Part shown: in pieces, positions 1 through 64,000 of the stretch
How the letters are laid out: each line of letters opens with the position of its first letter
Numbering within the stretch: the first letter of the stretch is position 1
Source of the DNA: Microbacterium sp. NC79
Lineage (GTDB): Bacteria > Actinomycetota > Actinomycetes > Actinomycetales > Microbacteriaceae
Reading direction: 5' to 3'
DNA length: 64,000 nucleotides
Assembly (NCBI RefSeq): GCF_019061125.1
Contig: NZ_JAHQYI010000001.1
Location: forward strand, 1,798,001-1,862,000
Notes under the pieces: model-generated
What the model was told of the DNA's origin: nothing
Databases searched by the model: none
What the model saw: the letters and a program-made list of their open reading frames with translations, nothing else
Program-made: the position numbers and the translations under genes

Positions 1-28
1 CCGCAGCGGTGATTTCAGGACCTTCCAA
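1..28 (-). CDS. pnp: Polyribonucleotide nucleotidyltransferase, N-terminal 9 codons only (runs off left edge)
   Basis: Seen: a TTG codon at 28-26 on the minus strand follows a good Shine-Dalgarno (AGGAGAG, about 40-35). It opens a frame reading MEGPEITAA before the window ends. Actinobacterial PNPases characteristically begin MEGPEI followed by an alanine-rich stretch. The gene usually follows rpsO, which here is the nearest ribosomal gene on the same strand (5775-6044), so family and context agree. PNPase is the 3'-5' phosphorolytic exoribonuclease of mRNA decay. Only nine residues are visible, so the call rests on the start motif, the ribosome binding site and synteny. Unusually, about 5.7 kb of unrelated genes separate it from rpsO. 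Confidence 0.6.
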
Positions 29-368
29 GAGGTCTCTCCTTCTTTGTTTTGACTCGCGCCTCCGTGTGAGGAGCGAGTTTCGTGAAGGAGCGGAACAGCA
101 GAAAAGAGCGTGCATCATCGATGCGAGCCGCTAATGCTGGCCACCAGTAGAAGACCACTCGGCGATCTGACGAGGAACCCACCACAGGGGACCAGCTTTC
201 TGCCCAGTCCGCTCCGCTGATATTTAGTTGTCAGCTCATCGCAGATGAACCTTCATGATGCTATCAGTCGCGCCTGACAATCTGCGGTTTCTGGTCCGAT
301 CAGGCAGAAGCGAGACGGCTTGGGGCCGGAACCTGGTGTCCCTCAGCGCGCGCCGGTATGCTGACCGC
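29..368 (-). promoter_or_regulatory. Leader and promoter region of pnp, shared with the DUF5302 promoter
   Basis: This 340-base gap holds no supported gene. On the minus strand it would be the long 5' leader of pnp. It contains a stem (arms 52-61 and 69-78, 9 of 10 pairs) shortly upstream of the pnp start, as expected for a PNPase leader that is processed and autoregulated in other bacteria; that role is inference here. On the plus strand a TATGCT -10 box at 357-362 lies six bases before the ATG of the DUF5302 gene. One GGAACC motif occurs near 174 and another near 326. Confidence 0.4.
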
Positions 369-533
369 ATGTCTGACAATAATGAGGATATGAAGGCGAA
401 GTTCCGTGAGGCACTTGCCAAGAAGAACGCCCAGGCGCGCACCGGCGAAGCGCACGAAGACGCCCGCGGCGCCGTGACAGGCACGCATGACGTTGCTAAC
501 CACAAGCGCGAGTTCCGCCGTAAGAGCGGATGA
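369..533 (+). CDS. DUF5302 family small protein
   Basis: A 54-residue acidic/basic, hydrophilic protein beginning MSDNNEDMKAKFREAL and ending in a lysine/arginine-rich tail. This matches the small actinobacterial DUF5302 family, whose function is unknown. The ATG at 369 is preferred over upstream in-frame codons because a TATGCT -10 hexamer ends six bases before it, the leaderless arrangement seen at many genes here, and because the family starts at this methionine. It has no membrane segment or cysteine. It stands alone, followed by a strong hairpin terminator. Confidence 0.75.
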   Translation: MSDNNEDMKAKFREALAKKNAQARTGEAHEDARGAVTGTHDVANHKREFRRKSG

Positions 534-562
534 AACCATCCGCGTATGCGGAGAACAGCATT

Positions 563-596
563 GAAGGGGTGCGATCCACACGGATCGCACCCCTTC
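563..596. terminator. Bidirectional hairpin terminator
   Basis: Perfect 15-bp stem (arms 563-577 and 582-596, loop of 4) between the converging DUF5302 gene and the membrane protein gene. It can serve both transcripts, although there is no long T-run. Confidence 0.75.
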
Positions 597-610
597 GTCG
601 TTGCGGCCGG

Positions 611-1063
611 CTATGCAGCGGTCGGAACCGGGGCTGCGGCTCGGCGAACCGCTCGCGTTACCCAGATGATGAGCAGTGCCAGGAGGGCAACGTCGGTGGC
701 GATGTACACGTAGTGCAGCACGGATTCACCCGGGTCTCCCCCGGCAATAATGATGTCGCTGCGCGCCGTGAGTGGCGGGCGCACGATGAAGGTCTGTGTG
801 GCCAGGACCACCCAGATGAGGGCCAGGTTGATGATGTCGCCGCGCGTGATGCCGCGCAGACTGACGAGTGTCGTGGAGATCAGGAGCGTCCAGCCAGCAA
901 TGGCCATCGCAACGAACGTCAGCCGGCCAATACCCAGGCCGAGTGGCGTCGTAATGCCTGGTGCCTGGAACTTGAGGATTGGTTCTATAAACGACAGCGC
1001 AATGATCATGCCGAGCCACAGCGTCGGGATCATGATGCGCCACAGCGAAAGCATGCGGGTCAT
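611..1063 (-). CDS. Small integral membrane protein, unknown function
   Basis: 150 residues with four probable transmembrane helices (about residues 10-27, 45-65, 78-98 and 118-138) and a short basic C-terminal tail with arginines followed by alanine/proline. I do not recognise a named family. It resembles the small four-helix membrane proteins often annotated as hypothetical in actinobacteria. The ATG at 1063 is preceded by TACGGT ending six bases upstream, suggesting a leaderless transcript. It converges on the DUF5302 gene across a shared terminator, and nothing nearby indicates a role. Confidence 0.65.
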   Translation of the reverse strand: MTRMLSLWRIMIPTLWLGMIIALSFIEPILKFQAPGITTPLGLGIGRLTFVAMAIAGWTLLISTTLVSLRGITRGDIINLALIWVVLATQTFIVRPPLTARSDIIIAGGDPGESVLHYVYIATDVALLALLIIWVTRAVRRAAAPVPTAA

Positions 1064-1175
1064 GATTCAACCGTAGATCGCGCCGAGGTAGGTGGCGCCA
1101 CGTTTCACCGGTTTTATCGCAACGTGCGCCCCCTTGTACCGCCTCCCGCGGTTCGGCTTCTGCGGTTCTGCTTCC

Positions 1176-1252
1176 TTTGGTTCCCTTCCCGCGGTTCCGC
1201 ATGCGCTGGTTCCGCCGTCTCCGCCCCTTGGTTCCGCCTGCCCTGGTTCCAC
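1176..1252. repeat. Cluster of GGTTCC motifs in an intergenic gap
   Basis: Five GGTTCC hexamers occur within about 75 bases, spaced irregularly in pyrimidine-rich sequence between the small membrane protein gene and the FMN reductase gene. The gap (1064-1304) has no supported gene. See the findings on this motif. Confidence 0.7.
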
Positions 1253-1258
1253 GGCAAA

Positions 1259-1290
1259 GGGGCGGGATACCCGAATGGATACCCCGCCCC
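1259..1290 (-). terminator. Hairpin terminator after the flavin-enzyme operon
   Basis: GGGGCGGG at 1259-1266 pairs with CCCGCCCC at 1283-1290, with further partial pairing of the inner bases. It lies just beyond the stop of the FMN reductase gene on the minus strand. Confidence 0.6.
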
Positions 1291-1304
1291 GTGCCGTGTG
1301 AGAG

Positions 1305-1949
1305 CTACTCCCCCGTCAAGCCACCAAGGAGGTGTCCGAACGACTTACCTTCGCCGAGGTAGTTGGCGGGATCAAACGGGTCGCTTGAGCGCACCGGCTC
1401 GTTCGCGGCAATGCGGTCCGCGAGCTCACGAGCACCCTTGTCAATGCGTCGGCCGAGCGGGGCCACGTCATCGGCGTTCGCACCCCAGTCGCTTGATGCG
1501 GCAAAGACACCCGACGACACCGTGTCGGCGTGAAGGTAGGCGAACAACGGACGAATCGCGTAATCGATCGCGAGCGAATGCCGCGCGGTGCCAGCGTTCG
1601 CGCCAATCAGCACCGGCTTACCGGTGAGCGAATCCGGGTCGAGCACGTCGATGAACGACTTAAACAATCCGGAATAGCTCGTCGAGAAGATGGGTGTGAC
1701 CGCGATGATCGCGTCAGCATCGGTCACCTGCTGGATCATCGCTTCCAGCTCCGTGGGCGCGAAGCCGGTGAGCATGTTGTCGGTGATCTGGTGCGCATAG
1801 TCACGCAGCTCAAAGGTCTGTACTTCGCTGTCAATACCGCGCTCGGTGAGCTGGTTCACGGTTGCCGCAGCGAGGCGATCAGCGAGCATGCGGGTTGATG
1901 ACGGGTTGGAGAGTCCTGCCGAAATGACGACAATACGACGAGCGGTCAT
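1305..1949 (-). CDS. CE1759-family NAD(P)H:FMN reductase
   Basis: A 214-residue flavodoxin-fold reductase. The N-terminal strand-loop IVVISAGLSNPSSTRMLADR is the FMN-phosphate-binding loop (about residues 6-24), and a second flavin-contact region lies around IAVTPIFSTSYSGLFK. The family supplies reduced FMN to its partner monooxygenase. The partner lies immediately upstream, with the reductase ATG three bases after the monooxygenase stop, which indicates translational coupling. In actinobacteria these two families (named after Corynebacterium efficiens CE1758 and CE1759) occur as such a duo. Length and order fit; the physiological substrate is unknown. Confidence 0.85.
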   Translation of the reverse strand: MTARRIVVISAGLSNPSSTRMLADRLAAATVNQLTERGIDSEVQTFELRDYAHQITDNMLTGFAPTELEAMIQQVTDADAIIAVTPIFSTSYSGLFKSFIDVLDPDSLTGKPVLIGANAGTARHSLAIDYAIRPLFAYLHADTVSSGVFAASSDWGANADDVAPLGRRIDKGARELADRIAANEPVRSSDPFDPANYLGEGKSFGHLLGGLTGE

Positions 1950-1952
1950 GAT

Positions 1953-3182
1953 TTACTTTCGCGTTGCTGCGGAACCGAAGGCACTGCCAGCCTTCGGCGC
2001 GGAGTCTTGGTAGGGGCTGGAACCAACGGTGAGGTTGTCACCGCGGTTCGCGTTGGGAACCGCCACGCGCGGGCCCGCGTCGCCGTACTGTGCCTTCACG
2101 CGCCGCGCGTGCGTGGGGGCGTCAGGCACATTGGCCGGGCGATTGACGGCCAGCTCCTTGCGGAGCACCGGAACCACCTCTTCACCCAGAATGTCGATCT
2201 GCTCAAGAACGGTCTTCAGCGGCAGGCCAGCGTGGTCCATCAGGAACAGTTGGCGCTGATAGTCACCGAAGATTTCGCGCATGCCTGCATACCGATCGAT
2301 AACCTCCTGCGGCGAGCCCACGGTGAGCGGGGTCATCTGCGTGAAGTCTTCCATCGACGGGCCGTGACCATAAACGGGTGCGTTGTCGAAGTACGGCCGG
2401 AATTCGTTCTTTGCATCCTGCGAGTTCTTGCGGATGAACGCCTGACCGCCGAGACCGACAATCGCCGTCTCCGGGGCACCGTGACCGTAGTGCTCCCAAC
2501 GCTGACGGTAGAGACCGATCAGGCGCTGGTAGTGCTCGGCTGGCCAGAAAATGTTGTTCGCGAAGAAACCGTCACCGTAGTACGCGGCTTGTTCGGCAAT
2601 TTCCGGCGTGCGGATGGAACCATGCCACACGAACGGCGCGACACCGTCAAGCGGGCGCGGGGTGGAGGTGAAGCCCTGCAACGCGGTGCGGAACTTGCCT
2701 TCGAAGTCGACAACGTCCTCACGCCACAGGCGGTGCAGCAAGCCATAGTTTTCGATGGCGAGCGGCAGCCCCTGGCGAATGTCCTTGCCAAACCACGGGT
2801 ACACCGGGCCAGTGTTGCCACGGCCCATCATCAGGTCCATTCGACCGTCAGAGAGGTGCTGAAGCGTCGCGTAGTCTTCAGCGATCTTGACCGGGTCGTT
2901 CGTCGTGATCAACGTGGTCGATGTCGACACAATGATGCGCTCCGTCTGCGCAGCGATGTACGCAAGCGTGGTGGTCGGCGATGAAGACCAGAACGGCGGG
3001 TTGTGGTGCTCACCAATCGCAAAGACATCGAGGCCAGCGTCTTCAGCATGCTTGGCCATCGTGACAGCCGCCTTAATACGCTCGCCTTCGGACGGCGTGC
3101 GCCCCGTCGTGGGGTCTTGCGTGATGTCAGAAACGGTCATCAAGCCGAACTGCATAGCCGGGAAAGTCTGTGAAGTGCTCAT
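1953..3182 (-). CDS. CE1758-family FMN-dependent luciferase-like monooxygenase
   Basis: 409 residues with the luciferase-like (LLM, F420/FMN TIM-barrel) fold. Recognisable segments are DVFAIGEHHNPPFWSSSP (about residues 53-70), ISTSTTLITTNDPVKIAEDYATLQ and LMMGRGNTGPVYPWFG. It should oxidise an unknown substrate using reduced FMN from the CE1759 reductase encoded directly downstream. The ATG at 3182 has a clear AAGGAG eight bases upstream. The C-terminal ~60 residues are polar, low in complexity and probably disordered. An AT-rich imperfect palindrome lies about 20 bases upstream and may be the operator. Confidence 0.88.
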   Translation of the reverse strand: MSTSQTFPAMQFGLMTVSDITQDPTTGRTPSEGERIKAAVTMAKHAEDAGLDVFAIGEHHNPPFWSSSPTTTLAYIAAQTERIIVSTSTTLITTNDPVKIAEDYATLQHLSDGRMDLMMGRGNTGPVYPWFGKDIRQGLPLAIENYGLLHRLWREDVVDFEGKFRTALQGFTSTPRPLDGVAPFVWHGSIRTPEIAEQAAYYGDGFFANNIFWPAEHYQRLIGLYRQRWEHYGHGAPETAIVGLGGQAFIRKNSQDAKNEFRPYFDNAPVYGHGPSMEDFTQMTPLTVGSPQEVIDRYAGMREIFGDYQRQLFLMDHAGLPLKTVLEQIDILGEEVVPVLRKELAVNRPANVPDAPTHARRVKAQYGDAGPRVAVPNANRGDNLTVGSSPYQDSAPKAGSAFGSAATRK

Positions 3183-3201
3183 GCGATCGCTCCTTGCGAT
3201 T

Positions 3202-3219
3202 TATATGCAACTGAATATA
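3202..3219 (-). promoter_or_regulatory. Candidate operator upstream of the flavin-enzyme pair
   Basis: Imperfect palindrome TATATGCA-AC-TGAATATA (7 of 8 pairs per arm) in strikingly AT-rich DNA, 20 bases upstream of the monooxygenase start. Its shape resembles MarR-type operators. The regulator is not encoded next to it. Confidence 0.4.
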
Positions 3220-3306
3220 CATGATGTAACCGCGTCCAAACGAATCTATTCCCGTACCACAGCCACCTCACTTGCATTCCCAGCACAGACCCGTAAATTG
3301 TGCCTC

Positions 3307-4407
3307 GTGACAGCGTTCAGTCAAATGTCGTCGAAGAAGACGCGAGACCCGTTCTGGGACAATGCCAGATTCATCTGTATCGCGCTCGTGGTTGCCGGGC
3401 ACGCACTCCAACCCATGTCTCGGGTGTCTGACGTTGCGTACGCGGTGTACCTCGTCATCTATACGTTTCACATGCCCGCGTTCGCCATCATGTCCGGCTA
3501 CTTTACGAAATCTGGGGCCCCCACCCGCACCAGCCTAAAGCGCGTGATCACCGACCTTGTGGTTCCGTATCTCATCTTTGAAACCATCTGGTCGCTCCTC
3601 TCCTTCGCCATCAGCGGCAAGCTCAACCTCAACTACGCATCCGTGTCTTGGACTCTCTGGTTCTTGCTTGCCCTCGCCGTCTTCCGCGTCATCATTCCGT
3701 ACCTGGCGTTGCTTCGTTGGCCGGTGAGCATTTCGATCGTGATGTCGGTTGCGGCCGGCTACATCCCGGCCATCGACTCCACGTTTGCGATGGATCGCAT
3801 CATCGCCCTGATGCCCTTCTTCGTGATTGGTTGGGCTCTCAAGGACCGCGGCATCTTGAAGCGCGCGGACTTCTTCGCGCCCCGCCACCCGGCCGTTGTC
3901 GTCGCCGCCACCGCCCTGATCGCTTCAGCACTCACGTTCGCGCTCATCCTCGCCGCGCCCCTTCGCACCGACAACATGCAACGCTGGTTCTTCTTCCGCG
4001 AGAGTTACGTTGACCTATCGCTGCCAGACAACATTGATCCCCCGATTTGGGGCGGGCTCGTTCGCCTCGGCATCATCGCCATCGCGCTCATCATGTGCTG
4101 GGCTTTCTTTACCCTCGCGCCGCGACGCGAATACCGCTGGACGAAGCTCGGCGCATACACGCTGTATGTCTATCTTCTGCACACCTTTGTGCTTTTCCCG
4201 GTACGTGAAGGAAAGCTGCCTGGCCAGTCGCACACGATCACCGCCGGGCTCCAGCCTGATTGGCTGTGGGTCATCCTGCTCATCGCAGGTTCGATCGGCG
4301 TCGCATTCCTCCTCTCCTCGAAACCGGTTCGCACTCTTACCCGTCCACTCGTTGAGCCGCGCGTCACCTGGCTGTTCAAAGAAAGATCAGAGGAACGAAG
4401 CGCATAG
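3307..4407 (+). CDS. Acyltransferase family 3 membrane protein (fucose O-acetylase-like)
   Basis: About 366 residues and roughly ten transmembrane helices. The N-terminal sequence RDPFWDNARFICIALVVAGH (ending about residue 36) carries the conserved histidine of acyltransferase-3 proteins, which O-acetylate cell-wall or exopolysaccharide sugars from the cytoplasmic face. I start at the GTG at 3307 because TAAATT lies upstream at leaderless spacing; an ATG at 3325 would remove six residues and is equally possible. The long in-frame extension further upstream crosses the divergent promoter and is not credible. The tail is basic and cytoplasmic. It is followed after 67 bases by an amidohydrolase with its own ribosome binding site. 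Confidence 0.75.
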   Translation: MTAFSQMSSKKTRDPFWDNARFICIALVVAGHALQPMSRVSDVAYAVYLVIYTFHMPAFAIMSGYFTKSGAPTRTSLKRVITDLVVPYLIFETIWSLLSFAISGKLNLNYASVSWTLWFLLALAVFRVIIPYLALLRWPVSISIVMSVAAGYIPAIDSTFAMDRIIALMPFFVIGWALKDRGILKRADFFAPRHPAVVVAATALIASALTFALILAAPLRTDNMQRWFFFRESYVDLSLPDNIDPPIWGGLVRLGIIAIALIMCWAFFTLAPRREYRWTKLGAYTLYVYLLHTFVLFPVREGKLPGQSHTITAGLQPDWLWVILLIAGSIGVAFLLSSKPVRTLTRPLVEPRVTWLFKERSEERSA

Positions 4408-4474
4408 CCACGACAGGTGCCATTCTTGTAGAGCGACGAGCGCACCGACCGCCCGGCTCAACCGAGAGGAAACC

Positions 4475-5686
4475 ATGCTGATTCGCAACGTTCGTCCGTG
4501 GGGCGGCCCTGCCCACGACGTCTCCATCACGGACGGCACTATTGCCAGTCTGCAGCCCCATGACGCCCTGGCTCCACTCGCCGACGGCGATGTCGACGGC
4601 CGCGGACGCTTGCTGTTGCCATCGTTCAGTGACGTGCACGTTCACCTGGATTCCACCCGAATCGGTCTCCCCTTTCGTCCGCACACCGGAGCGCCGGGCG
4701 TGTGGGGAATGATGATGAACGACCGCAACAACTGGCGCACCGCCGAGATTGACCTGCCGACACGTGTCGCCGGCACTCTTGAGACGATGATTGCCCACGG
4801 AACCACGAGGGTGCGTAGCTATGCGCAAGTTGACGTCGACTGCAAATTGGAAAAGTTTGATGCGGTGATGGCTGCGAAAGAGCGCTTCAGCGAGCACGCC
4901 GATGTGCAGGTGATGACATTTCCGCAAGCGGGTATTCTGCGCGAAGCCGGAACCATCGATTACTTGGAAGAGTCCCTGCGTCAGGGAGCAGATGTGATGG
5001 GCGGAATTGACCCGTGCCAGCTCGACCGTGACCCGGCAAAACACCTCGATATCGTTTTCGGTTTGGCTGAGAAGTATCAGGTCGAGGTCGACATTCACCT
5101 GCACGAGCCCGGCGAGCTTGGCGTTTTCAGCACTGACCTGGTGATGGAGCGCACGCGCGCGCTCGGCATGCAGGGCAAGGTCACGATGTCGCACGCGTAC
5201 GGCCTCGGCGGTGTGAGCGAAGCGGTCAGCCGCCGCCTCATCGAGGAGTTTGCTGAACTCGACATCTCGATGGCAACGATCGCTCCGTCGACGTCGACGC
5301 ACCTCTCCCCCATCGCGCTCACCGAAGCGGGCGTGCGCCTGGGTCTTGGGCAGGATGGCCAACGCGACTACTGGAGCCCCTATGGCAACGGTGACATGCT
5401 CGATCGCACATGGCAGCTGGCGTTCACCAACGGCTTCCGTCGCGATGACCACATCGAGCTTGCACTCAGTATCGCGTCTTTGGGTGGTGCGTCAATGATG
5501 TCGTCGAGCGCGCCGCGAGTGACCGGCATTGGTCAGCACATCGGAACCGCAGTGGGCGACCGCGCAGATCTGTTGCTTGTTGACGGCGAGACACCGACGA
5601 GCGCGGTGATGGATCGCGGCACAGATCGCACCGTCATTCACAACGGTCGCGTCGTCGCCGATCAGCTGCAGGTCGCGCCGCTCTAA
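4475..5686 (+). CDS. Amidohydrolase of the cytosine deaminase type
   Basis: 403 residues, amidohydrolase superfamily TIM barrel with the small beta-sandwich at both ends. Metal-ligand motifs are visible: DVHVHLDSTR near residue 56-65, VDIHLHE near 205, MSHAYGLG near 240 and GLGQDGQRDYW near 290, where D is the catalytic metal ligand. This pattern fits deaminases such as cytosine or isocytosine deaminase, or related aminohydrolases; the substrate cannot be fixed from sequence. The start at 4475 follows GAGAGGA with good spacing, so the long upstream in-frame extension is a shadow of the acyltransferase. Usual length for the family. It converges on rpsO. Confidence 0.8.
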   Translation: MLIRNVRPWGGPAHDVSITDGTIASLQPHDALAPLADGDVDGRGRLLLPSFSDVHVHLDSTRIGLPFRPHTGAPGVWGMMMNDRNNWRTAEIDLPTRVAGTLETMIAHGTTRVRSYAQVDVDCKLEKFDAVMAAKERFSEHADVQVMTFPQAGILREAGTIDYLEESLRQGADVMGGIDPCQLDRDPAKHLDIVFGLAEKYQVEVDIHLHEPGELGVFSTDLVMERTRALGMQGKVTMSHAYGLGGVSEAVSRRLIEEFAELDISMATIAPSTSTHLSPIALTEAGVRLGLGQDGQRDYWSPYGNGDMLDRTWQLAFTNGFRRDDHIELALSIASLGGASMMSSSAPRVTGIGQHIGTAVGDRADLLLVDGETPTSAVMDRGTDRTVIHNGRVVADQLQVAPL

Positions 5687-5711
5687 CCAGGAAGCAGCCC
5701 GGACAAAAAAC

Positions 5712-5741
5712 GAGAGCCGCCCCACACCAGGGGCGGCTCTC
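5712..5741 (-). terminator. Intrinsic terminator of rpsO (also usable by the amidohydrolase gene)
   Basis: Perfect 12-bp GC-rich stem (5712-5723 with 5730-5741) with a six-base loop. On the minus strand it is followed at once by a run of T (AAAAAA at 5705-5710 on the plus strand), a textbook terminator about 35 bases after the rpsO stop. Confidence 0.9.
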
Positions 5742-5774
5742 CAAGAATGTTTTGCGCGATTGAACGCGAGCTGC

Positions 5775-6044
5775 TTAGCGACGCAGACCGAGGCGCTCGA
5801 TAAGCGAGCGGTAACGGTTGATGTCAACATCCTGCAGGTAACCCAGCAGGCGACGGCGCTGACCGACGAGCAGGAACAGACCACGACGCGAGTGGTGGTC
5901 GTGCTTGTGCTCCTTCAGGTGCTCGGTGAGGTCCTTAATGCGCTGCGTCAGCATTGCAACCTGCACCTCGGGGGAACCGGTGTCACCGGGGTGCGTTGCG
6001 TACTCTTCCATGATCGCCTTCTTGACGTCTGCTTCGAGTGCCAT
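5775..6044 (-). CDS. rpsO: 30S ribosomal protein S15
   Basis: 89 residues, the exact usual length. The S15 motifs are unmistakable: [15 protein letters not shown] (about 22-36), [22 protein letters not shown] (about 46-67) and a C-terminal [13 protein letters not shown]15 binds 16S rRNA helices h20-h22 early in 30S assembly. The ATG at 6044 has AGAGGGG upstream; the longer in-frame extension is not used. In actinobacteria it normally sits between ribF and pnp. Here both neighbours are displaced, ribF by about 27 kb and pnp by about 5.7 kb, so the gene is monocistronic with its own terminator. Confidence 0.97.
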
Positions 6045-6227
6045 AGAACCGATCCCCTCTCTGTTAGCTGCGCGGCGCTCGTCACATATTGTGCGAGCTC
6101 TCTTTATCCGCGGCCGATCAAACGGCAACCTCAAGAGTCTATCGCATTCTCACGGCGCTGAACGCCACTGCCGCTCGATGAGACAACCCCACCGCTAGGC
6201 TCAAGGAATGGCTGTGCGCGAAAGGTC

Positions 6228-7349
6228 GTGGCAATAGTGACACGACATCACATTGATGTGGAGACCCTCGCTGACTTTGACCATCTGCTCGCGCATCGCA
6301 ACACGCTGAGCGGGGTGACGATGCAGTCCATCGATCTGCGTGGCCGCACCGCTGATCTTGACCGTGTGAGCGTGCTGGGTGCACTGTTTCTCGGGTGCGA
6401 GCTCGCGCCCGGCGTGAGCGGGTCACTCCAGTCTCGCGGCGCACTGGTCTTTCCGGAGATTCCCACGGTTCCGTTCGACCCCTATCGTGCGGAACCATAC
6501 ACCGCTGATGAGCTCTTCGACACGGCCTCATACGCCGACAGCTTCGACGCCCGCGTGTACGCGTGGAGCCGCCAGCATCACCAGGTGCATAGCGTTGTGG
6601 GTTCCATTGCCAGCGCCCTGCACGATCACGCCATGACGGAGTGCCTCACCGAGGCGCTTGCCGCGGTTCCGTTGCACCGCCGACTGGGCGTGATGGGAGG
6701 CCACGGTTCACCCCGCGGATCGGCAAACTATGCGCAGGCCGCGCATCTGGGACGCGCCCTCGCCCGTGCCGGATACACCGTCTTCACTGGCGGCGGCCCG
6801 GGAGCCATGGAAGCAGCGAACCTCGGCGCTTGGCTCGCCCCACATGACGATGAGGCCCTGCCGCGAGCGCTCGATATGCTCGCCGGCGCCGCCTCATTCA
6901 CTCCCGATATTGATGCATGGGCCCAGGCCGCGTCGGCGGTGCGCTCGCGGTGGCCACGCCTCGACAACGTTGTGCGTTCCGTGGGGATCCCCACCTGGTT
7001 TTACGGGCACGAGCCGCCGAATCAGTTCGCCTCAGTGATCGCAAAGTACTTCGCCAACCCGCTGCGCGAAGCGACCCTCCTTGAGCGTTGCCACGGCGGC
7101 ATCGTTTACCTCCCGGGAGCAGCCGGCACCGTCTCGGAAATCTTCATGGACGCATGCGAAAACTATTACGCGGCTCCGGAGAACATCGCACCAATGGTGT
7201 TGGTTGGCCGGGAACAGTGGATGAGTGCGCTTCCCGCATGGTCGCTACTCCAGGCTCTTGCCGGCGAACGAGAGATGAACGCGCACATTCACCTCGTTGA
7301 CACGGTCGATGACGCCATCCGCCTGCTGACCGGAGACCTGCCCCGATGA
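6228..7349 (+). CDS. LOG-family nucleotide-binding protein with a long N-terminal extension
   Basis: 373 residues. The Rossmann-like LOG/TIGR00730 core begins near residue 150, with LGVMGGHGSPRGS, VFTGGGPGAMEAANLGAWLA and later IVYLPGAAGTVSEIFMDACENYY, a variant of the family's PGGxGTxxE motif. LOG proteins cleave nucleoside 5'-monophosphates to base and ribose phosphate. The first ~150 residues form an extra domain absent from short LOG proteins, so the substrate may differ. The GTG at 6228 has AAAGG just upstream. The stop overlaps the start of the next MFS gene by 4 bases, so the two are co-translated. Confidence 0.75.
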   Translation: MAIVTRHHIDVETLADFDHLLAHRNTLSGVTMQSIDLRGRTADLDRVSVLGALFLGCELAPGVSGSLQSRGALVFPEIPTVPFDPYRAEPYTADELFDTASYADSFDARVYAWSRQHHQVHSVVGSIASALHDHAMTECLTEALAAVPLHRRLGVMGGHGSPRGSANYAQAAHLGRALARAGYTVFTGGGPGAMEAANLGAWLAPHDDEALPRALDMLAGAASFTPDIDAWAQAASAVRSRWPRLDNVVRSVGIPTWFYGHEPPNQFASVIAKYFANPLREATLLERCHGGIVYLPGAAGTVSEIFMDACENYYAAPENIAPMVLVGREQWMSALPAWSLLQALAGEREMNAHIHLVDTVDDAIRLLTGDLPR

Positions 7350-8650
7350 GTGCACATCGCGGCGCATTTATCGACCTGCGTCCCTTCACAGTGAGCCGCG
7401 CTTTCACGCGCATGTGGGTGGGTTCCACGCTCGCGGGCCTCGGTGGCCAACTCACGCTCGTAGCGGTCATGCTGCACATGTACGCACTGACGGAATCCAC
7501 CTTCGCAGTATCGATGATTGCGGTTGCCGGGCTCATTCCCATGGTTATCGCGGGCCTGTATGGCGGCATGCTGGCCGACGCCTTCGACCGGCGCACGGTC
7601 GCCCTGCTCGCTGCCATCGTCACATTTGGTTCCACAATTGTGCTCGCGGCATTGGCCTGGTCTGGCCACACCACCGAAGCGTCGCTGTACATCCTGTCGG
7701 TGATCAACTCGGCGGCCAACTCCATTGTGATGGCGACGCGCGCCGCTATCGTGCCCCGCCTCATCCCCCGCGATCTCCTGCCGGCAGCGTCAGCGCTCCA
7801 GGGAATCACGGTCGGCATCATGGTGATGGCCGGGCCCGCGCTCGGCGGTGTGCTGGTGGCCCTCACCGACTACGCATGGACATACACGATTGACGTCGCG
7901 CTGATGTCATTTCTTTTCCTCGGGCTGTGGACACTCCCCCATCTGCCGCCCGAGGGGGAAACGGTGAAGCCGGGCTTGCGCGCACTCGCCGATGGCTGGA
8001 CCTTCATTCGCAGCTCACCAAACATTCGCATGCAGTACATCATGGACATCATCGCGATGACGTTCGGCAACCCGGTTGCCCTCTTCCCCGCGGTGGGGGC
8101 AGTCATCCTCGGCGGTGGTTCCGTCACCGTCGGCATTCTCACCGCATCGATCGCCGCCGGAGCCTTCCTCTGCAGCATCTTCTCCGGATCGCTGGGGCGC
8201 GTGCGCTGGCAGGGTGTGGGCATCGCGCGCTCCATCCTGGTGTTCGGCGCCGCGACGACGCTTTTCGGCGGTGTGCTGTTGCTCGCCCATTTTGAGGCGT
8301 TCTCGCCCGGAACGATCGACGATACGCACGCCAACATTGTGCTGATCGTGCTCGCATGCGTCTTCCTGGCGATTGCGGGCGCGGCTGACAATGTGAGCGC
8401 GATTTTCCGCAACACCATGATGCAAGCGGCGGTTCCTGACTCCATGCGTGGGCGCCTGCAGGGTGTCTTCACGGTCGTGGTAACCGGCGGCCCCCGCCTC
8501 GGCGCGCTCTACATGGGAACGCTCGCGACGATCGGCGCGATCTGGGTGCCGCCGCTCCTCGGCGGCCTCGTCATCATTGTGCTGATTGCCACGCTATTGC
8601 GCGCGAGCGCCTCGTTCCGCGCGTACGACGCCCGCGACCCGAAGCCGTAG
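7346..8650 (+). CDS. MFS transporter, probable exporter
   Basis: 434 residues with about twelve hydrophobic helices. Motif A is present as GGMLADAFDRRTV (about residues 73-85) in the first intracellular loop. The pattern resembles EntS-type MFS exporters of siderophores or drugs; the substrate is unknown. Its start overlaps the stop of the LOG-family gene (ATGA). It ends before a strong hairpin shared with the converging FKBP gene. Confidence 0.8.
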   Translation: MSAHRGAFIDLRPFTVSRAFTRMWVGSTLAGLGGQLTLVAVMLHMYALTESTFAVSMIAVAGLIPMVIAGLYGGMLADAFDRRTVALLAAIVTFGSTIVLAALAWSGHTTEASLYILSVINSAANSIVMATRAAIVPRLIPRDLLPAASALQGITVGIMVMAGPALGGVLVALTDYAWTYTIDVALMSFLFLGLWTLPHLPPEGETVKPGLRALADGWTFIRSSPNIRMQYIMDIIAMTFGNPVALFPAVGAVILGGGSVTVGILTASIAAGAFLCSIFSGSLGRVRWQGVGIARSILVFGAATTLFGGVLLLAHFEAFSPGTIDDTHANIVLIVLACVFLAIAGAADNVSAIFRNTMMQAAVPDSMRGRLQGVFTVVVTGGPRLGALYMGTLATIGAIWVPPLLGGLVIIVLIATLLRASASFRAYDARDPKP

Positions 8651-8666
8651 TTACAGCTGCGGACAA

Positions 8667-8714
8667 AACAACCCCCGGCAGCGAACGGACGAATCCGCTG
8701 TGCCGGGGGTTGTT
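8667..8714. terminator. Bidirectional hairpin terminator between the MFS and FKBP genes
   Basis: 14-bp perfect outer stem (8667-8680 with 8701-8714) enclosing a 20-base loop. It is placed between two converging genes; the plus-strand side begins with an A-run. Confidence 0.8.
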
Positions 8715-8726
8715 GTGAAAGGAGAC

Positions 8727-9095
8727 TTAGCCGACTGCGACGAGGTCGATGATGAAGATCAGCGTCTTGCCGCCGAGGAAGTGGCCGGAACCAGCCGGAC
8801 CGTAGGCGAGGTGCGGAGGGATCACGAGCTCGCGGCGACCGCCGACCTTCATGCCCGGGATGCCGTCCTGCCAGCCCTGGATCAGGCCGCGCAGCGGAAA
8901 CTGGATCGTCTCGCCGCGGCCCCACGACGAGTCAAACTCTTCGCCGGTCTCGTACTCAACGCCAGCGTAGTGAACGGTGACATTGTCACCGGGCTTGGCC
9001 TCGTCGCCATCACCAACAGTGATGTCGCGAATGACAAGCTCGGCGGGCGCGGGGCCCTCGGGAGCGTCGAACTCAGGCTTCGTAAGGTTTGTCAT
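8727..9095 (-). CDS. Cytoplasmic FKBP-type peptidyl-prolyl cis-trans isomerase
   Basis: 122 residues, a single FKBP domain: VTVHYAGVEYETGEEFDSSWGRG, IQGWQDGIPGMKVGGRRELVIPP and HLAYGP are the conserved catalytic-pocket strands (about residues 42-110). It speeds proline isomerisation during protein folding. The ATG at 9095 is chosen because the family starts with a short acidic leader here; the longer in-frame frame upstream has no homology. No signal peptide is seen, so it is cytoplasmic, unlike the second FKBP of this window (61462-62436), which is a lipoprotein. Confidence 0.92.
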   Translation of the reverse strand: MTNLTKPEFDAPEGPAPAELVIRDITVGDGDEAKPGDNVTVHYAGVEYETGEEFDSSWGRGETIQFPLRGLIQGWQDGIPGMKVGGRRELVIPPHLAYGPAGSGHFLGGKTLIFIIDLVAVG

Positions 9096-9209
9096 GTCTT
9101 TATCCAATCGTGTGTGAACCCTGCGGTCAAAGCGTTGACGGCGGTTCACACCAAAAACTGGGAAAGCCTTGACTTTACTCCGGGGCGGGCGCATTCTGTT
9201 GGCAGATCA

Positions 9210-9260
9210 ACTCAGCACCCGGAAGACTTGCAGGCCTCGCCGCAGCACCGGGTGCTGAGT
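9210..9260. terminator. Hairpin between prsW-like and FKBP genes
   Basis: Perfect 13-bp stem (9210-9222 with 9248-9260), extendable by GATC-type pairs at both ends, 20 bases beyond the stop of the minus-strand protease gene. There is no long T-run on that strand. Confidence 0.6.
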
Positions 9261-9279
9261 CTTTTGATCAGTAGCTTTC

Positions 9280-10509
9280 TTAGTGCGCCAGCAACTGGTT
9301 CCGCGTCGCCATCGTGCGCTGCAGCAAGACGTGCTCATCGATTCCTGCCTGTGGGTCGCGACCGGAAATGGCGCGCTGGCGAGTCGCCGCGAGCTCGTTG
9401 GCATCGGCGATGAATCGCTTCATAATCGGCGCCCGGTTACCCGGCAAGGAGCGCGCCCAGTGCATCGCGGTGGCGCGGCCGGGCTTGGTGGCCAGCATCT
9501 CCACCTCTTGCGGAGTGAACCACCCTGCCATTGCGTAGTCGCCAAGGCGTGCGCGCGTGAGCCGGGCTTCTTCGATCTTGAGCCAACGGATGACGAAGAT
9601 GAAGGTGATGAAAAGCGGGAACTGAACGACCGCATACAGCAGGTAGAACGTGCTGATGTCACCGACAAAGGTGGAACCATTCCATAGTGCGTGCAGAGCG
9701 ATGGCGGCAAGAAGGCCGACAAGAAAGTGGGGCATAACGTCGATGCCGCGGCGGCCCTTGCGGGCTGCGAGACCCAGCGCGTATCCGGTGCAGGCGGTGA
9801 ACATCGCGTGGCAGAACGGCGACATGATGCCGCGCATGAAGAAGATTGGGCCGAGGCTTTCTGCGCCACCAGTCGCGAACTGAACGCCGAAGTATTGAAT
9901 GTTCTCGGTAAAAGCAAAGCCAGCGCCAACGAGCGCGCCGTAGACGACGCCGTCAACAGGGCCATCGAGTGCGCGCTTGCCGAGCACCATGATCAGCAAC
10001 AGACCGAGACCCTTGGCGATCTCCTCGACAATGGGGGCTCGAATTACGCTGGCGATGAAGATGCCGTCAAAGCCGCGCGGCAGGAAGTCGTCAGTGACGA
10101 GCGCCACCAGCAAGGTCAGCGCAATGCTCACAATCCCACCCCACGCAAGCGCAAAGATCATCAGCCGCAACGGTTCCGGCTCCCACCGGTCGATGAGATA
10201 GACGCCGGTGATCACAATGGCGAGCGGAACCAGTGCCAGGATGAAACCGAGGGTTGAGGCGCCCTGCCCAAGTCCGGCTGTGAAGTACGCCACTACCAGG
10301 AGCAGCACGAAACCGAGGATCACCCAAATCCACCACGGAACATGGCGACCGGGCTTCATCGTCACGTTTGCGAAAACGTTGACCTGATGAGGTGGTGCCT
10401 GGGTGATGGTCGCAGGGTGCCCCCACTGCGGTTGCGCCATGGGAGATGCGTACTGAGGCCGATAGCCATAGTCCCCCGATGGCGGTGTCAAACCATTGCC
10501 ATACGTCAT
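9280..10509 (-). CDS. PrsW-family intramembrane metalloprotease
   Basis: 409 residues. A proline/glutamine/tyrosine-rich cytoplasmic N-terminus (1-55) is followed by about eight membrane helices. PrsW hallmarks are visible: VEEIAKGLGLL (about residues 161-171), GAGFAFTENIQYF, FCHAMFTACTGYALG and HALWNGS, which together supply the glutamates and histidines that bind zinc. PrsW cleaves anti-sigma factors in Bacillus; actinobacterial substrates are mostly unknown. The C-terminal ~110 residues are polar and cytoplasmic. It is divergent from the FAH-family gene with only 50 bases between starts, so promoters overlap. Confidence 0.88.
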   Translation of the reverse strand: MTYGNGLTPPSGDYGYRPQYASPMAQPQWGHPATITQAPPHQVNVFANVTMKPGRHVPWWIWVILGFVLLLVVAYFTAGLGQGASTLGFILALVPLAIVITGVYLIDRWEPEPLRLMIFALAWGGIVSIALTLLVALVTDDFLPRGFDGIFIASVIRAPIVEEIAKGLGLLLIMVLGKRALDGPVDGVVYGALVGAGFAFTENIQYFGVQFATGGAESLGPIFFMRGIMSPFCHAMFTACTGYALGLAARKGRRGIDVMPHFLVGLLAAIALHALWNGSTFVGDISTFYLLYAVVQFPLFITFIFVIRWLKIEEARLTRARLGDYAMAGWFTPQEVEMLATKPGRATAMHWARSLPGNRAPIMKRFIADANELAATRQRAISGRDPQAGIDEHVLLQRTMATRNQLLAH

Positions 10510-10559
10510 GGCACAAACCTACAGCCCCTCCCGCGTATTCACCGCGATAGATTAGAAGA

Positions 10560-11426
10560 ATGCGTTTTGCCAACCTGACCGGTATCTCCGGTGCAGATCC
10601 CCAGTTGTGCGCGCTGATCAATGACGACACGGCCATCGTCGTGTCGCAGCTGTTCAGCGGAGCCCCGTCCACACTCAATGACCTCATCGCCGGGGGTGAC
10701 GACCTGCTGGCGCGTATCCGCACAGCAGCCGACACCGCACCTAGGGTTCCGCTTGCTGGCCTCGGTTTTGCCGCAGCTGTCCCCGCACCCCCTGCCGTAC
10801 TTGCCGTCGGTCTGAACTACGCCGCGCACTCCTCCGAGCTCGGATTGAAGACTGACACGGCACCGACTGTCTTCACCCTGTGGCCCAATTCACTCACCGG
10901 CCACCAGCAGACCACGACCTGGCCACGCCGCCTCAGCGAATCGGTGGACTACGAGGCCGAACTCGGCGTCGTGATTGGCCGCCCTGCACACAATGTCAGC
11001 GCAGCGGAAGCACTCGATTACGTGTGGGGCTACACCGTGGTCAACGACATCACTGCGCGCGATATTCAGTTCGCCGAAGCGCAGTGGTCGCGCTGTAAGT
11101 CTTTTGACGGGTTCACGCCGAACGGCCCCGTGATTGTCACGCGGGATGAGATCGCTGACCCGCAAGATCTCCACATCTGGACGGTGGTCGATGGACACAC
11201 CGTGCAAGATGCGTCAACGGACCAGATGGTGCGTTCAGTTGCGACGCTGATCGCGCATCTGTCGCAGTCAGTCACGCTGTTGCCTGGCACGCTGATCTCA
11301 ACGGGAAGCCCGGGAGGTGCCGGCTATTCGCGGGACCCTCAGATCTTCCTGCGTGACCGTTCGACCGTAACCGTCGGCATCGATGGCATCGGCGAGCTCA
11401 CCACGCACTGCCGCATTACCGACTAA
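10560..11426 (+). CDS. Fumarylacetoacetate hydrolase (FAH) family protein
   Basis: 288 residues. The C-terminal FAH domain shows AVGLNYAAHSSE, then YEAELGVVIGRPA with the metal-binding glutamates, VNDITARDIQ, and KSFDGFTPNGPVIV plus STGSPGGAG. These are typical of FAH-family hydrolases, decarboxylases or isomerases that act on C-C bonds of diketo acids, often at the end of aromatic degradation; no neighbouring degradation genes indicate the substrate. Start: TAGATT ends six bases before the ATG at 10560, so it is probably leaderless. Confidence 0.85.
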   Translation: MRFANLTGISGADPQLCALINDDTAIVVSQLFSGAPSTLNDLIAGGDDLLARIRTAADTAPRVPLAGLGFAAAVPAPPAVLAVGLNYAAHSSELGLKTDTAPTVFTLWPNSLTGHQQTTTWPRRLSESVDYEAELGVVIGRPAHNVSAAEALDYVWGYTVVNDITARDIQFAEAQWSRCKSFDGFTPNGPVIVTRDEIADPQDLHIWTVVDGHTVQDASTDQMVRSVATLIAHLSQSVTLLPGTLISTGSPGGAGYSRDPQIFLRDRSTVTVGIDGIGELTTHCRITD

Positions 11427-11435
11427 TTCTTGCCA

Positions 11436-11473
11436 CGCAGGTCTGCGCCAAAAAGGATCGACGCAGACCTGCG
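11436..11473 (+). terminator. Hairpin terminator of the FAH-family gene
   Basis: Perfect 12-bp stem (11436-11447 with 11462-11473) enclosing an A-rich loop, 10 bases after the stop codon. Confidence 0.7.
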
Positions 11474-11489
11474 ATGCAAGGGCATGCGT

Positions 11490-11594
11490 TTAGCGTGAGC
11501 TGAGCCCTGTCAGCTGCTTGAACGTTCCTGACGCCAGCTGCTCACGTTCGAGATCGGTCAGTGGCAGCGTTTTCAGTACCGGCCCCTTCTTCAT
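11490..11594 (-). CDS. Possible 34-residue small protein downstream of the TetR regulator
   Basis: An ATG at 11594 lies about ten bases after the TetR stop and opens a 34-codon frame, starting MKKGPVLKTLPLTDLERE and ending QLTGLSSR before TAA. It is amphipathic and compositionally protein-like, with no cysteines or membrane segment. No strong ribosome binding site is visible; translation would have to be coupled to the TetR gene. I do not recognise a family. It may be a genuine microprotein or the leftover end of a lost gene. Confidence 0.3.
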   Translation of the reverse strand: MKKGPVLKTLPLTDLEREQLASGTFKQLTGLSSR

Positions 11595-11604
11595 TTGTCT
11601 GCAA

Positions 11605-12156
11605 TCAGTCGCCTGCAGCGCGATCAATGACCTGCTGGACGAGTTGGGCGTAGTAACGCGTCAGTGCATCAGCTGCTTCATCGTCGGCCGCAAAGCCAAT
11701 CGTGCGGAGTCCCTCGGCGAATCCAATCAGCAAGCAGGCAACCGCCGTGGCATGAATGGTTCCGGCGCTTCGATCATCAATTCGCTCAGCAATCGCAGCG
11801 GCCCACGAACGTGCAATTCGCGCACGCTCGACCTCCGGTTCGAATGAGTTGCGGATCGTGTTTGAAGGGCTAGTCCAAGGCTCAGGCACCCCACTCTTGC
11901 GGCGCCGTTCAATGCGGCGGACATACGCCAGCCCAAGTTCGGAAAGCGGCAGGTCGAGGTCACCAATCGGCACCTCGAGCAGACTCACTTCGGCATAGAG
12001 ATCGGCCTTGCTGGCACACAATTTCATGACGAGGGCCGGCGAGACGTTTGCATCAGCGGCAATTTGCCTAATCGTCACCGATCGATACCCGCGCGCCGCA
12101 AACAGCGTGCGAGCAGAGTCGACGATGCGCGATCTGGCGTCTGTTGGTTCAGCCAC
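11605..12156 (-). CDS. TetR-family transcriptional regulator
   Basis: 183 residues. The N-terminal helix-turn-helix is clear: SRIVDSARTLFAARGY, then VTIRQIAADANVSPALVMKLC (about residues 27-47). The ligand-binding half is not conserved enough to name an effector. Its start overlaps the stop of the MFS gene by 8 bases, so it is the second gene of that operon. A 22-bp palindrome upstream of the operon (13601-13622) is its likely operator, which would make it an autorepressor that also controls the divergent metallo-beta-lactamase gene. That assignment is inference from position. Confidence 0.88.
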   Translation of the reverse strand: MAEPTDARSRIVDSARTLFAARGYRSVTIRQIAADANVSPALVMKLCASKADLYAEVSLLEVPIGDLDLPLSELGLAYVRRIERRRKSGVPEPWTSPSNTIRNSFEPEVERARIARSWAAAIAERIDDRSAGTIHATAVACLLIGFAEGLRTIGFAADDEAADALTRYYAQLVQQVIDRAAGD

Positions 12157-13573
12157 GGCGCTCCCCCGGTTGCGAACCGCCCGCTACGTTCGGCGCTGGC
12201 AGCATCAGGCTCAGAATAAGGGCAAACACGCAACTGAGTCCGATGGCAATGAACGCAAAGCTAAGACCGGTGCGATCTAAGAACTCGATACCGTTCGAAT
12301 CGACCGAATGCGCGGAGAGTAAGAGCGCGAACCCGGCGGTCGCTACCGCACCAGCCAAGGTACGAATGAGCGAGTTAATACCGTTCGCCGCCGCCGCCAT
12401 TTCACGCGGTACATAGCTCATAATGAGCACCGGCATGGCGGCAAAGCTCAGCGCTGTGCCGATACCTACCGTTGTTGCTCCCACCACGAGCGCGATGATC
12501 GTGCCATGGGCAAACAGGCGAAACAGGAACGCGAGAGCGATGATCGTCGCACCGATCGCGAGCAGGGGACGCCCACCAAACCTGTTCATCAGGCGTCCTG
12601 CCACCGGCGCGATCGTGATCATCGCTATTGCTGCCGGAACCATCATGAGCCCCGCAAGCGTCGGACTCATGCCCAGCCCGCCAGCGGACTCGACCGGAGC
12701 CTGCGCTTCGTGCACGGTCAGCAAATGGTTGCCGAACATGCCCATTCCGACGAAGAACGAGGCCACGTTGGTCTGCCAAACGGGCCGACGAAAGGACACA
12801 CGTAGGTCAACGAGCGCGTTTTTGTTGCGCAGCTGTTGTGGCACCCACACACCGATCGCCCCTACCCCGACGATTCCAAGAATGACCGTCAGCGTGCTCG
12901 TCCACCCCCAGCTGAATCCCTTCGAGATCACCAGCAATATGCAGGTCAGTGCGCCCGCCAGAATTAGCGCTCCGACGATATCGAATTGCCCGCCAGTGCG
13001 GCCAGGGGACTCGCGAACGAAAGCGAGCACGCACACGATCGCGATGGTTCCGGCGATCACTGAGAACCAAAACAGAGAGGCAACACCGAAGGCTTGTAGC
13101 AGCGGCCCTGAAATGAGCAGTCCCACCGCCGACCCCATACCGAGCGTCGAACTCATCAGCGCAACAGCGGAGTTGGCCCGCGCCGCGGGAACCTGATCAC
13201 GCAGCAGGCTAATTCCGATCGGGATGATCGATGACGCAAAGCCCTGCAACCCACGGCCGACGAGAACGCTCACAAAGTCAAGACCGATCGCGGCGATCAA
13301 CGAGCCCAAGATCAGCAGGCCGATCGCGACAATCAGCATGCGTCGTTTGCCATACATGTCGGCCATGCGGCTAAGAATGGGCGTGCCAACGACGCCGGTG
13401 AGAAGAGTGACGGTGACGAGCCAGGAACCATCGCTCACCGACACGCCGAGGGCCGCTGATACTTCGGAGAGTGCGGGGACGAAGAGCGTGAACTGTAGGG
13501 AGTTGACCATGCCGCACGCCGCGAGCACCGCGGTTGCAAGGCCAGGGGAAACAGATCGCTGGTCGCCCGCCAT
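12149..13573 (-). CDS. MFS exporter, DHA2/14-helix type
   Basis: 474 residues, about fourteen hydrophobic helices. Motif A reads RMADMYGKRRML (about residues 68-79) and a motif-C-like glycine/proline-rich stretch lies in helix 5 (GSAVGLLISGPLLQAFG). This is the typical layout of drug/proton antiporters of the EmrB/QacA branch. It is transcribed with the TetR gene that follows and faces a palindromic operator, the standard arrangement for an inducible efflux pump. The substrate is unknown. Confidence 0.85.
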   Translation of the reverse strand: MAGDQRSVSPGLATAVLAACGMVNSLQFTLFVPALSEVSAALGVSVSDGSWLVTVTLLTGVVGTPILSRMADMYGKRRMLIVAIGLLILGSLIAAIGLDFVSVLVGRGLQGFASSIIPIGISLLRDQVPAARANSAVALMSSTLGMGSAVGLLISGPLLQAFGVASLFWFSVIAGTIAIVCVLAFVRESPGRTGGQFDIVGALILAGALTCILLVISKGFSWGWTSTLTVILGIVGVGAIGVWVPQQLRNKNALVDLRVSFRRPVWQTNVASFFVGMGMFGNHLLTVHEAQAPVESAGGLGMSPTLAGLMMVPAAIAMITIAPVAGRLMNRFGGRPLLAIGATIIALAFLFRLFAHGTIIALVVGATTVGIGTALSFAAMPVLIMSYVPREMAAAANGINSLIRTLAGAVATAGFALLLSAHSVDSNGIEFLDRTGLSFAFIAIGLSCVFALILSLMLPAPNVAGGSQPGERRG

Positions 13574-13600
13574 ATGCTCTTTTCCGTTCCTAGGTCCATC

Positions 13601-13622
13601 ATGGTGAACAAACGTTCACCAT
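13601..13622. promoter_or_regulatory. Palindromic TetR-type operator in divergent promoter region
   Basis: Perfect palindrome with 9-base arms ATGGTGAAC and GTTCACCAT around a 4-base spacer. It lies between the MFS-TetR operon (start 13573) and the metallo-beta-lactamase gene (start 13673), well placed to control both. Confidence 0.7.
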
Positions 13623-13672
13623 GACATTATCGAGGACGCCAATACATAACAAGCGCTTGCTACAGTGACGGT

Positions 13673-14740
13673 ATGAGTAGCAATGACGCGAATCAGATTC
13701 GTCCCACAAGCCCGTCACAATACGCGGCGGTGGTGGAGCGTCGCCTACCCGTACCCGAGCTCGTCGCGGACCGCGTCTGGGCGATCGCTGCCCCCATGCC
13801 TGCCGGGAAGCTTACTCATACCCTGAGTTACGTCTTGCTCGATGACGATGGGCATTTCCACATCATCGATCCCGGTTGGGATTCCACTGAGAACCTCGCC
13901 TCGCTGCACGAATCTCTCATGCACATTGGGCTCGACTTCACGAACCTGACCACGATCATCGCAACTCACCACCACCCGGATCACCTGGGTATCGCAGAAA
14001 GGCTTCGCCGCGAAACTCATGCCCGACTGATCATGTCGCGTGCGGAAAGCGCGGTGTTGAAGCACCAGGTGAGCCGTGTGTTTCGCGATGCCACCACGTA
14101 TGCGAAACGGCTCGAAGGATGGGGAGTTCCGCAGGCGCGTCGCACTGAGCTCCTCTCCTCATTCGCGCGGTTACCCGACTTCACCGACGTGGCCCCGGAT
14201 GCAGTGGTCGATGATGGCGACGAGATTGTCCTCGGCTCACACCGGTTGCGGGTGCTGGTGTCCCCCGGGCACACGGGGGGCCACCTTTGCCTCATCGACG
14301 ACGAGCGCGCGCTCCTGTACAGCGGCGATCACGTGCTGCCGCAGGTATACGGAGGGATCGGCCTCGGCGCGATGCCCGGCTCGTCGCCGCTTGAGGACTA
14401 CATCACCTCACTTGAGGCGCTGGAGGCATATCACGACTATCAGGCCCTGCCTGGCCACGAATATCGATTCGCGGGAATTCGCGAACGTACTCATCAGATC
14501 GCCGCTCATCACTTGCGCCGCACCCGCGCCATCGTCGCCTTGGCTGATGAGCTCGGCGATGCTCCAATTTGGGAGTTCGCGAAGCGGCTACCGTGGACCG
14601 GCGGCTGGGAAGACCTCGGCGGATTCTTCTTGCACTCCGCGCTCGTCCAAACAGAAATGCACTACGCACTAAGCCAGAGCGGCAATGCCGCTGCCGCGCT
14701 CGAACGCTACCCCGACCCGGAGTACTGCGAAACCACATAG
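13673..14740 (+). CDS. Metallo-beta-lactamase fold hydrolase
   Basis: 355 residues. The zinc-binding motif THHHPDH is at residues 98-104; further ligands are the histidine of SPGHTGGHLC (about 199), the aspartate of LLYSGDHVLP (about 218) and the histidine of LPGHEYRF (about 265). The fold serves many hydrolases; the long helical C-terminal part resembles the glyoxalase-II/MBL proteins with a winged-helix tail (LACTB2-like). It is divergent from the TetR-MFS operon and separated by a palindromic operator, so it may act on the compound that induces the pump; that is inference. Confidence 0.82.
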   Translation: MSSNDANQIRPTSPSQYAAVVERRLPVPELVADRVWAIAAPMPAGKLTHTLSYVLLDDDGHFHIIDPGWDSTENLASLHESLMHIGLDFTNLTTIIATHHHPDHLGIAERLRRETHARLIMSRAESAVLKHQVSRVFRDATTYAKRLEGWGVPQARRTELLSSFARLPDFTDVAPDAVVDDGDEIVLGSHRLRVLVSPGHTGGHLCLIDDERALLYSGDHVLPQVYGGIGLGAMPGSSPLEDYITSLEALEAYHDYQALPGHEYRFAGIRERTHQIAAHHLRRTRAIVALADELGDAPIWEFAKRLPWTGGWEDLGGFFLHSALVQTEMHYALSQSGNAAAALERYPDPEYCETT

Positions 14741-14785
14741 CGTGACGAGCGCCATGGGACGGCTGAGCGAGCCGCTCTGACGCAA

Positions 14786-14824
14786 AACGGAACCATAGGT
14801 GCGGTTTGCACTCATGGTTCCGTT
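14786..14824. terminator. Terminator-like hairpin made from an inverted GGAACC pair
   Basis: AACGGAACCAT (14786-14796) pairs perfectly with ATGGTTCCGTT (14814-14824), between the converging metallo-beta-lactamase and aspA genes. The stem is formed by two inverted copies of the motif that is abundant throughout the window. Confidence 0.7.
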
Positions 14825-14864
14825 CGCGAGGTGCCGAGGTCGAGGACTCGGGCTGGAGCTCGTG

Positions 14865-16337
14865 TTACTTCTGGACGTCGTCGCCCGAGATGATGTTCTC
14901 CGCAGGCTGGACAACCGGAACTGCTGCTGTGATCGTCTCGAGACCTGACAGGCGTGCCGGCGAGATCTGCTTCATGACTTCTTCACGCGACATCAGGCCA
15001 GCTTCCACAACAAGATCGGCGATGTTGTGGCCGGTCATCAGCGCGGTCTTCGCCAGCGCTGCCGCCGAGGAGTAGCCAATGAACGGCGTCAACGCGGTGA
15101 CAACGCCGACAGACGAACCAACCATGGCACCCAGGCGCTCGCGGTTCGCGGTGATGCCGTCAACGCAATTGACGCGCAGCGTCCACATTGCTTGGCGCAT
15201 CCAGGTGATCGACTGGAAGATCGAGTGTGCGATGACCGGTTCGAAGGCGTTGAGCTGAAGTTGCCCACCTTCGACAGCCATGGTCACCGTCACGTCGGCA
15301 CCGGCGACCGCAAAGGCCACCTGATTGACGACCTCAGGGATGACCGGGTTGACCTTTCCTGGCATGATCGAAGAGCCAGCCTGACGAGCAGGCAGGTTGA
15401 TCTCACCAAGGCCCGCCTGGGGGCCAGAAGACAGCAGGCGCAGGTCGTTGCAGATCTTCGAGAGCTTGATGGCATTGCGCTTGAGTGATGCCGAGAACGA
15501 CATGAATGAGCCGGTGTCGCTCGTCGACTCGACGAGGTCGGTGGCCGTCTCCAGGTCAAGCTTGGTGATCTCATTGAGGTGCTTCAACACGACGGCAGCG
15601 TACTGCGGGTGCGCGGTGATACCGGTGCCGATGGCTGTGGCGCCCATGTTGATTTCCGTAAGCAACTTCGCGTTCTCCGACATGCGGCTGTAGTCCTCGC
15701 CGAGTGTCGTCGCGAAGCCGTGAAACTCCTGGCCGAGGGTCATCGGAACCGCATCCTGCAGCTGGGTACGACCCACCTTGAGAATGTCGTGGAACTCGAC
15801 CGCCTTGTCGAGGAAGCTCTTGCGCAAGAGTGCGAGCTCCTCAAGCAGGCTCAGTAGCGTCAGCGACAGCCCGATCTTGATCGCGGTCGGGTAGACGTCG
15901 TTGGTCGACTGGCTACGGTTCGTGTCGTCGATAGGTGAAAGGAAGGCGTAGTCCCCCTTTTCACGCCCAGCCATCTCCAGCGCAATGTTGGTGATGACCT
16001 CGTTCGCGTTCATGTTTGATGAGGTTCCGGCGCCGCCTTGGATGACACCCACCGTGAACTGATCATGAAACTCACCGTCAATCACGCGCTGTGCGGCGGC
16101 GTCGATGAGGTCAGCCTTTTCCTGCGAGAGTGCGCCAATTTCGGCGTTCGCGCGAGCAGAAGCCTGCTTGACCATTGCCAGCCCGCGAACCAGATCGGGG
16201 TAAACCGAGATCGGTCGCTTGGCGATCGGAAAGTTTTCCTGCGCTCGCGCCGTATGAATGCCCCAATAGGCGTCGGCGGGGATCTCCAGGGATCCGAGAG
16301 AATCAGATTCGGTGCGAGTGCGCATCGTTGCGTCCAA
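14865..16337 (-). CDS. aspA: Aspartate ammonia-lyase
   Basis: About 490 residues of the fumarase/aspartase superfamily. The signature GSSIMPGKVNP is intact, preceded by TLGQEFHGF and TGTGITAHPQYA; the start region ESDSLGSLEIPADAYWGIHTAR is typical of aspartases. It converts aspartate to fumarate and ammonia in the cytoplasm. I prefer a TTG start at 16337 because AAGGAAG lies at the right distance. An ATG at 16379 would add 14 residues without homology, and an ATG at 16325 is also possible. A TAGGCT -10-like box lies near 16385. Monocistronic. Confidence 0.9.
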   Translation of the reverse strand: MDATMRTRTESDSLGSLEIPADAYWGIHTARAQENFPIAKRPISVYPDLVRGLAMVKQASARANAEIGALSQEKADLIDAAAQRVIDGEFHDQFTVGVIQGGAGTSSNMNANEVITNIALEMAGREKGDYAFLSPIDDTNRSQSTNDVYPTAIKIGLSLTLLSLLEELALLRKSFLDKAVEFHDILKVGRTQLQDAVPMTLGQEFHGFATTLGEDYSRMSENAKLLTEINMGATAIGTGITAHPQYAAVVLKHLNEITKLDLETATDLVESTSDTGSFMSFSASLKRNAIKLSKICNDLRLLSSGPQAGLGEINLPARQAGSSIMPGKVNPVIPEVVNQVAFAVAGADVTVTMAVEGGQLQLNAFEPVIAHSIFQSITWMRQAMWTLRVNCVDGITANRERLGAMVGSSVGVVTALTPFIGYSSAAALAKTALMTGHNIADLVVEAGLMSREEVMKQISPARLSGLETITAAVPVVQPAENIISGDDVQK

Positions 16338-16450
16338 TGTTGCTTCCTTGTGGGTCGCGGCCAATGTGGGGAGGGTCATTCCAGCCTAGCCCGGTATTGC
16401 CGCCCAAGCCATGTCATATGCGCGCGCTGAGCACTATGAGTGCTTTCCAC

Positions 16451-16491
16451 GCAAAAGTGCCACGGTGTTGAGGACACCGTGGCACTTTTGC
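16451..16491 (-). terminator. Strong hairpin terminator after the phosphate transporter operon
   Basis: Perfect 18-bp stem (16451-16468 with 16474-16491) with a five-base loop and T-rich arm end, immediately after the stop of the small membrane gene on the minus strand. Confidence 0.9.
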
Positions 16492-16499
16492 TGAGTTTC

Positions 16500-16835
16500 T
16501 TAGTGGTTCAGCACGATCAGCCCGATCGCGAAAAGCACCGCTGCCGCGCAGACGGCGAAGCATGCGTACGCCCCAAGAAGAGCCACCTTCTTCTGACCGT
16601 CCGTGAGCGGACTACGCTTGGCAGCCTTCGCGGCCGCCTTGGCAGCACGCTGGCGGTCCTTCTCGGAAATGACGGCGATGGCATCGGTGAACTCTGCAGG
16701 GCCCACCACCGGAGCGCGACCAGCACGCACCAGCAGGCGCAACCCCATGGCGTAGAACGACACCAGCACCGAGGCACCGATGAAGGCAGCGATGAAAACC
16801 TGGAGGAAGGCATCCCAGTCAATGGCGATGTTCAT
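16500..16835 (-). CDS. Small membrane protein co-translated with the phosphate transporter
   Basis: 111 residues with two transmembrane helices (about 10-32 and 84-107) separated by a basic, alanine/lysine-rich cytoplasmic loop (RQRAAKAAAKAAKRS). The ATG overlaps the stop of the PiT gene (ATGA), so the two are translationally coupled. The transporter's own C-terminus is similarly basic and coiled. It may be an accessory subunit of the transporter; I know of no defined function for it. Confidence 0.7.
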   Translation of the reverse strand: MNIAIDWDAFLQVFIAAFIGASVLVSFYAMGLRLLVRAGRAPVVGPAEFTDAIAVISEKDRQRAAKAAAKAAKRSPLTDGQKKVALLGAYACFAVCAAAVLFAIGLIVLNH

Positions 16836-18214
16836 CGTGCGCCTCCGTTTTCGTCGCTCGCGGACGCAGCGTTTTTCTCGGCAGCCTTTTGGGCTGACTT
16901 CTTCGCCTTGCGCTCCAGGTCAATCCGCTCCTTCTCGCGAAGGACATCGGCGGTGTGGTGCTTGTCGATGGCGCGCTTTTCGGCCTTCTTTGCCGCCTTC
17001 TCCGCCTGAAGAATCATGCGCTGACGACGCGTGGGCGGCGGGTTCTTCTTGACCTTAACGGCGGCACCTGAGTCAGCAACTTCGCTCATCGCGTTGTTCG
17101 CGTGAACTTCGTCACGGCGTGAACGCAAGAAGATGCTCAGGATGACACCGACAGCGATGAGCGCGTCGATGACGACGCCCCAGGTGCCGAGCCAAACAAC
17201 GACGAGAGCGGCCAGCGCGCCAACGCCACCGGCAGCCGGAAGAGTCAAGACCCAACCCACCATGATGCGGCCTGCTGTGCCCCAGCGAACCTTGGATCCG
17301 CGACGGCCGAGGCCGGATCCGATGACGGAACCAGAAGCGACCTGGGTGGTTGACAGTGCGAACCCGAGGGCAGACGATGCGAGGATCGTGGCCGACGTGG
17401 ACGACTCCGCAGCGAAGCCCTGCGCAGGCTTGACGTCCGTCAGGCCCTTACCCAGCGTCCGGATGATGCGCCAGCCGCCCATGTAGGTTCCCAGTGCGAT
17501 CGTCAAGGCACACGCGATGATGACCCACAGTTCAGGGTTGTGGTGTTCAGCCGACTGCCATCCGACAGCGATGAGTGCGAGGGTGATGACACCCATCGTC
17601 TTCTGCGCGTCGTTGGTTCCGTGTGCCAGCGCAACGAGGCTCGATGTGAAGATCTGGCCCCAGCGGAAGCCGTCACGACCGTCCGGCTTGCCGTCGTATC
17701 TGCGGGTCATGCCATAGGCGATCTTTGTCACCACAAACGCGATGATTCCTGCGGTCAAAGGCGCGATCAGCGCGGGCAGAACAACCTTCGTAATGACGAT
17801 GCCGAAGTCGATCGCCATGGCGCCTGCACCAACCAGGGTGGCTCCGATGAGACCACCGAACAGTGCATGCGATGAGCTGGACGGCAGGCCAAGCAGCCAG
17901 GTGAGCATATTCCACGTGATGGCACCGATAAGGCCAGCGAAGATAAGCGAGGGGAAGAGCGTCGCGGCATTGTTGCCGGACATAAGAGCCTCTTCCTTGA
18001 TCATGCCGCCGGAAATAGTCTTGGCAACCTCGGTCGAGAGGAAAGCGCCGACCAGGTTGAGAAGAGCGGCGAGAATGACCGCGGTTTTGGGCTTGAGTGC
18101 GCCCGTTGCGATAGGCGTAGCCATCGCATTCGCGGTGTCATGAAATCCGTTAGTGAAATCAAAGAACAGTGCCAGCAGGATGACCAGCACAACAATTAGG
18201 GCTGCGGTTTCCAC
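16832..18214 (-). CDS. pit: Low-affinity inorganic phosphate transporter (PiT family)
   Basis: 460 residues with about ten helices. The PiT signature occurs twice in the inverted-repeat fold: FTNGFHDTANAMATPIATGAL near residue 20-40 and VALAHGTNDAQKTMG near residue 195-210. It imports phosphate with protons or cations, often as a metal-phosphate complex. The C-terminal ~80 residues are highly basic and predicted to be cytoplasmic and coiled (MILQAEKAAKKAEKRA), longer than in E. coli PitA. The start is GTG. A GTTCACC direct repeat lies upstream, suggesting control by phosphate limitation. Confidence 0.9.
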   Translation of the reverse strand: METAALIVVLVILLALFFDFTNGFHDTANAMATPIATGALKPKTAVILAALLNLVGAFLSTEVAKTISGGMIKEEALMSGNNAATLFPSLIFAGLIGAITWNMLTWLLGLPSSSSHALFGGLIGATLVGAGAMAIDFGIVITKVVLPALIAPLTAGIIAFVVTKIAYGMTRRYDGKPDGRDGFRWGQIFTSSLVALAHGTNDAQKTMGVITLALIAVGWQSAEHHNPELWVIIACALTIALGTYMGGWRIIRTLGKGLTDVKPAQGFAAESSTSATILASSALGFALSTTQVASGSVIGSGLGRRGSKVRWGTAGRIMVGWVLTLPAAGGVGALAALVVVWLGTWGVVIDALIAVGVILSIFLRSRRDEVHANNAMSEVADSGAAVKVKKNPPPTRRQRMILQAEKAAKKAEKRAIDKHHTADVLREKERIDLERKAKKSAQKAAEKNAASASDENGGAR

Positions 18215-18278
18215 CGTTGACTTTCGTGGGGGGATGAAGAGGAACAGGCGTCGAAGATTCCGACATGACGAACGAAGA

Positions 18279-18296
18279 GTTCACCGTTTTTTCACG
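18279..18296. promoter_or_regulatory. Possible PhoP box (direct repeat)
   Basis: GTTCACC at 18279-18285 is followed with 11-base periodicity by TTTCACG at 18290-18296 (5 of 7 identical). GTTCACC direct repeats with an 11-base step are the core of actinobacterial PhoP sites. It lies between divergent pit and oligopeptidase genes. One imperfect repeat pair is weak evidence. Confidence 0.35.
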
Positions 18297-18388
18297 AACC
18301 GGCAACCGGCCGATCAAATCTTTTCATCCCCTAGCGATTCGGTCAACTCAGCACTGGACCTTTGGCTACCAGCGGGTAGCGTGGAGAA

Positions 18389-20521
18389 GTGACTGAACCA
18401 CTCTCTGCGCCGCGTGCGCGCCAGCACCCTCAGCCCCGAACCCACCACGGCGACACCTTCATGGATCCCTACGAATGGTTGCGCAACAAGGAAAGCGACG
18501 AGGTCATCGCGCACCTCGAGGCAGAGAACGAGTTCACCGAGCAGGAGAACGCGCACCTCGCACCACTGCGCGAGACGCTCTTTCAAGAGATCAAGTCCCG
18601 CACCCAAGAAACTGACCTGTCGGTTCCGACTCGCAAGGGTGACTGGTGGTACTACGGCCGCACACTTGAGGGCAAGCAGTACGGCATTCAGTGCCGTGCC
18701 CCGCTCGCGTCAGCCGACGATTGGACGCCACCTGTCCTCTCACCAGACACCGAGGTTCCGGGCGAGCAGATCCTGTTCGATGGCAACGTCGAAGCCGAGG
18801 GGCACGAATTCTTCTCGCTTGGCAGCTTCGATATTTCGCGCGACGGAACCCGCATGCTGTGGGCGACGGACGTCACGGGTGACGAGCGGTATACGGTGCG
18901 CGTGCGTGACCTCACAACCGGGCAAACGTTCGCTGATGTCATCGAGGGAACCGCAGGCGGTGCCGAGCTCACCCCCGACGGCCTCGCGATCGTGTACACG
19001 ACGGTGGATGAGGCATGGCGTCCCGACACCGTGTGGCTACACACCATCGGCGGCGACATCAACAACCCGACGCCGTTGTTCCACCAGCCAGACGAGCGCT
19101 TCTGGGTTGGGGCTGGCTTCTGCCGATCCGACCGTTACCTCATGATCGGACAGAGCACATCCATCACAAGCGAAGTACTGCTGCTCGACGCCGACGATTT
19201 GTTGGCGGAACCACGGGTGGTGTGGCCGCAGGCGGAGGGCGTCGAGTACAGCGTTGATCACGCGGTGATCGACGGTGAAGACGTGCTCTTCATCGTGCAC
19301 AACGAGAACGCACTCGACTTTGAGCTCGTGCGTGTCGCCGCCAACGACCCGCAGGGCGCACGCGCCGTCGTCATGCCGCACACGCCTGGCACCCGCATTC
19401 TCGACATCGATTGCTTCCGCGATTTCACCGTCGTCGAATATCGGCGCGAGGGTCTTGCCCGCATGGCAAAGCTCGATCACGCGACCGGCGCGGTCAGTGA
19501 AGTCGAGTTTGACGAGCCGTTGTTTGCCGTTGGTGTGAGCGGAAACTCCGAATGGGCACCGCAGCTCATTCGTTTTGGGTATGCCTCGTTTGTGACGCCA
19601 AGCTCGGTCTTTGACTGGGATCCGGTGTCCGATGAGAAGTTTCTCCGCAAGCAGCAGCCGGTTCTCGGTGGCTACGATGCGGCCGACTACGGCCAGTCTC
19701 GGGTCTGGGCGCGCGCTGACGACGGCACCGGGGTTCCGGTGTCCCTCGTCTGGAAGCGCTCATTTGGTGAGCCTGGTGACGCAGTGCGGCCCGTGCACCT
19801 CTACGGCTATGGTTCGTACGAACACTCGATCGACCCCGGATTCTCGACCATGCGGTTGTCGGCGTTGGATCGTGGCGTCATCTTTGCCGTTGCGCACATT
19901 CGTGGCGGCGGCGAAATGGGTCGCGCATGGTACGAAGACGGCAAGCTCATGGCGAAGAAGAACACGTTCTCCGACTTCGTCGCCGCGGCTCGTCACCTTG
20001 TTGATTCGGGCATCACCGCTCCGGAACGCATGGTCGCCGAAGGCGGCAGCGCAGGCGGTTTGCTGATGGGTGCCGTTGCCAACCTCGCGCCGGAACTTTT
20101 CGCTGGAATTGTGGCGTCGGTTCCGTTCGTCGACGCGCTGACGACGATTCTCGACCCGTCACTCCCCCTCACCGTCATCGAGTGGGACGAGTGGGGCGAC
20201 CCCCTGCACAACGCCGACGTGTACGAGTACATGAAGTCGTACACGCCGTATGAAAACGTCTTTGATGGTGTGACATACCCACGCATACTCGCGGTGACAT
20301 CGCTCAACGACACCCGCGTGTACTACGTGGAACCCGCCAAGTGGGTGGCTCGTCTGCGCGATGTCGGCGCCGATGTGCAGTTGAAGTGCGAAATGGTTGC
20401 CGGCCACGGCGGTGTCACGGGTCGCTACAACTCGTGGCGCGAACGCGCATACGAGTTGGCATGGCTGTTCGATGTGCTCGGCGTTGCCGATGTGCAGCCC
20501 GACGCGGAAAACGCGCACTGA
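18389..20521 (+). CDS. ptrB: Oligopeptidase B-type S9 serine peptidase
   Basis: 710 residues, the usual length. An N-terminal seven-bladed propeller (about 70-410) precedes an alpha/beta-hydrolase domain. The nucleophile motif GGSAGGLLMG is at about residue 551-560, the acidic residue lies near NDTRVYY, and the histidine is in GHGGVTGR near residue 671. The oxyanion/stabilising segment YGSYEHSIDPGFS matches oligopeptidase B, which cleaves peptides after basic residues in the cytoplasm. The GTG at 18389 follows TAGCGT at leaderless spacing. Divergent from pit. Confidence 0.88.
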   Translation: MTEPLSAPRARQHPQPRTHHGDTFMDPYEWLRNKESDEVIAHLEAENEFTEQENAHLAPLRETLFQEIKSRTQETDLSVPTRKGDWWYYGRTLEGKQYGIQCRAPLASADDWTPPVLSPDTEVPGEQILFDGNVEAEGHEFFSLGSFDISRDGTRMLWATDVTGDERYTVRVRDLTTGQTFADVIEGTAGGAELTPDGLAIVYTTVDEAWRPDTVWLHTIGGDINNPTPLFHQPDERFWVGAGFCRSDRYLMIGQSTSITSEVLLLDADDLLAEPRVVWPQAEGVEYSVDHAVIDGEDVLFIVHNENALDFELVRVAANDPQGARAVVMPHTPGTRILDIDCFRDFTVVEYRREGLARMAKLDHATGAVSEVEFDEPLFAVGVSGNSEWAPQLIRFGYASFVTPSSVFDWDPVSDEKFLRKQQPVLGGYDAADYGQSRVWARADDGTGVPVSLVWKRSFGEPGDAVRPVHLYGYGSYEHSIDPGFSTMRLSALDRGVIFAVAHIRGGGEMGRAWYEDGKLMAKKNTFSDFVAAARHLVDSGITAPERMVAEGGSAGGLLMGAVANLAPELFAGIVASVPFVDALTTILDPSLPLTVIEWDEWGDPLHNADVYEYMKSYTPYENVFDGVTYPRILAVTSLNDTRVYYVEPAKWVARLRDVGADVQLKCEMVAGHGGVTGRYNSWRERAYELAWLFDVLGVADVQPDAENAH

Positions 20522-20677
20522 GGTGAAGGCTCCGATGCTGATCCCGAACCCGATAAGGGGTCAGGAGCTGTAGGACACGGCTATCACCGTGCGTGACACA
20601 GGTGACAAGGATCGTGCCTGCATAGCCCTCGAGGCATAACGCTTCGGAATCAGAACTTTCGGACTTAAGACCGGGCC

Positions 20678-20711
20678 AGAAGCCGCGGGTGCTTCAACGC
20701 CCGCGGCTTCT
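20678..20711 (+). terminator. Hairpin terminator after the oligopeptidase gene
   Basis: Perfect 12-bp stem (20678-20689 with 20700-20711), 157 bases beyond the stop. The sequence between stop and hairpin shows nothing recognisable. Confidence 0.55.
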
Positions 20712-20722
20712 GCTGCCCCTCT

Positions 20723-20793
20723 GGTTCCTTGGTTCCGTTGTTCCGTTGTTCCGTTGTTCCGTCGTTCCATGGTTCCGTGGCTCCGTGGTTCCG
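20723..20793. repeat. Tandem array of an 8-base GTTCCGTT-like unit
   Basis: About nine head-to-tail copies of an 8-9 base unit (GTTCCGTT, GTTCCGTC, GTTCCATG, GTTCCGTG, GCTCCGTG). The end copies contain full GGTTCC motifs. It lies in the 417-base gene-free stretch between the oligopeptidase gene and the DUF559 gene. An apparent minus-strand reading frame rich in Asn/Thr/Gly/Arg is only the translated repeat. Confidence 0.9.
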
Positions 20794-20810
20794 TCTCTTG
20801 ACGTTCTTCT

Positions 20811-20903
20811 GACTCACCAAATGTCGAACGCCTGAGTGCGACACGCCGCAAGTTGGGCCCGTCCGGAGCTCGGGCCGTTGCGTCGTTCGACATTTGGTAA
20901 CCG
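20811..20903. repeat. ~93-bp inverted-repeat element, copy A
   Basis: Ends ACCAAATGTCGAACG (20816-20830) and CGTTCGACATTTGGT (20884-20898) are perfect 15-bp inverted repeats around a GC-rich core. A related copy with the same orientation lies at 21838-21930. The two bracket the AbiEi/DUF559 gene. Copies share GACTCACCAAATGT-GAACGCC and CGACACGCCG. It carries no coding sequence. Confidence 0.85.
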
Positions 20904-20938
20904 ACGGCGGAACCACGGCGCGCGGCCGTGGGGCAGGT

Positions 20939-21742
20939 TCAGATCACGGCGAGGATAGCGTCGCGCACGAGTTCCCACTCGTACACGACCATCGCGTAGT
21001 CAAACCGAAGCGTCCGCCATCCTCGTCGCGCCGCGCGGGCATCGCGCACGAGGTCTTTGTGACGTTGCGATGGCCCGTCGTGGTTCTCCCGGCCATCGAG
21101 CTCAATCGCCACGTTGCCGATGGCAAGATCTACGCGTCCAACGGTGGCAATTCGCACCTGCGAGCGCGCGGCAATCCCGAGCCGAAACAGGCGTAGACGC
21201 ACGAGAGACTCCAACCCACTTTCCGCATTGGTACGGGCGAAATCGACGAGCGCAGCCAACGCGGATGTCACATGAGAACGAATCCATACGCGATCCTCGC
21301 GAGTGATGAGCCGGAGGTAGAGCGCCGATTCGAGAGCGGCGAAGAATGTCTCCTCCCGCAGGCATCGAGCGACCTGAACCAGCGCCACCCGCAGCGGAAC
21401 CACGCCAAACTCTTGGTTATGGCGAGAGCGATGGGCGATGCACGAACAACCAACGTGGGGATGCGTGCGTCCGCGGAGCTGCACGCCAACGTGCAGCCGC
21501 TTGGCGTCATCCAGCAACCACACGCCATACGCACGCACCGCATTTGCGCACGCCATGGTTCCGCCATGTCGCGCGGCGTCGGCCGCCGGATGGCTGGCGT
21601 CAATGCAATAGATGCCCTGCCGCAGACGCAGGAGCCGATTCGTAGCAAGTGCCTGCCGAATCGCGAAGGCCGTGTAACCAGCCCTGGTGAGGTCAGATGT
21701 ACGGCAGACTCCGCCAGCCGCCGCGATCACTTGTTCAATCAT
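20939..21742 (-). CDS. AbiEi-type winged-helix / DUF559 nuclease-like protein, solitary
   Basis: 267 residues from the ATG at 21742 (a GTG three bases upstream is also possible). The N-terminal ~60 residues (IEQVIAAAGGVCRTSDLTR, LRQGIYC) form the winged helix found in AbiEi-like antitoxins. The C-terminal part (about residues 205-265) matches DUF559, a Vsr-like PD-(D/E)XK fold, with VDLAIGNVAIELDGRENHD, RDARAARRGWRTLRFDY as the acidic and basic core. Such fusions are frequent in actinobacteria and of unproven role. No AbiEii toxin gene is adjacent. It is bracketed by two copies of an inverted-repeat element about 36 and 95 bases from its ends, suggesting a mobile or horizontally gained cassette. 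Confidence 0.8.
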   Translation of the reverse strand: MIEQVIAAAGGVCRTSDLTRAGYTAFAIRQALATNRLLRLRQGIYCIDASHPAADAARHGGTMACANAVRAYGVWLLDDAKRLHVGVQLRGRTHPHVGCSCIAHRSRHNQEFGVVPLRVALVQVARCLREETFFAALESALYLRLITREDRVWIRSHVTSALAALVDFARTNAESGLESLVRLRLFRLGIAARSQVRIATVGRVDLAIGNVAIELDGRENHDGPSQRHKDLVRDARAARRGWRTLRFDYAMVVYEWELVRDAILAVI

Positions 21743-21837
21743 CACCTCGCAATCGTGCGAGTGTCATGAGTCCCGGGCCCTCCCGTCCCACCGGATGTGG
21801 AGAATCTCTCTCGAACGCCGGTCTGTGAAGGAACGGT

Positions 21838-21930
21838 GACTCACCAAATGTTGAACGCCTTCCCCCGACACGCCGTAAAACCATGGGCTCCGCGGACACC
21901 TGCGGCCAAGAGTTCGACATTTCGTAACTC
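21838..21930. repeat. ~93-bp inverted-repeat element, copy B
   Basis: Left end GTGACTCACCAAATGTTGAAC (from 21837) and right end GTTCGACATTTCGTAACTCAC pair at 17 of 21 positions. Same orientation and ends as copy A at 20811-20903, with a diverged core. It lies about 95 bases upstream of the DUF559 gene start. Confidence 0.8.
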
Positions 21931-21965
21931 ACGGCCACGGAGATCAACGGGCCGCAACGCAGAAA

Positions 21966-21991
21966 CCGCCGCCCCACGAGCGGGGCGGCGG
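21966..21991 (-). terminator. GC-rich hairpin downstream of pfkA
   Basis: Perfect 10-bp stem (21966-21975 with 21982-21991), 85 bases after the pfkA stop on the minus strand. Confidence 0.5.
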
Positions 21992-22009
21992 CTTCCAGCA
22001 GGCTTGCGG

Positions 22010-22075
22010 AACCTGCGGCGCGGAACCAGGTGGCCGAAACAGGAGCCGGAACAAGGGGGCCGGAACCCGGGAGGG
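22010..22075. repeat. GGAACC-rich cluster directly after pfkA
   Basis: Three GGAACC motifs and one GGAACA occur within 60 bases in an irregular pattern of CGGAACC/CCGGAAC. It abuts the pfkA stop codon. No coding potential. The rest of the gap 21746-22075 holds element copy B and a hairpin. Confidence 0.7.
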
Positions 22076-23104
22076 TTAGCCGAAGAGGGCTGCGGCTTCG
22101 TCGTAGCGGTACTGCGGCACAGTGTTGAGCTCGACGAGGGCTTCGGAGAAGGGGACGCGCACGATGTCGGTGCCGCGCATCGCCACCATTTCACCCCAGG
22201 CTTCGTCGACGATCGCGTCGGCAGCGTGCAGGCCAAGGCGCGTGGCAAGCACGCGGTCAAAGCCCGACGGCGAGCCACCGCGCTGGATGTGGCCGAGCAC
22301 GGTCGAGCGGGTTTCGATGCCGGTGATGCGCTCGATCTCGGGGGCGAGGATCTCGCTGATGCCGCCAAGGCGCGGACGGTTGAACGCGTCGAGACCCTTG
22401 TCGCTGAACGCTTCGTCCATGCCCTTGAGCTTGAAGCCCTCAGACACCACGACGAGCGGCGCACGACCGCGGTCATGTGCCGACCGCACAAGTTCGGCGA
22501 TCTCGTCAAGCGACATCGGGTTCTCGGGGATCAGAATGGCGTGCGCGCCTGCGGCCATTCCGGCGTGGAGAGCGATCCATCCGACGTGACGTCCCATGAC
22601 CTCAGCCACCATGCAACGCTGGTGTGAGTCACCGGTGGTACGGAGGCGATCCATCGCCTCCGTTGCAATGTTGACCGCGGTGTCGAAACCGAACGAATAA
22701 TCGGTGGCACGGAGGTCATTGTCGATGGTCTTGGGAACACCAATCACCTTGATGCCGTCCTTTGAAAGACGGTCAGCCGCGGCCAGTGTTCCTTCACCAC
22801 CGATCGCGATAATGCCGTCGATGCGGTGCCCAAACAGGGTTTTGGCAATGTTGTCAGCGCCACCGCGGTCGCCCTCATAAGGGTTAGTGCGGCTCGTTCC
22901 GAGGATCGTACCCCCGACCTTGGATAGTCCCTTCACTTCGTGACGCGTGAGCGGAACGAAGTCGCCTTCGACGACGCCACGCCAGCCGTCACGAATGCCC
23001 ACGAACTCAAGGTCGTACGCAGTCGTACCCTTGAGCACAATGCCGCGGATAACCGCGTTGAGTCCGGGGCAATCGCCGCCGGACGTCAGAATGCCGATCT
23101 TCAT
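22076..23104 (-). CDS. pfkA: 6-phosphofructokinase, actinobacterial Gly/Lys type
   Basis: 342 residues. GILTSGGDCPGLNAVIRG starts the fold at residue 3. The nucleotide loop is IGGEGTLAAA (about residue 103) and the catalytic loop VPKTIDNDL (about residue 125). Glycine after the acidic residue in the first loop predicts ATP use, while lysine before TIDND is usual in PPi enzymes. This mixed Gly/Lys pair is typical of the ATP-dependent actinobacterial group. It phosphorylates fructose 6-phosphate in glycolysis. The ATG at 23104 is set by MKIGILTSGG; upstream codons lack homology. Monocistronic. Confidence 0.93.
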   Translation of the reverse strand: MKIGILTSGGDCPGLNAVIRGIVLKGTTAYDLEFVGIRDGWRGVVEGDFVPLTRHEVKGLSKVGGTILGTSRTNPYEGDRGGADNIAKTLFGHRIDGIIAIGGEGTLAAADRLSKDGIKVIGVPKTIDNDLRATDYSFGFDTAVNIATEAMDRLRTTGDSHQRCMVAEVMGRHVGWIALHAGMAAGAHAILIPENPMSLDEIAELVRSAHDRGRAPLVVVSEGFKLKGMDEAFSDKGLDAFNRPRLGGISEILAPEIERITGIETRSTVLGHIQRGGSPSGFDRVLATRLGLHAADAIVDEAWGEMVAMRGTDIVRVPFSEALVELNTVPQYRYDEAAALFG

Positions 23105-23245
23105 GGTGCCTGCTTTGCTGGGGGGGAAGGATAAGGGGGATCGGGCGACGCTGCCTTTCTCGACCATAGTGGCCTAAGCAATAGATTTCCATTCGAAGGC
23201 GCCGATTTTCACGATTCTTACGCCAACATTTCGGACCGAAACAAA

Positions 23246-23302
23246 AAGATTCCCACTTCCTGCGGAGAAATCGAAGTTTCTACGCTAAGAAGTGGGAATC
23301 TT
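23246..23302 (-). terminator. Intrinsic terminator of the SNF2 helicase gene
   Basis: 13-bp perfect stem (23246-23258 with 23290-23302); on the minus strand the hairpin is followed by CTTTTTGTTT. It lies 16 bases after the helicase stop. Confidence 0.85.
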
Positions 23303-23317
23303 CACGTTTGTTTACGC

Positions 23318-25462
23318 CTAGCGGCTGAGCGCTTCCCGTAGCAGGTGCATCAGGGCAGACAGTTGCACAGAGTCTTGCGAGCCGGGTTCGACCGATACGC
23401 CATCGAGCGCGCGCAGAGCGAGGCCCTGCTTCTGGTCGATGAGTTCGGCAATCTTGGTATCCAGAGTGTGCGCGGCGATGATACGCCATGCGGTGACCGG
23501 CTCATCCTGACCGATGCGGTGCACGCGGTCGATCGCCTGCGTCTGCTCGGCCGCGGTCCAGCTGAGCTCGGCCAGCACAACGTTCGACGCTGCCTGCATG
23601 TTGAGGCCAACACCGGCTGCGGTGAGCGAACACACCGCGATTGAAACGTCGGGGTCGTTATTGAACGCGTCAATGGCGGCTTGGCGCGCTGTTGACGTCT
23701 GGTCACCGCGCACCGAAACCGACTTCAACCCGTTTGCCGCGAACAGCGCCTCGGCCTGGTTCATGACGTCGATGTGCTTCGCGAAGAACACGACCTTGCC
23801 CACGGAACGCTGCAACTGCACCGCGTAGTCCGCGGCGAGGCCAGCCTTTGCCTGACCAATCTTGCGCACCATGGTGAAGACGTTGTCGCCACCGGCGTCA
23901 GCATTCTTCGACTCTTCAAACTCGTGCTGCGCGACGAGGCGCACGATGTCTTCATCGATGCCGCGGGTCTCTCGGCCACGCGCATCAATGATGCGGCGGT
24001 ACTTGGTAGCCATACGCTCACCCAGCTCACGCTCGGCGGCACGGATCGAACGACCAAACTCGTCGTCAAGCTGCACAGGCATGTCGGCCACGAGCTTGTC
24101 CGGCAGGTCGGCGGCGACGTCCTTCTTCTTGCGCCGCACGATACCCATCGAGATCACGGCCTCGCGAGCCTCCGGGTAAAACGCCTTGTCTGCGGGTGTG
24201 AGCCCCGTTGCGTCCAACTTCTCGGCGAGCTCCGGGCCCGGCTTTTCGCCGTTCGTCCACCCAAGGAAACGCCAGATTGCGTCAAAGTCTTCCACGTCGT
24301 TGATGAGCGGCGTACCGGTCAACGCGATCATCAGCGGGTCGCCCCCAGGCGTCTGCTCACGAACACGGCTGGCCAGCGCGAGCACGTTCTGCGAGCGCTG
24401 TGACGACAGGTTCTTAATGAAGTGCGCCTCGTCAACGACCATGCCACGCAGGCCAATCTTACCGAGCCACGAAAGGTGACGATCCAAAATCTCATAGTTG
24501 ACGATGAAGATGTCGGCGAACGCATCGATCGCGTCGCCGTCACCCTGAATCACCGTGGCACGGCGCTGCGGAGTCCACCGTTCGACCTCACGCGCCCAGT
24601 TCATCTTCACGACATTCGGAACCACGACAAGCAGCGGGTAGGCGTTGGCGACGGACGCGGCAATCACCGATTGCGCTGTCTTGCCGAGACCGGGCTCGTC
24701 AGCGAGCAGGAATGAGCGGTGGCCAGCGCGCACCGATTCCAGGAACCGTGCCTGGTGCGCCATCACCTCAAGCCCCTTGGGCGAAAGATGATCAAATTCG
24801 GGTAGCGGCGGCAGTTCCATCGAGGCGACGGAGCCACCAGCACCCTGCTCGAACGCCTTGTACAGCGGGCCCATCAGGTCCCAGCCGTCGAGGCGACGGC
24901 GCGGCGTCTCCTTCGCAACCACGCGGGAGAAGTCGGGGGCCAAGAACGGGTTCGACTCAATGCGCGACTCAACTGCAGGCGGAGTCACCTGCTTTTCAGC
25001 AAGGGCTGCCGGAACCACGGGGGTTACGGCGACGGGAGCAACGTCGGTAATGATCAGTTCGTCTGGCGCAAGCTCCGCACCCGACTCCAGCAGCCAGTCA
25101 CGGCGCATGCGCTTGGCGACCGGGCTTGTCGCCTGGTCTGCCTCAAGCAGCGGAATGATCGAGGTGTCGCGGGCTGCCGTCTTCGCGAGAATCTGCGCGA
25201 CACCGTCGAGGCGCTTGAGCAGCTCCGCACGAGTCGAGTCACTGATCTCGGTGTCCGCCTTGACCCGAGCGCGTTCTTCGCGCACCAGGAAGGCGATCAC
25301 CTGGAACTTCACACGGTTCGTCGGGCCGAGCTTTCCCTTTTGGGCTTTTGCTTCAACCTCGCGCACCTTGCGGGCGAGAATCGGGATGATGGGGGCGTCG
25401 TCGTCGCGACGGGACGACGACTTGCGACGCCGTGATGATGATGCTGTTGCCGAGCTCGGCAT
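23318..25462 (-). CDS. SNF2-family DEAD/DEAH-box ATPase (SMARCAL1/HARP-like)
   Basis: 714 residues. Basic serine/arginine-rich start, then about 200 residues of helical N-domain. The ATPase core has DEPGLGKTAQS (Walker A, about residue 270), VVDEAHFIKN (DEAH box), LTGTPLIND, and in the C-terminal lobe ASNVVLAELSWTAAEQTQAIDRVHRIGQ, the SNF2 motif VI region. Such proteins translocate on duplex DNA; the SMARCAL1-like subgroup anneals or remodels forks. No nuclease, methylase or defence partner lies beside it. The ATG at 25462 has AGGAG six bases upstream; the longer frame upstream is rejected. Own promoter and terminator. Confidence 0.85.
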   Translation of the reverse strand: MPSSATASSSRRRKSSSRRDDDAPIIPILARKVREVEAKAQKGKLGPTNRVKFQVIAFLVREERARVKADTEISDSTRAELLKRLDGVAQILAKTAARDTSIIPLLEADQATSPVAKRMRRDWLLESGAELAPDELIITDVAPVAVTPVVPAALAEKQVTPPAVESRIESNPFLAPDFSRVVAKETPRRRLDGWDLMGPLYKAFEQGAGGSVASMELPPLPEFDHLSPKGLEVMAHQARFLESVRAGHRSFLLADEPGLGKTAQSVIAASVANAYPLLVVVPNVVKMNWAREVERWTPQRRATVIQGDGDAIDAFADIFIVNYEILDRHLSWLGKIGLRGMVVDEAHFIKNLSSQRSQNVLALASRVREQTPGGDPLMIALTGTPLINDVEDFDAIWRFLGWTNGEKPGPELAEKLDATGLTPADKAFYPEAREAVISMGIVRRKKKDVAADLPDKLVADMPVQLDDEFGRSIRAAERELGERMATKYRRIIDARGRETRGIDEDIVRLVAQHEFEESKNADAGGDNVFTMVRKIGQAKAGLAADYAVQLQRSVGKVVFFAKHIDVMNQAEALFAANGLKSVSVRGDQTSTARQAAIDAFNNDPDVSIAVCSLTAAGVGLNMQAASNVVLAELSWTAAEQTQAIDRVHRIGQDEPVTAWRIIAAHTLDTKIAELIDQKQGLALRALDGVSVEPGSQDSVQLSALMHLLREALSR

Positions 25463-25601
25463 GCTTCTCCTGTGCGTGAGTGGAGCAAAAACTACGGAGC
25501 GTTCAACGAATGGTTGAACTGTATGGGGCGCCCATCTCACATGCGGGATCGGGCGAGATCTTTCGCTGCCCATCTGCAGACTCCGCTTCAGCGGAAAGCA
25601 T

Positions 25602-25631
25602 GATGGGGCGAGAGATTCCCCACGCCCCATC
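25602..25631 (-). terminator. Hairpin after copA
   Basis: GATGGGGCG (25602-25610) pairs with CGCCCCATC (25623-25631), 33 bases beyond the copA stop. The rest of 25463-25663 holds the helicase promoter side and no gene. Confidence 0.55.
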
Positions 25632-25663
25632 CTAGGCCAAACATTCCCAAAGGTCAGCGCTTG

Positions 25664-27904
25664 TTAGCGAAACGCACGAAGTCGCAGACTGTTGAGCACA
25701 ACAAACACGCTGGAGAACGCCATCGCGGCGCCCGCAAGCATCGGGTTCAACAGCCCGAGTGCCGCCAGCGGGATGGCCGCAACGTTGTATCCGAATGCCC
25801 AAAACAGGTTGCCGCGAATCGTTGACATCGTCTTGCGCGAAAGCCGAATCGCGTCGGCGGCGGCCGACAGCGACTGCCGCACCAACGTGATGTCGCTCGC
25901 ATGCATCGCGGCGTCGGTTCCGCCGCCCATTGCCAACCCCAGGTCGGCGGCCGCAAGAGCGGGTGCGTCATTCACGCCGTCTCCCACCATCGCGACCGAC
26001 TTGCCTGCCGCCTGTGCCGCGCGCACGGCATCGATCTTGCCTTCCGGCGTGACACCAGAGGTGATGTGGGCAATGCCCACCGCGGTCGCCGCGCGCTGCG
26101 CTGCCGCCTCGTTGTCACCCGTGAGCATGCGAACTTCGACGCCAAGCTTCTGCAGCTGCTGCACCGCGAGTGCGCTGTCGTCGCGTACCGCGTCGGCGAC
26201 AAACAGCACGCCTTCGATCGTTTCGGCGTCATCGCTCAGTCGCCCGGCAACGATTGTCGTGGTTCCGGCGGCCCGCACCGCGGCCGCAAGGTTCTCCGGC
26301 AGCGTCTCCAGCTCCCCCGCGTCCAACCGGCGAGCAAAAACGCGCACGCCTTCGACGGTTCCGCTGACGCCGCGGCCGGCAACCGATGTGAAATCGGTGG
26401 CGACCGGAACCTCGGTTGCGGCTGCCACGATCGCTCGCGCAACAGGGTGCTCAGAAGAGGATTCAACCGACGCTACGCTGCTCACGAACGCACCAGTGTC
26501 GACGCCGTCGACGGTGGCAACCGAAACCAGCGTCATGGTTCCGGTGGTGATGGTTCCGGTCTTGTCGGCAAACAGCGTGTCGATGCCTCCGGCCGACTCG
26601 ATGGCTTCTGGCCCAGTGATCAGAATGCCCATTTGGGCGCCACGCCCGGTGCCGACCAAAATCGCGACCGGAGTCGCGAGCCCCAGGGCACACGGGCACG
26701 CAATAATCAGCACGGCCACGGCGGCGGTGAAGCCGGCGGCAACGGAACCATCAAACACCAGCCATGCAATGAGGGTGACGATGGACAGCACAATGACGAC
26801 CGGCACGAAGACGCCCGAGATGCGGTCGGCGAGGCGCTGCACGGCGCTCTTACCGGTCTGCGCTTCTTCCACCAGGCGAGCCATCGCGGCCAGGCGTGTG
26901 TTCTCCCCCACGGCTGTTGCTTCAACGACGAGGCGGCCATCGGTCGCGATCGTGCTGCCTGTCACGAAGGAACCAGCGCTCACGGCGATGGGTTCACTTT
27001 CGCCGGAAAGCATGCTGGCGTCAACCGCGGCGGATCCAGAAACCACGACACCGTCGGTGGCAATCTTCTCGCCGGGGCGCGCGACGAAGCGGTCGCCAAC
27101 CTGAAGGTCATCGATCGGCACGGTGGGGCCGTCGGCCCCGGCGACCGTCGCGAGCGTCACGGCCTTCGCGCCGAGGTTCATCAGGGTACGCAGGGCATCC
27201 CCCGCACGACGCTTCGAGCGATGTTCGATCCAGCGCCCGAGTAGCAGGAAGACGGTGACGCCTGCGGCAACTTCGAAGTAGACGAGCGACGTGGCATCGT
27301 GCACCGGACCAAACAGCACGACGTCGTGCGTCATGCCGATCTCACCCGCTGTACCGAAGAACATCGCCCAGACACTCCAGATCAGCGCGGCAGAGGTGCC
27401 CAGCGTGATGAGAGTGTCCATTGTGGCGGTGAAGTGGCGCGCGTTTTGGAAGGTGGCGCGGTGGAACGGCCAGCCGCCCCACATCACGATCGGCAGGGTC
27501 AGGATCATGGCCATCCACTGCCAGCCCGGGAATTGGAGGGCCGGAACCATGCCGGTTGCGATGACCGGGATAGCAAGAATGGCAGAGACAACGAGCCTGG
27601 TGCCGAGTTTGGTGCGGCCTTCGTCGGTGTGGTCGTGTTCGTCCATGGCGGCAGGCTGAGAGCCCACCGCACGGACGCGTGCGCCGTAACCTGCCGATTC
27701 AACGGCGGCGATGAGGTCATCATCGCTCACGCCGACCGGAATGGAGACCTTGGCTGATTCGGTCGCGAGGTTGACGGCCGCCTGCACACCCGCGACCGAG
27801 GAAAGACGCTTTTCTACCCGAGCCACACAGCTCGCGCAGGTCATTCCCTCGATGTCGAGAGTCGCGGCGCGAAGCTCGTCATCGGTGTGCAGTGCCGTAC
27901 TCAT
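25664..27904 (-). CDS. copA: Copper-exporting P1B-type ATPase
   Basis: 746 residues. One N-terminal heavy-metal-associated domain with GMTCASC (residues 20-26), then P1B membrane helices with the metal-site motif ACPCALGLATP, the phosphorylation site DKTGTITTG, SSSEHPVA (the nucleotide-binding HP motif) and GDGVNDAPAL. The CPC helix and CopZ partner identify Cu(I) export. Overlaps copZ by 4 bases (ATGA). Placed behind a CsoR-type operator upstream of copZ, so it should be induced by copper. Upstream in-frame extension covering copZ in another frame is not used. Confidence 0.95.
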   Translation of the reverse strand: MSTALHTDDELRAATLDIEGMTCASCVARVEKRLSSVAGVQAAVNLATESAKVSIPVGVSDDDLIAAVESAGYGARVRAVGSQPAAMDEHDHTDEGRTKLGTRLVVSAILAIPVIATGMVPALQFPGWQWMAMILTLPIVMWGGWPFHRATFQNARHFTATMDTLITLGTSAALIWSVWAMFFGTAGEIGMTHDVVLFGPVHDATSLVYFEVAAGVTVFLLLGRWIEHRSKRRAGDALRTLMNLGAKAVTLATVAGADGPTVPIDDLQVGDRFVARPGEKIATDGVVVSGSAAVDASMLSGESEPIAVSAGSFVTGSTIATDGRLVVEATAVGENTRLAAMARLVEEAQTGKSAVQRLADRISGVFVPVVIVLSIVTLIAWLVFDGSVAAGFTAAVAVLIIACPCALGLATPVAILVGTGRGAQMGILITGPEAIESAGGIDTLFADKTGTITTGTMTLVSVATVDGVDTGAFVSSVASVESSSEHPVARAIVAAATEVPVATDFTSVAGRGVSGTVEGVRVFARRLDAGELETLPENLAAAVRAAGTTTIVAGRLSDDAETIEGVLFVADAVRDDSALAVQQLQKLGVEVRMLTGDNEAAAQRAATAVGIAHITSGVTPEGKIDAVRAAQAAGKSVAMVGDGVNDAPALAAADLGLAMGGGTDAAMHASDITLVRQSLSAAADAIRLSRKTMSTIRGNLFWAFGYNVAAIPLAALGLLNPMLAGAAMAFSSVFVVLNSLRLRAFR

Positions 27905-28107
27905 GCGCGGCCTGCGAAGGTGTATCCAGCCTCGGCGACAGCCGCGGCCACTGCTTCGTCGCTCACGGCACCCGTCACGGTGACGGTCTTCGCGTCGAGG
28001 TCGACAACCGCGTTTTCCACACCGGCGACGCCGGATACTTCTGTCGTGACCGATCCTGCGCAGTGTCCGCACGTCATGCCTTCAACGCGGTAAACCTGGG
28101 TGGTCAT
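27901..28107 (-). CDS. copZ: Copper chaperone, heavy-metal-associated domain
   Basis: 68 residues, a single ferredoxin-like HMA domain with the copper-binding loop GMTCGHC at about residues 10-16. It delivers Cu(I) to CopA and to a CsoR-type repressor in the cytoplasm. ATG at 28107 has AAGGAGC upstream. First gene of the copZ-copA operon, translationally coupled to copA. The operator ATACCCC-type palindrome lies about 60 bases upstream. Confidence 0.93.
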   Translation of the reverse strand: MTTQVYRVEGMTCGHCAGSVTTEVSGVAGVENAVVDLDAKTVTVTGAVSDEAVAAAVAEAGYTFAGRA

Positions 28108-28165
28108 GATGCTCCTTCTGAGGTCATTTCGTCGCGATGGGCTATCGCTCACTAGAGTCAAGTGT

Positions 28166-28182
28166 ATACCCCCCTGGGGTAT
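28166..28182 (-). promoter_or_regulatory. CsoR-type copper operator
   Basis: ATACCCCCCTGGGGTAT, a GC-core, AT-flanked palindrome that matches the consensus bound by the copper-sensing repressor CsoR in actinobacteria and firmicutes. It lies upstream of copZ. No csoR gene is encoded in the window, so the repressor must act from elsewhere. Confidence 0.8.
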
Positions 28183-28249
28183 TCCCGATTGGTAGAAATT
28201 TTTCGAATCTCCGCGATTGCACGCTCGCGCTCCGGTTACGAGAACCACA

Positions 28250-28284
28250 AAAGCCCGGGAAGGCGGTGGCCTATCCCGGGCTTT
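28250..28284 (-). terminator. Terminator of the deoxyribose/aldehyde operon
   Basis: 11-bp perfect stem (28250-28260 with 28274-28284) around an 13-base loop, ten bases after the stop of the last operon gene. On the minus strand it ends in TTTGTGG. Confidence 0.75.
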
Positions 28285-28293
28285 CGTCGCGAT

Positions 28294-29157
28294 TCAAATC
28301 ATCGACTTGGTGTGCCACACGGTCTTCGTCTCGGTGAAGAACGTGATGCGCGACAACGAGGGTGCCGCAGCCGTCGCGCCGCGCTCGGGCGAAGACACCC
28401 GCTTGAGTGTTTCAGCGGCGCGCTGTTGCAGGTCGACCCAGTCCAGACCGTCGGCACCGACGAGGTCGAGCGCGTTGACGTCTTGGTGCGAAGCGAGCCA
28501 CGGCGCCATTTCGGCTGGCGAACCGGTGAGCACGTTGACGACGCCGCCTGGCACGTCACTCGTGGCGAGCACCTCGGCAAACGAAATCGATGACAGCGGA
28601 TACTTCTCGCTCGCGATGACGACAACGGAGTTGCCGGCAACCAGAGCGGGAGCCACGGCAGATACCAGGCCAAGAAGCGCAGAATCCTGCGGGGCGACAA
28701 TAGCCACGACGCCCGTGGGCTCCGGAACCGAAATGTTGAAGTATGGGCCAGCGACCGGGTTAGCGTTACCGGTCACCTGAACGTACTTGTCACACCAGCC
28801 GGCATACCAAACCCAGCGGTCAATGGCTTCGTCCACCTGCGCGCCGGCAACGGCGGCAGTGACGCCCTCCTGCTGCACGATCTCGTCGACGAACTGCGCA
28901 CGACGGCCTTCGAGCACTTCGGCGATGCGGTACAGCACCTGGCCGCGGTTGTAGGCGGTCGCTCCTGACCAGCCCTTCACCGCGGCGCGTGCTGCCTTCA
29001 CCGCGTCGCGAGCGTCCTTGCGCGATGCCAGGGCCGCGTTCGCGAGAAACTCGCCGCTCGGGGAGGTCACCTCGTAGGTGCGCCCTGACTCGCTGCGCGG
29101 GAATGCGCCGCCGATCGCGAGCTTGTAGGTCTTCGGAACCGTGAGTCGCTTGCTCAT
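28294..29157 (-). CDS. Half-length aldehyde dehydrogenase-like protein without catalytic domain
   Basis: 287 residues. The first ~230 align with the NAD-binding half of aldehyde dehydrogenases (IGGAFPRSESGRTYEV, AVAPALVAGNSVVVIASEKYP, VPGGVVNVLTGSPAEMAPWLASHQDV). The protein then ends, lacking the catalytic glutamate, the cysteine and the C-terminal half. The frame is intact and its start overlaps the full-length dehydrogenase stop (ATGA), so it looks maintained, not decayed. A catalytic plus a pseudo-dehydrogenase is the make-up of ALDH16 proteins; here they would be two subunits. Last gene of the SorC-deoC operon. Confidence 0.8.
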   Translation of the reverse strand: MSKRLTVPKTYKLAIGGAFPRSESGRTYEVTSPSGEFLANAALASRKDARDAVKAARAAVKGWSGATAYNRGQVLYRIAEVLEGRRAQFVDEIVQQEGVTAAVAGAQVDEAIDRWVWYAGWCDKYVQVTGNANPVAGPYFNISVPEPTGVVAIVAPQDSALLGLVSAVAPALVAGNSVVVIASEKYPLSSISFAEVLATSDVPGGVVNVLTGSPAEMAPWLASHQDVNALDLVGADGLDWVDLQQRAAETLKRVSSPERGATAAAPSLSRITFFTETKTVWHTKSMI

Positions 29158-30596
29158 GCGGATGCTCCCTTCAGGTACGCGGCGAGGCCGTGACGGCCAC
29201 CTTCGCGGCCGTAGCCCGACTCCTTGTAGCCACCGAACGGGCTTGCGGGGTCGAAGCGGTTAAACGTGTTGGCCCAAATGACGCCGGCGCGCAGGCGGTC
29301 GGCAACGGCCAGAATGCGTGAGCCCTTGTCTGACCAAATGCCGGCCGACAGGCCGTACGGCGTGTTGTTCGCCTTCTCGATCGCCTCCGCCGGTGTGCGG
29401 AACGTCAGGATCGACAGCACCGGGCCGAAGACCTCTTCGCGCGCGATGCGGTGCGAAGCCTGCACGCCGGTGAAGATCGTCGGGGCGAACCAGAATCCGT
29501 TGTCGGGAATCTCGCACGCCGGGCTCCAGCGTTCGGCGCCCTCAGCCTCGCCAACCGCGCTGAGCTCGCGAATACGGTCCAGTTGCTCGCGGGAGTTGAT
29601 CGCACCGATGTCGGTGTTCTTGTCGAGCGGGTCGCCGAGGCGCAGGGTCTCAAGGCGCGTCTTCAGGCGATCAACGACCTCATCGTGGATCGACTCCTGC
29701 ACGAGCAGGCGGGAGCCCGCGCAGCACACGTGGCCCTGGTTGAAGAAGATGCCGTTGACGATGCCTTCGACAGCCTGGTCGAGCGGCGCGTCGTCGAACA
29801 CAATGTTCGCGGCCTTGCCGCCAAGCTCCAGCGTCAGGCTCTTGTCGGTGCCTGCCACCGTCTTTGCGATTTCGCGGCCGACCGCGGTCGAACCGGTAAA
29901 CGCCACCTTGTTGACGTCCGGGTGGCGCACGAGCGCCGCACCCGTGGTTCCGGCACCTGTCACGATGTTGACGACACCGGCGGGCAGCCCGGCTTGCTGC
30001 ACGATTTCGGCAAACAGCAAGGCGGTCAGCGATGTGGTTTCGGCCGGCTTCAGCACGACGGTGTTGCCAGCGGCGAGCGCCGGCGCGACCTTCCACGCGA
30101 GCATCAGCAGCGGGAAGTTCCACGGAATGACCTGACCGGCAACGCCCAGGGCCTTGGGAATCGCGCCGAGGCCCGCGTAGTCGAGCTTGTCAGCCCAGCC
30201 CGCGTAGTAGAAGAACCAGGCGGCGACGAGTGGAACATCGACGTCGCGGCTTTCCTTAATCGGCTTGCCGTTGTCGAGGGATTCCGCGACGGCGAGCTCG
30301 CGAGCGCGCTCCTGAATGATGCGGGCGATGCGGAACAGGTACTTGCCGCGGTCGCGTCCGCTCATCTTCGACCACGTCTTGTCGAACGCGGTGCGAGCGG
30401 CAGCAACCGCCGCATCGACGTCGGCCTCATCGGCCATCGCGATCATCGCGATTTTTGATTCGTCTGCCGGGTTGATGCTGGCGAAACTGGTTCCGCTGCC
30501 CTCACGGAATTCGCCGTTAATGAAGAGTCCGTATTCGGACTGCAGGTTCAGCACCGAGCGCGACTCGGGCGCGGGTGCGTATTCAAGAAAGCTCAT
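29154..30596 (-). CDS. Aldehyde dehydrogenase (NAD-dependent)
   Basis: 480 residues, full family length. The segment GQVIPWNFPLLMLAWKVAPALAAGN, the catalytic glutamate in LELGGKAANIVF, the catalytic cysteine region FFNQGHVCCAGSR, and EEVFGPVLSILTF are all present. It lies directly after deoC, with the ATG eight bases past the deoC stop and GAGG as ribosome binding site. DeoC yields acetaldehyde and glyceraldehyde 3-phosphate, so oxidation of acetaldehyde is the likely role. Followed by the half-length dehydrogenase gene with a 4-base overlap. Confidence 0.9.
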   Translation of the reverse strand: MSFLEYAPAPESRSVLNLQSEYGLFINGEFREGSGTSFASINPADESKIAMIAMADEADVDAAVAAARTAFDKTWSKMSGRDRGKYLFRIARIIQERARELAVAESLDNGKPIKESRDVDVPLVAAWFFYYAGWADKLDYAGLGAIPKALGVAGQVIPWNFPLLMLAWKVAPALAAGNTVVLKPAETTSLTALLFAEIVQQAGLPAGVVNIVTGAGTTGAALVRHPDVNKVAFTGSTAVGREIAKTVAGTDKSLTLELGGKAANIVFDDAPLDQAVEGIVNGIFFNQGHVCCAGSRLLVQESIHDEVVDRLKTRLETLRLGDPLDKNTDIGAINSREQLDRIRELSAVGEAEGAERWSPACEIPDNGFWFAPTIFTGVQASHRIAREEVFGPVLSILTFRTPAEAIEKANNTPYGLSAGIWSDKGSRILAVADRLRAGVIWANTFNRFDPASPFGGYKESGYGREGGRHGLAAYLKGASA

Positions 30597-30603
30597 GCTG
30601 GCC

Positions 30604-31611
30604 TCACGCAATCGTCAGGTAGTCGGGGCCGGAGTAGTGTCCGGTGGTCATCTTCTGGCGCTGCATCAGCACGTCGTTCAGCAGGCTCGAGGCGCCGAAG
30701 CGGAAAAGGTGCGGAACCAGCCACTCCTCCCCCAGCGTTTCAGCGACGGTCACGACGTACTTGATCGCGTCCTTTGAGGAGCTAATTCCACCGGCCGGCT
30801 TCACGCCAATCTTCTCGCCGGTGAGCTTGTGCCAATCGCGCACGACCTCAAGCATGAGCAACGTCACCGGAAGCGTGGCTGCTGGCTGCACTTTGCCCGT
30901 TGATGTCTTGATAAAGTCGCCGCCTGCGAGAATCGCGAGCCACGAAGCGCGCTTGACGTTGTCGTACGTGTTGAGCTCGCCGGTCTCCAGGATCACCTTG
31001 AGCGACGCGTAGGATCCGTCGTCGCGGCGGCACGCTTCTTTCACCTGCACGATCTGGTCGTACACAAAGGCGTAGTCGCCGGCGAGGAAGGCACCGCGGT
31101 CAATCACCATGTCGATTTCGTCGGCACCGGCGGCAACGGCCTCAGCCGTGTCTGCCAGTTTGATCGCAAGCGATGAGCGGCCGGAGGGGAACGCCGTCGC
31201 TACTGCCGCGACGGAAATCTTGCCGTCGTCGGGGTCGCCGTGCATGGTTCCGAGTGCGGCAACAGCGTGCGGAACCATATCGCCGTACACGCAGACAGCG
31301 GCAGGGCGCGGGCAGGTGGCGTCAGAAGCGTCAGGGTGCAGCGCCTTCGCGACGAGCGAGCGCACCTTGCCGGGGGTATCGGCACCCTCGAGCGTCGTGA
31401 GGTCGATCAGCTCGATGATGCGATCAAGCGCCCACGCCTTTGACGTGGTCTTGATCGAACGGGTGCCGAGGGCAGCGGCGCGCTGCTCGAGGCCGACGGC
31501 GTCGACTCCTGGAAGGCCGTGCAAGAAGCGTCGCAACGCTTCGTTGCTCGGCTCGCCGCCGAGAATTTCGACTGCCCGCGCGCGCAGCGCCAGGTCAGTA
31601 GTGGTGTTCAT
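30604..31611 (-). CDS. deoC: Deoxyribose-phosphate aldolase
   Basis: 335 residues, the longer (human DERA-like) form. Catalytic residues are visible: the aspartate in ADEIDMVID, the Schiff-base lysine in DFIKTSTGK and the proton-relay lysine in IGVKPAGGI. It splits 2-deoxyribose 5-phosphate into glyceraldehyde 3-phosphate and acetaldehyde during deoxynucleoside catabolism. Its start overlaps the SorC-family regulator stop (ATGA). The downstream aldehyde dehydrogenases can remove the acetaldehyde formed. Confidence 0.95.
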   Translation of the reverse strand: MNTTTDLALRARAVEILGGEPSNEALRRFLHGLPGVDAVGLEQRAAALGTRSIKTTSKAWALDRIIELIDLTTLEGADTPGKVRSLVAKALHPDASDATCPRPAAVCVYGDMVPHAVAALGTMHGDPDDGKISVAAVATAFPSGRSSLAIKLADTAEAVAAGADEIDMVIDRGAFLAGDYAFVYDQIVQVKEACRRDDGSYASLKVILETGELNTYDNVKRASWLAILAGGDFIKTSTGKVQPAATLPVTLLMLEVVRDWHKLTGEKIGVKPAGGISSSKDAIKYVVTVAETLGEEWLVPHLFRFGASSLLNDVLMQRQKMTTGHYSGPDYLTIA

Positions 31612-32537
31612 TCGTTCTCCAACAGGTCACGGGCAGTGCCCTCGTCTGTAATGAGGATGGAGCACAGGCCGTTCACAACGACGGCCCGGGCAATGTCGCG
31701 CTTCGCTTCACCCGACACCACGAAGATGCCGCGTTCCGCGTTGCGCAGTGCGTCGAGTTCGAGGCCCAGGGTGCGGGCGTCGAGAGAGGGGTCAACGATG
31801 TTTCCGTTCGCATCGATATAGCGTCCGGTGATGTCACCAACTGCCCCCTTGCTGGCGAGCACGGCAACGTCGCTTCCGCGCAGGTAGCCGCTTTCGATGA
31901 GCGCGGAGTGCGAGTCATCGACGCCGGCCGAATACAGGTAGGCGTCCGCGCGACGGGCGAGATCGAAGACTTCGGCGACCGTACGGTCGGCCATGATTGC
32001 TTCTTTCGTCTCGCGGCGTTCCAGGATGGCGGGGCCTGGCAAGAGCACAACCTCGCCACGCCCCTTCTGCGCGATCGTCGATGCGAGCGTTGCCGCCGTG
32101 CCAGCGCGACGATTCAGCGTCACGCCACCGTTGATTTGCACGACGGTCACACCCGTTGCCCACGCTTCAGGCAGCCGGTCAGCAACGGCGGTGAGGGTAC
32201 GCCCCCAGCTCACGCCAAGAATCTTCGGCACCGGACGCATGGCGGCGAGATAGTCGGCACCGGCTTGCGCAACAGCGCTCCCGGCATCGGTGCCTTCTGG
32301 CCGCGGAACCACGACGGCGTCCGCAAGGTTGAAGCGTTCGCGCAGATCGCGTTCCAAGCCGAGGCGGCGTGCGCGCGGGTGGATGATCTCGATCCGCACA
32401 ATGCCCGCTTCGCGGGCAGCGGTCAGCAGGCGTCCCACTTTCCAGCGTGAGATGCCCAGGAGGGCGCCAACCTCATCTTGCGTCTTGTTCTCTTCGTAAT
32501 AGAGTTCAGCGACGCGCACGGCAAGTAGCTCGTCCAT
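31608..32537 (-). CDS. deoR: SorC-family sugar-binding transcriptional regulator (DeoR-type)
   Basis: 309 residues. N-terminal helix-turn-helix TQDEVGALLGISRWKVGRLLTAAREAGIV (about 19-47), then the sugar-phosphate-binding domain of the SorC family, related to glucosamine-6-phosphate deaminase folds (LGVSWGRTL, INGGVTLNRRAG, LASKGAVGDITGRYID). Bacillus DeoR of the same family senses deoxyribose 5-phosphate. It heads the deoC-dehydrogenase operon and overlaps deoC by 4 bases, so it is likely the local repressor. TTGCGCAC and TTTGCACAT half-sites at about 32580-32598 upstream are possible binding sites. Confidence 0.88.
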   Translation of the reverse strand: MDELLAVRVAELYYEENKTQDEVGALLGISRWKVGRLLTAAREAGIVRIEIIHPRARRLGLERDLRERFNLADAVVVPRPEGTDAGSAVAQAGADYLAAMRPVPKILGVSWGRTLTAVADRLPEAWATGVTVVQINGGVTLNRRAGTAATLASTIAQKGRGEVVLLPGPAILERRETKEAIMADRTVAEVFDLARRADAYLYSAGVDDSHSALIESGYLRGSDVAVLASKGAVGDITGRYIDANGNIVDPSLDARTLGLELDALRNAERGIFVVSGEAKRDIARAVVVNGLCSILITDEGTARDLLENE

Positions 32538-32680
32538 CCCTTAAACGGTAGCCCCGCGTCGCGCGCGATTCAACATTAGTTGCGCACTTTGCACATATGA
32601 GCACCCCGCCCTGCGCACGCGCGCACCAGCGCGACCATCCCCTCCCCGGCCGCGCACGTGGTTCCGCCCCCACCAATTCG

Positions 32681-32746
32681 CGAAACACATTCTGGTCGGC
32701 GAAACCCCACCGGGCCGCATGTTTCTCGCCGACCAAAGTGTGTTTC
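32681..32746. repeat. Inverted-repeat element with ~24-bp arms
   Basis: Arms 32681-32704 and 32722-32746 are near-perfect inverted repeats (CGAAACACA...GGTCGGCG) around a 17-base loop. It lies in the 329-base gene-free gap between deoR and ribF. Architecture, though not sequence, resembles the elements around the DUF559 gene. No coding potential. Confidence 0.8.
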
Positions 32747-32767
32747 GGCGGAGAAGGAGGGGGCCAC

Positions 32768-32866
32768 GGAACCAGGGGGGCGGAACCAGGGCGCGGGTTG
32801 GGAGCGCCCGGAACCAGGGGGCAGGACCAGGAGGCGGGTTGGGAGTGGCCGGAACCAGGCGCTGGG
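32768..32866. repeat. GGAACCAGG-rich imperfect tandem repeat abutting ribF
   Basis: Five GGAACCAGG or GGACCAGG units, several followed by GCGGGTTGGGAG, repeat with a step of roughly 28-43 bases right up to the ribF stop codon. The array contains four full GGAACC motifs; another GGTTCC lies at about 32660. Confidence 0.8.
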
Positions 32867-33799
32867 TTAAGAGAGGATCTCGCGGGTGCGCGTGACGTCG
32901 TCAGTCATCTGCTCGATGAGTGCGGGAATGCCACGGAAAGCGACCATGCCACGAATCCGGTCGACGAACTCAACGACGACGTGCTGTCCGTACAGATCGA
33001 GATCGGTCTCGTCGAGCACATAGGCCTCAACCTGACGCATTTCGACGTCATCAAATGTGGGGTTAATCCCCACCGAAATCGCGGCACGGCGGTGCACACC
33101 GTCGGCTGCGCGAAGCCAACCCGCATAGACGCCATCGGCCGGAACATCGCCCTGACTCTGCGGGGAAAGGTTGGCGGTCGGAAAACCCAGTTCGCGACCG
33201 CGCTTGAGCCCATGAACAACTTCGCCCTCGACCGCGTGCGGGCGGCCGAGCAGACGGCCAGCGGCGGCAACATCGCCCTCAGCAAGCAGTTCGCGAATAC
33301 GGGTGGACGACACGCGGTCGCCAGCATCTGTCACATCACCAACCGCATCGACGGTGAAGCCGAAGACCGTGCCCATGCGGCGAAGCAGCTCAGGGTCTCC
33401 TGCGCCGCGGTGCCCGAAACGGAAGTCGTGGCCGACCAGCACGGTCTTAGCGTGCAGGGTACCGACGAGAATTCGTTCGACGAACTCTTCGGCAGGTACG
33501 CGCGCCATGGCCTCATCAAACGTCAGAACCAAGACGGCGTCGATGCCGGTTCCGCCAAGCAGCTCAATTTTCTGGGCGAGACTAACCAGCTCTGTCGGGC
33601 ACAACTCGGGACGCAGAATCGCAAGCGGGTTGCGGTCAAAGGTGACGGCGACTGTCTTCGCCCCCTGCGTGCGAGCATCAGCGATGGCCTTTTCCAGCAC
33701 GAGACGATGGCCGGTGTGCACACCGTCGAACTTGCCGATTGCGACGACCGACGGACCAAAGTCTGCGGGAATCTCGTTCGGGTCGGTAAAGACGATCAT
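32867..33799 (-). CDS. ribF: Bifunctional riboflavin kinase / FAD synthetase
   Basis: 310 residues, usual length. N-terminal FMN adenylyltransferase domain with VVAIGKFDGVHTGHR (about 18-32) and GHDFRFGHRGAGD, then the riboflavin kinase domain with GRELGFPTANL and DGVYAGW. It makes FMN and then FAD from riboflavin and ATP. The ATG at 33799 overlaps the stop of the upstream membrane protein gene (ATGA); the long upstream frame is a shadow. In related genomes ribF is followed by rpsO and pnp; here a GGAACC repeat and about 27 kb of other genes come first. Confidence 0.95.
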   Translation of the reverse strand: MIVFTDPNEIPADFGPSVVAIGKFDGVHTGHRLVLEKAIADARTQGAKTVAVTFDRNPLAILRPELCPTELVSLAQKIELLGGTGIDAVLVLTFDEAMARVPAEEFVERILVGTLHAKTVLVGHDFRFGHRGAGDPELLRRMGTVFGFTVDAVGDVTDAGDRVSSTRIRELLAEGDVAAAGRLLGRPHAVEGEVVHGLKRGRELGFPTANLSPQSQGDVPADGVYAGWLRAADGVHRRAAISVGINPTFDDVEMRQVEAYVLDETDLDLYGQHVVVEFVDRIRGMVAFRGIPALIEQMTDDVTRTREILS

Positions 33800-34242
33800 G
33801 CCGCCACCCGTTCCGATGCCGTCGTGGCTGGTGCAGGTTTGTGTGTGGTGAGCCACCAGAGACCAAGCACCGGAAGAACCAGCGGAATCCAAACATATCC
33901 GCGGCCGTAGTACGACCACACGGTGTCGTGCGCGAACAGGTCTGGCATGACGATGCTGAGGGTGCCGATGACGAGCACGCCAACAAGTTCGAAGACAATC
34001 GCGATCCAGGCCACGATGTACCACCCGGAGCGGCCAGCAAAGATGAGGGCAAGCGTCGCCAGGATGTACACAATGGCTGATGCCGCCGACAGCGCGTACG
34101 CGAGCGGCGCATCGTTAAACTTCTCCGCAATCTGAACGAACGAGCGCCCGCTGGCCCCGAGCGCCATGATCGCGTACAGGATCACAAGGACACGACCGAT
34201 ACCGGTCATGCGCCGGCTTGCGGGCGTCAGTTCAGAAGTCAC
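33796..34242 (-). CDS. Four-helix membrane protein between truB and ribF
   Basis: 148 residues with four hydrophobic helices (about 17-35, 50-68, 75-98 and 113-130). A GTG start at 34242 follows TCTAGT-like sequence. Stop overlaps ribF (ATGA). Small membrane proteins in this position are common in actinobacteria; no function is known to me. The co-translation with ribF suggests only shared expression. Confidence 0.65.
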   Translation of the reverse strand: MTSELTPASRRMTGIGRVLVILYAIMALGASGRSFVQIAEKFNDAPLAYALSAASAIVYILATLALIFAGRSGWYIVAWIAIVFELVGVLVIGTLSIVMPDLFAHDTVWSYYGRGYVWIPLVLPVLGLWWLTTHKPAPATTASERVAA

Positions 34243-34251
34243 TAGACAATC

Positions 34252-34632
34252 TTAGGCTCCAGCAACGGACGCCCCGACCGTCCAGATGACTTCCATGCGC
34301 CACACCATGATCGCGACGGCCATGGCAACAACGCCCATGATGACGGTCGACCACTTTGTGCGGTCAACAAACGCCCACACCACGCCACCAACCGGCAACA
34401 GGACGGCCGAGATCAGGTACGTCCAAAACTCGAGCAGGCTCCCTGCCGGAGAGTTGCCAACGAACGGGGCAATGATCGCGATCACGACCTGGACGATCAG
34501 CAACAGCTCAACGACGACGATCGCTCCAACGGTGAGGTCGCTGGGAACCTTGCCGATCAACCCCATCACGATGCAGATGACTGCCGCGAGCGCCGCGATA
34601 CCGATCAACGCGAAAGTAAACCCTGTGATCAC
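34252..34632 (-). CDS. Four-helix membrane protein downstream of truB
   Basis: 126 residues, four hydrophobic helices covering most of the protein with very short loops; the second loop holds GKVPSDLTVG. Start overlaps truB stop (ATGA), so it is the next gene of that operon. I recognise no family. Its pattern resembles MnhF/AtpI-like small membrane proteins only in size. Confidence 0.65.
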   Translation of the reverse strand: MITGFTFALIGIAALAAVICIVMGLIGKVPSDLTVGAIVVVELLLIVQVVIAIIAPFVGNSPAGSLLEFWTYLISAVLLPVGGVVWAFVDRTKWSTVIMGVVAMAVAIMVWRMEVIWTVGASVAGA

Positions 34633-35528
34633 GCCTGAACCTCCGGCATATTCATGATGCTTTTGATGGTGTCGGCACGTTTGTCGACGATACCGATGAG
34701 TTCGCCTTCTGGGTCAACAGCAGCGGCGGGATAGGTTGCCGAGCGGTCTCCCCCCGCAATCTTCTTCCCTTGGCGCAAGTCTCGCGCCTCGTCTGCGGTC
34801 GTTACCACGGTCGCCATCACGAGGCCCGCGGCTGTGGCAGGAGTGAGCGAGACGGAACCAATGGTGTCGGCATCGCTTGCCCCGCTCACGTCGAAAGGGC
34901 CGACGTGGGTGCGCCGCAATGCCGTGAGGTGGCCGCCGACTCCCAGCGCGTCGCCGAGGTCACGGGCGAGGGCGCGAATGTAGGTTCCGCTTGAGCAGTC
35001 CACGACGACGTCGAGGTCGATGAACGCGCCGTCGCGGCGCTCGGCGAGCACATCGAAGCGTGAAACGGTGACCTGACGCGACTTCAGTTCGACCTGCTCA
35101 CCTGCGCGGACGAGGTCGTAGGCGCGCTTGCCGTCCACCTTGATGGCAGAAACCGAACTCGGAACCTGCAAAATGGTTCCGCTCAGTGCAGCAATGCCAT
35201 CGGCAATTGCGTTGGCCGGCACACCTGACGCGTCAGCTGAGGTTGTGACCTCACCTTCCGCGTCATCGGTGGTGGTCGCTTGGCCGAGGCGAATCGTCGC
35301 CTCATACGTCTTGTCGAGCCCAACCAGGTACGTGAGCAGGCGCGTGCCGCCCTCGACGCCCAGAACGAGCAGGCCGGTGGCCATCGGGTCCAGTGTGCCT
35401 GCGTGACCGATCTTGCGGGTTCCGACCGCGCGGCGAGCGCGGCTGACGACATCGTGACTCGTCATTCCGCCCGGCTTATCGACCAGCACAATCTGCGCCG
35501 CAGGACGCGGCTTGTCATTCGTTAGCAT
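34629..35528 (-). CDS. truB: tRNA pseudouridine(55) synthase
   Basis: 299 residues. VDKPGGMTSHDVVSRARRAVG (about 16-36) and the catalytic motif KIGHAGTLDPMATGLLVLG with the nucleophilic aspartate (about residue 47), then KTYEATIRLG and CSSGTYIRALARDLG. It isomerises U55 in the T-loop of tRNAs. Its ATG shares one base with the upstream gene's TGA (TGATG), indicating coupling. C-terminal ~90 residues form the actinobacterial TruB extension. Confidence 0.95.
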   Translation of the reverse strand: MLTNDKPRPAAQIVLVDKPGGMTSHDVVSRARRAVGTRKIGHAGTLDPMATGLLVLGVEGGTRLLTYLVGLDKTYEATIRLGQATTTDDAEGEVTTSADASGVPANAIADGIAALSGTILQVPSSVSAIKVDGKRAYDLVRAGEQVELKSRQVTVSRFDVLAERRDGAFIDLDVVVDCSSGTYIRALARDLGDALGVGGHLTALRRTHVGPFDVSGASDADTIGSVSLTPATAAGLVMATVVTTADEARDLRQGKKIAGGDRSATYPAAAVDPEGELIGIVDKRADTIKSIMNMPEVQA

Positions 35529-36157
35529 CAGCAGAAGTCTCGATAAATCTGAACCGGCGCCGCAGCGTCAGTGTTGTCGACCATGACGGAAGCGGCACCC
35601 GCGGGCTTCGCGTTCTTCAGGTAGGTAAATTCCGCCTCTGTGTATGGCTGTTCGCTCGAGCGGCCCGCGCGGCGAGCAAGGGTGCCTTCTGCCGTCTCCA
35701 GCCAGATCGACCAGTTCGCCATGCCGCGAAGTTCCGGTGCCAGCACGCCGGTTCCGCTCACAATCAGCACCGCGTCTGACGGCGCCGTGACCCAGCGCGA
35801 CTCCAGTGGAGCATCGCGATCGGCATCCCACGTGCCGAGCTGAAATCCACTCGTCGCCGAGTCCAGCGAGCCGCTCCGGAACGGATCGATCAGCGCACGA
35901 CGCAACGCATCTTCATCAACGGTGACGCCGCGCTCAGTTTGCTCGGCGCGCGAGAGATGAAAGTCACGCAGACGGGCGTGAAAGGCAGCCGTGTCGGCCT
36001 CGTCAACGACCTCAGCAAAGAGCGATGCAAACGAATCCACGGCGGGCGCATCGATGCCGTCGATGAAGACAATGATGCGACCGGCCGGGTACAGCTGGCG
36101 CAGTTCACCGCGGAGCTCACGCATCAGCGTGGTCACGGGGTTAATGGGCAGACGCAT
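35528..36157 (-). CDS. Uridine-kinase-like protein with a degenerate P-loop
   Basis: 209 residues. Overall pattern resembles the nucleoside kinase-like proteins of actinobacteria: strand-loop IIVFIDGIDAPAVDSFASLFAEVVDEA (about residues 28-54), a central region ALRRALIDPFRSG, and a C-terminal RSSEQPYTEAEFTY. In active kinases the loop reads like GRSGAGKT; here the glycines, lysine and Ser/Thr are replaced by DAPAVDS, so ATP binding by a normal Walker A motif is unlikely. One-base overlap with truB (TGATG). It may be a regulatory or structural relic kept by coupling. Confidence 0.55.
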   Translation of the reverse strand: MRLPINPVTTLMRELRGELRQLYPAGRIIVFIDGIDAPAVDSFASLFAEVVDEADTAAFHARLRDFHLSRAEQTERGVTVDEDALRRALIDPFRSGSLDSATSGFQLGTWDADRDAPLESRWVTAPSDAVLIVSGTGVLAPELRGMANWSIWLETAEGTLARRAGRSSEQPYTEAEFTYLKNAKPAGAASVMVDNTDAAAPVQIYRDFC

Positions 36158-36204
36158 GTTCCTAGCCTACGGCCCTCTGCGGGTCTCGCGCCTACAGTGG
36201 AAGG

Positions 36205-37116
36205 GTGCATCCTCTCGCTTCTCCGCTCATCGACTGGTACCGCGAGAATGCGCGCGACTTGCCGTGGCGTCACCCGGAATTTGGCGCTTGGGGCATTCTC
36301 GTCAGCGAGTTCATGCTGCAACAGACACCGGTGACCCGCGTGATTCCTCGACTCGAGGAATGGCTCACCCGGTGGCCGACGCCGGCAGATCTTGCTGCCT
36401 CTCCCCCGTCTGACGCAGTACGCGCATGGGCGAATCTCGGGTATCCGCGGCGCGCGATGTGGCTGCATCAAGCGGCGGTGGAGATCACCGACCGCCACGA
36501 CGGCGTCGTACCGTGCGACGTAGACGCGCTGCTCGCACTCTCGGGCGTCGGCGACTACACCGCGCGCGCCGTCGCCGCCTTCGCGTATGGCGAGCGGGTT
36601 CCGGTCGTCGACACGAACACCCGCCGCGTGCTCGCGCGCGCCGTTGAAGGCAAGAGTCAGCCCGGCCCCGCCGCTAAGCGTGATCTCGCCGCGATGTCGG
36701 AGATCTTGCCGGCGGAACCGGTGGCTGCGCAACTGGTGAACGCTGCGGCGATGGAATTGGGCGCCGTGGTGTGCACCGCCCGCGCCGCACGTTGCGAACA
36801 GTGCCCACTGACGGCGCAGTGTGCCTGGCGCGCTGCTGGCTACCCCGATACCGGTGACACGCGCCCGAAGCAGGCCAAGTACGAGGGTTCTGACCGCCAA
36901 GCCCGCGGTGCTGTGCTCGCCGTGCTCCGCCGCACCCATGGTTCCGGCGTTCTCGTCGACGCCATCATTGCTGACTGGCCCGACCCCACCCAACGCGACC
37001 GCGCCATTTTGTCGCTGCTCGCCGACGGACTCATCGAAACCGACGGCGATATGGCCCACCTCGCCGGCGACGCGCCTCAAGCACGCGACACTGCGCCAGC
37101 GAGTGTGCGAGCGTAA
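36205..37116 (+). CDS. mutY: A/G-specific adenine glycosylase
   Basis: 303 residues. Helix-hairpin-helix glycosylase core with SEFMLQQTPVTRV (catalytic glutamate after LP..., about residue 35), LSGVGDYTARAVAAFA and the aspartate in VPVVDTNTRRVLAR. The [4Fe-4S] cluster ligands CX6CX2CX5C are complete near residues 190-206. It removes adenine opposite 8-oxoguanine. The C-terminal NUDIX-like domain of E. coli MutY is missing, with only a short helical tail, as usual in actinobacteria. GTG at 36205 follows TACAGT at leaderless spacing. It interrupts the minus-strand rbfA-truB backbone. Confidence 0.92.
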   Translation: MHPLASPLIDWYRENARDLPWRHPEFGAWGILVSEFMLQQTPVTRVIPRLEEWLTRWPTPADLAASPPSDAVRAWANLGYPRRAMWLHQAAVEITDRHDGVVPCDVDALLALSGVGDYTARAVAAFAYGERVPVVDTNTRRVLARAVEGKSQPGPAAKRDLAAMSEILPAEPVAAQLVNAAAMELGAVVCTARAARCEQCPLTAQCAWRAAGYPDTGDTRPKQAKYEGSDRQARGAVLAVLRRTHGSGVLVDAIIADWPDPTQRDRAILSLLADGLIETDGDMAHLAGDAPQARDTAPASVRA

Positions 37117-37203
37117 CGACGAAGACGACATCTCTCCGGCACGCCACCACACTCGACAACCACGGTGGTCTTGCGGTTGACCGCGAGGCGCAAGAATAGG
37201 GCG

Positions 37204-38541
37204 GTGACCTCACCCTCCGCTCAACGATCCGCGGCGCGCACATGGCTTGCCATGGTTCCGATGCTCCTCGGCGTTCTCATCGGGGCGCTCGCCATCAGCG
37301 CGACAACGACGGCGCTGCCTGCCATGCGTCAAGACCTCCACATGACAGACGCGGCCGCGATCTGGATTGTCGACATCTATCCCCTCGCACTCGCCGTCAC
37401 CCTCGTGATCGCGGCCCGTGCTGGTGACCAATTTGGTCGACGCACGGTGATGGTTGTGGGTCTCGCTGGATTCGCACTGTTCAACCTGATCGGCGGAATG
37501 ACTGACTCCGCGATCGTGCTGATTGCGATGCGAGCGCTGCTTGGCGCCAGCGAGGCAGCGGTCATCGCGAGCGTCGTCTCCACGATCGGAGCGGTTTTTC
37601 ATCCGGGCGAGCGAGTGTTGGCCTACGGACTGTGGACGGCAACCTTCGGTGCCGGAAGCGCTTTCGGTCCTGTTGCTGGCGGAATCCTCGCGGCGGGCCC
37701 CGGTTGGCGGTGGACGCTTTACGGTGGTATCCCCCTCGCCATCGTGGCTCTCATTCTCGCGCTCCTTTTGGTTCCCAACACCCGAACCACGCGGCCGCCG
37801 CACTGGGATCCGCTGAGCATCGTGACGTCGATCATCGCGCTCGGCGGCATCGTGTATGCCCTGCAGCATGTGGCAACCCAGCCGCTGCCTGCGATCGCGA
37901 TGGGCGTCGTCGGCGGTGTCTCTGGCGTTGTGTTCGTACGCCGCCAGCTCCGGCTCCATGACCCGTTCATCGACGTGGGGTTGTTTCGGATTCGTAGCTT
38001 TTCAGTCGCTTACCTTCGCATCATCGCGAGCACCGGAGCGTCGGCTGCGACCGTCTATCTGGTCAGCCTGCACCTCCAAGATGCACGTGGTGAAACCGCG
38101 CTGATGGCCGGCTTCGCGCTTCTGCCGCAGGCCATCATGATCGCACTCGGCGGCGTGCTTGCGCCGACTCTCCTGCGCTGGATGAGTAGCAATGCGCTGA
38201 CGATCGTCGCCCTCGCCATCCAAGCCATCGGCTTGGTGTGGCTCGCCACTGACCCCGCAAGCCTCATGGTTCCGCTCCTGCTCGCTGGCTTCGGCTACGG
38301 CGTTATCGGCACGCTCACCGCCGCTGCGCTGTTCGACGCGACCGAGCCTGAGCAGGCCGGCCAGGTGGGCGCCATCCAAGAAGTCGGCTTTGCGCTGGGT
38401 AGCGGGCTGGGCGTCGCTGTGCTCGGAACCATTGCGGTTGTGAGCGGAACCATGAGATTTGCCTTCGCGCTCGGGGTCGGAGCCGCACTGGTCGGCATCG
38501 CTGCCGTGCTTGACCCACGCTTCACTCGAAGCTCAGGCTGA
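37204..38541 (+). CDS. MFS exporter, DHA2/14-helix type
   Basis: About 445 residues and thirteen to fourteen helices. Motif A reads RAGDQFGRRTVMV, and motif C-like AFGPVAGGILAAGPGWRWTL follows helix 5; later helices end with DATEPEQAGQVGAIQEVGFALG. This is the EmrB/SmvA-type quaternary-ammonium or drug antiporter pattern. I start at the GTG at 37204, which sits six bases from AAGAAT; a GTG at 37165 would add 13 basic residues lacking homology. No regulator is adjacent. Confidence 0.8.
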   Translation: MTSPSAQRSAARTWLAMVPMLLGVLIGALAISATTTALPAMRQDLHMTDAAAIWIVDIYPLALAVTLVIAARAGDQFGRRTVMVVGLAGFALFNLIGGMTDSAIVLIAMRALLGASEAAVIASVVSTIGAVFHPGERVLAYGLWTATFGAGSAFGPVAGGILAAGPGWRWTLYGGIPLAIVALILALLLVPNTRTTRPPHWDPLSIVTSIIALGGIVYALQHVATQPLPAIAMGVVGGVSGVVFVRRQLRLHDPFIDVGLFRIRSFSVAYLRIIASTGASAATVYLVSLHLQDARGETALMAGFALLPQAIMIALGGVLAPTLLRWMSSNALTIVALAIQAIGLVWLATDPASLMVPLLLAGFGYGVIGTLTAAALFDATEPEQAGQVGAIQEVGFALGSGLGVAVLGTIAVVSGTMRFAFALGVGAALVGIAAVLDPRFTRSSG

Positions 38542-38691
38542 CGGGCTGGCGGTACGGGTGATGTTGCCGCGTCCAGTTCGGTGCTCAGCAGTGATGACAC
38601 TCCTGCACAAAACACCGCCCGACCTGATCAATTCTCCGTGGTTAGTAAAAGGATTAAAGGAGCGTTACCAGCGATATTGCGAAGGATCGTC

Positions 38692-39101
38692 ATGAAGAAC
38701 GAACCCACAAAGACACCCGAGTTCGACATCGCTGAGAGTGGCGCTGTCGACGTAACACCGGAGCGTCGTGGCTCTCGAAGTACCGACCGAGCGTGAGCTC
38801 TCGCAGTGGTCCTTTCAGCGCTATGTTGCCCACCTGCCCACCGGCGGCGAAAATCGTGTTGTTCGACCGCTCTTGGTATAACCGTGCCGGTGTCGAACGC
38901 GTGATGGGATACTGCTCACCGCAGCAGTACCTGGAGTTCACTCGCTCTGCGATTGAGTTTGAAGAGATGCTCGTGAACTCCGGTATTCACCTCATCAAGT
39001 TCTGGTTCTCCGTGGGTAAGGCAGAACAGCGCGCTCGCTTCGCCTCGGTTTACGACGACGGAGAGACGCCGACGGGTTCATTCCCGATCATCGGTCACTG
39101 A
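38692..39101 (+). pseudogene. ppk2: Decayed polyphosphate kinase 2
   Basis: Residual PPK2 sequence in two frames. [29 protein letters not shown] is encoded from 38766 to about 38850; after one extra A in the GAAAATC run the frame shifts and continues as [20 protein letters not shown] and GIHLIKFWFSVGKAEQRARF to 39101. The Walker A segment that should precede the first fragment is gone, replaced by an unrelated N-terminus beginning MKNEPTKTPEF, and the C-terminal third is missing. Active PPK2 uses polyphosphate to phosphorylate nucleotides. Three independent lesions make function very unlikely. Confidence 0.85.
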
Positions 39102-39106
39102 GATCA

Positions 39107-39145
39107 CACAAGGGCCGCCTCGATAACATCGGGGCGGCCCTTGTG
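39107..39145. terminator. Hairpin terminator shared by ppk2 remnant and rbfA
   Basis: Perfect 13-bp stem (39107-39119 with 39133-39145), just after the remnant's stop and 44 bases beyond the rbfA stop on the other strand. Confidence 0.8.
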
Positions 39146-39188
39146 ATGCAACCCGAGCGATTGCTATCGCTGCGCGGTCACGGCGTTC

Positions 39189-39623
39189 TTAGTCTTCGTC
39201 AGCGTCTTCGCGCGGCTTGAGATACGGGTCTTCGTCACCGGCGTACTGAGCCTTCGCGGCAAGACCCGCCACTTCGGCGTCGCGTTCGCGAGCCTCCCGA
39301 AGCAGGGCCGAAATGTGATCGGCCGTCTCCGGAAGCGCGTCGGAGATGAACTCCAGCGTCGGAACCAGGCGCACACCGAGGTGCTTGCCCACCTCCTTGC
39401 GGAGCATGCCCGTTGCCGCCGTGAGAGCCTCCGCACTTGACGCACGTTCTTCATCGGTGCCAAGCACCGTGTAGAAGACCGACGCGTGCTGAAGGTCGCC
39501 CGAGACGCGCACTTCTGTAATGGTCACGAAGCCGAGGCGTGGGTCGCGCAAACCCTTGTCGAGGCGTTCCGCAAGAATGACGCGGATGCGGTCGGCCAAT
39601 CGTCCTTGACGTTCACCAGCCAT
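39189..39623 (-). CDS. rbfA: 30S ribosome-binding factor A
   Basis: 144 residues. RLADRIRVILAERLDKGLRDPRLGFVTITEVRVSGDLQHASVFY (about 8-51) is the KH-type RbfA core, then MLRKEVGKHLGVRLVPTLEFISD. It helps mature the 16S rRNA 5' end and the small subunit. ATG at 39623 follows GAGGAGG; the upstream extension is rejected. Its C-terminus is acidic. Downstream of infB, with a hairpin between them that could reduce its expression. Confidence 0.95.
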   Translation of the reverse strand: MAGERQGRLADRIRVILAERLDKGLRDPRLGFVTITEVRVSGDLQHASVFYTVLGTDEERASSAEALTAATGMLRKEVGKHLGVRLVPTLEFISDALPETADHISALLREARERDAEVAGLAAKAQYAGDEDPYLKPREDADED

Positions 39624-39686
39624 GGTGTCCTCCTCTTGTGCCGCATGTGGCAACAGATCTGTTCGGAGCGTACTGCATGAGATGAC

Positions 39687-39720
39687 GAGGCCGCGTGAGC
39701 CTTTCGACTCACGCGGCCTC
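39687..39720 (-). terminator. Hairpin between infB and rbfA
   Basis: Perfect 13-bp stem (39687-39699 with 39708-39720), 11 bases after the infB stop and about 65 bases before the rbfA start. It lacks a T-run, so partial termination or mRNA processing is more likely than full termination. Confidence 0.65.
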
Positions 39721-39730
39721 GCATTAGACA

Positions 39731-42526
39731 TTAAGCGCGGGGCTTCTCGACCATTTCGGTGGTCTCGATCTCGTCGCCAATCTGAATGTCGTTGTGCTTG
39801 CCAAGACCGATACCACATTCGAAGTCCGTACGAACCTCGGTGACATCGTCCTTAAAGCGACGCAGCGATTCGATCGCCAGGCCGTCTGCAACAACAACGC
39901 CATCGCGGATGACGCGTGCCTTTGCGTTTCGGGTAATGGTTCCCGAGCGCACGATAACACCGGCGATGTTTCCGAACTTGGAAGAACGGAAGACCTCGCG
40001 GACCTCTGCGACACCCGACTGAACCTCTTCGAACTCCGGCTTGAGCATGCCCTTAAGCGCGCTCTCGATGTCATCGATTGCCGAGTAGATAACCGAGTAG
40101 AAGCGGATGTCGACGCCTTCGCGCTGTGCGCGCTCGCGAGCTTTGACGTCCGGACGGACGTTGAAGCCAACGATGATGGCGTTGTCGATCGTCGCCAGGT
40201 CAACGTCGCTCGCCGTGATCGCACCCACACCACGGTGCAGAATGCGCAACTGAACGGAGTTGTCGACCTCGATCTTCAGGAGCGACTCTTCAAGGGCCTC
40301 AACAGCACCAGAAACGTCACCCTTAATGATGAGGTTGAGCGACTCGACCTTGCCCTCTTCGAGAGCACGGGTGAAGTCTTCAAGCGAAATACGCTTACGA
40401 GCCTTCGCGAGCTGAGCGTTACGGGCAGCAGCTTCACGCTTCTCAGCGATCTGACGTGCCGTACGGTCTTCCTCGGTCACGATGAACGTGTCACCGGCGC
40501 GCGGCACAGAGTTCAGACCCTGCACCTGGACGGGACGCGACGGGTATGCCTCGTCGACAGCCTCGCCGTTCTCGTCGATCATGGCGCGAACGCGGCCATA
40601 AGCGGTACCAGCAACAATGGCGTCGCCGACGCGCAGGGTTCCGGACTGGATGAGCACGGTTGCCACCGAACCACGGCCCTTGTCGAGCTTGGCTTCAATA
40701 GCGACACCACGGGCGTCCTTGTTCGGGTTTGCGCGGAGGTCAAGACCAGCGTCAGCCGTCAGCAGGACAGCGTCAACCAGTTCCTGGATACCGATGTTGT
40801 TGCGCGCCGAGACGTCAACGAAGATGACATCTCCACCGTATTCTTCGGCAACCAGACCATACTCGGTCAGCTGCTGACGAACCTTGGCGGGGTTTGCCTC
40901 TTCCTTATCGATCTTGTTGACTGCGACCACGATCGGCACATTAGCTGCCTGAGCGTGGTTCAAAGCCTCAACCGTCTGCGGCATGATACCGTCGTCGGCC
41001 GCGACAACGAGGATCGCGATGTCAGTGACCTGAGCACCACGAGCACGCATAGCGGTAAACGCCTCGTGACCCGGGGTGTCAATGAACGTCACTGCACGTT
41101 CGATGCCTTCGTGCTCGGTCCAGATCTGGTACGCACCAATGTGCTGCGTGATGCCGCCGGCTTCGCCCGAGACCACATTGGTCTGGCGAATGGCGTCGAG
41201 CAGGCGGGTCTTACCGTGGTCAACGTGACCCATGACGGTGACAACCGGCGGACGAATCTCGAGATCTTCGTCGTCTTCTTCAGCCAGCTCGCTGTCAAGG
41301 TCAAGACCGAAGCCCTCAAGGAGCTCCTTGTCTTCGTCCTCAGGCGAAACCATGTCGATCTTGTAGCCGAGCTCAGCACCCAGTACTTCGAACGTTGCCT
41401 CGTCGAGCGACTCCGTTGCGGTCGCCATCTCACCGAGGTTGAAGAGAATCGTGACGAGGGTACCCGGCTGAACCGTGTAACCCGTCAGGGCCTCAATCTT
41501 GTCTGCGAAGTCAGAAATCGACGAGCCGCGACGCAGGCGGATCGTCTCGCCGTTACCGCGCGAAACGTTGACACCACCGACGAGCGGCGCATCCCGCATT
41601 TCAAACTCTTGGCGCTTTGCGCGACGCGACTTACGCTGCTTCGACTTGCCGCCACCCTTACCAAAGGCGCCAGCTGTGCCACCGCGACCACGGCCGCCGG
41701 GGCCAGGGCGACCGGCGAAGCCGCCGCCACCACCGGGACCACCGGTTCCGCCTGGACGCTGGAAACCGCCACCGCCACTACCGGGACGACCGGCACCACC
41801 AGCGCCACCAGGACGCTGCTGGAACGGTGCACCGGGACGACCGCCGCCACCACCGGGACGACCTGCGCCAGCGGGGCGCGGGGCACCCGGACGCGGGGAG
41901 CCGGGGCGCGGAGCCTGCGGACGCGGGATGTTACCCGGCGTCGGGCGCTGGCCCATGCCCTGTGCGGAAGCAAAGGGGTTGTTGCCTGGACGGGGACCAG
42001 CGGGACGCTGACCCATACCCTGCGAAGAAGCAAACGGGTTATTGCCTGGGCGTGGAGCACCACCGGGACGAGGTGCCGGTGCCGGAGCCTTCGGTGCCGG
42101 GGCACCGGGCTTCGGTGCGGGCTTCGCAGCCGTAGCGCCACCTTCGGTCGCCGGCTTTGCAGCAGGCTTAGCCGCGGGGGCTTCAGCAACAGGCGCTTCA
42201 GGCGCAGGTGCCGACTTCGGCGCGGGCTTGGGGCCAGGCTTCGGGCCAGGCTTAGCTGCGCCTGCGGCGGGCTTCGCTGCGGCGGGCTTCGCAGCCGCCG
42301 GCTTAGCCGGAGTCTTAGCGGCAGCATCAGCTGCCGGAGCGGGAGCGGCGGACGCCGCGGCGCCCTCCGCCTCGAGCGCAGCGCGAAGCTTACGCGCGAC
42401 GGGGGGTTCGATCGTTGAAGAAATACTCTTCACGAACTCGCCAAGTTCTTTCAACTTGGCCAATGCATGCTTACTGTCTACTCCGAATTCGGAGGCAATT
42501 TCATGCACGCGTGGTTTGGCAGCCAC
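39731..42526 (-). CDS. infB: Translation initiation factor IF-2
   Basis: 931 residues. Short N-terminal helical domain (1-55), then about 250 residues of low-complexity Ala/Pro/Lys followed by Gly/Arg/Pro repeats (for example two copies of [17 protein letters not shown] units), as in other actinobacterial IF-2. The GTPase domain follows with [14 protein letters not shown] (about residue 437), [15 protein letters not shown] and [10 protein letters not shown], then domains II-IV. It brings initiator tRNA to the 30S subunit. Part of the nusA-ylxR-infB-rbfA cluster. The plus strand opposite is also an 874-codon open frame, a composition artefact. Confidence 0.98.
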
Positions 42527-42580
42527 TGATTCTCCTGTCTGGGTCTACCCAGGCAGGGCAGACCTATTGGCGGACGGGTC

Positions 42581-42853
42581 TCATTTCGAGCCGTTCACTT
42601 TGTTTCCATAGCCGTTCAGCCGTTTCTCGATGGTCTGTGTGTCGGGCGAACCCGATACTCGCAGTGCCCGCACGAACGCTTTGCGTTGGATGGCCTTGGC
42701 GAGGCATTCGGCCTCGTCATGCACCCACGATCCTCTCCCGCCCAGCGCCTTCCGCTCGTCGATGACGAGGCGGTTTTCGTGGATGGTGACCCTCAGAAGC
42801 GAGGAGCGAGAATCGTGTGATCGGCATCCGACACACGTTCGTACGGGTTCCAT
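42581..42853 (-). CDS. ylxR: YlxR family RNA-binding protein
   Basis: 90 residues, DUF448. RTCVGCRSHDSRSSLLRV (about 5-22) and GRGSWVHDEAECLAKA are the family motifs, with the paired cysteines near the N-terminus. The family is found between nusA and infB in most Gram-positives; it has been linked to RNase P and to transcription regulation, so the role is not settled. Exactly that position here. Confidence 0.93.
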   Translation of the reverse strand: MEPVRTCVGCRSHDSRSSLLRVTIHENRLVIDERKALGGRGSWVHDEAECLAKAIQRKAFVRALRVSGSPDTQTIEKRLNGYGNKVNGSK

Positions 42854-42923
42854 CTTACACCTCCCCCGCGTTTACTCGCGCGCCGCCAGCGGTGCGGCGG
42901 GGCGCGAGGCGCGGATGCGTGGG

Positions 42924-43913
42924 CTAGTTCTCGTCGAGAATCGAGTCCGGCTGGATGTCGATCTTGGCGCCGGTGAGCTTAGCGGCCAGACGTGCATTCT
43001 GACCTTCCTTGCCGATGGCGAGAGAAAGCTGGTAGTCCGGAACGAGGGCGCGAACGGCCTTCGTCTGTGCGTCCAGAATGAAGGCGCTCGTAACCTTGGC
43101 GGGCGAAAGCGCTTGCGCGACGAAGGCAGCAAGCTCGGGGTTGTAATCGATGATGTCGATCTTCTCGCCGGAGAGTTCTTCTGTGACGGCACGCACGCGG
43201 CGACCCATCTCACCGATGCATGCACCCTTCGCGTTGATCGACGAGTCCTTGGCGACGACGGCAATCTTGGTACGGTGGCCGGCTTCACGAGCGAGCGACA
43301 CGATCTCAACGAGACCCTGCGCGATTTCCGGAACCTCGAGTGCAAAGAGCTTGCGGACGAGACCCGGGTGGGTGCGTGACACGGTGATCTGCGGACCCTT
43401 GTTGCCCTTAGAAACGCTCGTCACGTACACACGCAGGCGCGAACCGTGAGTGTATTCCTCCGTGGAGACCTGCTCTTCTGGGGGCAAGATCGCCTCGACC
43501 GTGCCGAGGTCGACGTGGATCATCTTGGGGTTCGGGCCCTGCTGAATGACACCGGCAACGATGTCACCTTCCTTGGCACGGAACTCACCGAGAACCGCGT
43601 CGTCAGCAATGTCGCGCAGACGCTGGCTGATGACCTGCTTGGCTGCGAAGGCGGCGATGCGACCGAAGTCAGCTGGCATCGTCTCTTCTTCACCAATGAC
43701 CGCGCCCTCTTCGTCGGTGACAGGAATGTACACCGCGACGTGGCCGGTCTTGTGGTCAAGCGATGCGCGAGCGCCGTCGGGAAGTTCGTCGTCTGGCGAC
43801 GTGTGCTTGGCGTAGGCGGTCAACACGGCCTGCTCAATAATGTGCGCAAGCTCAGCGAAGGGAATTTCCTTCTCACGCTCGATCGTGCGTAACAGCGAGA
43901 GATCAATGTCCAT
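42924..43913 (-). CDS. nusA: Transcription termination/antitermination factor NusA
   Basis: 329 residues. MDIDLSLLRTIEREKEIPF begins the RNA-polymerase-binding domain; an S1 domain follows (about 110-180) and then KH1/KH2 with PEIAQGLVEIVSLAREAGHRTKIAV and GACIGEMGRRVRAVTEELSGEKIDI. It lacks the C-terminal acidic repeats of E. coli, as usual in actinobacteria. ATG at 43913 has GGAGG with good spacing; upstream residues are not homologous. No rimP gene precedes it, as would be expected; a LOG-family gene does. Confidence 0.96.
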   Translation of the reverse strand: MDIDLSLLRTIEREKEIPFAELAHIIEQAVLTAYAKHTSPDDELPDGARASLDHKTGHVAVYIPVTDEEGAVIGEEETMPADFGRIAAFAAKQVISQRLRDIADDAVLGEFRAKEGDIVAGVIQQGPNPKMIHVDLGTVEAILPPEEQVSTEEYTHGSRLRVYVTSVSKGNKGPQITVSRTHPGLVRKLFALEVPEIAQGLVEIVSLAREAGHRTKIAVVAKDSSINAKGACIGEMGRRVRAVTEELSGEKIDIIDYNPELAAFVAQALSPAKVTSAFILDAQTKAVRALVPDYQLSLAIGKEGQNARLAAKLTGAKIDIQPDSILDEN

Positions 43914-44040
43914 AACGGCCTCCGTATTTAGCTCTGGCCCTGGTGGGGGCATCGAACTATTCTAACGGATGCCTCCGCACTCGAAATCTCCACACCCTTC
44001 CCATGGCATCTCTCTGGCTCCACACGACCTCCTGGAAGGG

Positions 44041-45093
44041 TTAGGCACCGATAGACGGGAGCTGATTAATTGCGTTAACGAGTTGGAAGAGCGACCCGAC
44101 CTTGAACTGGTTAAGTACCAGCGCGATTCGCGGCAAATCAAGCTTGTCGCGGTCTGCCTTCTCGGGAGCAAACGGTGCCACTCGGCGAATCGCACCCTCC
44201 TTGAGCAGAAACCCGAAGCGTTCGTTGAGATCGGCGATCTCCGCGTCCGTCGGTTCATGCTTCAGTCGCAACACGAGCGTGTCGCCGACCCAGCGGAGTG
44301 AGTCGTAGTTGCGCCAGAAGCCGACAATGGCAGCGTGCGCTTCTTCGACCGAATCGGTGATCAGCACGCGGTCCAGGTCGTCAGGAGAGATGACACCCGC
44401 AGGCATCATGGTGTCACGAATGTAGTGTTCGAGGTTCTTCCAGAACACTCCCCCTGGCTCATCGAGCAACACAATCGGCACGGGCTCTGCCTTACCGGTC
44501 TGCTGCAACGTGAGCAGTTCAAACATTTCGTCGAGGGTTCCGAAGCCGCCGGGAACGCAAATGAAACCGGTCGATTCCTTCACCAGCATGAGCTTGCGAG
44601 TGAAGAAGTACTTCATCGCAACGTGCTTCGGGTCTTGTCCGATGATCTCGTTGGCCTTCTCCTCGAACGGCAGACGGATCGAGACACCGATCGACATGTC
44701 AGGGCCCGCACCCTCGGCTGCGGCCTGCATGATGCCGGGGCCAGCACCGGTGACGACCATCCAGCCGTCGCGCGCGAGGGCAGCGGCCGCATCGTGGGCG
44801 GCGCGGTAGGCGGCAGAATCTGGCTGCGTGCGAGCGGAACCAAAAATCGTCGCCTTGGCAACGTCGTGATACGGCGCGAAGAGTCGGAAAGCGTTGCGCA
44901 TTTCGATGAGCGATGCCGACGTGATCTTGAGGTCGAGACGGTCGGTGTCGTCCGTGCCGAGCTGCAGGCCTGACGTCAGGATGCGGCGGATGAGCGTGCG
45001 GTTGTTGGAGATTCCCGCGTCACCGATGAGACGATCGATGTCGTCAATGAGTTCAGGTGTCAGGTCGTTCTCAGGGATATCCGTCGTGCTCAT
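44041..45093 (-). CDS. LOG-family (TIGR00730) nucleotide-binding protein
   Basis: 350 residues. The core shows ATIFGSARTQPDSAAY, MVVTGAGPGIMQAAAEGA and the substrate-site motif CVPGGFGTLDEMFELLT, all intact. N-terminal ~80 residues and C-terminal ~110 residues extend beyond the short plant-LOG form; the family hydrolyses nucleotide N-glycosidic bonds. Not a close paralogue of the LOG protein at 6228-7349, whose motif is altered. It lies between nusA and two lipoprotein genes where rimP would be expected. Confidence 0.88.
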   Translation of the reverse strand: MSTTDIPENDLTPELIDDIDRLIGDAGISNNRTLIRRILTSGLQLGTDDTDRLDLKITSASLIEMRNAFRLFAPYHDVAKATIFGSARTQPDSAAYRAAHDAAAALARDGWMVVTGAGPGIMQAAAEGAGPDMSIGVSIRLPFEEKANEIIGQDPKHVAMKYFFTRKLMLVKESTGFICVPGGFGTLDEMFELLTLQQTGKAEPVPIVLLDEPGGVFWKNLEHYIRDTMMPAGVISPDDLDRVLITDSVEEAHAAIVGFWRNYDSLRWVGDTLVLRLKHEPTDAEIADLNERFGFLLKEGAIRRVAPFAPEKADRDKLDLPRIALVLNQFKVGSLFQLVNAINQLPSIGA

Positions 45094-45134
45094 GCCTCCA
45101 CCCTCTCACCCCCCAGGTGGCGAAGGGGTGAATG

Positions 45135-46151
45135 CTAGGGCGCGAGCGCGTCGATGAGTTGCTCAGCAACCCAGGTGAATTCGGTCGGCGCGAGCTCATG
45201 GGGTGCCGCGACCGCAACCGTGTTGGTTCCGTCGGTGGCAAAAATGCCCATGTTGCCCTCTGCGACAAACGGCATGACGACCTCCGCGGCTTCGCCGTTC
45301 GCGATCTGCACCGGCACACCCTTGCCCCTGATGACGCCGTCGTCGAAGGCGACGGCTCCTCCGGGTACGACCGTGACGCTGAACATCAGCTCGACACCCA
45401 AGCTCTCCGGATCGGAGCTGGGCATCGAGAAGGTGCAGAAGTTGCCGAGCGTTGCATAGAGCGGGGCCAGGAGCGATGAGTCTGCCGTGTCTTCGACCAC
45501 CAGCGTGATCGGCGAGCCGTCGGGCGGAACGAGAAGCTCGGCAAGATCCGCGCAGGCAATGGGCGGTCTCGCCCATGTCGAAGCCGTCGCCTGCGGAACC
45601 ACGGGTTGCGGCAGCGCGTCGCCGCGCTCCGCGGCTTGCGTAAGAAGGCCTTGAATGATGGCAGGGTCGTCGCTGGTCAGGCTTCCGAAGGTGACCATCG
45701 AGTACCAGCCCTGCGAAGTGAGCATGGTTGCTTCGCAATTGTTTTCTACACACTGCGCGGCATCAACGACAGAATCCGGTGCCGCTACCACGGGAAGGGC
45801 CGTCAAGACGACGACGGCGCCGAGATACATGTCGTCGGCCCACCATGTGCATTTCACGCCGCCAAGCGCTTCTTCTTGCCCAACCGACCAGTTCACGCCG
45901 AGGTCTGTCATGGCATGGTCGAAGGCAGTGGCCAGCTCGATGTTAGAGAACGCGTTCGTGCAATCGCCGTTGAACGCGTAAACCGGTTCGGTGTCGGTGG
46001 GCGACGGTGTGGGTGATGCGCTCTCCGATGGGGCGCTCGTGGTGGTGGGCGCTGCAGAGCTCGTGCTCGGTGTCGGGCTCGATGCGGGCCCGCACGCGAC
46101 CAGTGACAACATCGCGACGAGCGCCGCCCCACTCCACACCAGTTTGCGCAT
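45135..46151 (-). CDS. Lipoprotein of unknown function, paralogue 1
   Basis: 338 residues. Signal peptide with lipobox LVAC (cysteine about residue 20), then a Ser/Thr/Pro-rich tether to residue ~60 and a globular domain with conserved cysteines (NGDCTNAFSN, VKCTWWADD, CVENNCEAT). Probably anchored on the outer face of the membrane. It shares most motifs with its neighbour at 46189-47208, including NGEAA and FATDGTNTVA near the C-terminus. I chose the ATG at 46151 because GGGAGA then has proper spacing. No known family recognised. Confidence 0.75.
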   Translation of the reverse strand: MRKLVWSGAALVAMLSLVACGPASSPTPSTSSAAPTTTSAPSESASPTPSPTDTEPVYAFNGDCTNAFSNIELATAFDHAMTDLGVNWSVGQEEALGGVKCTWWADDMYLGAVVVLTALPVVAAPDSVVDAAQCVENNCEATMLTSQGWYSMVTFGSLTSDDPAIIQGLLTQAAERGDALPQPVVPQATASTWARPPIACADLAELLVPPDGSPITLVVEDTADSSLLAPLYATLGNFCTFSMPSSDPESLGVELMFSVTVVPGGAVAFDDGVIRGKGVPVQIANGEAAEVVMPFVAEGNMGIFATDGTNTVAVAAPHELAPTEFTWVAEQLIDALAP

Positions 46152-46188
46152 TCGACTCACTCTCCCGAGTTAGACGAAAGTATGCGCG

Positions 46189-47208
46189 CTAGGGTGCAAG
46201 CCCGTCAATGAGTTGCTCTGCTACCCATCCGAAATCTGACGCCTCAGCATGCATCGCGACCTCAATCGCAACGGTGTTCGTTCCGTCTGTCGCAAAAACA
46301 GCCGAACTGCCCTCGTAGATGATTGGCATCAAAACTGCGGCGGCCTCGCCGTTAGTAATTTCCAGCGGCGTGCCTTTACCGCTGATGACTCCAGCGTCGA
46401 ATGCGACGGCGCCTCCCGGCACGACGGTAACGGTGAAGCTGACCTCATTACTCGTGCCGTCCGGATCGGGGTTGGGCATAGAAAAGTTGCACTCCTTGCC
46501 GAGCAGATCATAGAGCGGCCGCAGGAGTGAGTCGCGCTTCGGGTTCTCGCCCTCGTTTGTGATCGGCGAGCCATCGGGTGCGGCGATCAGCACTCCCAGG
46601 TCGACACACTCAGGAGTCGGCCGTTCCCACGTCGCCGTCGTCACTGCAGGGATCACCGGCGCCGGCAGCGCATCGCCGCGGTGTGCTGCCATTTCGAGGA
46701 GAGACTGAGCAACGCCCGCCTCTTCGCTGGTCGCGCTCCCGGAGACGGTTATGGAGTACCACCCTTGCGCTGTGACCATGGTCGCTTCACAGAAATATCC
46801 GCCTGAGCATTCCACCCCTTCGACGACCTCGTCCGGAACAACTGCCGCAGGTAGCGCCGTGAGAACCACGATGGCACCCAGCTTCCCGTCGTCCGACCAC
46901 CAGGTGCACTTCAAGCCTCCGTACGATTCCTCTTGACCGATCGACCAGTTCACGCCATGGTCGACCATCGCGACACCGAAGATCGCACCGAGTTCAGCGT
47001 CGGAGAATGCGTTCGTGCAGTCACCGTTGAACGAGTTGGTCGCGACAGCGGCGGTCGACGACGGCGTCGGTGACGCGCTCTCAGATGGCGCGCTCGTGGC
47101 TGTCGGCGCCACAGAACTTGCACCCGGTGCGGGGTTCGGTACTGGCCCACACGCAACCAACGACAACACCGCTAGGACGGTTCCGATACCCCACAAGCTT
47201 CTTCGCAT
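46189..47208 (-). CDS. Lipoprotein of unknown function, paralogue 2
   Basis: 339 residues. Lipobox LVAC near residue 20, Ser/Thr/Pro tether, then the same domain as the next gene: NGDCTNAFSD, WSIGQEESYGGLKCTWWSDD, FTVTVVPGGAVAFDAGVI, FATDGTNTVAIE, WVAEQLIDGLAP. Internal cysteine positions match the paralogue. ATG at 47208 follows TATGAT at leaderless spacing, so this gene has its own promoter and probably heads a short operon with paralogue 1, 37 bases away. Tandem duplication is the simplest origin. Function unknown. Confidence 0.75.
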   Translation of the reverse strand: MRRSLWGIGTVLAVLSLVACGPVPNPAPGASSVAPTATSAPSESASPTPSSTAAVATNSFNGDCTNAFSDAELGAIFGVAMVDHGVNWSIGQEESYGGLKCTWWSDDGKLGAIVVLTALPAAVVPDEVVEGVECSGGYFCEATMVTAQGWYSITVSGSATSEEAGVAQSLLEMAAHRGDALPAPVIPAVTTATWERPTPECVDLGVLIAAPDGSPITNEGENPKRDSLLRPLYDLLGKECNFSMPNPDPDGTSNEVSFTVTVVPGGAVAFDAGVISGKGTPLEITNGEAAAVLMPIIYEGSSAVFATDGTNTVAIEVAMHAEASDFGWVAEQLIDGLAP

Positions 47209-47250
47209 AGCCAAATCATAGGGTCAACGGAACCGTTTGCGTGGGAATGA

Positions 47251-47290
47251 GAAAAGGGCGGTGTCAGCATGAGCTGACACCGCCCTTTTC
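47251..47290 (-). terminator. Terminator of proS
   Basis: Perfect 17-bp stem (47251-47267 with 47274-47290) with a six-base loop, eight bases after the proS stop; strong GC core flanked by AAAA/TTTT. Confidence 0.9.
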
Positions 47291-47297
47291 AGACCTA

Positions 47298-49055
47298 CTA
47301 AGCCCCGAACTGTGCGAGGGCTTCAGCCACCGGCATCGGCGTCTTGACGCCGGTGCGGCGGTCCCAGACCTCGACCTCACGGTCAGCCGCACCGCGGCCG
47401 ACGATGATGATGTGGGGCACACCGAGCAGCTCGGCGTCGCCGAACTTCACACCGGGTGAGACCTTGCCAGCGCGGTCATCGATAAGCACTTCGCGGCCAG
47501 CGCCCTCGAGCGCAGCGGCAACTTCTTCGGCCAGTTCGAACGCCAGCGCGTCACGACCGGTCGCAACAACCTGCACGTCGAACGGCGCGATCGACTCGGG
47601 CCAAATCAGGCCGCGGTCGTCGTGGTTGAGCTCTGCCAGCACCGCGAGAATACGCGTTACGCCGATACCGTACGAACCCATCGTGACGGTCGTCAGCTTG
47701 CCGTTCTCGTCGAGCACCTTGAGGCCCAGCGATTCGGCGTACTTGCGGCCGAGCTGGAAGACGTGACCGATCTCCATGCCACGCTGCAGCGTGACGGGGC
47801 CGGAACCATCGGGAGCTTCGTCGCCTTCGCGCACGCTGGCGATTTCAACGATGCCGTCGGCGGCGAAGTCACGACCGGCAACCAGCGAGTGCACGTGCTT
47901 CTCGTCGATGTTGGCACCCGTGATCCAGGTGGTTCCCGGGGCCACACGCGGGTCAAGGAAGTAGCGGATGTTCGTCGCAGACTCCTCACCGAGCAGCGCG
48001 CCCTGCGGCGTCCACGGGCCGATGTAGCCCTTGACCAGCAGCGGGTTCTTCGCGAAGTCAGCGTCAGTAGCCTGCTCGACCTCGGCGGGTGCGAAGGCAA
48101 CCTCGGCACGCTTTTCGTCAACCTCACGGTCACCGGGAATACCGACGATAACGATCTCGCGCGTGCCATCGAGGTGCGTGAGTGCCAGCACGACGTTCTT
48201 CAGCGTGTCAGCAGCCGTGTAGGTTCCGTCAAGCACCGTGTTGGTGTGTGCGACGAGCGTCTCAATCGACGGCGTGTTGGGCGAGTCGTAAATGACCGGC
48301 TCAGGCAGGCCCTCAATCGAACGGGGCTCGGGTGCGAGCGTCGCAAATGCCTCAACGTTGGCGGCGTAGCCACCGGCAGAGCGCACGTAGGTGTCTTCAC
48401 CGATCGCGGTCGGGTGCAAGAACTCTTCTGAACGCGAACCACCCATGGCACCAGCGTCAGCCTGCACGATCGCGTACTCGATGCCGAGACGCTGGAAGAT
48501 GCGCTCGTAGGCGTCACGCTGAGCCTGGTATGACGCGTCAAGGCCCGCGTCTGACGAGTCAAACGAGTAGGCGTCCTTCATCGTGAATTCGCGGCCACGC
48601 AGGAGGCCAGCACGCGGACGAGCCTCGTCGCGGTACTTGTCTTGGATCTGATAGATCGTCAGCGGCAGGTCTTTGTACGACGAGTACAGGTCTTTCACCA
48701 TCAGGGTGAAGGCCTCTTCGTGCGTCGGCGCGAGCAGATAGTCGGCGCCCTTGCGGTCTTGCAGGCGGAACAGTGCGTCGCCGTACTCTTCCCACCGACC
48801 CGTCGCTTCGTACATGTCACGCGGGAGCAGCGCCGGGAAGTGCACCTCAAAGGCACCGGCGGCGGCCATCTCCTCGCGGATGATGTTCTCCAGCTTGCCC
48901 TTCACCCGAAGGCCAAGCGGCAGCCACGCAAAAATGCCTGGCGCCTGTCGACGGATGTAGCCGGCGCGCACAAGAAGCTTGTGCGAGATGGCTTCTGCGT
49001 CAGCAGGATCTTCACGGAGGGTGCGGACAAAGTAATTAGAGAGTCGTGTTACCAC
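47298..49055 (-). CDS. proS: Prolyl-tRNA synthetase (bacterial type with editing domain)
   Basis: 585 residues. Class II motifs: motif 2 region [26 protein letters not shown] (about 135-160) and motif 3 [16 protein letters not shown] (about 455-470). The segment between residues ~225 and 380 is the INS editing domain that hydrolyses Ala-tRNA(Pro). C-terminal anticodon-binding domain follows. GTG start at 49055 lies six bases after TAGAAT, a clear leaderless promoter. Own terminator. Confidence 0.97.
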
Positions 49056-49131
49056 CCCTCAATTCTAGGGCGCGCGGTCGCATCAGCCGAACGCGTAGCC
49101 TGAATACGACGAGATTGTGAAAGGTTCTGAC

Positions 49132-49761
49132 GTGACGACGATCCTGCTGACCGGCTTTGAGCCCTTCGGAAACGACACCGAAAACCCATCTGGCGATGCG
49201 GTTCGGCTTGTCGCCGAGACCTGGCAGGGGCCGGAACAATTGGTCACCGCCGTCCTTCCGGTCACCTTTGCTGGCGCCGGGGCGCAGCTTCGCGAGCTCA
49301 TCGCCGAGCACTCCCCTGACCTCATCATGGCGACGGGTCTTGCAGGCAACCGCGCCGCCCTCAGCTTCGAACGCGTTGCCCTGAACCTCCGCGACGCGCG
49401 CATCCCCGACAACGCGGGCGATCAGCCGGTCGACACCCCCGTGGTTCCGGATGCCGCGAGCGCCCTCTTCGCGACGCTCCCCGTCAAGGCGATGACGCGC
49501 GCGGTCGCCGACGCGGGCGTGCCAGCCGAGCTGTCGCTCAGCGCCGGAACCTTTGTCTGCAATGACGTCATGTTCCAGGCGATCGATGCCGCCGGCCACG
49601 CCCGCGCTGGCTTCATTCATGTGCCATGGGCCGACGGACAAAAGCCCGCTCCAACGCCGACTCTGCCGTTGGCAGATATCGCATGCGGTATCGAGGTGGC
49701 CATTCGCACGGCTGTGGGAACCACCGATGACCTCGCCGTCGCGGGCGGAACCATCAGTTGA
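49132..49761 (+). CDS. pcp: Pyroglutamyl-peptidase I
   Basis: 209 residues. LLTGFEPFGNDTENPSGDAV at the start, then the triad: glutamate in RAALSFERVALN (about residue 80), cysteine in GTFVCNDVMFQ (about 143) and histidine in AGFIHVPWADGQ (about 164). It removes N-terminal pyroglutamate from peptides in the cytoplasm. GTG at 49132 is preceded by AAAGG; a GTG at 49117 is less likely. Inserted on the plus strand between proS and alaX; ends eight bases from the converging alaX. Confidence 0.93.
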   Translation: MTTILLTGFEPFGNDTENPSGDAVRLVAETWQGPEQLVTAVLPVTFAGAGAQLRELIAEHSPDLIMATGLAGNRAALSFERVALNLRDARIPDNAGDQPVDTPVVPDAASALFATLPVKAMTRAVADAGVPAELSLSAGTFVCNDVMFQAIDAAGHARAGFIHVPWADGQKPAPTPTLPLADIACGIEVAIRTAVGTTDDLAVAGGTIS

Positions 49762-49768
49762 GAACGGC

Positions 49769-50629
49769 TTAGTCGGCCGCCGGAACCACGGTGGTCGTCA
49801 TAACCAGGAGCTGCGGGTCGGTGAGATCGAGGGCGACCGTGATCTTCTCGAACACATCGAGGCTGTCGACGTGTGTGCCACCGCAGAGGAAGTGCGCTTC
49901 TCCTGCCGGCAATGCGCAATGCCATGTGCGACGGTCGGCGATCGTGTCACCTTCGGTTTCGATCCAGGAGCGGCCGGATGAAGCCACCCATGCGGCGAGG
50001 AGGTCGTTGATGCGTGCGTCGCGGTCGGCAAGCGACGCCGCCAGGTCATCGGGACGGAAGCCCGCCTTACGCAGGCTCTTGCCGAGGCGATAGGTGTCGA
50101 CGCTGCCATCAGGGTGAATCTGGCTCGATGCTCCCGCGCGTGCTTCGAAGTTCGGGCTGCCGAGTGGGTCCACCCCGGGATCCTTATGCCACAGGTCAGC
50201 GAGCGCGGCATCAAGGGCAAGGGAGGCGAGGTGGCACGCGGTGTGTCCGCGGCTCAGCCCGGCACGCAGCTCTGCGTCAACGGATGCCTGCACCATGGTT
50301 CCAGCCGGCCATGCGACGGGCTCAGCGATGAGGTGGCCAACGTGCCAATCCCAGCCGTCGGTTCCACGCTTGACCGGAATATCTTCGCCAACCGCGAGCA
50401 CACCCGCGTCATCAATGGCCACCATCACGGTGCTGAAAACGCGCACTGTGGTTCCGTCGGCGCTCAGCGTTCCGGTGTCTCCTGGCTGATCCGGCCAGGT
50501 GTGATCGACCGGATGAAACGGTGTCTGCGCGAGGATCACGACGGATCCGTTGCCGAGCGCTCGCACATCGGCGACGGTGGTTTCTTCAATGAGAGCGCCG
50601 GAAGGAAACGTGACGGTGGTGGGTTGCAT
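49769..50629 (-). CDS. Alanyl-tRNA editing protein (AlaX-like)
   Basis: 286 residues. It matches the AlaRS editing-domain fold: zinc-site motif RGHTACHLASLAL (HxxxH, about residues 128-132) and CGGTHVDSL with the cysteine and histidine ligands near residue 251. Stand-alone AlaX proteins deacylate Ser-tRNA(Ala) or Gly-tRNA(Ala). An N-terminal beta-barrel segment (FHPVDHTWPDQPGDTGTL) identifies the type that keeps the glycine-rich/barrel part. Sits downstream of pntB but with its own start region. Confidence 0.88.
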   Translation of the reverse strand: MQPTTVTFPSGALIEETTVADVRALGNGSVVILAQTPFHPVDHTWPDQPGDTGTLSADGTTVRVFSTVMVAIDDAGVLAVGEDIPVKRGTDGWDWHVGHLIAEPVAWPAGTMVQASVDAELRAGLSRGHTACHLASLALDAALADLWHKDPGVDPLGSPNFEARAGASSQIHPDGSVDTYRLGKSLRKAGFRPDDLAASLADRDARINDLLAAWVASSGRSWIETEGDTIADRRTWHCALPAGEAHFLCGGTHVDSLDVFEKITVALDLTDPQLLVMTTTVVPAAD

Positions 50630-50672
50630 GCGTCCATCTTCACACTACGCGCGCCATCGGGGAACAAAGGAA

Positions 50673-50704
50673 GGGCCGCTCCCCCGTGCCTGGTGGAGCG
50701 GCCC
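50673..50704. terminator. Hairpin terminator of pntB
   Basis: Perfect 10-bp stem (50673-50682 with 50695-50704) around a 12-base loop, 36 bases after the pntB stop on the minus strand. Confidence 0.7.
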
Positions 50705-50739
50705 AGACCAAGCCTGCTGCGCTTGGTCGGTCTGTGTGC

Positions 50740-52152
50740 TTAGAGTGCGCGCAGGATGTCTTCGACGCGCGCCTTAGCGTCGCCGAACAGCATCGAGGCG
50801 TTCTCGCGGAAGAACAGCGGGTTCTGCACGCCCGCGTAACCGGCGGCCATCGAACGCTTGAACACGATCACGTTCTTGGCTTCCCACACGCGCAGCACCG
50901 GCATACCCGCAATCGGGCTCGACGGGTCTTCTGCGGCGGCGGGGTTGATCGTGTCGTTGGCGCCGATAACGAGCACGACGTCGGTGTCAGCCAGGTCGTC
51001 GTTGATCTCGTCCATTTCCAGCACGATGTCGTAAGGAACCTTCGCCTCGGCGAGGAGCACGTTCATGTGACCGGGCAGACGCCCAGCAACCGGGTGAATA
51101 CCGAAGCGCACGTTGATGCCCTGATCGCGCAGCTTCTGCGTGAGCTCGGCGACCGGGTACTGTGCTTGCGCGACAGCCATGCCGTAGCCAGGCGTGATGA
51201 CGACGGAAGACGCACCCTTGAGCATCGCGGCGGCGTCGTCGACGCTCACTTCGCGGTGTTCGCCGGTCTCCTCTTCGCCGTCCTTCTTGGGAGCTGCGAT
51301 ACCGAAGCCACCGGCGATGACGGAGATGAAGGAGCGGTTCATGGCCTTGCACATGATGTACGACAGGTATGCACCACTGGAACCAACGAGGGCACCGGTG
51401 ACGATGAGCAGGTCGTTGTTGAGCAAGAAACCAGCGGCAGCTGCTGCCCAACCGGAGTACGAGTTCAGCATCGACACGACGACGGGCATGTCGCCGCCAC
51501 CGATCGAGGCGACCAGGTGCCAACCCAGGGCGAGTGCCAGCACCGTGACAACGATGAGGAGCACGAGCGACGGGTCGATGACGTACCACACGGTGAGCGC
51601 GATGAAAGCGACCAGGGCACCGACGTTGAGCACGTTCTTGCCAGGCAGCATGAGCGGCTTGGACGACATCCGTCCGGAGAGCTTGCCGAACGCAACGATG
51701 GAACCGGTGAAGGTGACGGCACCGATGAAGACACCAATGAAGACTTCAGCGTGGTGGATATCGCGTAGCGCACCGGTGTAGTGCGGCGGCTGCAGGTGGC
51801 CGTTCCAGCCCACGATGACGGCGGCAAGACCGACAAAGCTGTGCAGCAGCGCGATGAGCTCGGGCATGCCCGTCATCTCGACGACGCGTGCACGCCAGAG
51901 GCCGATGATCGCACCAACGACGATGGCTGCAACAAGCAGTCCGATGCCGAGGATCGAGGGGTTTTCCGTCTGGAAGGACACCCACATGGTGGCGGCCAGA
52001 GCCAGCGCCATACCGATGATGCCGAAGCGCACACCGTTCTTGGCGGTCTCGTGCTTGCTGAGGCCAGCAAGGCTAAGGATGAAGAGTAGGGCGGCAACGA
52101 TGTACGCGGCACCCGCGACGGCTGCGGCCGTCGAAGACAGGGATTCAAACAC
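50740..52152 (-). CDS. pntB: NAD(P) transhydrogenase subunit beta
   Basis: 470 residues. About nine membrane helices (to residue ~270) then the NADP-binding dIII domain with [51 protein letters not shown] and [12 protein letters not shown], all family hallmarks. With PntA it couples proton entry to NADPH formation from NADH. Two-subunit layout as in E. coli, not the three-gene form of many actinobacteria. 30 bases after pntA. Confidence 0.97.
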
Positions 52153-52182
52153 GAAAGTATTCCTTGTTCTGGCGGTGCCGGG

Positions 52183-53727
52183 TTAGCGCTCTGAGCGGGG
52201 GTCGCGGGAGAACATTGCGAGCATGCGCCGCGTCACCGCGAAGCCACCGAAGATGTTGATACTGGCCAACAGCACGGCTGTCGCCGCCAGAATCTGCACC
52301 AGCAGGTCGTCGGTATTGAGCTGCGTGATCGCACCGACCACGATGATGCCGCTGATCGCGTTGGTGACACTCATGAGCGGCGTGTGCAGGGCGTGCGCGA
52401 CCTTGCCGATCACGTAGAAGCCGATGACTACCGAGAGCATCAGCACGGTGAAGTGCTGCGGCAACGGTGCGGGCGCAAACGCGTTCACGAGGAACAGCGC
52501 GGCAATACCTGCGGCGATGAAGCCGGTCTTTGCGCCTGCGCTCATCGTCTTCTTGACGGCAGCGGCCGGAACCTCGGTGGCTGCTGCAGCAGCAGGTGCG
52601 GCCGACACGTTGACGGGCGGCGGCGGGAACGTCACGGCACCGTCGCGGGTGACCGTCACGTTGCGCTGAACGACGTCGTCCCAATCAAGCGTGAGCTGAC
52701 CGTCCTTAGCGGGCGTCAGCAGCTTCATCAGGTTGACGAGGTTCGTGCCGTACAGCTGCGAGGCCTGGGTAGGCAGGCGGCCGGCAAGATCCGTGTAGCC
52801 GAGGATGATGACGCCATTTTCGGTGACAACCTTCTCGCCTGCCACCGATCCCACGACGTTTCCGCCGGAGCCAGCAGCCATATCGACGATGACGGAACCA
52901 GACTTCATCGATGCGACATCGGCTGCGGTGATCAGCACGGGAGCGGCACGCCCCGGGATCTGCGCCGTGGTGATGATGATGTCAACATCAGCGGCCTGCT
53001 CGGAGTACAGCTCCGCAGCACGACGGTCATACGCCTCGCTCGTCGCCTTCGCGTAGCCATCGGTGGACTGCTCCACCTCAACTTCGACGGGCAGGTAGGT
53101 GCCACCGATGGACTTGACCTGGTCGGCGACCTCGGGGCGCGGGTCGGTGGCGCGCACAATGGCGCCGAGGCTCGATGCGGCACCAATCGCGGCAAGACCG
53201 GCAACGCCGGCGCCGGCGACGAGCACCTTGGCGGGCGGAACCTTGCCAGCAGCGGTGACCTGGCCGGTGAAGAAGCGTCCGAACTCGTGCGCTGCTTCCA
53301 CGACGGCGCGGTAGCCGGCGATGTTGGCCATCGAGCTCAGCACGTCCATCGACTGGGCGCGCGAAATACGGGGAACGGAGTCCATCGCGAGAGCGGTGAC
53401 ACCGCGAGCGGCGAGGGCCGCGAGGAGTTCGGGGCTGAGCGCTGGCGCCAGGATGCCGACGAAGACAGCGCCGGCACGCATCTGGTCAATCTGCGCCTGC
53501 TCGGGAGCGGCGACGGCAAGCACGATGTCAGCACCCCACGCATCAGCCGCAGACACGATGCGCGCGCCAGCCTTCTCGTAGGCGGCGTTAGCGAAGCTCG
53601 AGCGCTCCCCTGCACCGTCGGCCACGGATACGTCGTATCCGAGACCGGCCAACTGGGTCACCGTAGCGGGCGTGGCGGAGACACGTGTCTCTGCGGGCCC
53701 CTCGGCAACAATGCCGATGATTGCCAT
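52183..53727 (-). CDS. pntA: NAD(P) transhydrogenase subunit alpha
   Basis: 514 residues. N-terminal dI domain similar to alanine dehydrogenase ([52 protein letters not shown] with the NAD-binding glycines at about 172-180, [17 protein letters not shown]) and a C-terminal membrane part with four helices (about 395-500). Fused form equal to E. coli PntA. The upstream 297-base gap contains a 20-bp palindrome, a likely operator. Confidence 0.97.
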
Positions 53728-53955
53728 GTTCTCTCCATCTCCGCAGCACTGCGGACGAACGATTCGCCTTCGCGAAATTCAACAGGGCGCCGGAGCGCCG
53801 CACAACGCCTTGTAGGCGCGGTACCCGGAAATCCGGGCGAATGTCGCTGGGGATGGAGCGACTCTGGGAACAGTAGCCGCTTTTCCGGTCAGAAATCCTC
53901 GATTAATGACCATTTTGAGAAATAAGTTCCCTAATTCTTTCGGAAATGGAAATAT

Positions 53956-53975
53956 AACCAAGCGAGCGCTTGGTT
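53956..53975 (-). promoter_or_regulatory. Palindromic operator upstream of pntA
   Basis: AACCAAGCG-AG-CGCTTGGTT, perfect 9-base arms with a two-base spacer, 230 bases upstream of pntA and 50 beyond the ispG stop. The shape fits a TetR-family site. No candidate regulator is adjacent. The remainder of 53728-54024 shows no gene. Confidence 0.6.
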
Positions 53976-54024
53976 GCGATCAGGGAATGTCGTCGGAACG
54001 AGCCACTCGCTCGACGGAGGGCGA

Positions 54025-55176
54025 TTAGCCCGTCACGACCTGCGCGGTTCCGATCGACGCGTCTGGGCCCATTTCGTCGGCAATACGACGGGCCTCTTCG
54101 ATGAGGGTGGCAACGATCTCAGACTCGGGAACCGTCTTGATGACTTCGCCCTTCACAAAGATCTGTCCCTTGCCGTTGCCGCTGGCAACACCCAGATCAG
54201 CTTCGCGAGCCTCGCCCGGGCCATTGACAACGCAACCCATCACGGCCACGCGAAGCGGAACCGTGACATCCTTCAGACCTTCGGTCACCTGATCGGCGAG
54301 CGTGTAGACGTCGACCTGGGCGCGACCACACGATGGGCACGACACGATCTCCAGCTTGCGCTCGCGCAGGTTGAGCGACTGCAAGATCTGCAGACCGACC
54401 TTGACCTCTTCTGCGGGCGGCGCAGACAGCGAAACACGGATCGTGTCTCCGATGCCCTCGGCCAGCAGAATGCCGAACGCGGTAGCCGACTTGATTGTGC
54501 CTTGGAAGGCGGGGCCCGCTTCGGTGACACCGAGGTGCAGCGGCCAGTCGCCCCGCTCAGCAAGCTGACGATAGGCCTTGACCATCACAATGGGGTCGTT
54601 GTGCTTGACCGAAATCTTGAAGTCGTGGAAGTCGTGCTCTTCAAATAGCGATGCTTCCCATACGGCGCTCTCCACGAGAGCCTCAGGCGTCGCCTTGCCG
54701 TACTTCTCCAGCAGGCGACGGTCAAGCGAACCCGCGTTGACTCCGATGCGCAACGACACACCCGCGTCTTTTGCGGCCTTCGCGATCGCGCCGACCTGGT
54801 CATCAAACTTGCGAATATTGCCGGGGTTCACGCGAACGGCAGCACACCCCGCATCGATCGCCTGGAAGACATACTTCGGCTGGAAGTGAATGTCAGCGAT
54901 CACCGGAATCTGGCTCTTCTTCGCGATGATGTGCAGCACATCAGCGTCGTCCTGGCTGGGAACAGCCACGCGCACGATCTCGCAGCCAGACGCCGTGAGT
55001 TCGGCAATCTGCTGCAGGGTGGCGTTGATATCGGTGGTCGGCGTCGTCGTCATCGACTGCACGCTCACCGGGGCGTCGCCGCCGACAAGAACCTTGCCCA
55101 CGCGAATCTGACGTGACTTACGTCGGGGCGCAAGAATTTCACGGGCGGTGGGGATTCCGAGATTAACTGCTGGCAC
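54025..55176 (-). CDS. ispG: 4-hydroxy-3-methylbut-2-enyl diphosphate synthase (flavodoxin)
   Basis: 383 residues. [24 protein letters not shown], then TIM-barrel segments [15 protein letters not shown] and [14 protein letters not shown], and the cluster-binding part [14 protein letters not shown] plus [21 protein letters not shown] with the three cysteines. It carries out the penultimate MEP-pathway step. GTG start at 55176. With dxr and rseP it forms the conserved dxr-rseP-ispG group, here interrupted by trpE(G) and a MurE-like gene on the other strand. Confidence 0.97.
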
Positions 55177-55279
55177 GTGACCAGCCTACGCCGAACCGGG
55201 TGAGTGAGCGCTGAACAACGCTGAGCAATGCGTCGTCTTATTGGCACGGCGACCCGCATTCCTCTGGTAATCTCGCCCC

Positions 55280-55315
55280 ATGATCGCGAACCTTTCCTGG
55301 TGGCCCGCCTCCTAG
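55280..55315 (+). CDS. trpL: trp operon leader peptide
   Basis: An 11-codon frame, MIANLSWWPAS, with tandem tryptophan codons, 85 bases upstream of the anthranilate synthase gene. Two adjacent Trp codons in a short leader followed by an intrinsic terminator is the classic design for ribosome-mediated attenuation: ribosome stalling at the TGG pair when Trp-tRNA is scarce prevents termination. Confidence 0.85.
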   Translation: MIANLSWWPAS

Positions 55316-55367
55316 GCGGTGCGTTCGCGATTCTTCGAAGAGACCGTCCCCAATGGGCGGTTTTTTT
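55283..55367 (+). promoter_or_regulatory. Tryptophan attenuator
   Basis: ATCGCGAAC (55283-55291) pairs with GTTCGCGAT (55323-55331), and CCGCC (55305-55309) with GGCGG (55315-55319), enclosing the leader codons. A terminator follows: ACCG-T-CCC (55343-55350) with GGG-CGGT and seven T residues (55361-55367). Confidence 0.8.
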
Positions 55368-55400
55368 GTCTATGCCGCCGTGAACAGGAGCAAGAAATTC

Positions 55401-57263
55401 ATGTCTGGCCTGATGAACGCCCTCCCCGTCGACGCGCCGTTTGTGCTGTTGGCGCGGCAGGGGTCTGACGATGTTGAACTTCTCACTGGCGACGTTGTCG
55501 ACGTCGATCTCCTCGGCGACATTCCGCTGACGGCAGCAGACGGGACCATGCGGCAAGTGTTCGCGATGGTTCCGTACCGCCAAGTGCGTGAACGCGGTTT
55601 CGAGGCGCACGATGACGGGGCGCCGCTGCGATGCCTCCTTGTTGCTGACCACCAGCACTTCGGCCGCGCCGATGCCCTCGAGAACCTGCCGACCGCACCG
55701 ATCGCCCTCACCGACGCGGGCTTCGACATTTCGGATGAGGATTACGGCGACATCGTGCGTCAGGTGATTCGCGACGAAATTGGTCGTGGCGAAGGCGCCA
55801 ACTTCGTCATCCGTCGCGACTATATTGCCGGTGTCGAAGCCGACCCCCGCATCGCGGCGCTCACCTGGTTCCATGCTCTTCTTGAACACGAGCGCGGCGC
55901 CTACTGGACCTTCGCTGTCGTCACCGACGACTACATCGCCGTCGGCGCCAGCCCCGAAGCACACGTGTCATCGCAGGGTGGCGTGGTGACCATGAACCCC
56001 ATTTCGGGCACCTTCCGGCACCCCGCGGGCGGCGCGACGAAGGAAACCCTCTCCGAGTTCCTGCGCTCCACGAAAGAGACAGAAGAGCTCTTCATGGTCG
56101 TCGACGAAGAGCTGAAGATGATGAGCGCCATCTGCAGCGACGGTGGCCGCATCACCGGGCCACACCTCAAGGAGATGTCGCGCCTGACGCACACCGAATA
56201 CATGTTGCGTGGCTCCAGTCGCCTGGACCCGCGCGATGTGCTGCGCGAAACGATGTTTGCGCCGACGGTTACCGGCTCGCCGATGCAAAATGCGTGCGCC
56301 GTTATTCGCCGCCACGAAACCTCGCCGCGCGGGTACTACTCGGGAGTCGCCGCACTCTTTACCCCCAATGCCGAGGGCGGGCACGACCTAGACGCGCCGA
56401 TTCTAATTCGCACCGCCTACATTCAAAACGGCCGCCTGCGGGTACCCGTCGGTGCAACACTCGTGCGCCACTCCTCCCCCGAGGGGGAGGTCAGCGAAAC
56501 GCATGGCAAGGCTGCCGGTGTGCTCGGCGCGATTGGCGCGATCGCCCGCGACACCCCCGTCGACCCTGATCAGCCAGCCGAGCGCCCGTCGCTCGCCGCT
56601 GACCCGGAGATCGCGGAGCTTCTCGAATCGCGCAACGAGCGGTTGGCACCGTTCTGGTTGAACGCGCAGTCGGCGGCTGGCGGTTCTTTCACCGGAACCT
56701 CGGTGCTGGTTGTCGACGCAGAAGACCGCTTCACGACGATGCTGGGTCACCAGTTGCACCACCTCGGCCTCGACGTCACGATCACGCCGTGGAGCGACGT
56801 CACTGACGACGCTGTGCGGGCAGCCGATCTCGTCGTTTCCGGTCCCGGCCCCGGCGACCCGCGCGATGGTTCCAGCCCTCGCATTCAGCGCATGCGCGAG
56901 GTTGTTGCGTTGCGCCGCGCCGAGGGTGCGCCGCTCGTCGCGGTGTGCCTCAGCCACCAGATTCTTGCCGACCAACTCGGCATCGATCTCGCACCGCTCG
57001 CGTCGCCCCACCAGGGCGTGCAGAAGAGCGTTGATGTGTTCGGTGAGCAGGCCACGATTGGCTTCTACAACACCTTCACCGCACGCGTCGCCCCGGGCAC
57101 CGCGACGGTCGGCGACATTTCGGTGTCGGCCGATACCGCGACCGGTGATGTGTATGCGCTGCGCGGCCCGAAGGTCGCCTCCGTGCAGGGACACGTGGAA
57201 TCGATCCTGTCGAAGGACGGCATCCACACGCTCGCACGTCTCGTGCGCTCAGCCCTCGCGTAA
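55401..57263 (+). CDS. trpEG: Fused anthranilate synthase TrpE-TrpG (PhzE-like family)
   Basis: 620 residues. The chorismate-binding domain (about 60-400) has TMNPISGTFRHPAGG, LRGSSRLDPRDVLRETMFAPTVTGSP and PRGYYSGVAALF; a class I glutamine amidotransferase domain follows (about 430-620) with VSGPGPGDPRDG, the cysteine in AVCLSHQILAD and GHVESI holding the histidine and glutamate. It makes anthranilate from chorismate and glutamine. PhzE enzymes share this fusion but yield ADIC; the Trp leader directly upstream favours tryptophan synthesis. ATG at 55401 is the start; upstream frame overlaps the attenuator. Confidence 0.88.
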   Translation: MSGLMNALPVDAPFVLLARQGSDDVELLTGDVVDVDLLGDIPLTAADGTMRQVFAMVPYRQVRERGFEAHDDGAPLRCLLVADHQHFGRADALENLPTAPIALTDAGFDISDEDYGDIVRQVIRDEIGRGEGANFVIRRDYIAGVEADPRIAALTWFHALLEHERGAYWTFAVVTDDYIAVGASPEAHVSSQGGVVTMNPISGTFRHPAGGATKETLSEFLRSTKETEELFMVVDEELKMMSAICSDGGRITGPHLKEMSRLTHTEYMLRGSSRLDPRDVLRETMFAPTVTGSPMQNACAVIRRHETSPRGYYSGVAALFTPNAEGGHDLDAPILIRTAYIQNGRLRVPVGATLVRHSSPEGEVSETHGKAAGVLGAIGAIARDTPVDPDQPAERPSLAADPEIAELLESRNERLAPFWLNAQSAAGGSFTGTSVLVVDAEDRFTTMLGHQLHHLGLDVTITPWSDVTDDAVRAADLVVSGPGPGDPRDGSSPRIQRMREVVALRRAEGAPLVAVCLSHQILADQLGIDLAPLASPHQGVQKSVDVFGEQATIGFYNTFTARVAPGTATVGDISVSADTATGDVYALRGPKVASVQGHVESILSKDGIHTLARLVRSALA

Positions 57264-57295
57264 CTGTTGGGGCGCCGATGAGGGCGCCCCAACAG
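57264..57295. terminator. Bidirectional terminator between trpEG and rseP
   Basis: Perfect 13-bp stem (57264-57276 with 57283-57295) lying exactly between two converging stop codons 37 bases apart. Confidence 0.85.
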
Positions 57296-57300
57296 CCTGC

Positions 57301-58638
57301 TTAAAACAGCTGAACCGGGTTGACGATGTCGGCGATGAGCAGCAGCGCTCCCATGCCGACGAGTGCGATCACGACAACGAAGGTGAGCGGAACCAGCTTG
57401 GTGGCGTCCACCGGCTTGGGCGCAGGGCGGCGGAACAGTTTCGCCCACCCGCGCTTAATCGCGTCCCAGAGCGCCACGACAACGTGACCGCCGTCGAGCG
57501 GCAGCAGTGGGATCAGGTTGAACACGAACAGCGCAATGTTCAGCGATGCCACCAGGCTCAGCACACCGGCAACACGCGTGGCAATCGGCGCATCGATCGC
57601 AGCAACTTCACCCGCAATGCGACCAACGCCAACAACACTGATCGGGCCGTTCGGGTCGCGCTCTGAGCCGGTCACGAGATCAACGGCCGTGTTGTAGAGC
57701 TTTACGGGCAACTCGACCATGATGCCGGCGACGGCGCCGACGTTCGAGACGGTCTGCTCAACGCCCGCCGAAAGCGGCTGCTTCGTGAGCACCTGTGTCG
57801 GCCCGAAGCCAACGAATCCGACGTCAACCATCTGCGTGGTTCCGTCTTCAGCCGTCACGATATTTCCGTCTGCATCAATCGCGGGGCGCTGCGCCAACAT
57901 GGGCGTCACGATCAGGGTGAGCTGTTCCGCATCCTCGCTTGTGCTTGCGGGGCGCGTGACGCTGAACTCCAGGTCGGTGCCGGGGTTGTCACGAATGATC
58001 GTGGAAATTTCAACAAAGGTGGAAACCGGCTCGCCGTCGATCGCGGTGATCGTGTCGCCTGGCAACAGGCCGGCAGCCGCGGCGGGGGAAGCCGGGTCGC
58101 TCGGTGTGCACTCGGTCTGCGTGGACGATGCCGGGATGACGCACTCGTTGATCGTGGCGACGGTGTTGCTGGATTGTTGAATGCCGATGCCGCTCAGGAT
58201 GACCGTGAACAAGACGCCAGCGAACAGCAGGTTCATCAGCGGGCCGCCCAGCATGATGATGACGCGCTTGTAGGTCGGCAGTTTGTAGAAAACCCGATCT
58301 TCGTCGGCGCCGATGGTCTCGTCGTTGGCGTCACGAGCGTCTTGCACCATGGTGCGGAAGAAGCCACCGCCGGCTTTTCCGGTCTTCGCGTCGCCAGCAG
58401 CCGGTGGATACATGCCCGCCATGGAGATGTATCCGCCCAGCGGAATCGCCTTAAAGCCGTACTCGGTCTCGCCGATTTTCTTCGACCACAGGGTCGGGCC
58501 GAACCCGATCATGTACTGCCCGACACGCACGTTGAAGAGCTTCGCGGGCGCCAAGTGCCCGATCTCATGCAGAGCGATGGATACGGCGAGTCCAACGACA
58601 ATCACGAGGATGCCGATAATGAAGGCGAGCACAGTCAC
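57301..58638 (-). CDS. rseP: Site-2 protease, RseP/Rip1-type (M50)
   Basis: 445 residues. First helix holds the zinc motif ALHEIGHLAPAKLF (HExxH, about residues 24-28); a PDZ domain follows (about 170-280, with GLLPGDTITAIDGEPV), and the third metal ligand lies in NLIPLLPLDGGHVV near residue 380. It cuts membrane anti-sigma factors within the bilayer. GTG start follows TAGCCT at leaderless spacing. Between dxr and ispG in the usual order. Confidence 0.94.
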   Translation of the reverse strand: MTVLAFIIGILVIVVGLAVSIALHEIGHLAPAKLFNVRVGQYMIGFGPTLWSKKIGETEYGFKAIPLGGYISMAGMYPPAAGDAKTGKAGGGFFRTMVQDARDANDETIGADEDRVFYKLPTYKRVIIMLGGPLMNLLFAGVLFTVILSGIGIQQSSNTVATINECVIPASSTQTECTPSDPASPAAAAGLLPGDTITAIDGEPVSTFVEISTIIRDNPGTDLEFSVTRPASTSEDAEQLTLIVTPMLAQRPAIDADGNIVTAEDGTTQMVDVGFVGFGPTQVLTKQPLSAGVEQTVSNVGAVAGIMVELPVKLYNTAVDLVTGSERDPNGPISVVGVGRIAGEVAAIDAPIATRVAGVLSLVASLNIALFVFNLIPLLPLDGGHVVVALWDAIKRGWAKLFRRPAPKPVDATKLVPLTFVVVIALVGMGALLLIADIVNPVQLF

Positions 58639-58697
58639 ACGCCGAGGCTACAACGCTCACCTTTGTGACAGCCGCAAGGTGGGATGATTGATACGAC

Positions 58698-60320
58698 ATG
58701 TCTACCGACACCCCTACTTCGAACCTGCCTCCCGTCCTGCGCCCGGAAAACCCACCGCAGCAGGACCTCGGAGCCTTCGCCGAGCGTTTCGCCATCCGCA
58801 CGATCGGCGACCTTGCCGACCGCACATTCTCCGGGCTGACCTTGGCCACGGCGGATCTGCGCTCAGGCGAGATCTTTGTTGCCATCAACGGCGTGAATGC
58901 GCACGGTGCATCATTCGCTCAGCGTGCCGCCGACACCGGCGCGATCGCTGTCGTGACCGATGAGGCCGGTGCCAGCATTGCCGCACCGAGCGGCCTCCCG
59001 ATTCTCGTCGTGGATGACCCGCGGGCACTTCTCGGCGACATGAGCGCCTGGGTTTACGGTACGGGCGCGGATGACGCATTGCCTGTGCTGTTGGGAACCA
59101 CCGGAACCAATGGCAAGACGAGCGTGTCACACCTGTTGGAGGGGATCCTGCGTCAGCTGGGCGTCACCTCCGGTCTGTCGTCAACCGCCGAACGCCACAT
59201 CGCCGGACAGGTCATCGTGTCACGTTTGACGACACCCGAGGCGAGCGAAATGCATGCACTGCTCGCGCTCATGCGGGAGCGTCACGTTGAAGCTGTCGCC
59301 GTCGAAGTCTCGGCACAAGCGCTCAGCCGCCACCGCGTCGACGGCCTCATGTTCGATGTCGCCGGGTTCACCAACCTCAGCCACGATCACCTCGATGACT
59401 ATGCCGACATGGAGGAGTACTTCGAAGCCAAGCTGGCGCTCTTCCACGCAGATCGCTCACATCGCGGCGTCGTCAGCCTTGACTCCGCGGCCGGAGCCGA
59501 AGTTGTTGCGCGCTCCGAGGTTCCGGTCGTCACCGTCGGCACCCCCCTCATCGCCGCCGACCCCGACGCTGCGCGTGCCGCACACTGGGTTGTCGATATC
59601 GTCGCTGAGCACCAGCAGGGCACGACCTTCACCCTCACGGCACGCGACGGTCGCTCACTGACCACCGTTGTTCCGGTTATTGGGCCACACATGGCGGCGA
59701 ACGCGGGTCTTGCCATCGTGATGCTGTTGGAAGCCGGTTACGACTGGGATCGCATTGTGGCGGCCCTGCAGCGTGACGGCCGCATCACGGCGTACCTCCC
59801 CGGACGCACCGAGCTCGTTTCTGGCACCACCGGCCCCGCCGTCTACGTTGACTTTGGCCACTCCCCCGATGCTTTCGAAAAGACCCTCGCGGCCGTGCGC
59901 CGGGTGACACCCGGCCGTGTGCTTATGCTGTTTGGCGCTGACGGTGACCGCGATGCAACCAAACGTCTCGACATGGGTCGCGCCGGCGTGCTCGGTAGCG
60001 ACATTCTGGTGATCACCGACCATCACCCCCGGTTCGAAGACCCGACGAGCATTCGGGCGACCCTCATTGCAGGTGCCCGGCTTGCACAGCCGGACGCCGA
60101 GATTCATGAGTTCTCACCCCCGGAAGACGCGATCATTGCGGCCGTCGGTATGGTCGGCGAGGGCGACGCGATCCTGTGGGCCGGCCCCGGTCATCAGGAT
60201 TATCGTGACATCCGCGGTGTCCGCACCCCCTACTCGGCCCGCGAGTTGGCGCGACGAGCGTTGCGCGACGCGGGGTGGCCCGTTGGTGAACCCACGTGGC
60301 CCGTCCCCTACCAGGACTAA
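58698..60320 (+). CDS. MurE-like Mur ligase (UDP-MurNAc-dipeptide ligase paralogue)
   Basis: 540 residues, close to MurE length. P-loop GTTGTNGKTSVSHLLE (about 133-148), SRLTTPEASEMHALLALM, VEVSAQALSRHRVDGLMFDVAGFTNLSHDHLD, the carbamoylated-lysine region YFEAKLALFH and the amino-acid-site loop TDHHPRFEDPTS. In ordinary MurE this loop reads DNPR (diaminopimelate) or DNPA-like (lysine); here DHHPRFEDP replaces it, so the added amino acid may differ. It stands alone on the plus strand away from any division-wall cluster, so it is probably a second Mur ligase. Confidence 0.8.
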   Translation: MSTDTPTSNLPPVLRPENPPQQDLGAFAERFAIRTIGDLADRTFSGLTLATADLRSGEIFVAINGVNAHGASFAQRAADTGAIAVVTDEAGASIAAPSGLPILVVDDPRALLGDMSAWVYGTGADDALPVLLGTTGTNGKTSVSHLLEGILRQLGVTSGLSSTAERHIAGQVIVSRLTTPEASEMHALLALMRERHVEAVAVEVSAQALSRHRVDGLMFDVAGFTNLSHDHLDDYADMEEYFEAKLALFHADRSHRGVVSLDSAAGAEVVARSEVPVVTVGTPLIAADPDAARAAHWVVDIVAEHQQGTTFTLTARDGRSLTTVVPVIGPHMAANAGLAIVMLLEAGYDWDRIVAALQRDGRITAYLPGRTELVSGTTGPAVYVDFGHSPDAFEKTLAAVRRVTPGRVLMLFGADGDRDATKRLDMGRAGVLGSDILVITDHHPRFEDPTSIRATLIAGARLAQPDAEIHEFSPPEDAIIAAVGMVGEGDAILWAGPGHQDYRDIRGVRTPYSARELARRALRDAGWPVGEPTWPVPYQD

Positions 60321-60348
60321 CGCTGGCTACGGCTCGGCAGGCCAGGCG

Positions 60349-61434
60349 TTACCCGCGAGCGGCGATACGCTCATCGGCGGCGCGTCGGGCCCAGGATTCC
60401 GTTTCGGCGAGGCTTTCGCGCGTGAGTTCGTCTGGCGCCTCGTGCGCATCGACAACGGCCGCAATGGTATCGACGATGTCGAGGAACCCAATCCTCCCGG
60501 CGTGAAAAGCGTGCACCGCTTGCTCGTTTGCCGCGTTGTACACCGCAGGGAAGGTTCCGCCTGCGCGTCCGACGTCCTTCGCAAGGGCGACGGCTGGGAA
60601 GGTTTCGTGATCGAGCGGTTCAAACGTCCACTGCGTGGCCTTGGTCCAGTCAAGCGGAGTACCGACACCGCTGATCCGGGTCGGCCAGTCCAATCCGAGT
60701 GCAATCGGCAGGCGCATGTCGGGTGGTGAGGCCTGGGCCATCGTGGAGCCATCTGCGTACTCGACCATCGAGTGCACGATTGACTGCGGATGCACGACAA
60801 CCTCGATCTTGCCGTATGACACGTTGAACAGCAGGTGAGCCTCGATGACTTCGAGGCCCTTGTTGACGAGCGTCGCGGAGTTTGTCGTCACGACCTTGCC
60901 CATATCCCACGTCGGGTGTGCGAGCGCCTGCTGCGGGGTCACCGTGGCAAGTTGCTCGCGCGTGTAACCGCGAAACGGACCGCCAGAAGCCGTCACGACA
61001 AGGCGACGCACGTCGGAGGGCAGGTTGCCCTTTAGGGCCTGCGCGAGGGCGGAGTGTTCGCTGTCAACCGGTACGATCTGCCCTGGCTCCGCAAGAGCGG
61101 TGACGAGATCGCCGCCGACGATGAGAGATTCCTTGTTTGCCAAGGCGAGAGTCTTGCCCGTTTCGAGCGCAGCAAGGGTCGGCCCGAGACCCACGGAACC
61201 GGTGATGCCGTTGATGACAACATCGGCATCCACGTCGCGGATGAGCTGTTCGGCGTCAACCGCACCGAGTGCGGTATCTTCAACACCGAACTCGTCTGCT
61301 TGCGCGCGAACGCCCGCTGCGTTGCTTCCGGCTGCCAGACCCACGACGTCAAAGCGCCCCGGATTGGAGCGAATGACGTCGAGGGCCTGCGTGCCGATAG
61401 AGCCAGTGGAACCGAGAATGATGACGCGACGCAT
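60349..61434 (-). CDS. dxr: 1-deoxy-D-xylulose 5-phosphate reductoisomerase
   Basis: 361 residues. NADPH motif [16 protein letters not shown] (about 6-21), the NKES motif ([13 protein letters not shown]), the catalytic flap/metal region [21 protein letters not shown] and [16 protein letters not shown]. It makes MEP, the first committed isoprenoid intermediate; target of fosmidomycin. ATG at 61434 with TAGGGT upstream at leaderless spacing. Heads the minus-strand dxr-rseP-ispG backbone. Confidence 0.97.
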
Positions 61435-61461
61435 GTCGCCCACCCTACGCGGCTGAGGCGA

Positions 61462-62436
61462 CTACTGCGCGGACGGCGTTGCCGTTGCGAGGATGTCGAC
61501 GACGAAGATCAGCGTTTCTTTCGCGAGCTCGTGGTCTGGGTTGGCACCGTATCCTGCGGCAGGCGGAACCACCACGAGAACCTGCGAACCGACCTTGTAG
61601 CCCTCGAGAGCCTGCTTGAAGCCCTCAACGACGCCGGTCGTCGGGAAGGACGTCGGCACAGCGCCTCGGCTCCACGAGCTGTCAAACTCGGTACCGTCAG
61701 ACCACTTGACGCCCATGTACTGGACGGTGACCGTGTCACCGGGCGCGACGACGTCGCCGTCGCCCTCCTTCAGCGTGGCAAGCTTCACCTCGGTGGGAGC
61801 GTCGCCTTCGGGAACAGTGACCGTCGGCGTGCCGTCTTCAGCGAGCGTGACGATCGGCATGCCCTCAACGGCAGGCTGTGCTTCGCCCCATGCCGTGGTC
61901 GGGGTAATGCCCTGAATGTCGAAAATCCAGATGTATGCGGGGCGATCAGTGCTTGCCGGCGTGGTGACCGCGATGCGCGATCCGACCGTCGCGCAGCTAA
62001 TAGCCTGCGCCATGCCGGTTTCGGCAACGATCGACTGCAGGATCGGGTCGCTCGTCCAGCCAGCCTCTGCGATCTTCTCGCCCGTTGAGGCGTCGAAAAT
62101 CGTCTGAGCAACGTCAACGAGCTGACCGTATTTGATCTGCTCGCCGTCACCCTCGACAGTGACCACACGTTCAATGTCGGCGACCTCGAGCGGTGCCGTG
62201 AACGTTACCGTCGGCTCCTTCGAGATGTCGGTGTCTACCGTGACTGCTTCGATCGCCGGACCGCTCTCGTAGGCCGCACCACACAGATCGGTGGCGGGAT
62301 CAACAGCGGTCGATTCGCCTCCGGCCGAGGTCTCCGTCGGCGTCGGAGTGGGGTTGCCACCTGACGATGAGCAACCGGCAAGGGCCAGAGCTGAGATCAG
62401 CAGAGTGGGAGCGATGAGGGAGAGTCGAGCGCGCAC
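61462..62436 (-). CDS. FKBP-type peptidyl-prolyl isomerase lipoprotein
   Basis: 324 residues. Signal peptide with lipobox LAGC (cysteine about residue 22), Ser/Thr/Pro linker, a degenerate first FKBP-like domain (about 60-190) and a canonical C-terminal FKBP domain (VTVQYMGVKWSDGTEFDSSWSRG, GFKQALEGYKVGSQVLVVVPPAAGYG). It should fold proteins outside the membrane. GTG at 62436 has AAAGGA six bases upstream; the longer frame is rejected. Paralogous in domain to the cytoplasmic FKBP at 8727-9095. Confidence 0.92.
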   Translation of the reverse strand: MRARLSLIAPTLLISALALAGCSSSGGNPTPTPTETSAGGESTAVDPATDLCGAAYESGPAIEAVTVDTDISKEPTVTFTAPLEVADIERVVTVEGDGEQIKYGQLVDVAQTIFDASTGEKIAEAGWTSDPILQSIVAETGMAQAISCATVGSRIAVTTPASTDRPAYIWIFDIQGITPTTAWGEAQPAVEGMPIVTLAEDGTPTVTVPEGDAPTEVKLATLKEGDGDVVAPGDTVTVQYMGVKWSDGTEFDSSWSRGAVPTSFPTTGVVEGFKQALEGYKVGSQVLVVVPPAAGYGANPDHELAKETLIFVVDILATATPSAQ

Positions 62437-62574
62437 GGGTTTCCTTTGCAAGACAGACGAAACCACTATTGTGTCGTATACGGCTATGCCTCGCCTGAGA
62501 GAATGTCGTGGTCAGCCAGACACCGTCACACCCGCATGCCCGAGGCGGCATGCGGCGCGTAGTAAACTCGCTTA

Positions 62575-63345
62575 GTGACTTCTGACGAGCAGGAACCCGA
62601 ATCGACTCCCACTCCGTCGAAGAACCGCCCGACTTTCATGTACTGGTTCGGTCGCGCCATTCTTACGCCGCTGGCCCGCTTCATCTACCGCCCGCGCATT
62701 GAGGGCAAAGACAACGTTCCGCTGACGGGCCCGGTCATCTTCGCGAGTAACCACCTGTCGTTCATCGACTCGATCGCCATTCCGGTGGTTGCTCCTCGTC
62801 CCGCACACTTCCTCGCGAAGTCCACGTACTTCGAAGGCACCGGCTTCAAAGGCTGGGCGCAGCGTTCGTTCTTCACCTCAATCGGCGCCATTGGTGTGCG
62901 CCGCGGCGCTGGTCAGGCCGCGCTCGACGCGCTTGATCAGCAGCGGCAGCTCCTGGAAGAAGGCCGCGCCGTCGCACTGTACCCGGAGGGCACACGCTCG
63001 CTGGATGGCCGCCTGTACAAGGGCCGCACTGGTGCCGCGTTCTTGGCGCTACAGACCGGAGCCCTCGTGGTTCCCGTCGGACTGATCGGCACCGACAAGG
63101 TCATGCCCAAGGGCGCCAAGATGCCCTCGCTGAAGGAACGCATCACGGTGAAGTTCGGCGAGCCGCTTGATCTCTCATCTCATGGCCCCGCGACCAGCGG
63201 TAAAGCGCGTCGTACGGCAACGGACGAGATCATGGCGGCCATTCACGCCCTGTCAGGTCAGGAGTTGGCTAACCAGTTCAACGAGGTTCCTGCAGCAACA
63301 CCGATCGAACGTATCAAGCAGGTTCTCCCCCACGAGCGCCGATAG
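62575..63345 (+). CDS. plsC: 1-acyl-sn-glycerol-3-phosphate acyltransferase
   Basis: 256 residues. The acyltransferase motif NHLSFID (HxxxxD, about residues 58-64) and the glycerol-phosphate-binding PEGTRS (about 141-146) are intact; an N-terminal hydrophobic segment anchors it to the membrane. It converts lysophosphatidate to phosphatidate. GTG at 62575 is preceded by TAAACT at leaderless spacing. Followed by a 25-bp tandem repeat. Confidence 0.92.
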   Translation: MTSDEQEPESTPTPSKNRPTFMYWFGRAILTPLARFIYRPRIEGKDNVPLTGPVIFASNHLSFIDSIAIPVVAPRPAHFLAKSTYFEGTGFKGWAQRSFFTSIGAIGVRRGAGQAALDALDQQRQLLEEGRAVALYPEGTRSLDGRLYKGRTGAAFLALQTGALVVPVGLIGTDKVMPKGAKMPSLKERITVKFGEPLDLSSHGPATSGKARRTATDEIMAAIHALSGQELANQFNEVPAATPIERIKQVLPHERR

Positions 63346-63376
63346 GCGCACGCGGAGCCAGCCGTTCCGCGGCAGC

Positions 63377-63463
63377 GTCAGCCGACGACTCGCACGACTG
63401 AGTCAGCCGACGGCCTGCACGACTAAGTCAGCCAACGACTCGCACGACCGAGTCAGCCGACGG
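63377..63463. repeat. 25-bp tandem repeat, 3.5 copies
   Basis: Units begin GTCAGCCGACG and end CGACTGA/CGACCGA; complete copies at 63377-63401, 63402-63426 and 63427-63451, then a half copy to 63463. Second and third differ by several substitutions. The last half copy forms the stop and last codons of the minus-strand osmC-like gene. Confidence 0.92.
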
Positions 63464-63917
63464 TGACGGTTGGTACGTGACGCACCGGAAAGTTCACGCT
63501 TGACGCGATGAAGCACCATTCATTGGCGTCGTGATGCGCTGCGATGGCATCGCCAATCATGGATTCGTCGGCAACCGTCACACGCGGATGCAGCACCACT
63601 TCGCTGAAGTGACCACCGTTGCCCTCTTGCACCATGGTTCCGGTTGCTTCATCGCGATAGCTGGTGACCACGACGCCTCGTGTCACGCACGCGTGGAGAT
63701 AGCTCAGCAGGTGGCATTCGGCGAGCGCCGAGATGAGCAGGTCTTCTGGATTCCATTTCGCACTGTCGCCGCGGAACGGGCGATCTGCGGAAGCGAGGAC
63801 ATCGGGCTTGCCTGCGACTTCGAGGGTGACGCTACGCGCATAGTCACGGTAGCCGCTCGTGCCTGACCCGCTGTTGCCCGTCCAGGTTGCCGTTACTGCG
63901 TAGTGGTGCTCAGCCAT
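63453..63917 (-). CDS. OsmC/Ohr-family protein
   Basis: 154 residues. The two redox-active cysteines of the family are present in LISALAECHLLSYLHACV (about residues 68-70) and in NEWCFIASSVNFPV (about 134). N-terminal YAVTATWTGNSGSGTSGYRDY matches OsmC-like peroxidases rather than Ohr. It reduces organic hydroperoxides. The gene's 3' end is the last half-unit of a tandem repeat, suggesting its stop arose by repeat expansion; only the last ~4 residues are affected. Confidence 0.85.
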   Translation of the reverse strand: MAEHHYAVTATWTGNSGSGTSGYRDYARSVTLEVAGKPDVLASADRPFRGDSAKWNPEDLLISALAECHLLSYLHACVTRGVVVTSYRDEATGTMVQEGNGGHFSEVVLHPRVTVADESMIGDAIAAHHDANEWCFIASSVNFPVRHVPTVTVG

Positions 63918-63957
63918 GCGCCTAGTTTGGCACGACGCGCGCGTTAGGCTTGATGTC

Positions 63958-64000
63958 GTGTCTGAAACTTTTGCCGTAACCGAAGCTGTTGAACTTGCCG
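63958..64000 (+). CDS. Start of an unidentified gene (runs off right edge)
   Basis: GTG at 63958 follows TTAGGCT at leaderless spacing and opens a frame of 14 codons (VSETFAVTEAVELA) before the window ends. Divergent from osmC. Too short to name. Confidence 0.45.
   Translation, partial: MSETFAVTEAVELA

Follow-up and report, generated by a model that had tools for sequence, protein, structure and literature searches.

Occurrence of the word in the window

The window is the whole stretch of 64,000 nt that was analysed, from Microbacterium sp. NC79 (contig NZ_JAHQYI010000001.1, assembly GCF_019061125.1). The following sites were located in it:

1..64000, both strands (37 +, 30 -): 67 exact copies of CGGAACCA/TGGTTCCG, about 1 per 955 bases
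1193..1236, minus strand: cluster of a core at 1193 and full sites at 1207 and 1229, non-coding by our own gene calls
14788..14822, both strands: inverted pair (14788 +, 14815 -) in a convergent gap, flanked by the ORFs 13673-14740 (+) and 14865-16379 (-)
20730..20793, minus strand: degenerate tandem array, GGTTCCGTTGTTCCGTTGTTCCG..., in which the sites at 20730, 20770 and 20786 are full, non-coding by our own gene calls
22007..22067, plus strand: degenerate cluster with CGGAACC cores at 22007, 22021 and 22061, non-coding by our own gene calls
26536..26558, minus strand: site pair with 15-base spacing in the P-type ATPase ORF 25664-28072 (-)
31245..31277, both strands: inverted pair (31245 -, 31270 +) within the ORF 30604-31611 (-)
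32767..32857, plus strand: degenerate array of four CGGAACCA at 32767, 32781, 32809 and 32850, non-coding by our own gene calls
59094..59114, plus strand: the GTTGTNG P-loop in the Mur-ligase ORF 58698-60320, with GGAACC at 59094 and a full CGGAACCA at 59102

The ORF 530-1627, which has no Pfam match, overlaps the site cluster at 1193..1236. The P-loop is encoded by GGA ACC ACC GGA ACC AAT GGC and contains two copies of the hexamer, as an earlier note on this DNA had described.

The earlier note had reported GGAACC/GGTTCC as over-represented in both orientations, mostly as CGGAACC/GGTTCCG, with 149 copies (80 GGAACC, 69 GGTTCC). The 80 GGAACC were exact, but GGTTCC occurs 73 times and the total is 153. 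Markov models of order 1, 2 and 3 predicted 33, 40 and 56 hexamers in the window, and the maximal-order model 91. The hexamer ranked first under all four models, and the excess was larger than claimed. A cytosine was found at -1 in 113 of the 153 copies and an adenine at +6 in 86. The unit is therefore CGGAACCA with the core CGGAACC, i.e. the 7-8-mer CGGAACC(A) and not the hexamer that had been proposed. The core heptamer CGGAACC/GGTTCCG accounts for 113 copies in the window (58 + 55), in line with the reported majority.

Abundance and independence of codon usage

A genome sample of 804 kb (28%) contained 710 CGGAACCA, where 54.4 were predicted with the order-3 model. It was the top 8-mer, and the words at ranks 2 to 10 either overlap it or, in one case, vary at its end. 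The whole 2.86-Mb genome has 2,517 copies, balanced between the orientations (1268 and 1249), compared with 75 of the reversed word (40 + 35).

Within coding sequence 516 copies were found, compared with 41.2±6.5 after synonymous shuffling (40 shuffles, maximum 57), which is an excess of about 12-fold. The non-coding part, as defined by our own gene calls, had 194 copies where 6.7-11.2 were predicted, and its density was twice that of the coding part. A count that lies far over the composition and codon expectation is one of the features of an uptake sequence. Codon pairs or a mutational bias had been considered in the earlier note as a possible origin of the word, and base composition may be added to these; the coding sites do lie mostly in Gly-Thr, Gly-Ser and Val-Pro frames. 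This explanation is refuted by the synonymous shuffle, by the higher non-coding density and by the lack of the word in 363 of 366 Microbacterium genomes, and codon bias is ruled out as its source. Neither a ratio of observed to expected near 1 nor a lack of intergenic enrichment, the two outcomes that had been named as speaking against the signal, was found.

Orientation and placement of the sites

Polarity was assessed by the GC skew rather than from a mapped origin, and the skew of this genome is weak. In 38 stretches, 350 copies lay on the G-rich strand and 360 on the other, showing no polarity with respect to this skew. A polar motif, already argued against in the earlier note, is not supported, and the equal use of both orientations without replication polarity is shared with uptake sequences.

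Chi words have a length of 5-8 bases and are enriched, above all in the core genome. In these respects CGGAACCA could be a recombination hotspot of the Chi kind, recognised by a nuclease of the AddAB or AdnAB type. Such a role is quite improbable, since CGGAACCA shows no polarity with respect to the GC skew and since its excess over the codon shuffle and its accumulation in convergent gaps are not known as traits of Chi. In addition, RecC (PF04257) was found in 0 of 43 genomes searched, with a positive E. coli control, and a RecBCD-type Chi is not supported.

In gaps of up to 400 bases, 38 sites were counted in 6.9 kb between convergent genes, 36 in 20.1 kb between tandem genes and 10 in 9.5 kb between divergent genes. 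The intergenic excess noticed earlier is genuine, and convergent gaps are the densest. The identity to the genome G154 was 0.80 at up to 50 bases from the sites and 0.864 at more than 1.2 kb, which places the sites in DNA that evolves faster. CGGAACCA is scarcer under strong constraint and more frequent under weak constraint, another feature of uptake sequences. An import trace, seen as raised identity beside the sites, was not observed in the comparison with G154, where the trend was opposite; there is therefore no import footprint. Among 37 close inverted pairs 5 extended into a stem, and a general terminator role was rejected.

Recently acquired DNA should be depleted in an uptake sequence, and the observations that bear on this differ. 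Two low-GC island-like stretches of about 14 and 16 kb, selected for their low density, had no CGGAACCA at all, and low-GC genes were depleted in sites. Six ORFs of the window with little or no alignment to G154 had 5 sites in 5.6 kb and showed no depletion, and the site density followed no steady trend with codon typicality. Pfam annotation of our own stretches covered L109 and L124 with the lowest density and the densest, L110; the low L111 and L121 were left out. A C5 methyltransferase was found in a defence island of the genome.

We also considered a binding site for an abundant nucleoid or regulatory protein. A word that is genome-wide, conserved and non-polar would be compatible with it, but the divergent, promoter-bearing gaps are the least dense of the short gaps, two low-GC islands have no sites and the word differs between relatives in one genus. 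We give this explanation little credence.

Conservation within the clade

From G000 to G154, 31 of 48 CGGAACCA sites were kept (background 22.6% for all 8-mers and 23.0% for permuted words), and from G000 to G354 all 16 of 16 (39.3% and 35.9%). The other directions gave 32/44 and 16/23, and from G354 to G154 17/24 were retained. The word is conserved in the clade well over the background. At the same positions two outgroups had 0 of 19 and 0 of 21 sites, their states being mostly 2-3 mismatches away from CGGAACCA with mixed types of substitution including transversions.

Of the CGGCATCC sites of G143, 0 of 58 were retained in G154 (background 13%) and 18 of 65 in G001 (20%), and the older word CGGCATCC is erased in G154. 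Altogether 152 of 421 CGGCATCC sites were retained compared with about 108 predicted, a hand sum over 30 ordered, non-independent pairs of six named loci. Several of these locus pairs were at or below the background, and CGGCATCC is conserved less than CGGAACCA.

Dialects in the genus Microbacterium

Comparison with relatives, suggested in the earlier note, covered 366 Microbacterium genomes. Enrichment of CGGAACCA was seen in 3 of them, which form one clade on the ProRS tree, and in none of the other 363. By hand count, about 291 of the 366 genomes have at least 1,500 CGGCATCC, and 22 have more than 1,000 CGGATCCG, a palindrome with GGATCC inside. The three words are mutually exclusive between genomes, and in five genomes inspected over 80 kb apiece none of them was seen. 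On the ProRS tree of 56 genomes the dialect labels cluster, with 9 changes compared with 26.9 after shuffling, and CGGATCCG appears at more than one place on this single-gene tree. Related dialects that follow the phylogeny, here of a single gene, are likewise known from uptake sequences. G161 was excluded from the tree since its best ProRS match was a fragment of 32% identity. Two stretches, L179 (G113) and L190 (G361), consisted of N throughout and contributed nothing to the dialect comparison.

Three M. foliorum phages showed a mild excess of CGGCATCC (47 vs 18.2±3.4), although the M. foliorum dialect need not be CGGCATCC, and phage Min1 showed none. Avoidance by phages as a sign of restriction was not seen in these phages. 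Genomes scored as motif-free had CGGCATCC at 1.1-2.1-fold over shuffle, so sequence context is part of any such excess.

HIP1 is a lineage-specific and very abundant cyanobacterial octamer that occurs in coding and non-coding DNA. CGGAACCA might similarly be maintained by a DNA methyltransferase with associated repair, each dialect reflecting another enzyme specificity. The comparable abundance and lineage restriction, the GGATCC within the palindromic CGGATCCG and the C5 methyltransferase of the defence island are in favour of this. On the other hand, HIP1 is palindromic and CGGAACCA and CGGCATCC are not, the mixed changes between sites and outgroups are unlike a single mutational route, and restriction normally leads to avoidance of a word. 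We regard a HIP1-like origin as unlikely.

Uptake machinery

Microbacterium sp. NC79 encodes comEA-comEC and two tad-like clusters for Tad-like pili, the kind of competence genes that the earlier note had proposed to look for. ComEA, ComEC and a type IV filament, as expected of a host with an uptake sequence, are thus encoded, and likewise in motif-free relatives. ComEC was found in 360 of 366 Microbacterium genomes, ComEA in 53 of 53 tested, including 11 scored motif-free, and pilus (T2SSE) ATPases in 42 of 42. The competence genes therefore do not track the motif, and their nearly universal presence is uninformative as a correlate. When compared by presence and identity, no tad or com protein was singled out as a receptor for the word.

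Comparison with known systems and interpretation

In its anatomy CGGAACCA resembles DNA uptake sequences that come in dialects. The DUS of the Neisseriaceae, as described by Frye et al. (2013, PMC3630211), are also short words with thousands of copies and several dialects, which are only a few bases apart and are distributed by phylogeny; they have 10-12 bases compared with 8 in CGGAACCA, and the sequences are unrelated. The Microbacterium host differs in being Gram-positive and in having few stem-forming inverted pairs; its uptake is predicted from sequence, and a counterpart of the receptor ComP is hypothetical. The USS of the Pasteurellaceae have a similar density, are scarcer in strongly constrained coding sequence and have been accounted for by molecular drive (PMC7811141, PMC12616744). 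In contrast to their AT tracts, CGGAACCA has no strong flank outside the 8-mer. A 2020 paper describes strong uptake-word preferences in two families, the Pasteurellaceae and the Neisseriaceae (PMC7811141). Both are Gram-negative. Microbacterium, unlike the Pasteurellaceae, is not known to have an outer membrane.

Micrococcus luteus, an actinobacterium transformed by means of Flp/Tad pili, has comEA, comEC and tad clusters like Microbacterium, and its competence, unlike that of strain NC79, is established (PMC4322843, PMC8467076, PMC6370729). The term 'uptake sequence' does not occur in the main text of two of these papers (PMC4322843, PMC8467076), and no title among the matches listed in our literature search referred to such a motif.

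On balance, CGGAACCA is probably the DNA uptake sequence of one Microbacterium clade. This lead of the earlier note, which had also named a methylation target, is backed by the dialects, the weakly constrained placement and the com and tad genes, but ComEC and ComEA occur independently of the motif. Since the com and tad genes are also present in motif-free relatives, we infer the uptake role. The organism would be competent, with a putative surface or pilus protein reading CGGAACCA, and the competence machinery of the clade would prefer this word when binding external DNA. Fragments bearing it would be imported and recombined more often, and the word would consequently spread and be kept by biased import, a molecular drive. 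It would be retained mainly where it does little harm, at synonymous sites, in variable genes and in convergent gaps. CGGAACCA would belong to a set of related words of the Microbacteriaceae (CGGCATCCG, CGGATCCG, TGGTTCCG and others), each a few bases away from the next, that may serve as dialects. For the family as a whole, the chances are perhaps slightly better than even that an uptake-sequence system has evolved independently. Such a system would comprise three or more dialects that exclude one another within a single genus and have been switched and lost repeatedly, and a putative receptor that acts together with Tad-type pili and ComEA/ComEC.

If not used for uptake, a genus-wide, dialect-changing motif with thousands of copies remains without explanation. 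If it is, an uptake word in a Gram-positive organism would be new, and sequence-biased uptake would need no outer membrane. A genus with several hundred sequenced species would then offer dialect switches and losses for a receptor search by co-variation, and putting the matching word into DNA intended for Microbacterium would be suggested.

An over-represented word in Microbacterium sp. NC79

An excess of GGAACC/GGTTCC had been counted by eye, and this count was wrong by only a few copies: the window contains 80 GGAACC and 73 GGTTCC, against 33-56 expected from Markov models of orders 1 to 3 and 91 from the maximal-order model. C preceded the hexamer in 113 of the 153 cases and A followed it in 86, and the unit was therefore taken to be CGGAACCA. 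In the whole genome (2,861,126 bases in 3 contigs; window C1:1798001-1862000), CGGAACCA was found 1268 times forward and 1249 times in reverse, against counts of 40 and 35 for the reversed word. The comparison with a third-order Markov model that the earlier note had proposed bore out the enrichment, with 710 sites in 804 kb against 54.4 expected. The over-represented word is a certain feature of this DNA. The nine 8-mers ranked after it in the 804-kb sample were its overlaps or an end variant. Among its single-mismatch neighbours, a clear excess was observed only where an end base differed: 5.3-fold (T), 3.1-fold (G) and 2.1-fold (C) for the last base, 4.1-fold (T) and 1.9-fold (G) for the first. 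Interior changes reached at most 1.9-fold. The same sample contained words of 10, 11 and 12 G 20, 18 and 16 times, corresponding to about two runs of about 19 G, and GGGGGAG-type words were likewise in excess.

Codon use and position of the sites

Genes were called with our own simple codon-score caller, which gave 609 ORFs, assigned 84% of the sequence to coding regions and certainly overlooks some genes. With these calls, 516 sites were coding and 194 non-coding (7.6 and 15.5 per 10 kb). Synonymous codon shuffling within genes gave 41.2±6.5 coding sites in place of the 516, which rules out codon use as the cause. The coding sites were read as Gly-Thr (178), Gly-Ser (151), Val-Pro (129), Glu-Pro (42) and others (16). 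The non-coding count comes partly from degenerate clusters, since, where 7-mer cores lay close together in direct orientation, 32 of the 39 pairs were intergenic.

Degenerate tandem arrays of CGGAACCA, apparently intergenic
window 20730-20793
window 22007-22067
window 32767-32857
locus L009 15933-16167
locus L012 5487-5681

These arrays may be motif sinks or a separate repeat family; some have GGGGCGG-like spacers.

In gaps of up to 400 bases between genes, 38 sites fell in 6.9 kb between convergent, 36 in 20.1 kb between tandem and 10 in 9.5 kb between divergent neighbours. The two stretches chosen as poorest in the word, L109 (glycosyltransferases, polysaccharide pyruvyl transferases, an ABC protein) and L124 (restriction-like defence genes), had site-free runs of about 14 and 16 kb, where the GC content of 2-kb bins was 0.56-0.59. 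Site density rose from 0.30 per kb in the lowest GC decile of genes to 1.0 in the top quartile, and no comparable trend was seen with codon typicality. Window genes without outgroup alignment carried 27 sites in 21.6 kb and those with alignment 22 in 33.9 kb. Six of the unaligned genes, which also aligned little or not at all to the sister genome G154, had 5 sites in 5.6 kb, so gene novelty alone does not imply depletion. Identity to G154 dropped from 0.864 beyond 1.2 kb of a site to 0.80 within 50 bases. The amino acids under the sites were kept in 28/31 and 31/40 cases in two outgroups, similar to elsewhere (79% in each). CGGAACCA settles at low-cost positions.

Conservation and dialects

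Despite the fast-evolving DNA, 31 of 48 sites were kept between NC79 and G154 (all 8-mers 22.6%) and 16 of 16 between NC79 and G354 (39.3%); the other directions within the clade gave 32/44, 16/23 and 17/24. None of the aligned sites was present in the outgroups G143 (0/19) and G001 (0/21). The outgroup states were mostly two or three changes away and of differing kinds, transversions included, a pattern that speaks against one shared mutational route.

Only 3 of 366 genus genomes were enriched in CGGAACCA, namely NC79 (2517), G154 (2917) and G354 (2372); the others had 34-213 copies. In 23 genomes from different families within the same order, the counts of 54-389 were similar to those of their reversed controls. 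The three formed one clade (SH-aLRT 100) on a ProRS tree of 56 genomes, built from one gene with a quick search. Their ProRS identity was 94-98%, the next being 82% among the 58 genomes searched. Relatives of this clade use a different word: by hand counts, CGGCATCC reached at least 1,500 copies in 291/366 genomes and at least 2,000 in 263 (in G058 2033 + 2042, against 76 + 90 reversed), with just 254-322 in the three. The palindromic CGGATCCG, which contains GGATCC, exceeded 1,000 sites in 22/366 genomes (G074, G098, G197 and 19 others), all low in CGGCATCC (242-1029). Dialect labels were clustered on the tree (9 changes against 26.9 in shuffles), and CGGATCCG stood in at least two places, as if this dialect had more than one origin. 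Eleven tree genomes were scored without any of the three words; five of them showed mainly codon-type words in 80 kb each, and the remainder were scored from 20 kb or from counts alone.

The other dialects are supported since both words exceeded synonymous shuffles: CGGCATCC with 119 against 28.2 in G143, 76 against 25.3 in G001 and 243 against 55.8 in 13 named loci, CGGATCCG with 60 against 4.8 in four genomes. CGGCATCC was conserved less than CGGAACCA (G143/G001 18/65 and 18/46, background 20%); over 30 ordered, non-independent pairs from six named loci, 152 of 421 sites were kept by hand sum, about 108 being expected. None of 58 G143 CGGCATCC sites was still present in G154 (background 13%). 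The clade thus erased its former word when it switched.

Candidate uptake machinery and alternative functions

A look-up of competence proteins, as suggested earlier, found ComEA (L117 17095-17667) adjoining ComEC (14625-17273) in NC79. The end of the ComEC frame (about 14625-14800) has a low-complexity tail of the PWKAGSAQPLEAGLSS type, possibly a repeat array that the frame runs through. C1 also carries tad-like clusters at two positions, near 1.04 Mb (L113) and near 2.08 Mb (L207), with TadE, T2SSE and T2SSF proteins. Micrococcus luteus is described, in passages of PMC6370729, PMC4322843 and PMC8467076, as having comEA and comEC and as requiring Flp/Tad pili for transformation. ComEC was present in 360/366 genomes and ComEA in all 53 tested, the 11 scored motif-free included. 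The com genes thus do not explain the distribution of the word, and any specificity would have to come from another factor.

A recombination word of the Chi type is disfavoured: a search for RecC in 43 genomes gave no match, and polarity was absent, in agreement with the non-polar orientation noticed earlier, since sites divided 350 to 360 relative to the local GC skew. A Chi word read by AddAB or AdnAB, or a HIP1-like word linked to a methyltransferase, would be a less probable alternative. The explanation that we infer, with a slight lean in its favour, is that the word acts as a DNA uptake sequence and is one of several dialects within this Gram-positive family; the lean is held back by two softer points, the depletion in acquired DNA and the conservation of CGGCATCC. 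Searches of 5.39 million open papers turned up neither these words nor an uptake sequence in Microbacterium or Microbacteriaceae.

No avoidance of CGGCATCC was seen in three M. foliorum phages and phage Min1. The M. foliorum phages (L228, L229, L230) showed a mild excess, with 47 coding sites against 18.2±3.4 after synonymous shuffling (together about 2.6-fold), and Min1 (L227) had 4 against 5.0. Genomes scored motif-free reached 1.1-2.1-fold.

Related words beyond the genus

In a codon-aware scan of 48 of 80 named loci (about 20 kb each), a CATCC- or GATCC-type word was in the top three at 26, 11 of these outside Microbacterium by our own count.

Words from the codon-aware scan
CGGCATCC: several Microbacterium loci
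CGGATCCG: M. gubbeenense
GGCATCCG: Cryobacterium cheniae
GCATCCGT or CATCCGCT: three other Cryobacterium
CGCATCCG: Herbiconiux MAG and an Agrococcus
AGGGATCC: Leucobacter ruminantium
CAGCATCC: Microbacterium sp. MPKO10

The remaining scanned loci had no such word in the top three, among them two Curtobacterium, Nocardioides soli, a Bifidobacterium, two other Herbiconiux, M. maritypicum and 3 of 4 Agromyces. Since single loci are small samples, these words should be taken as leads. When all are written on one strand, GCATCCG, GGATCCG and the core of the window, GGTTCCG, can be joined in a chain in which each step is a single change. With an order-2 model, TGAGTGGC, GTACGCCG and TCTGCAGA were over-represented in 17-22 kb of L092 (Agrococcus), L085 (Nocardioides soli) and L065 (a Micrococcales MAG).
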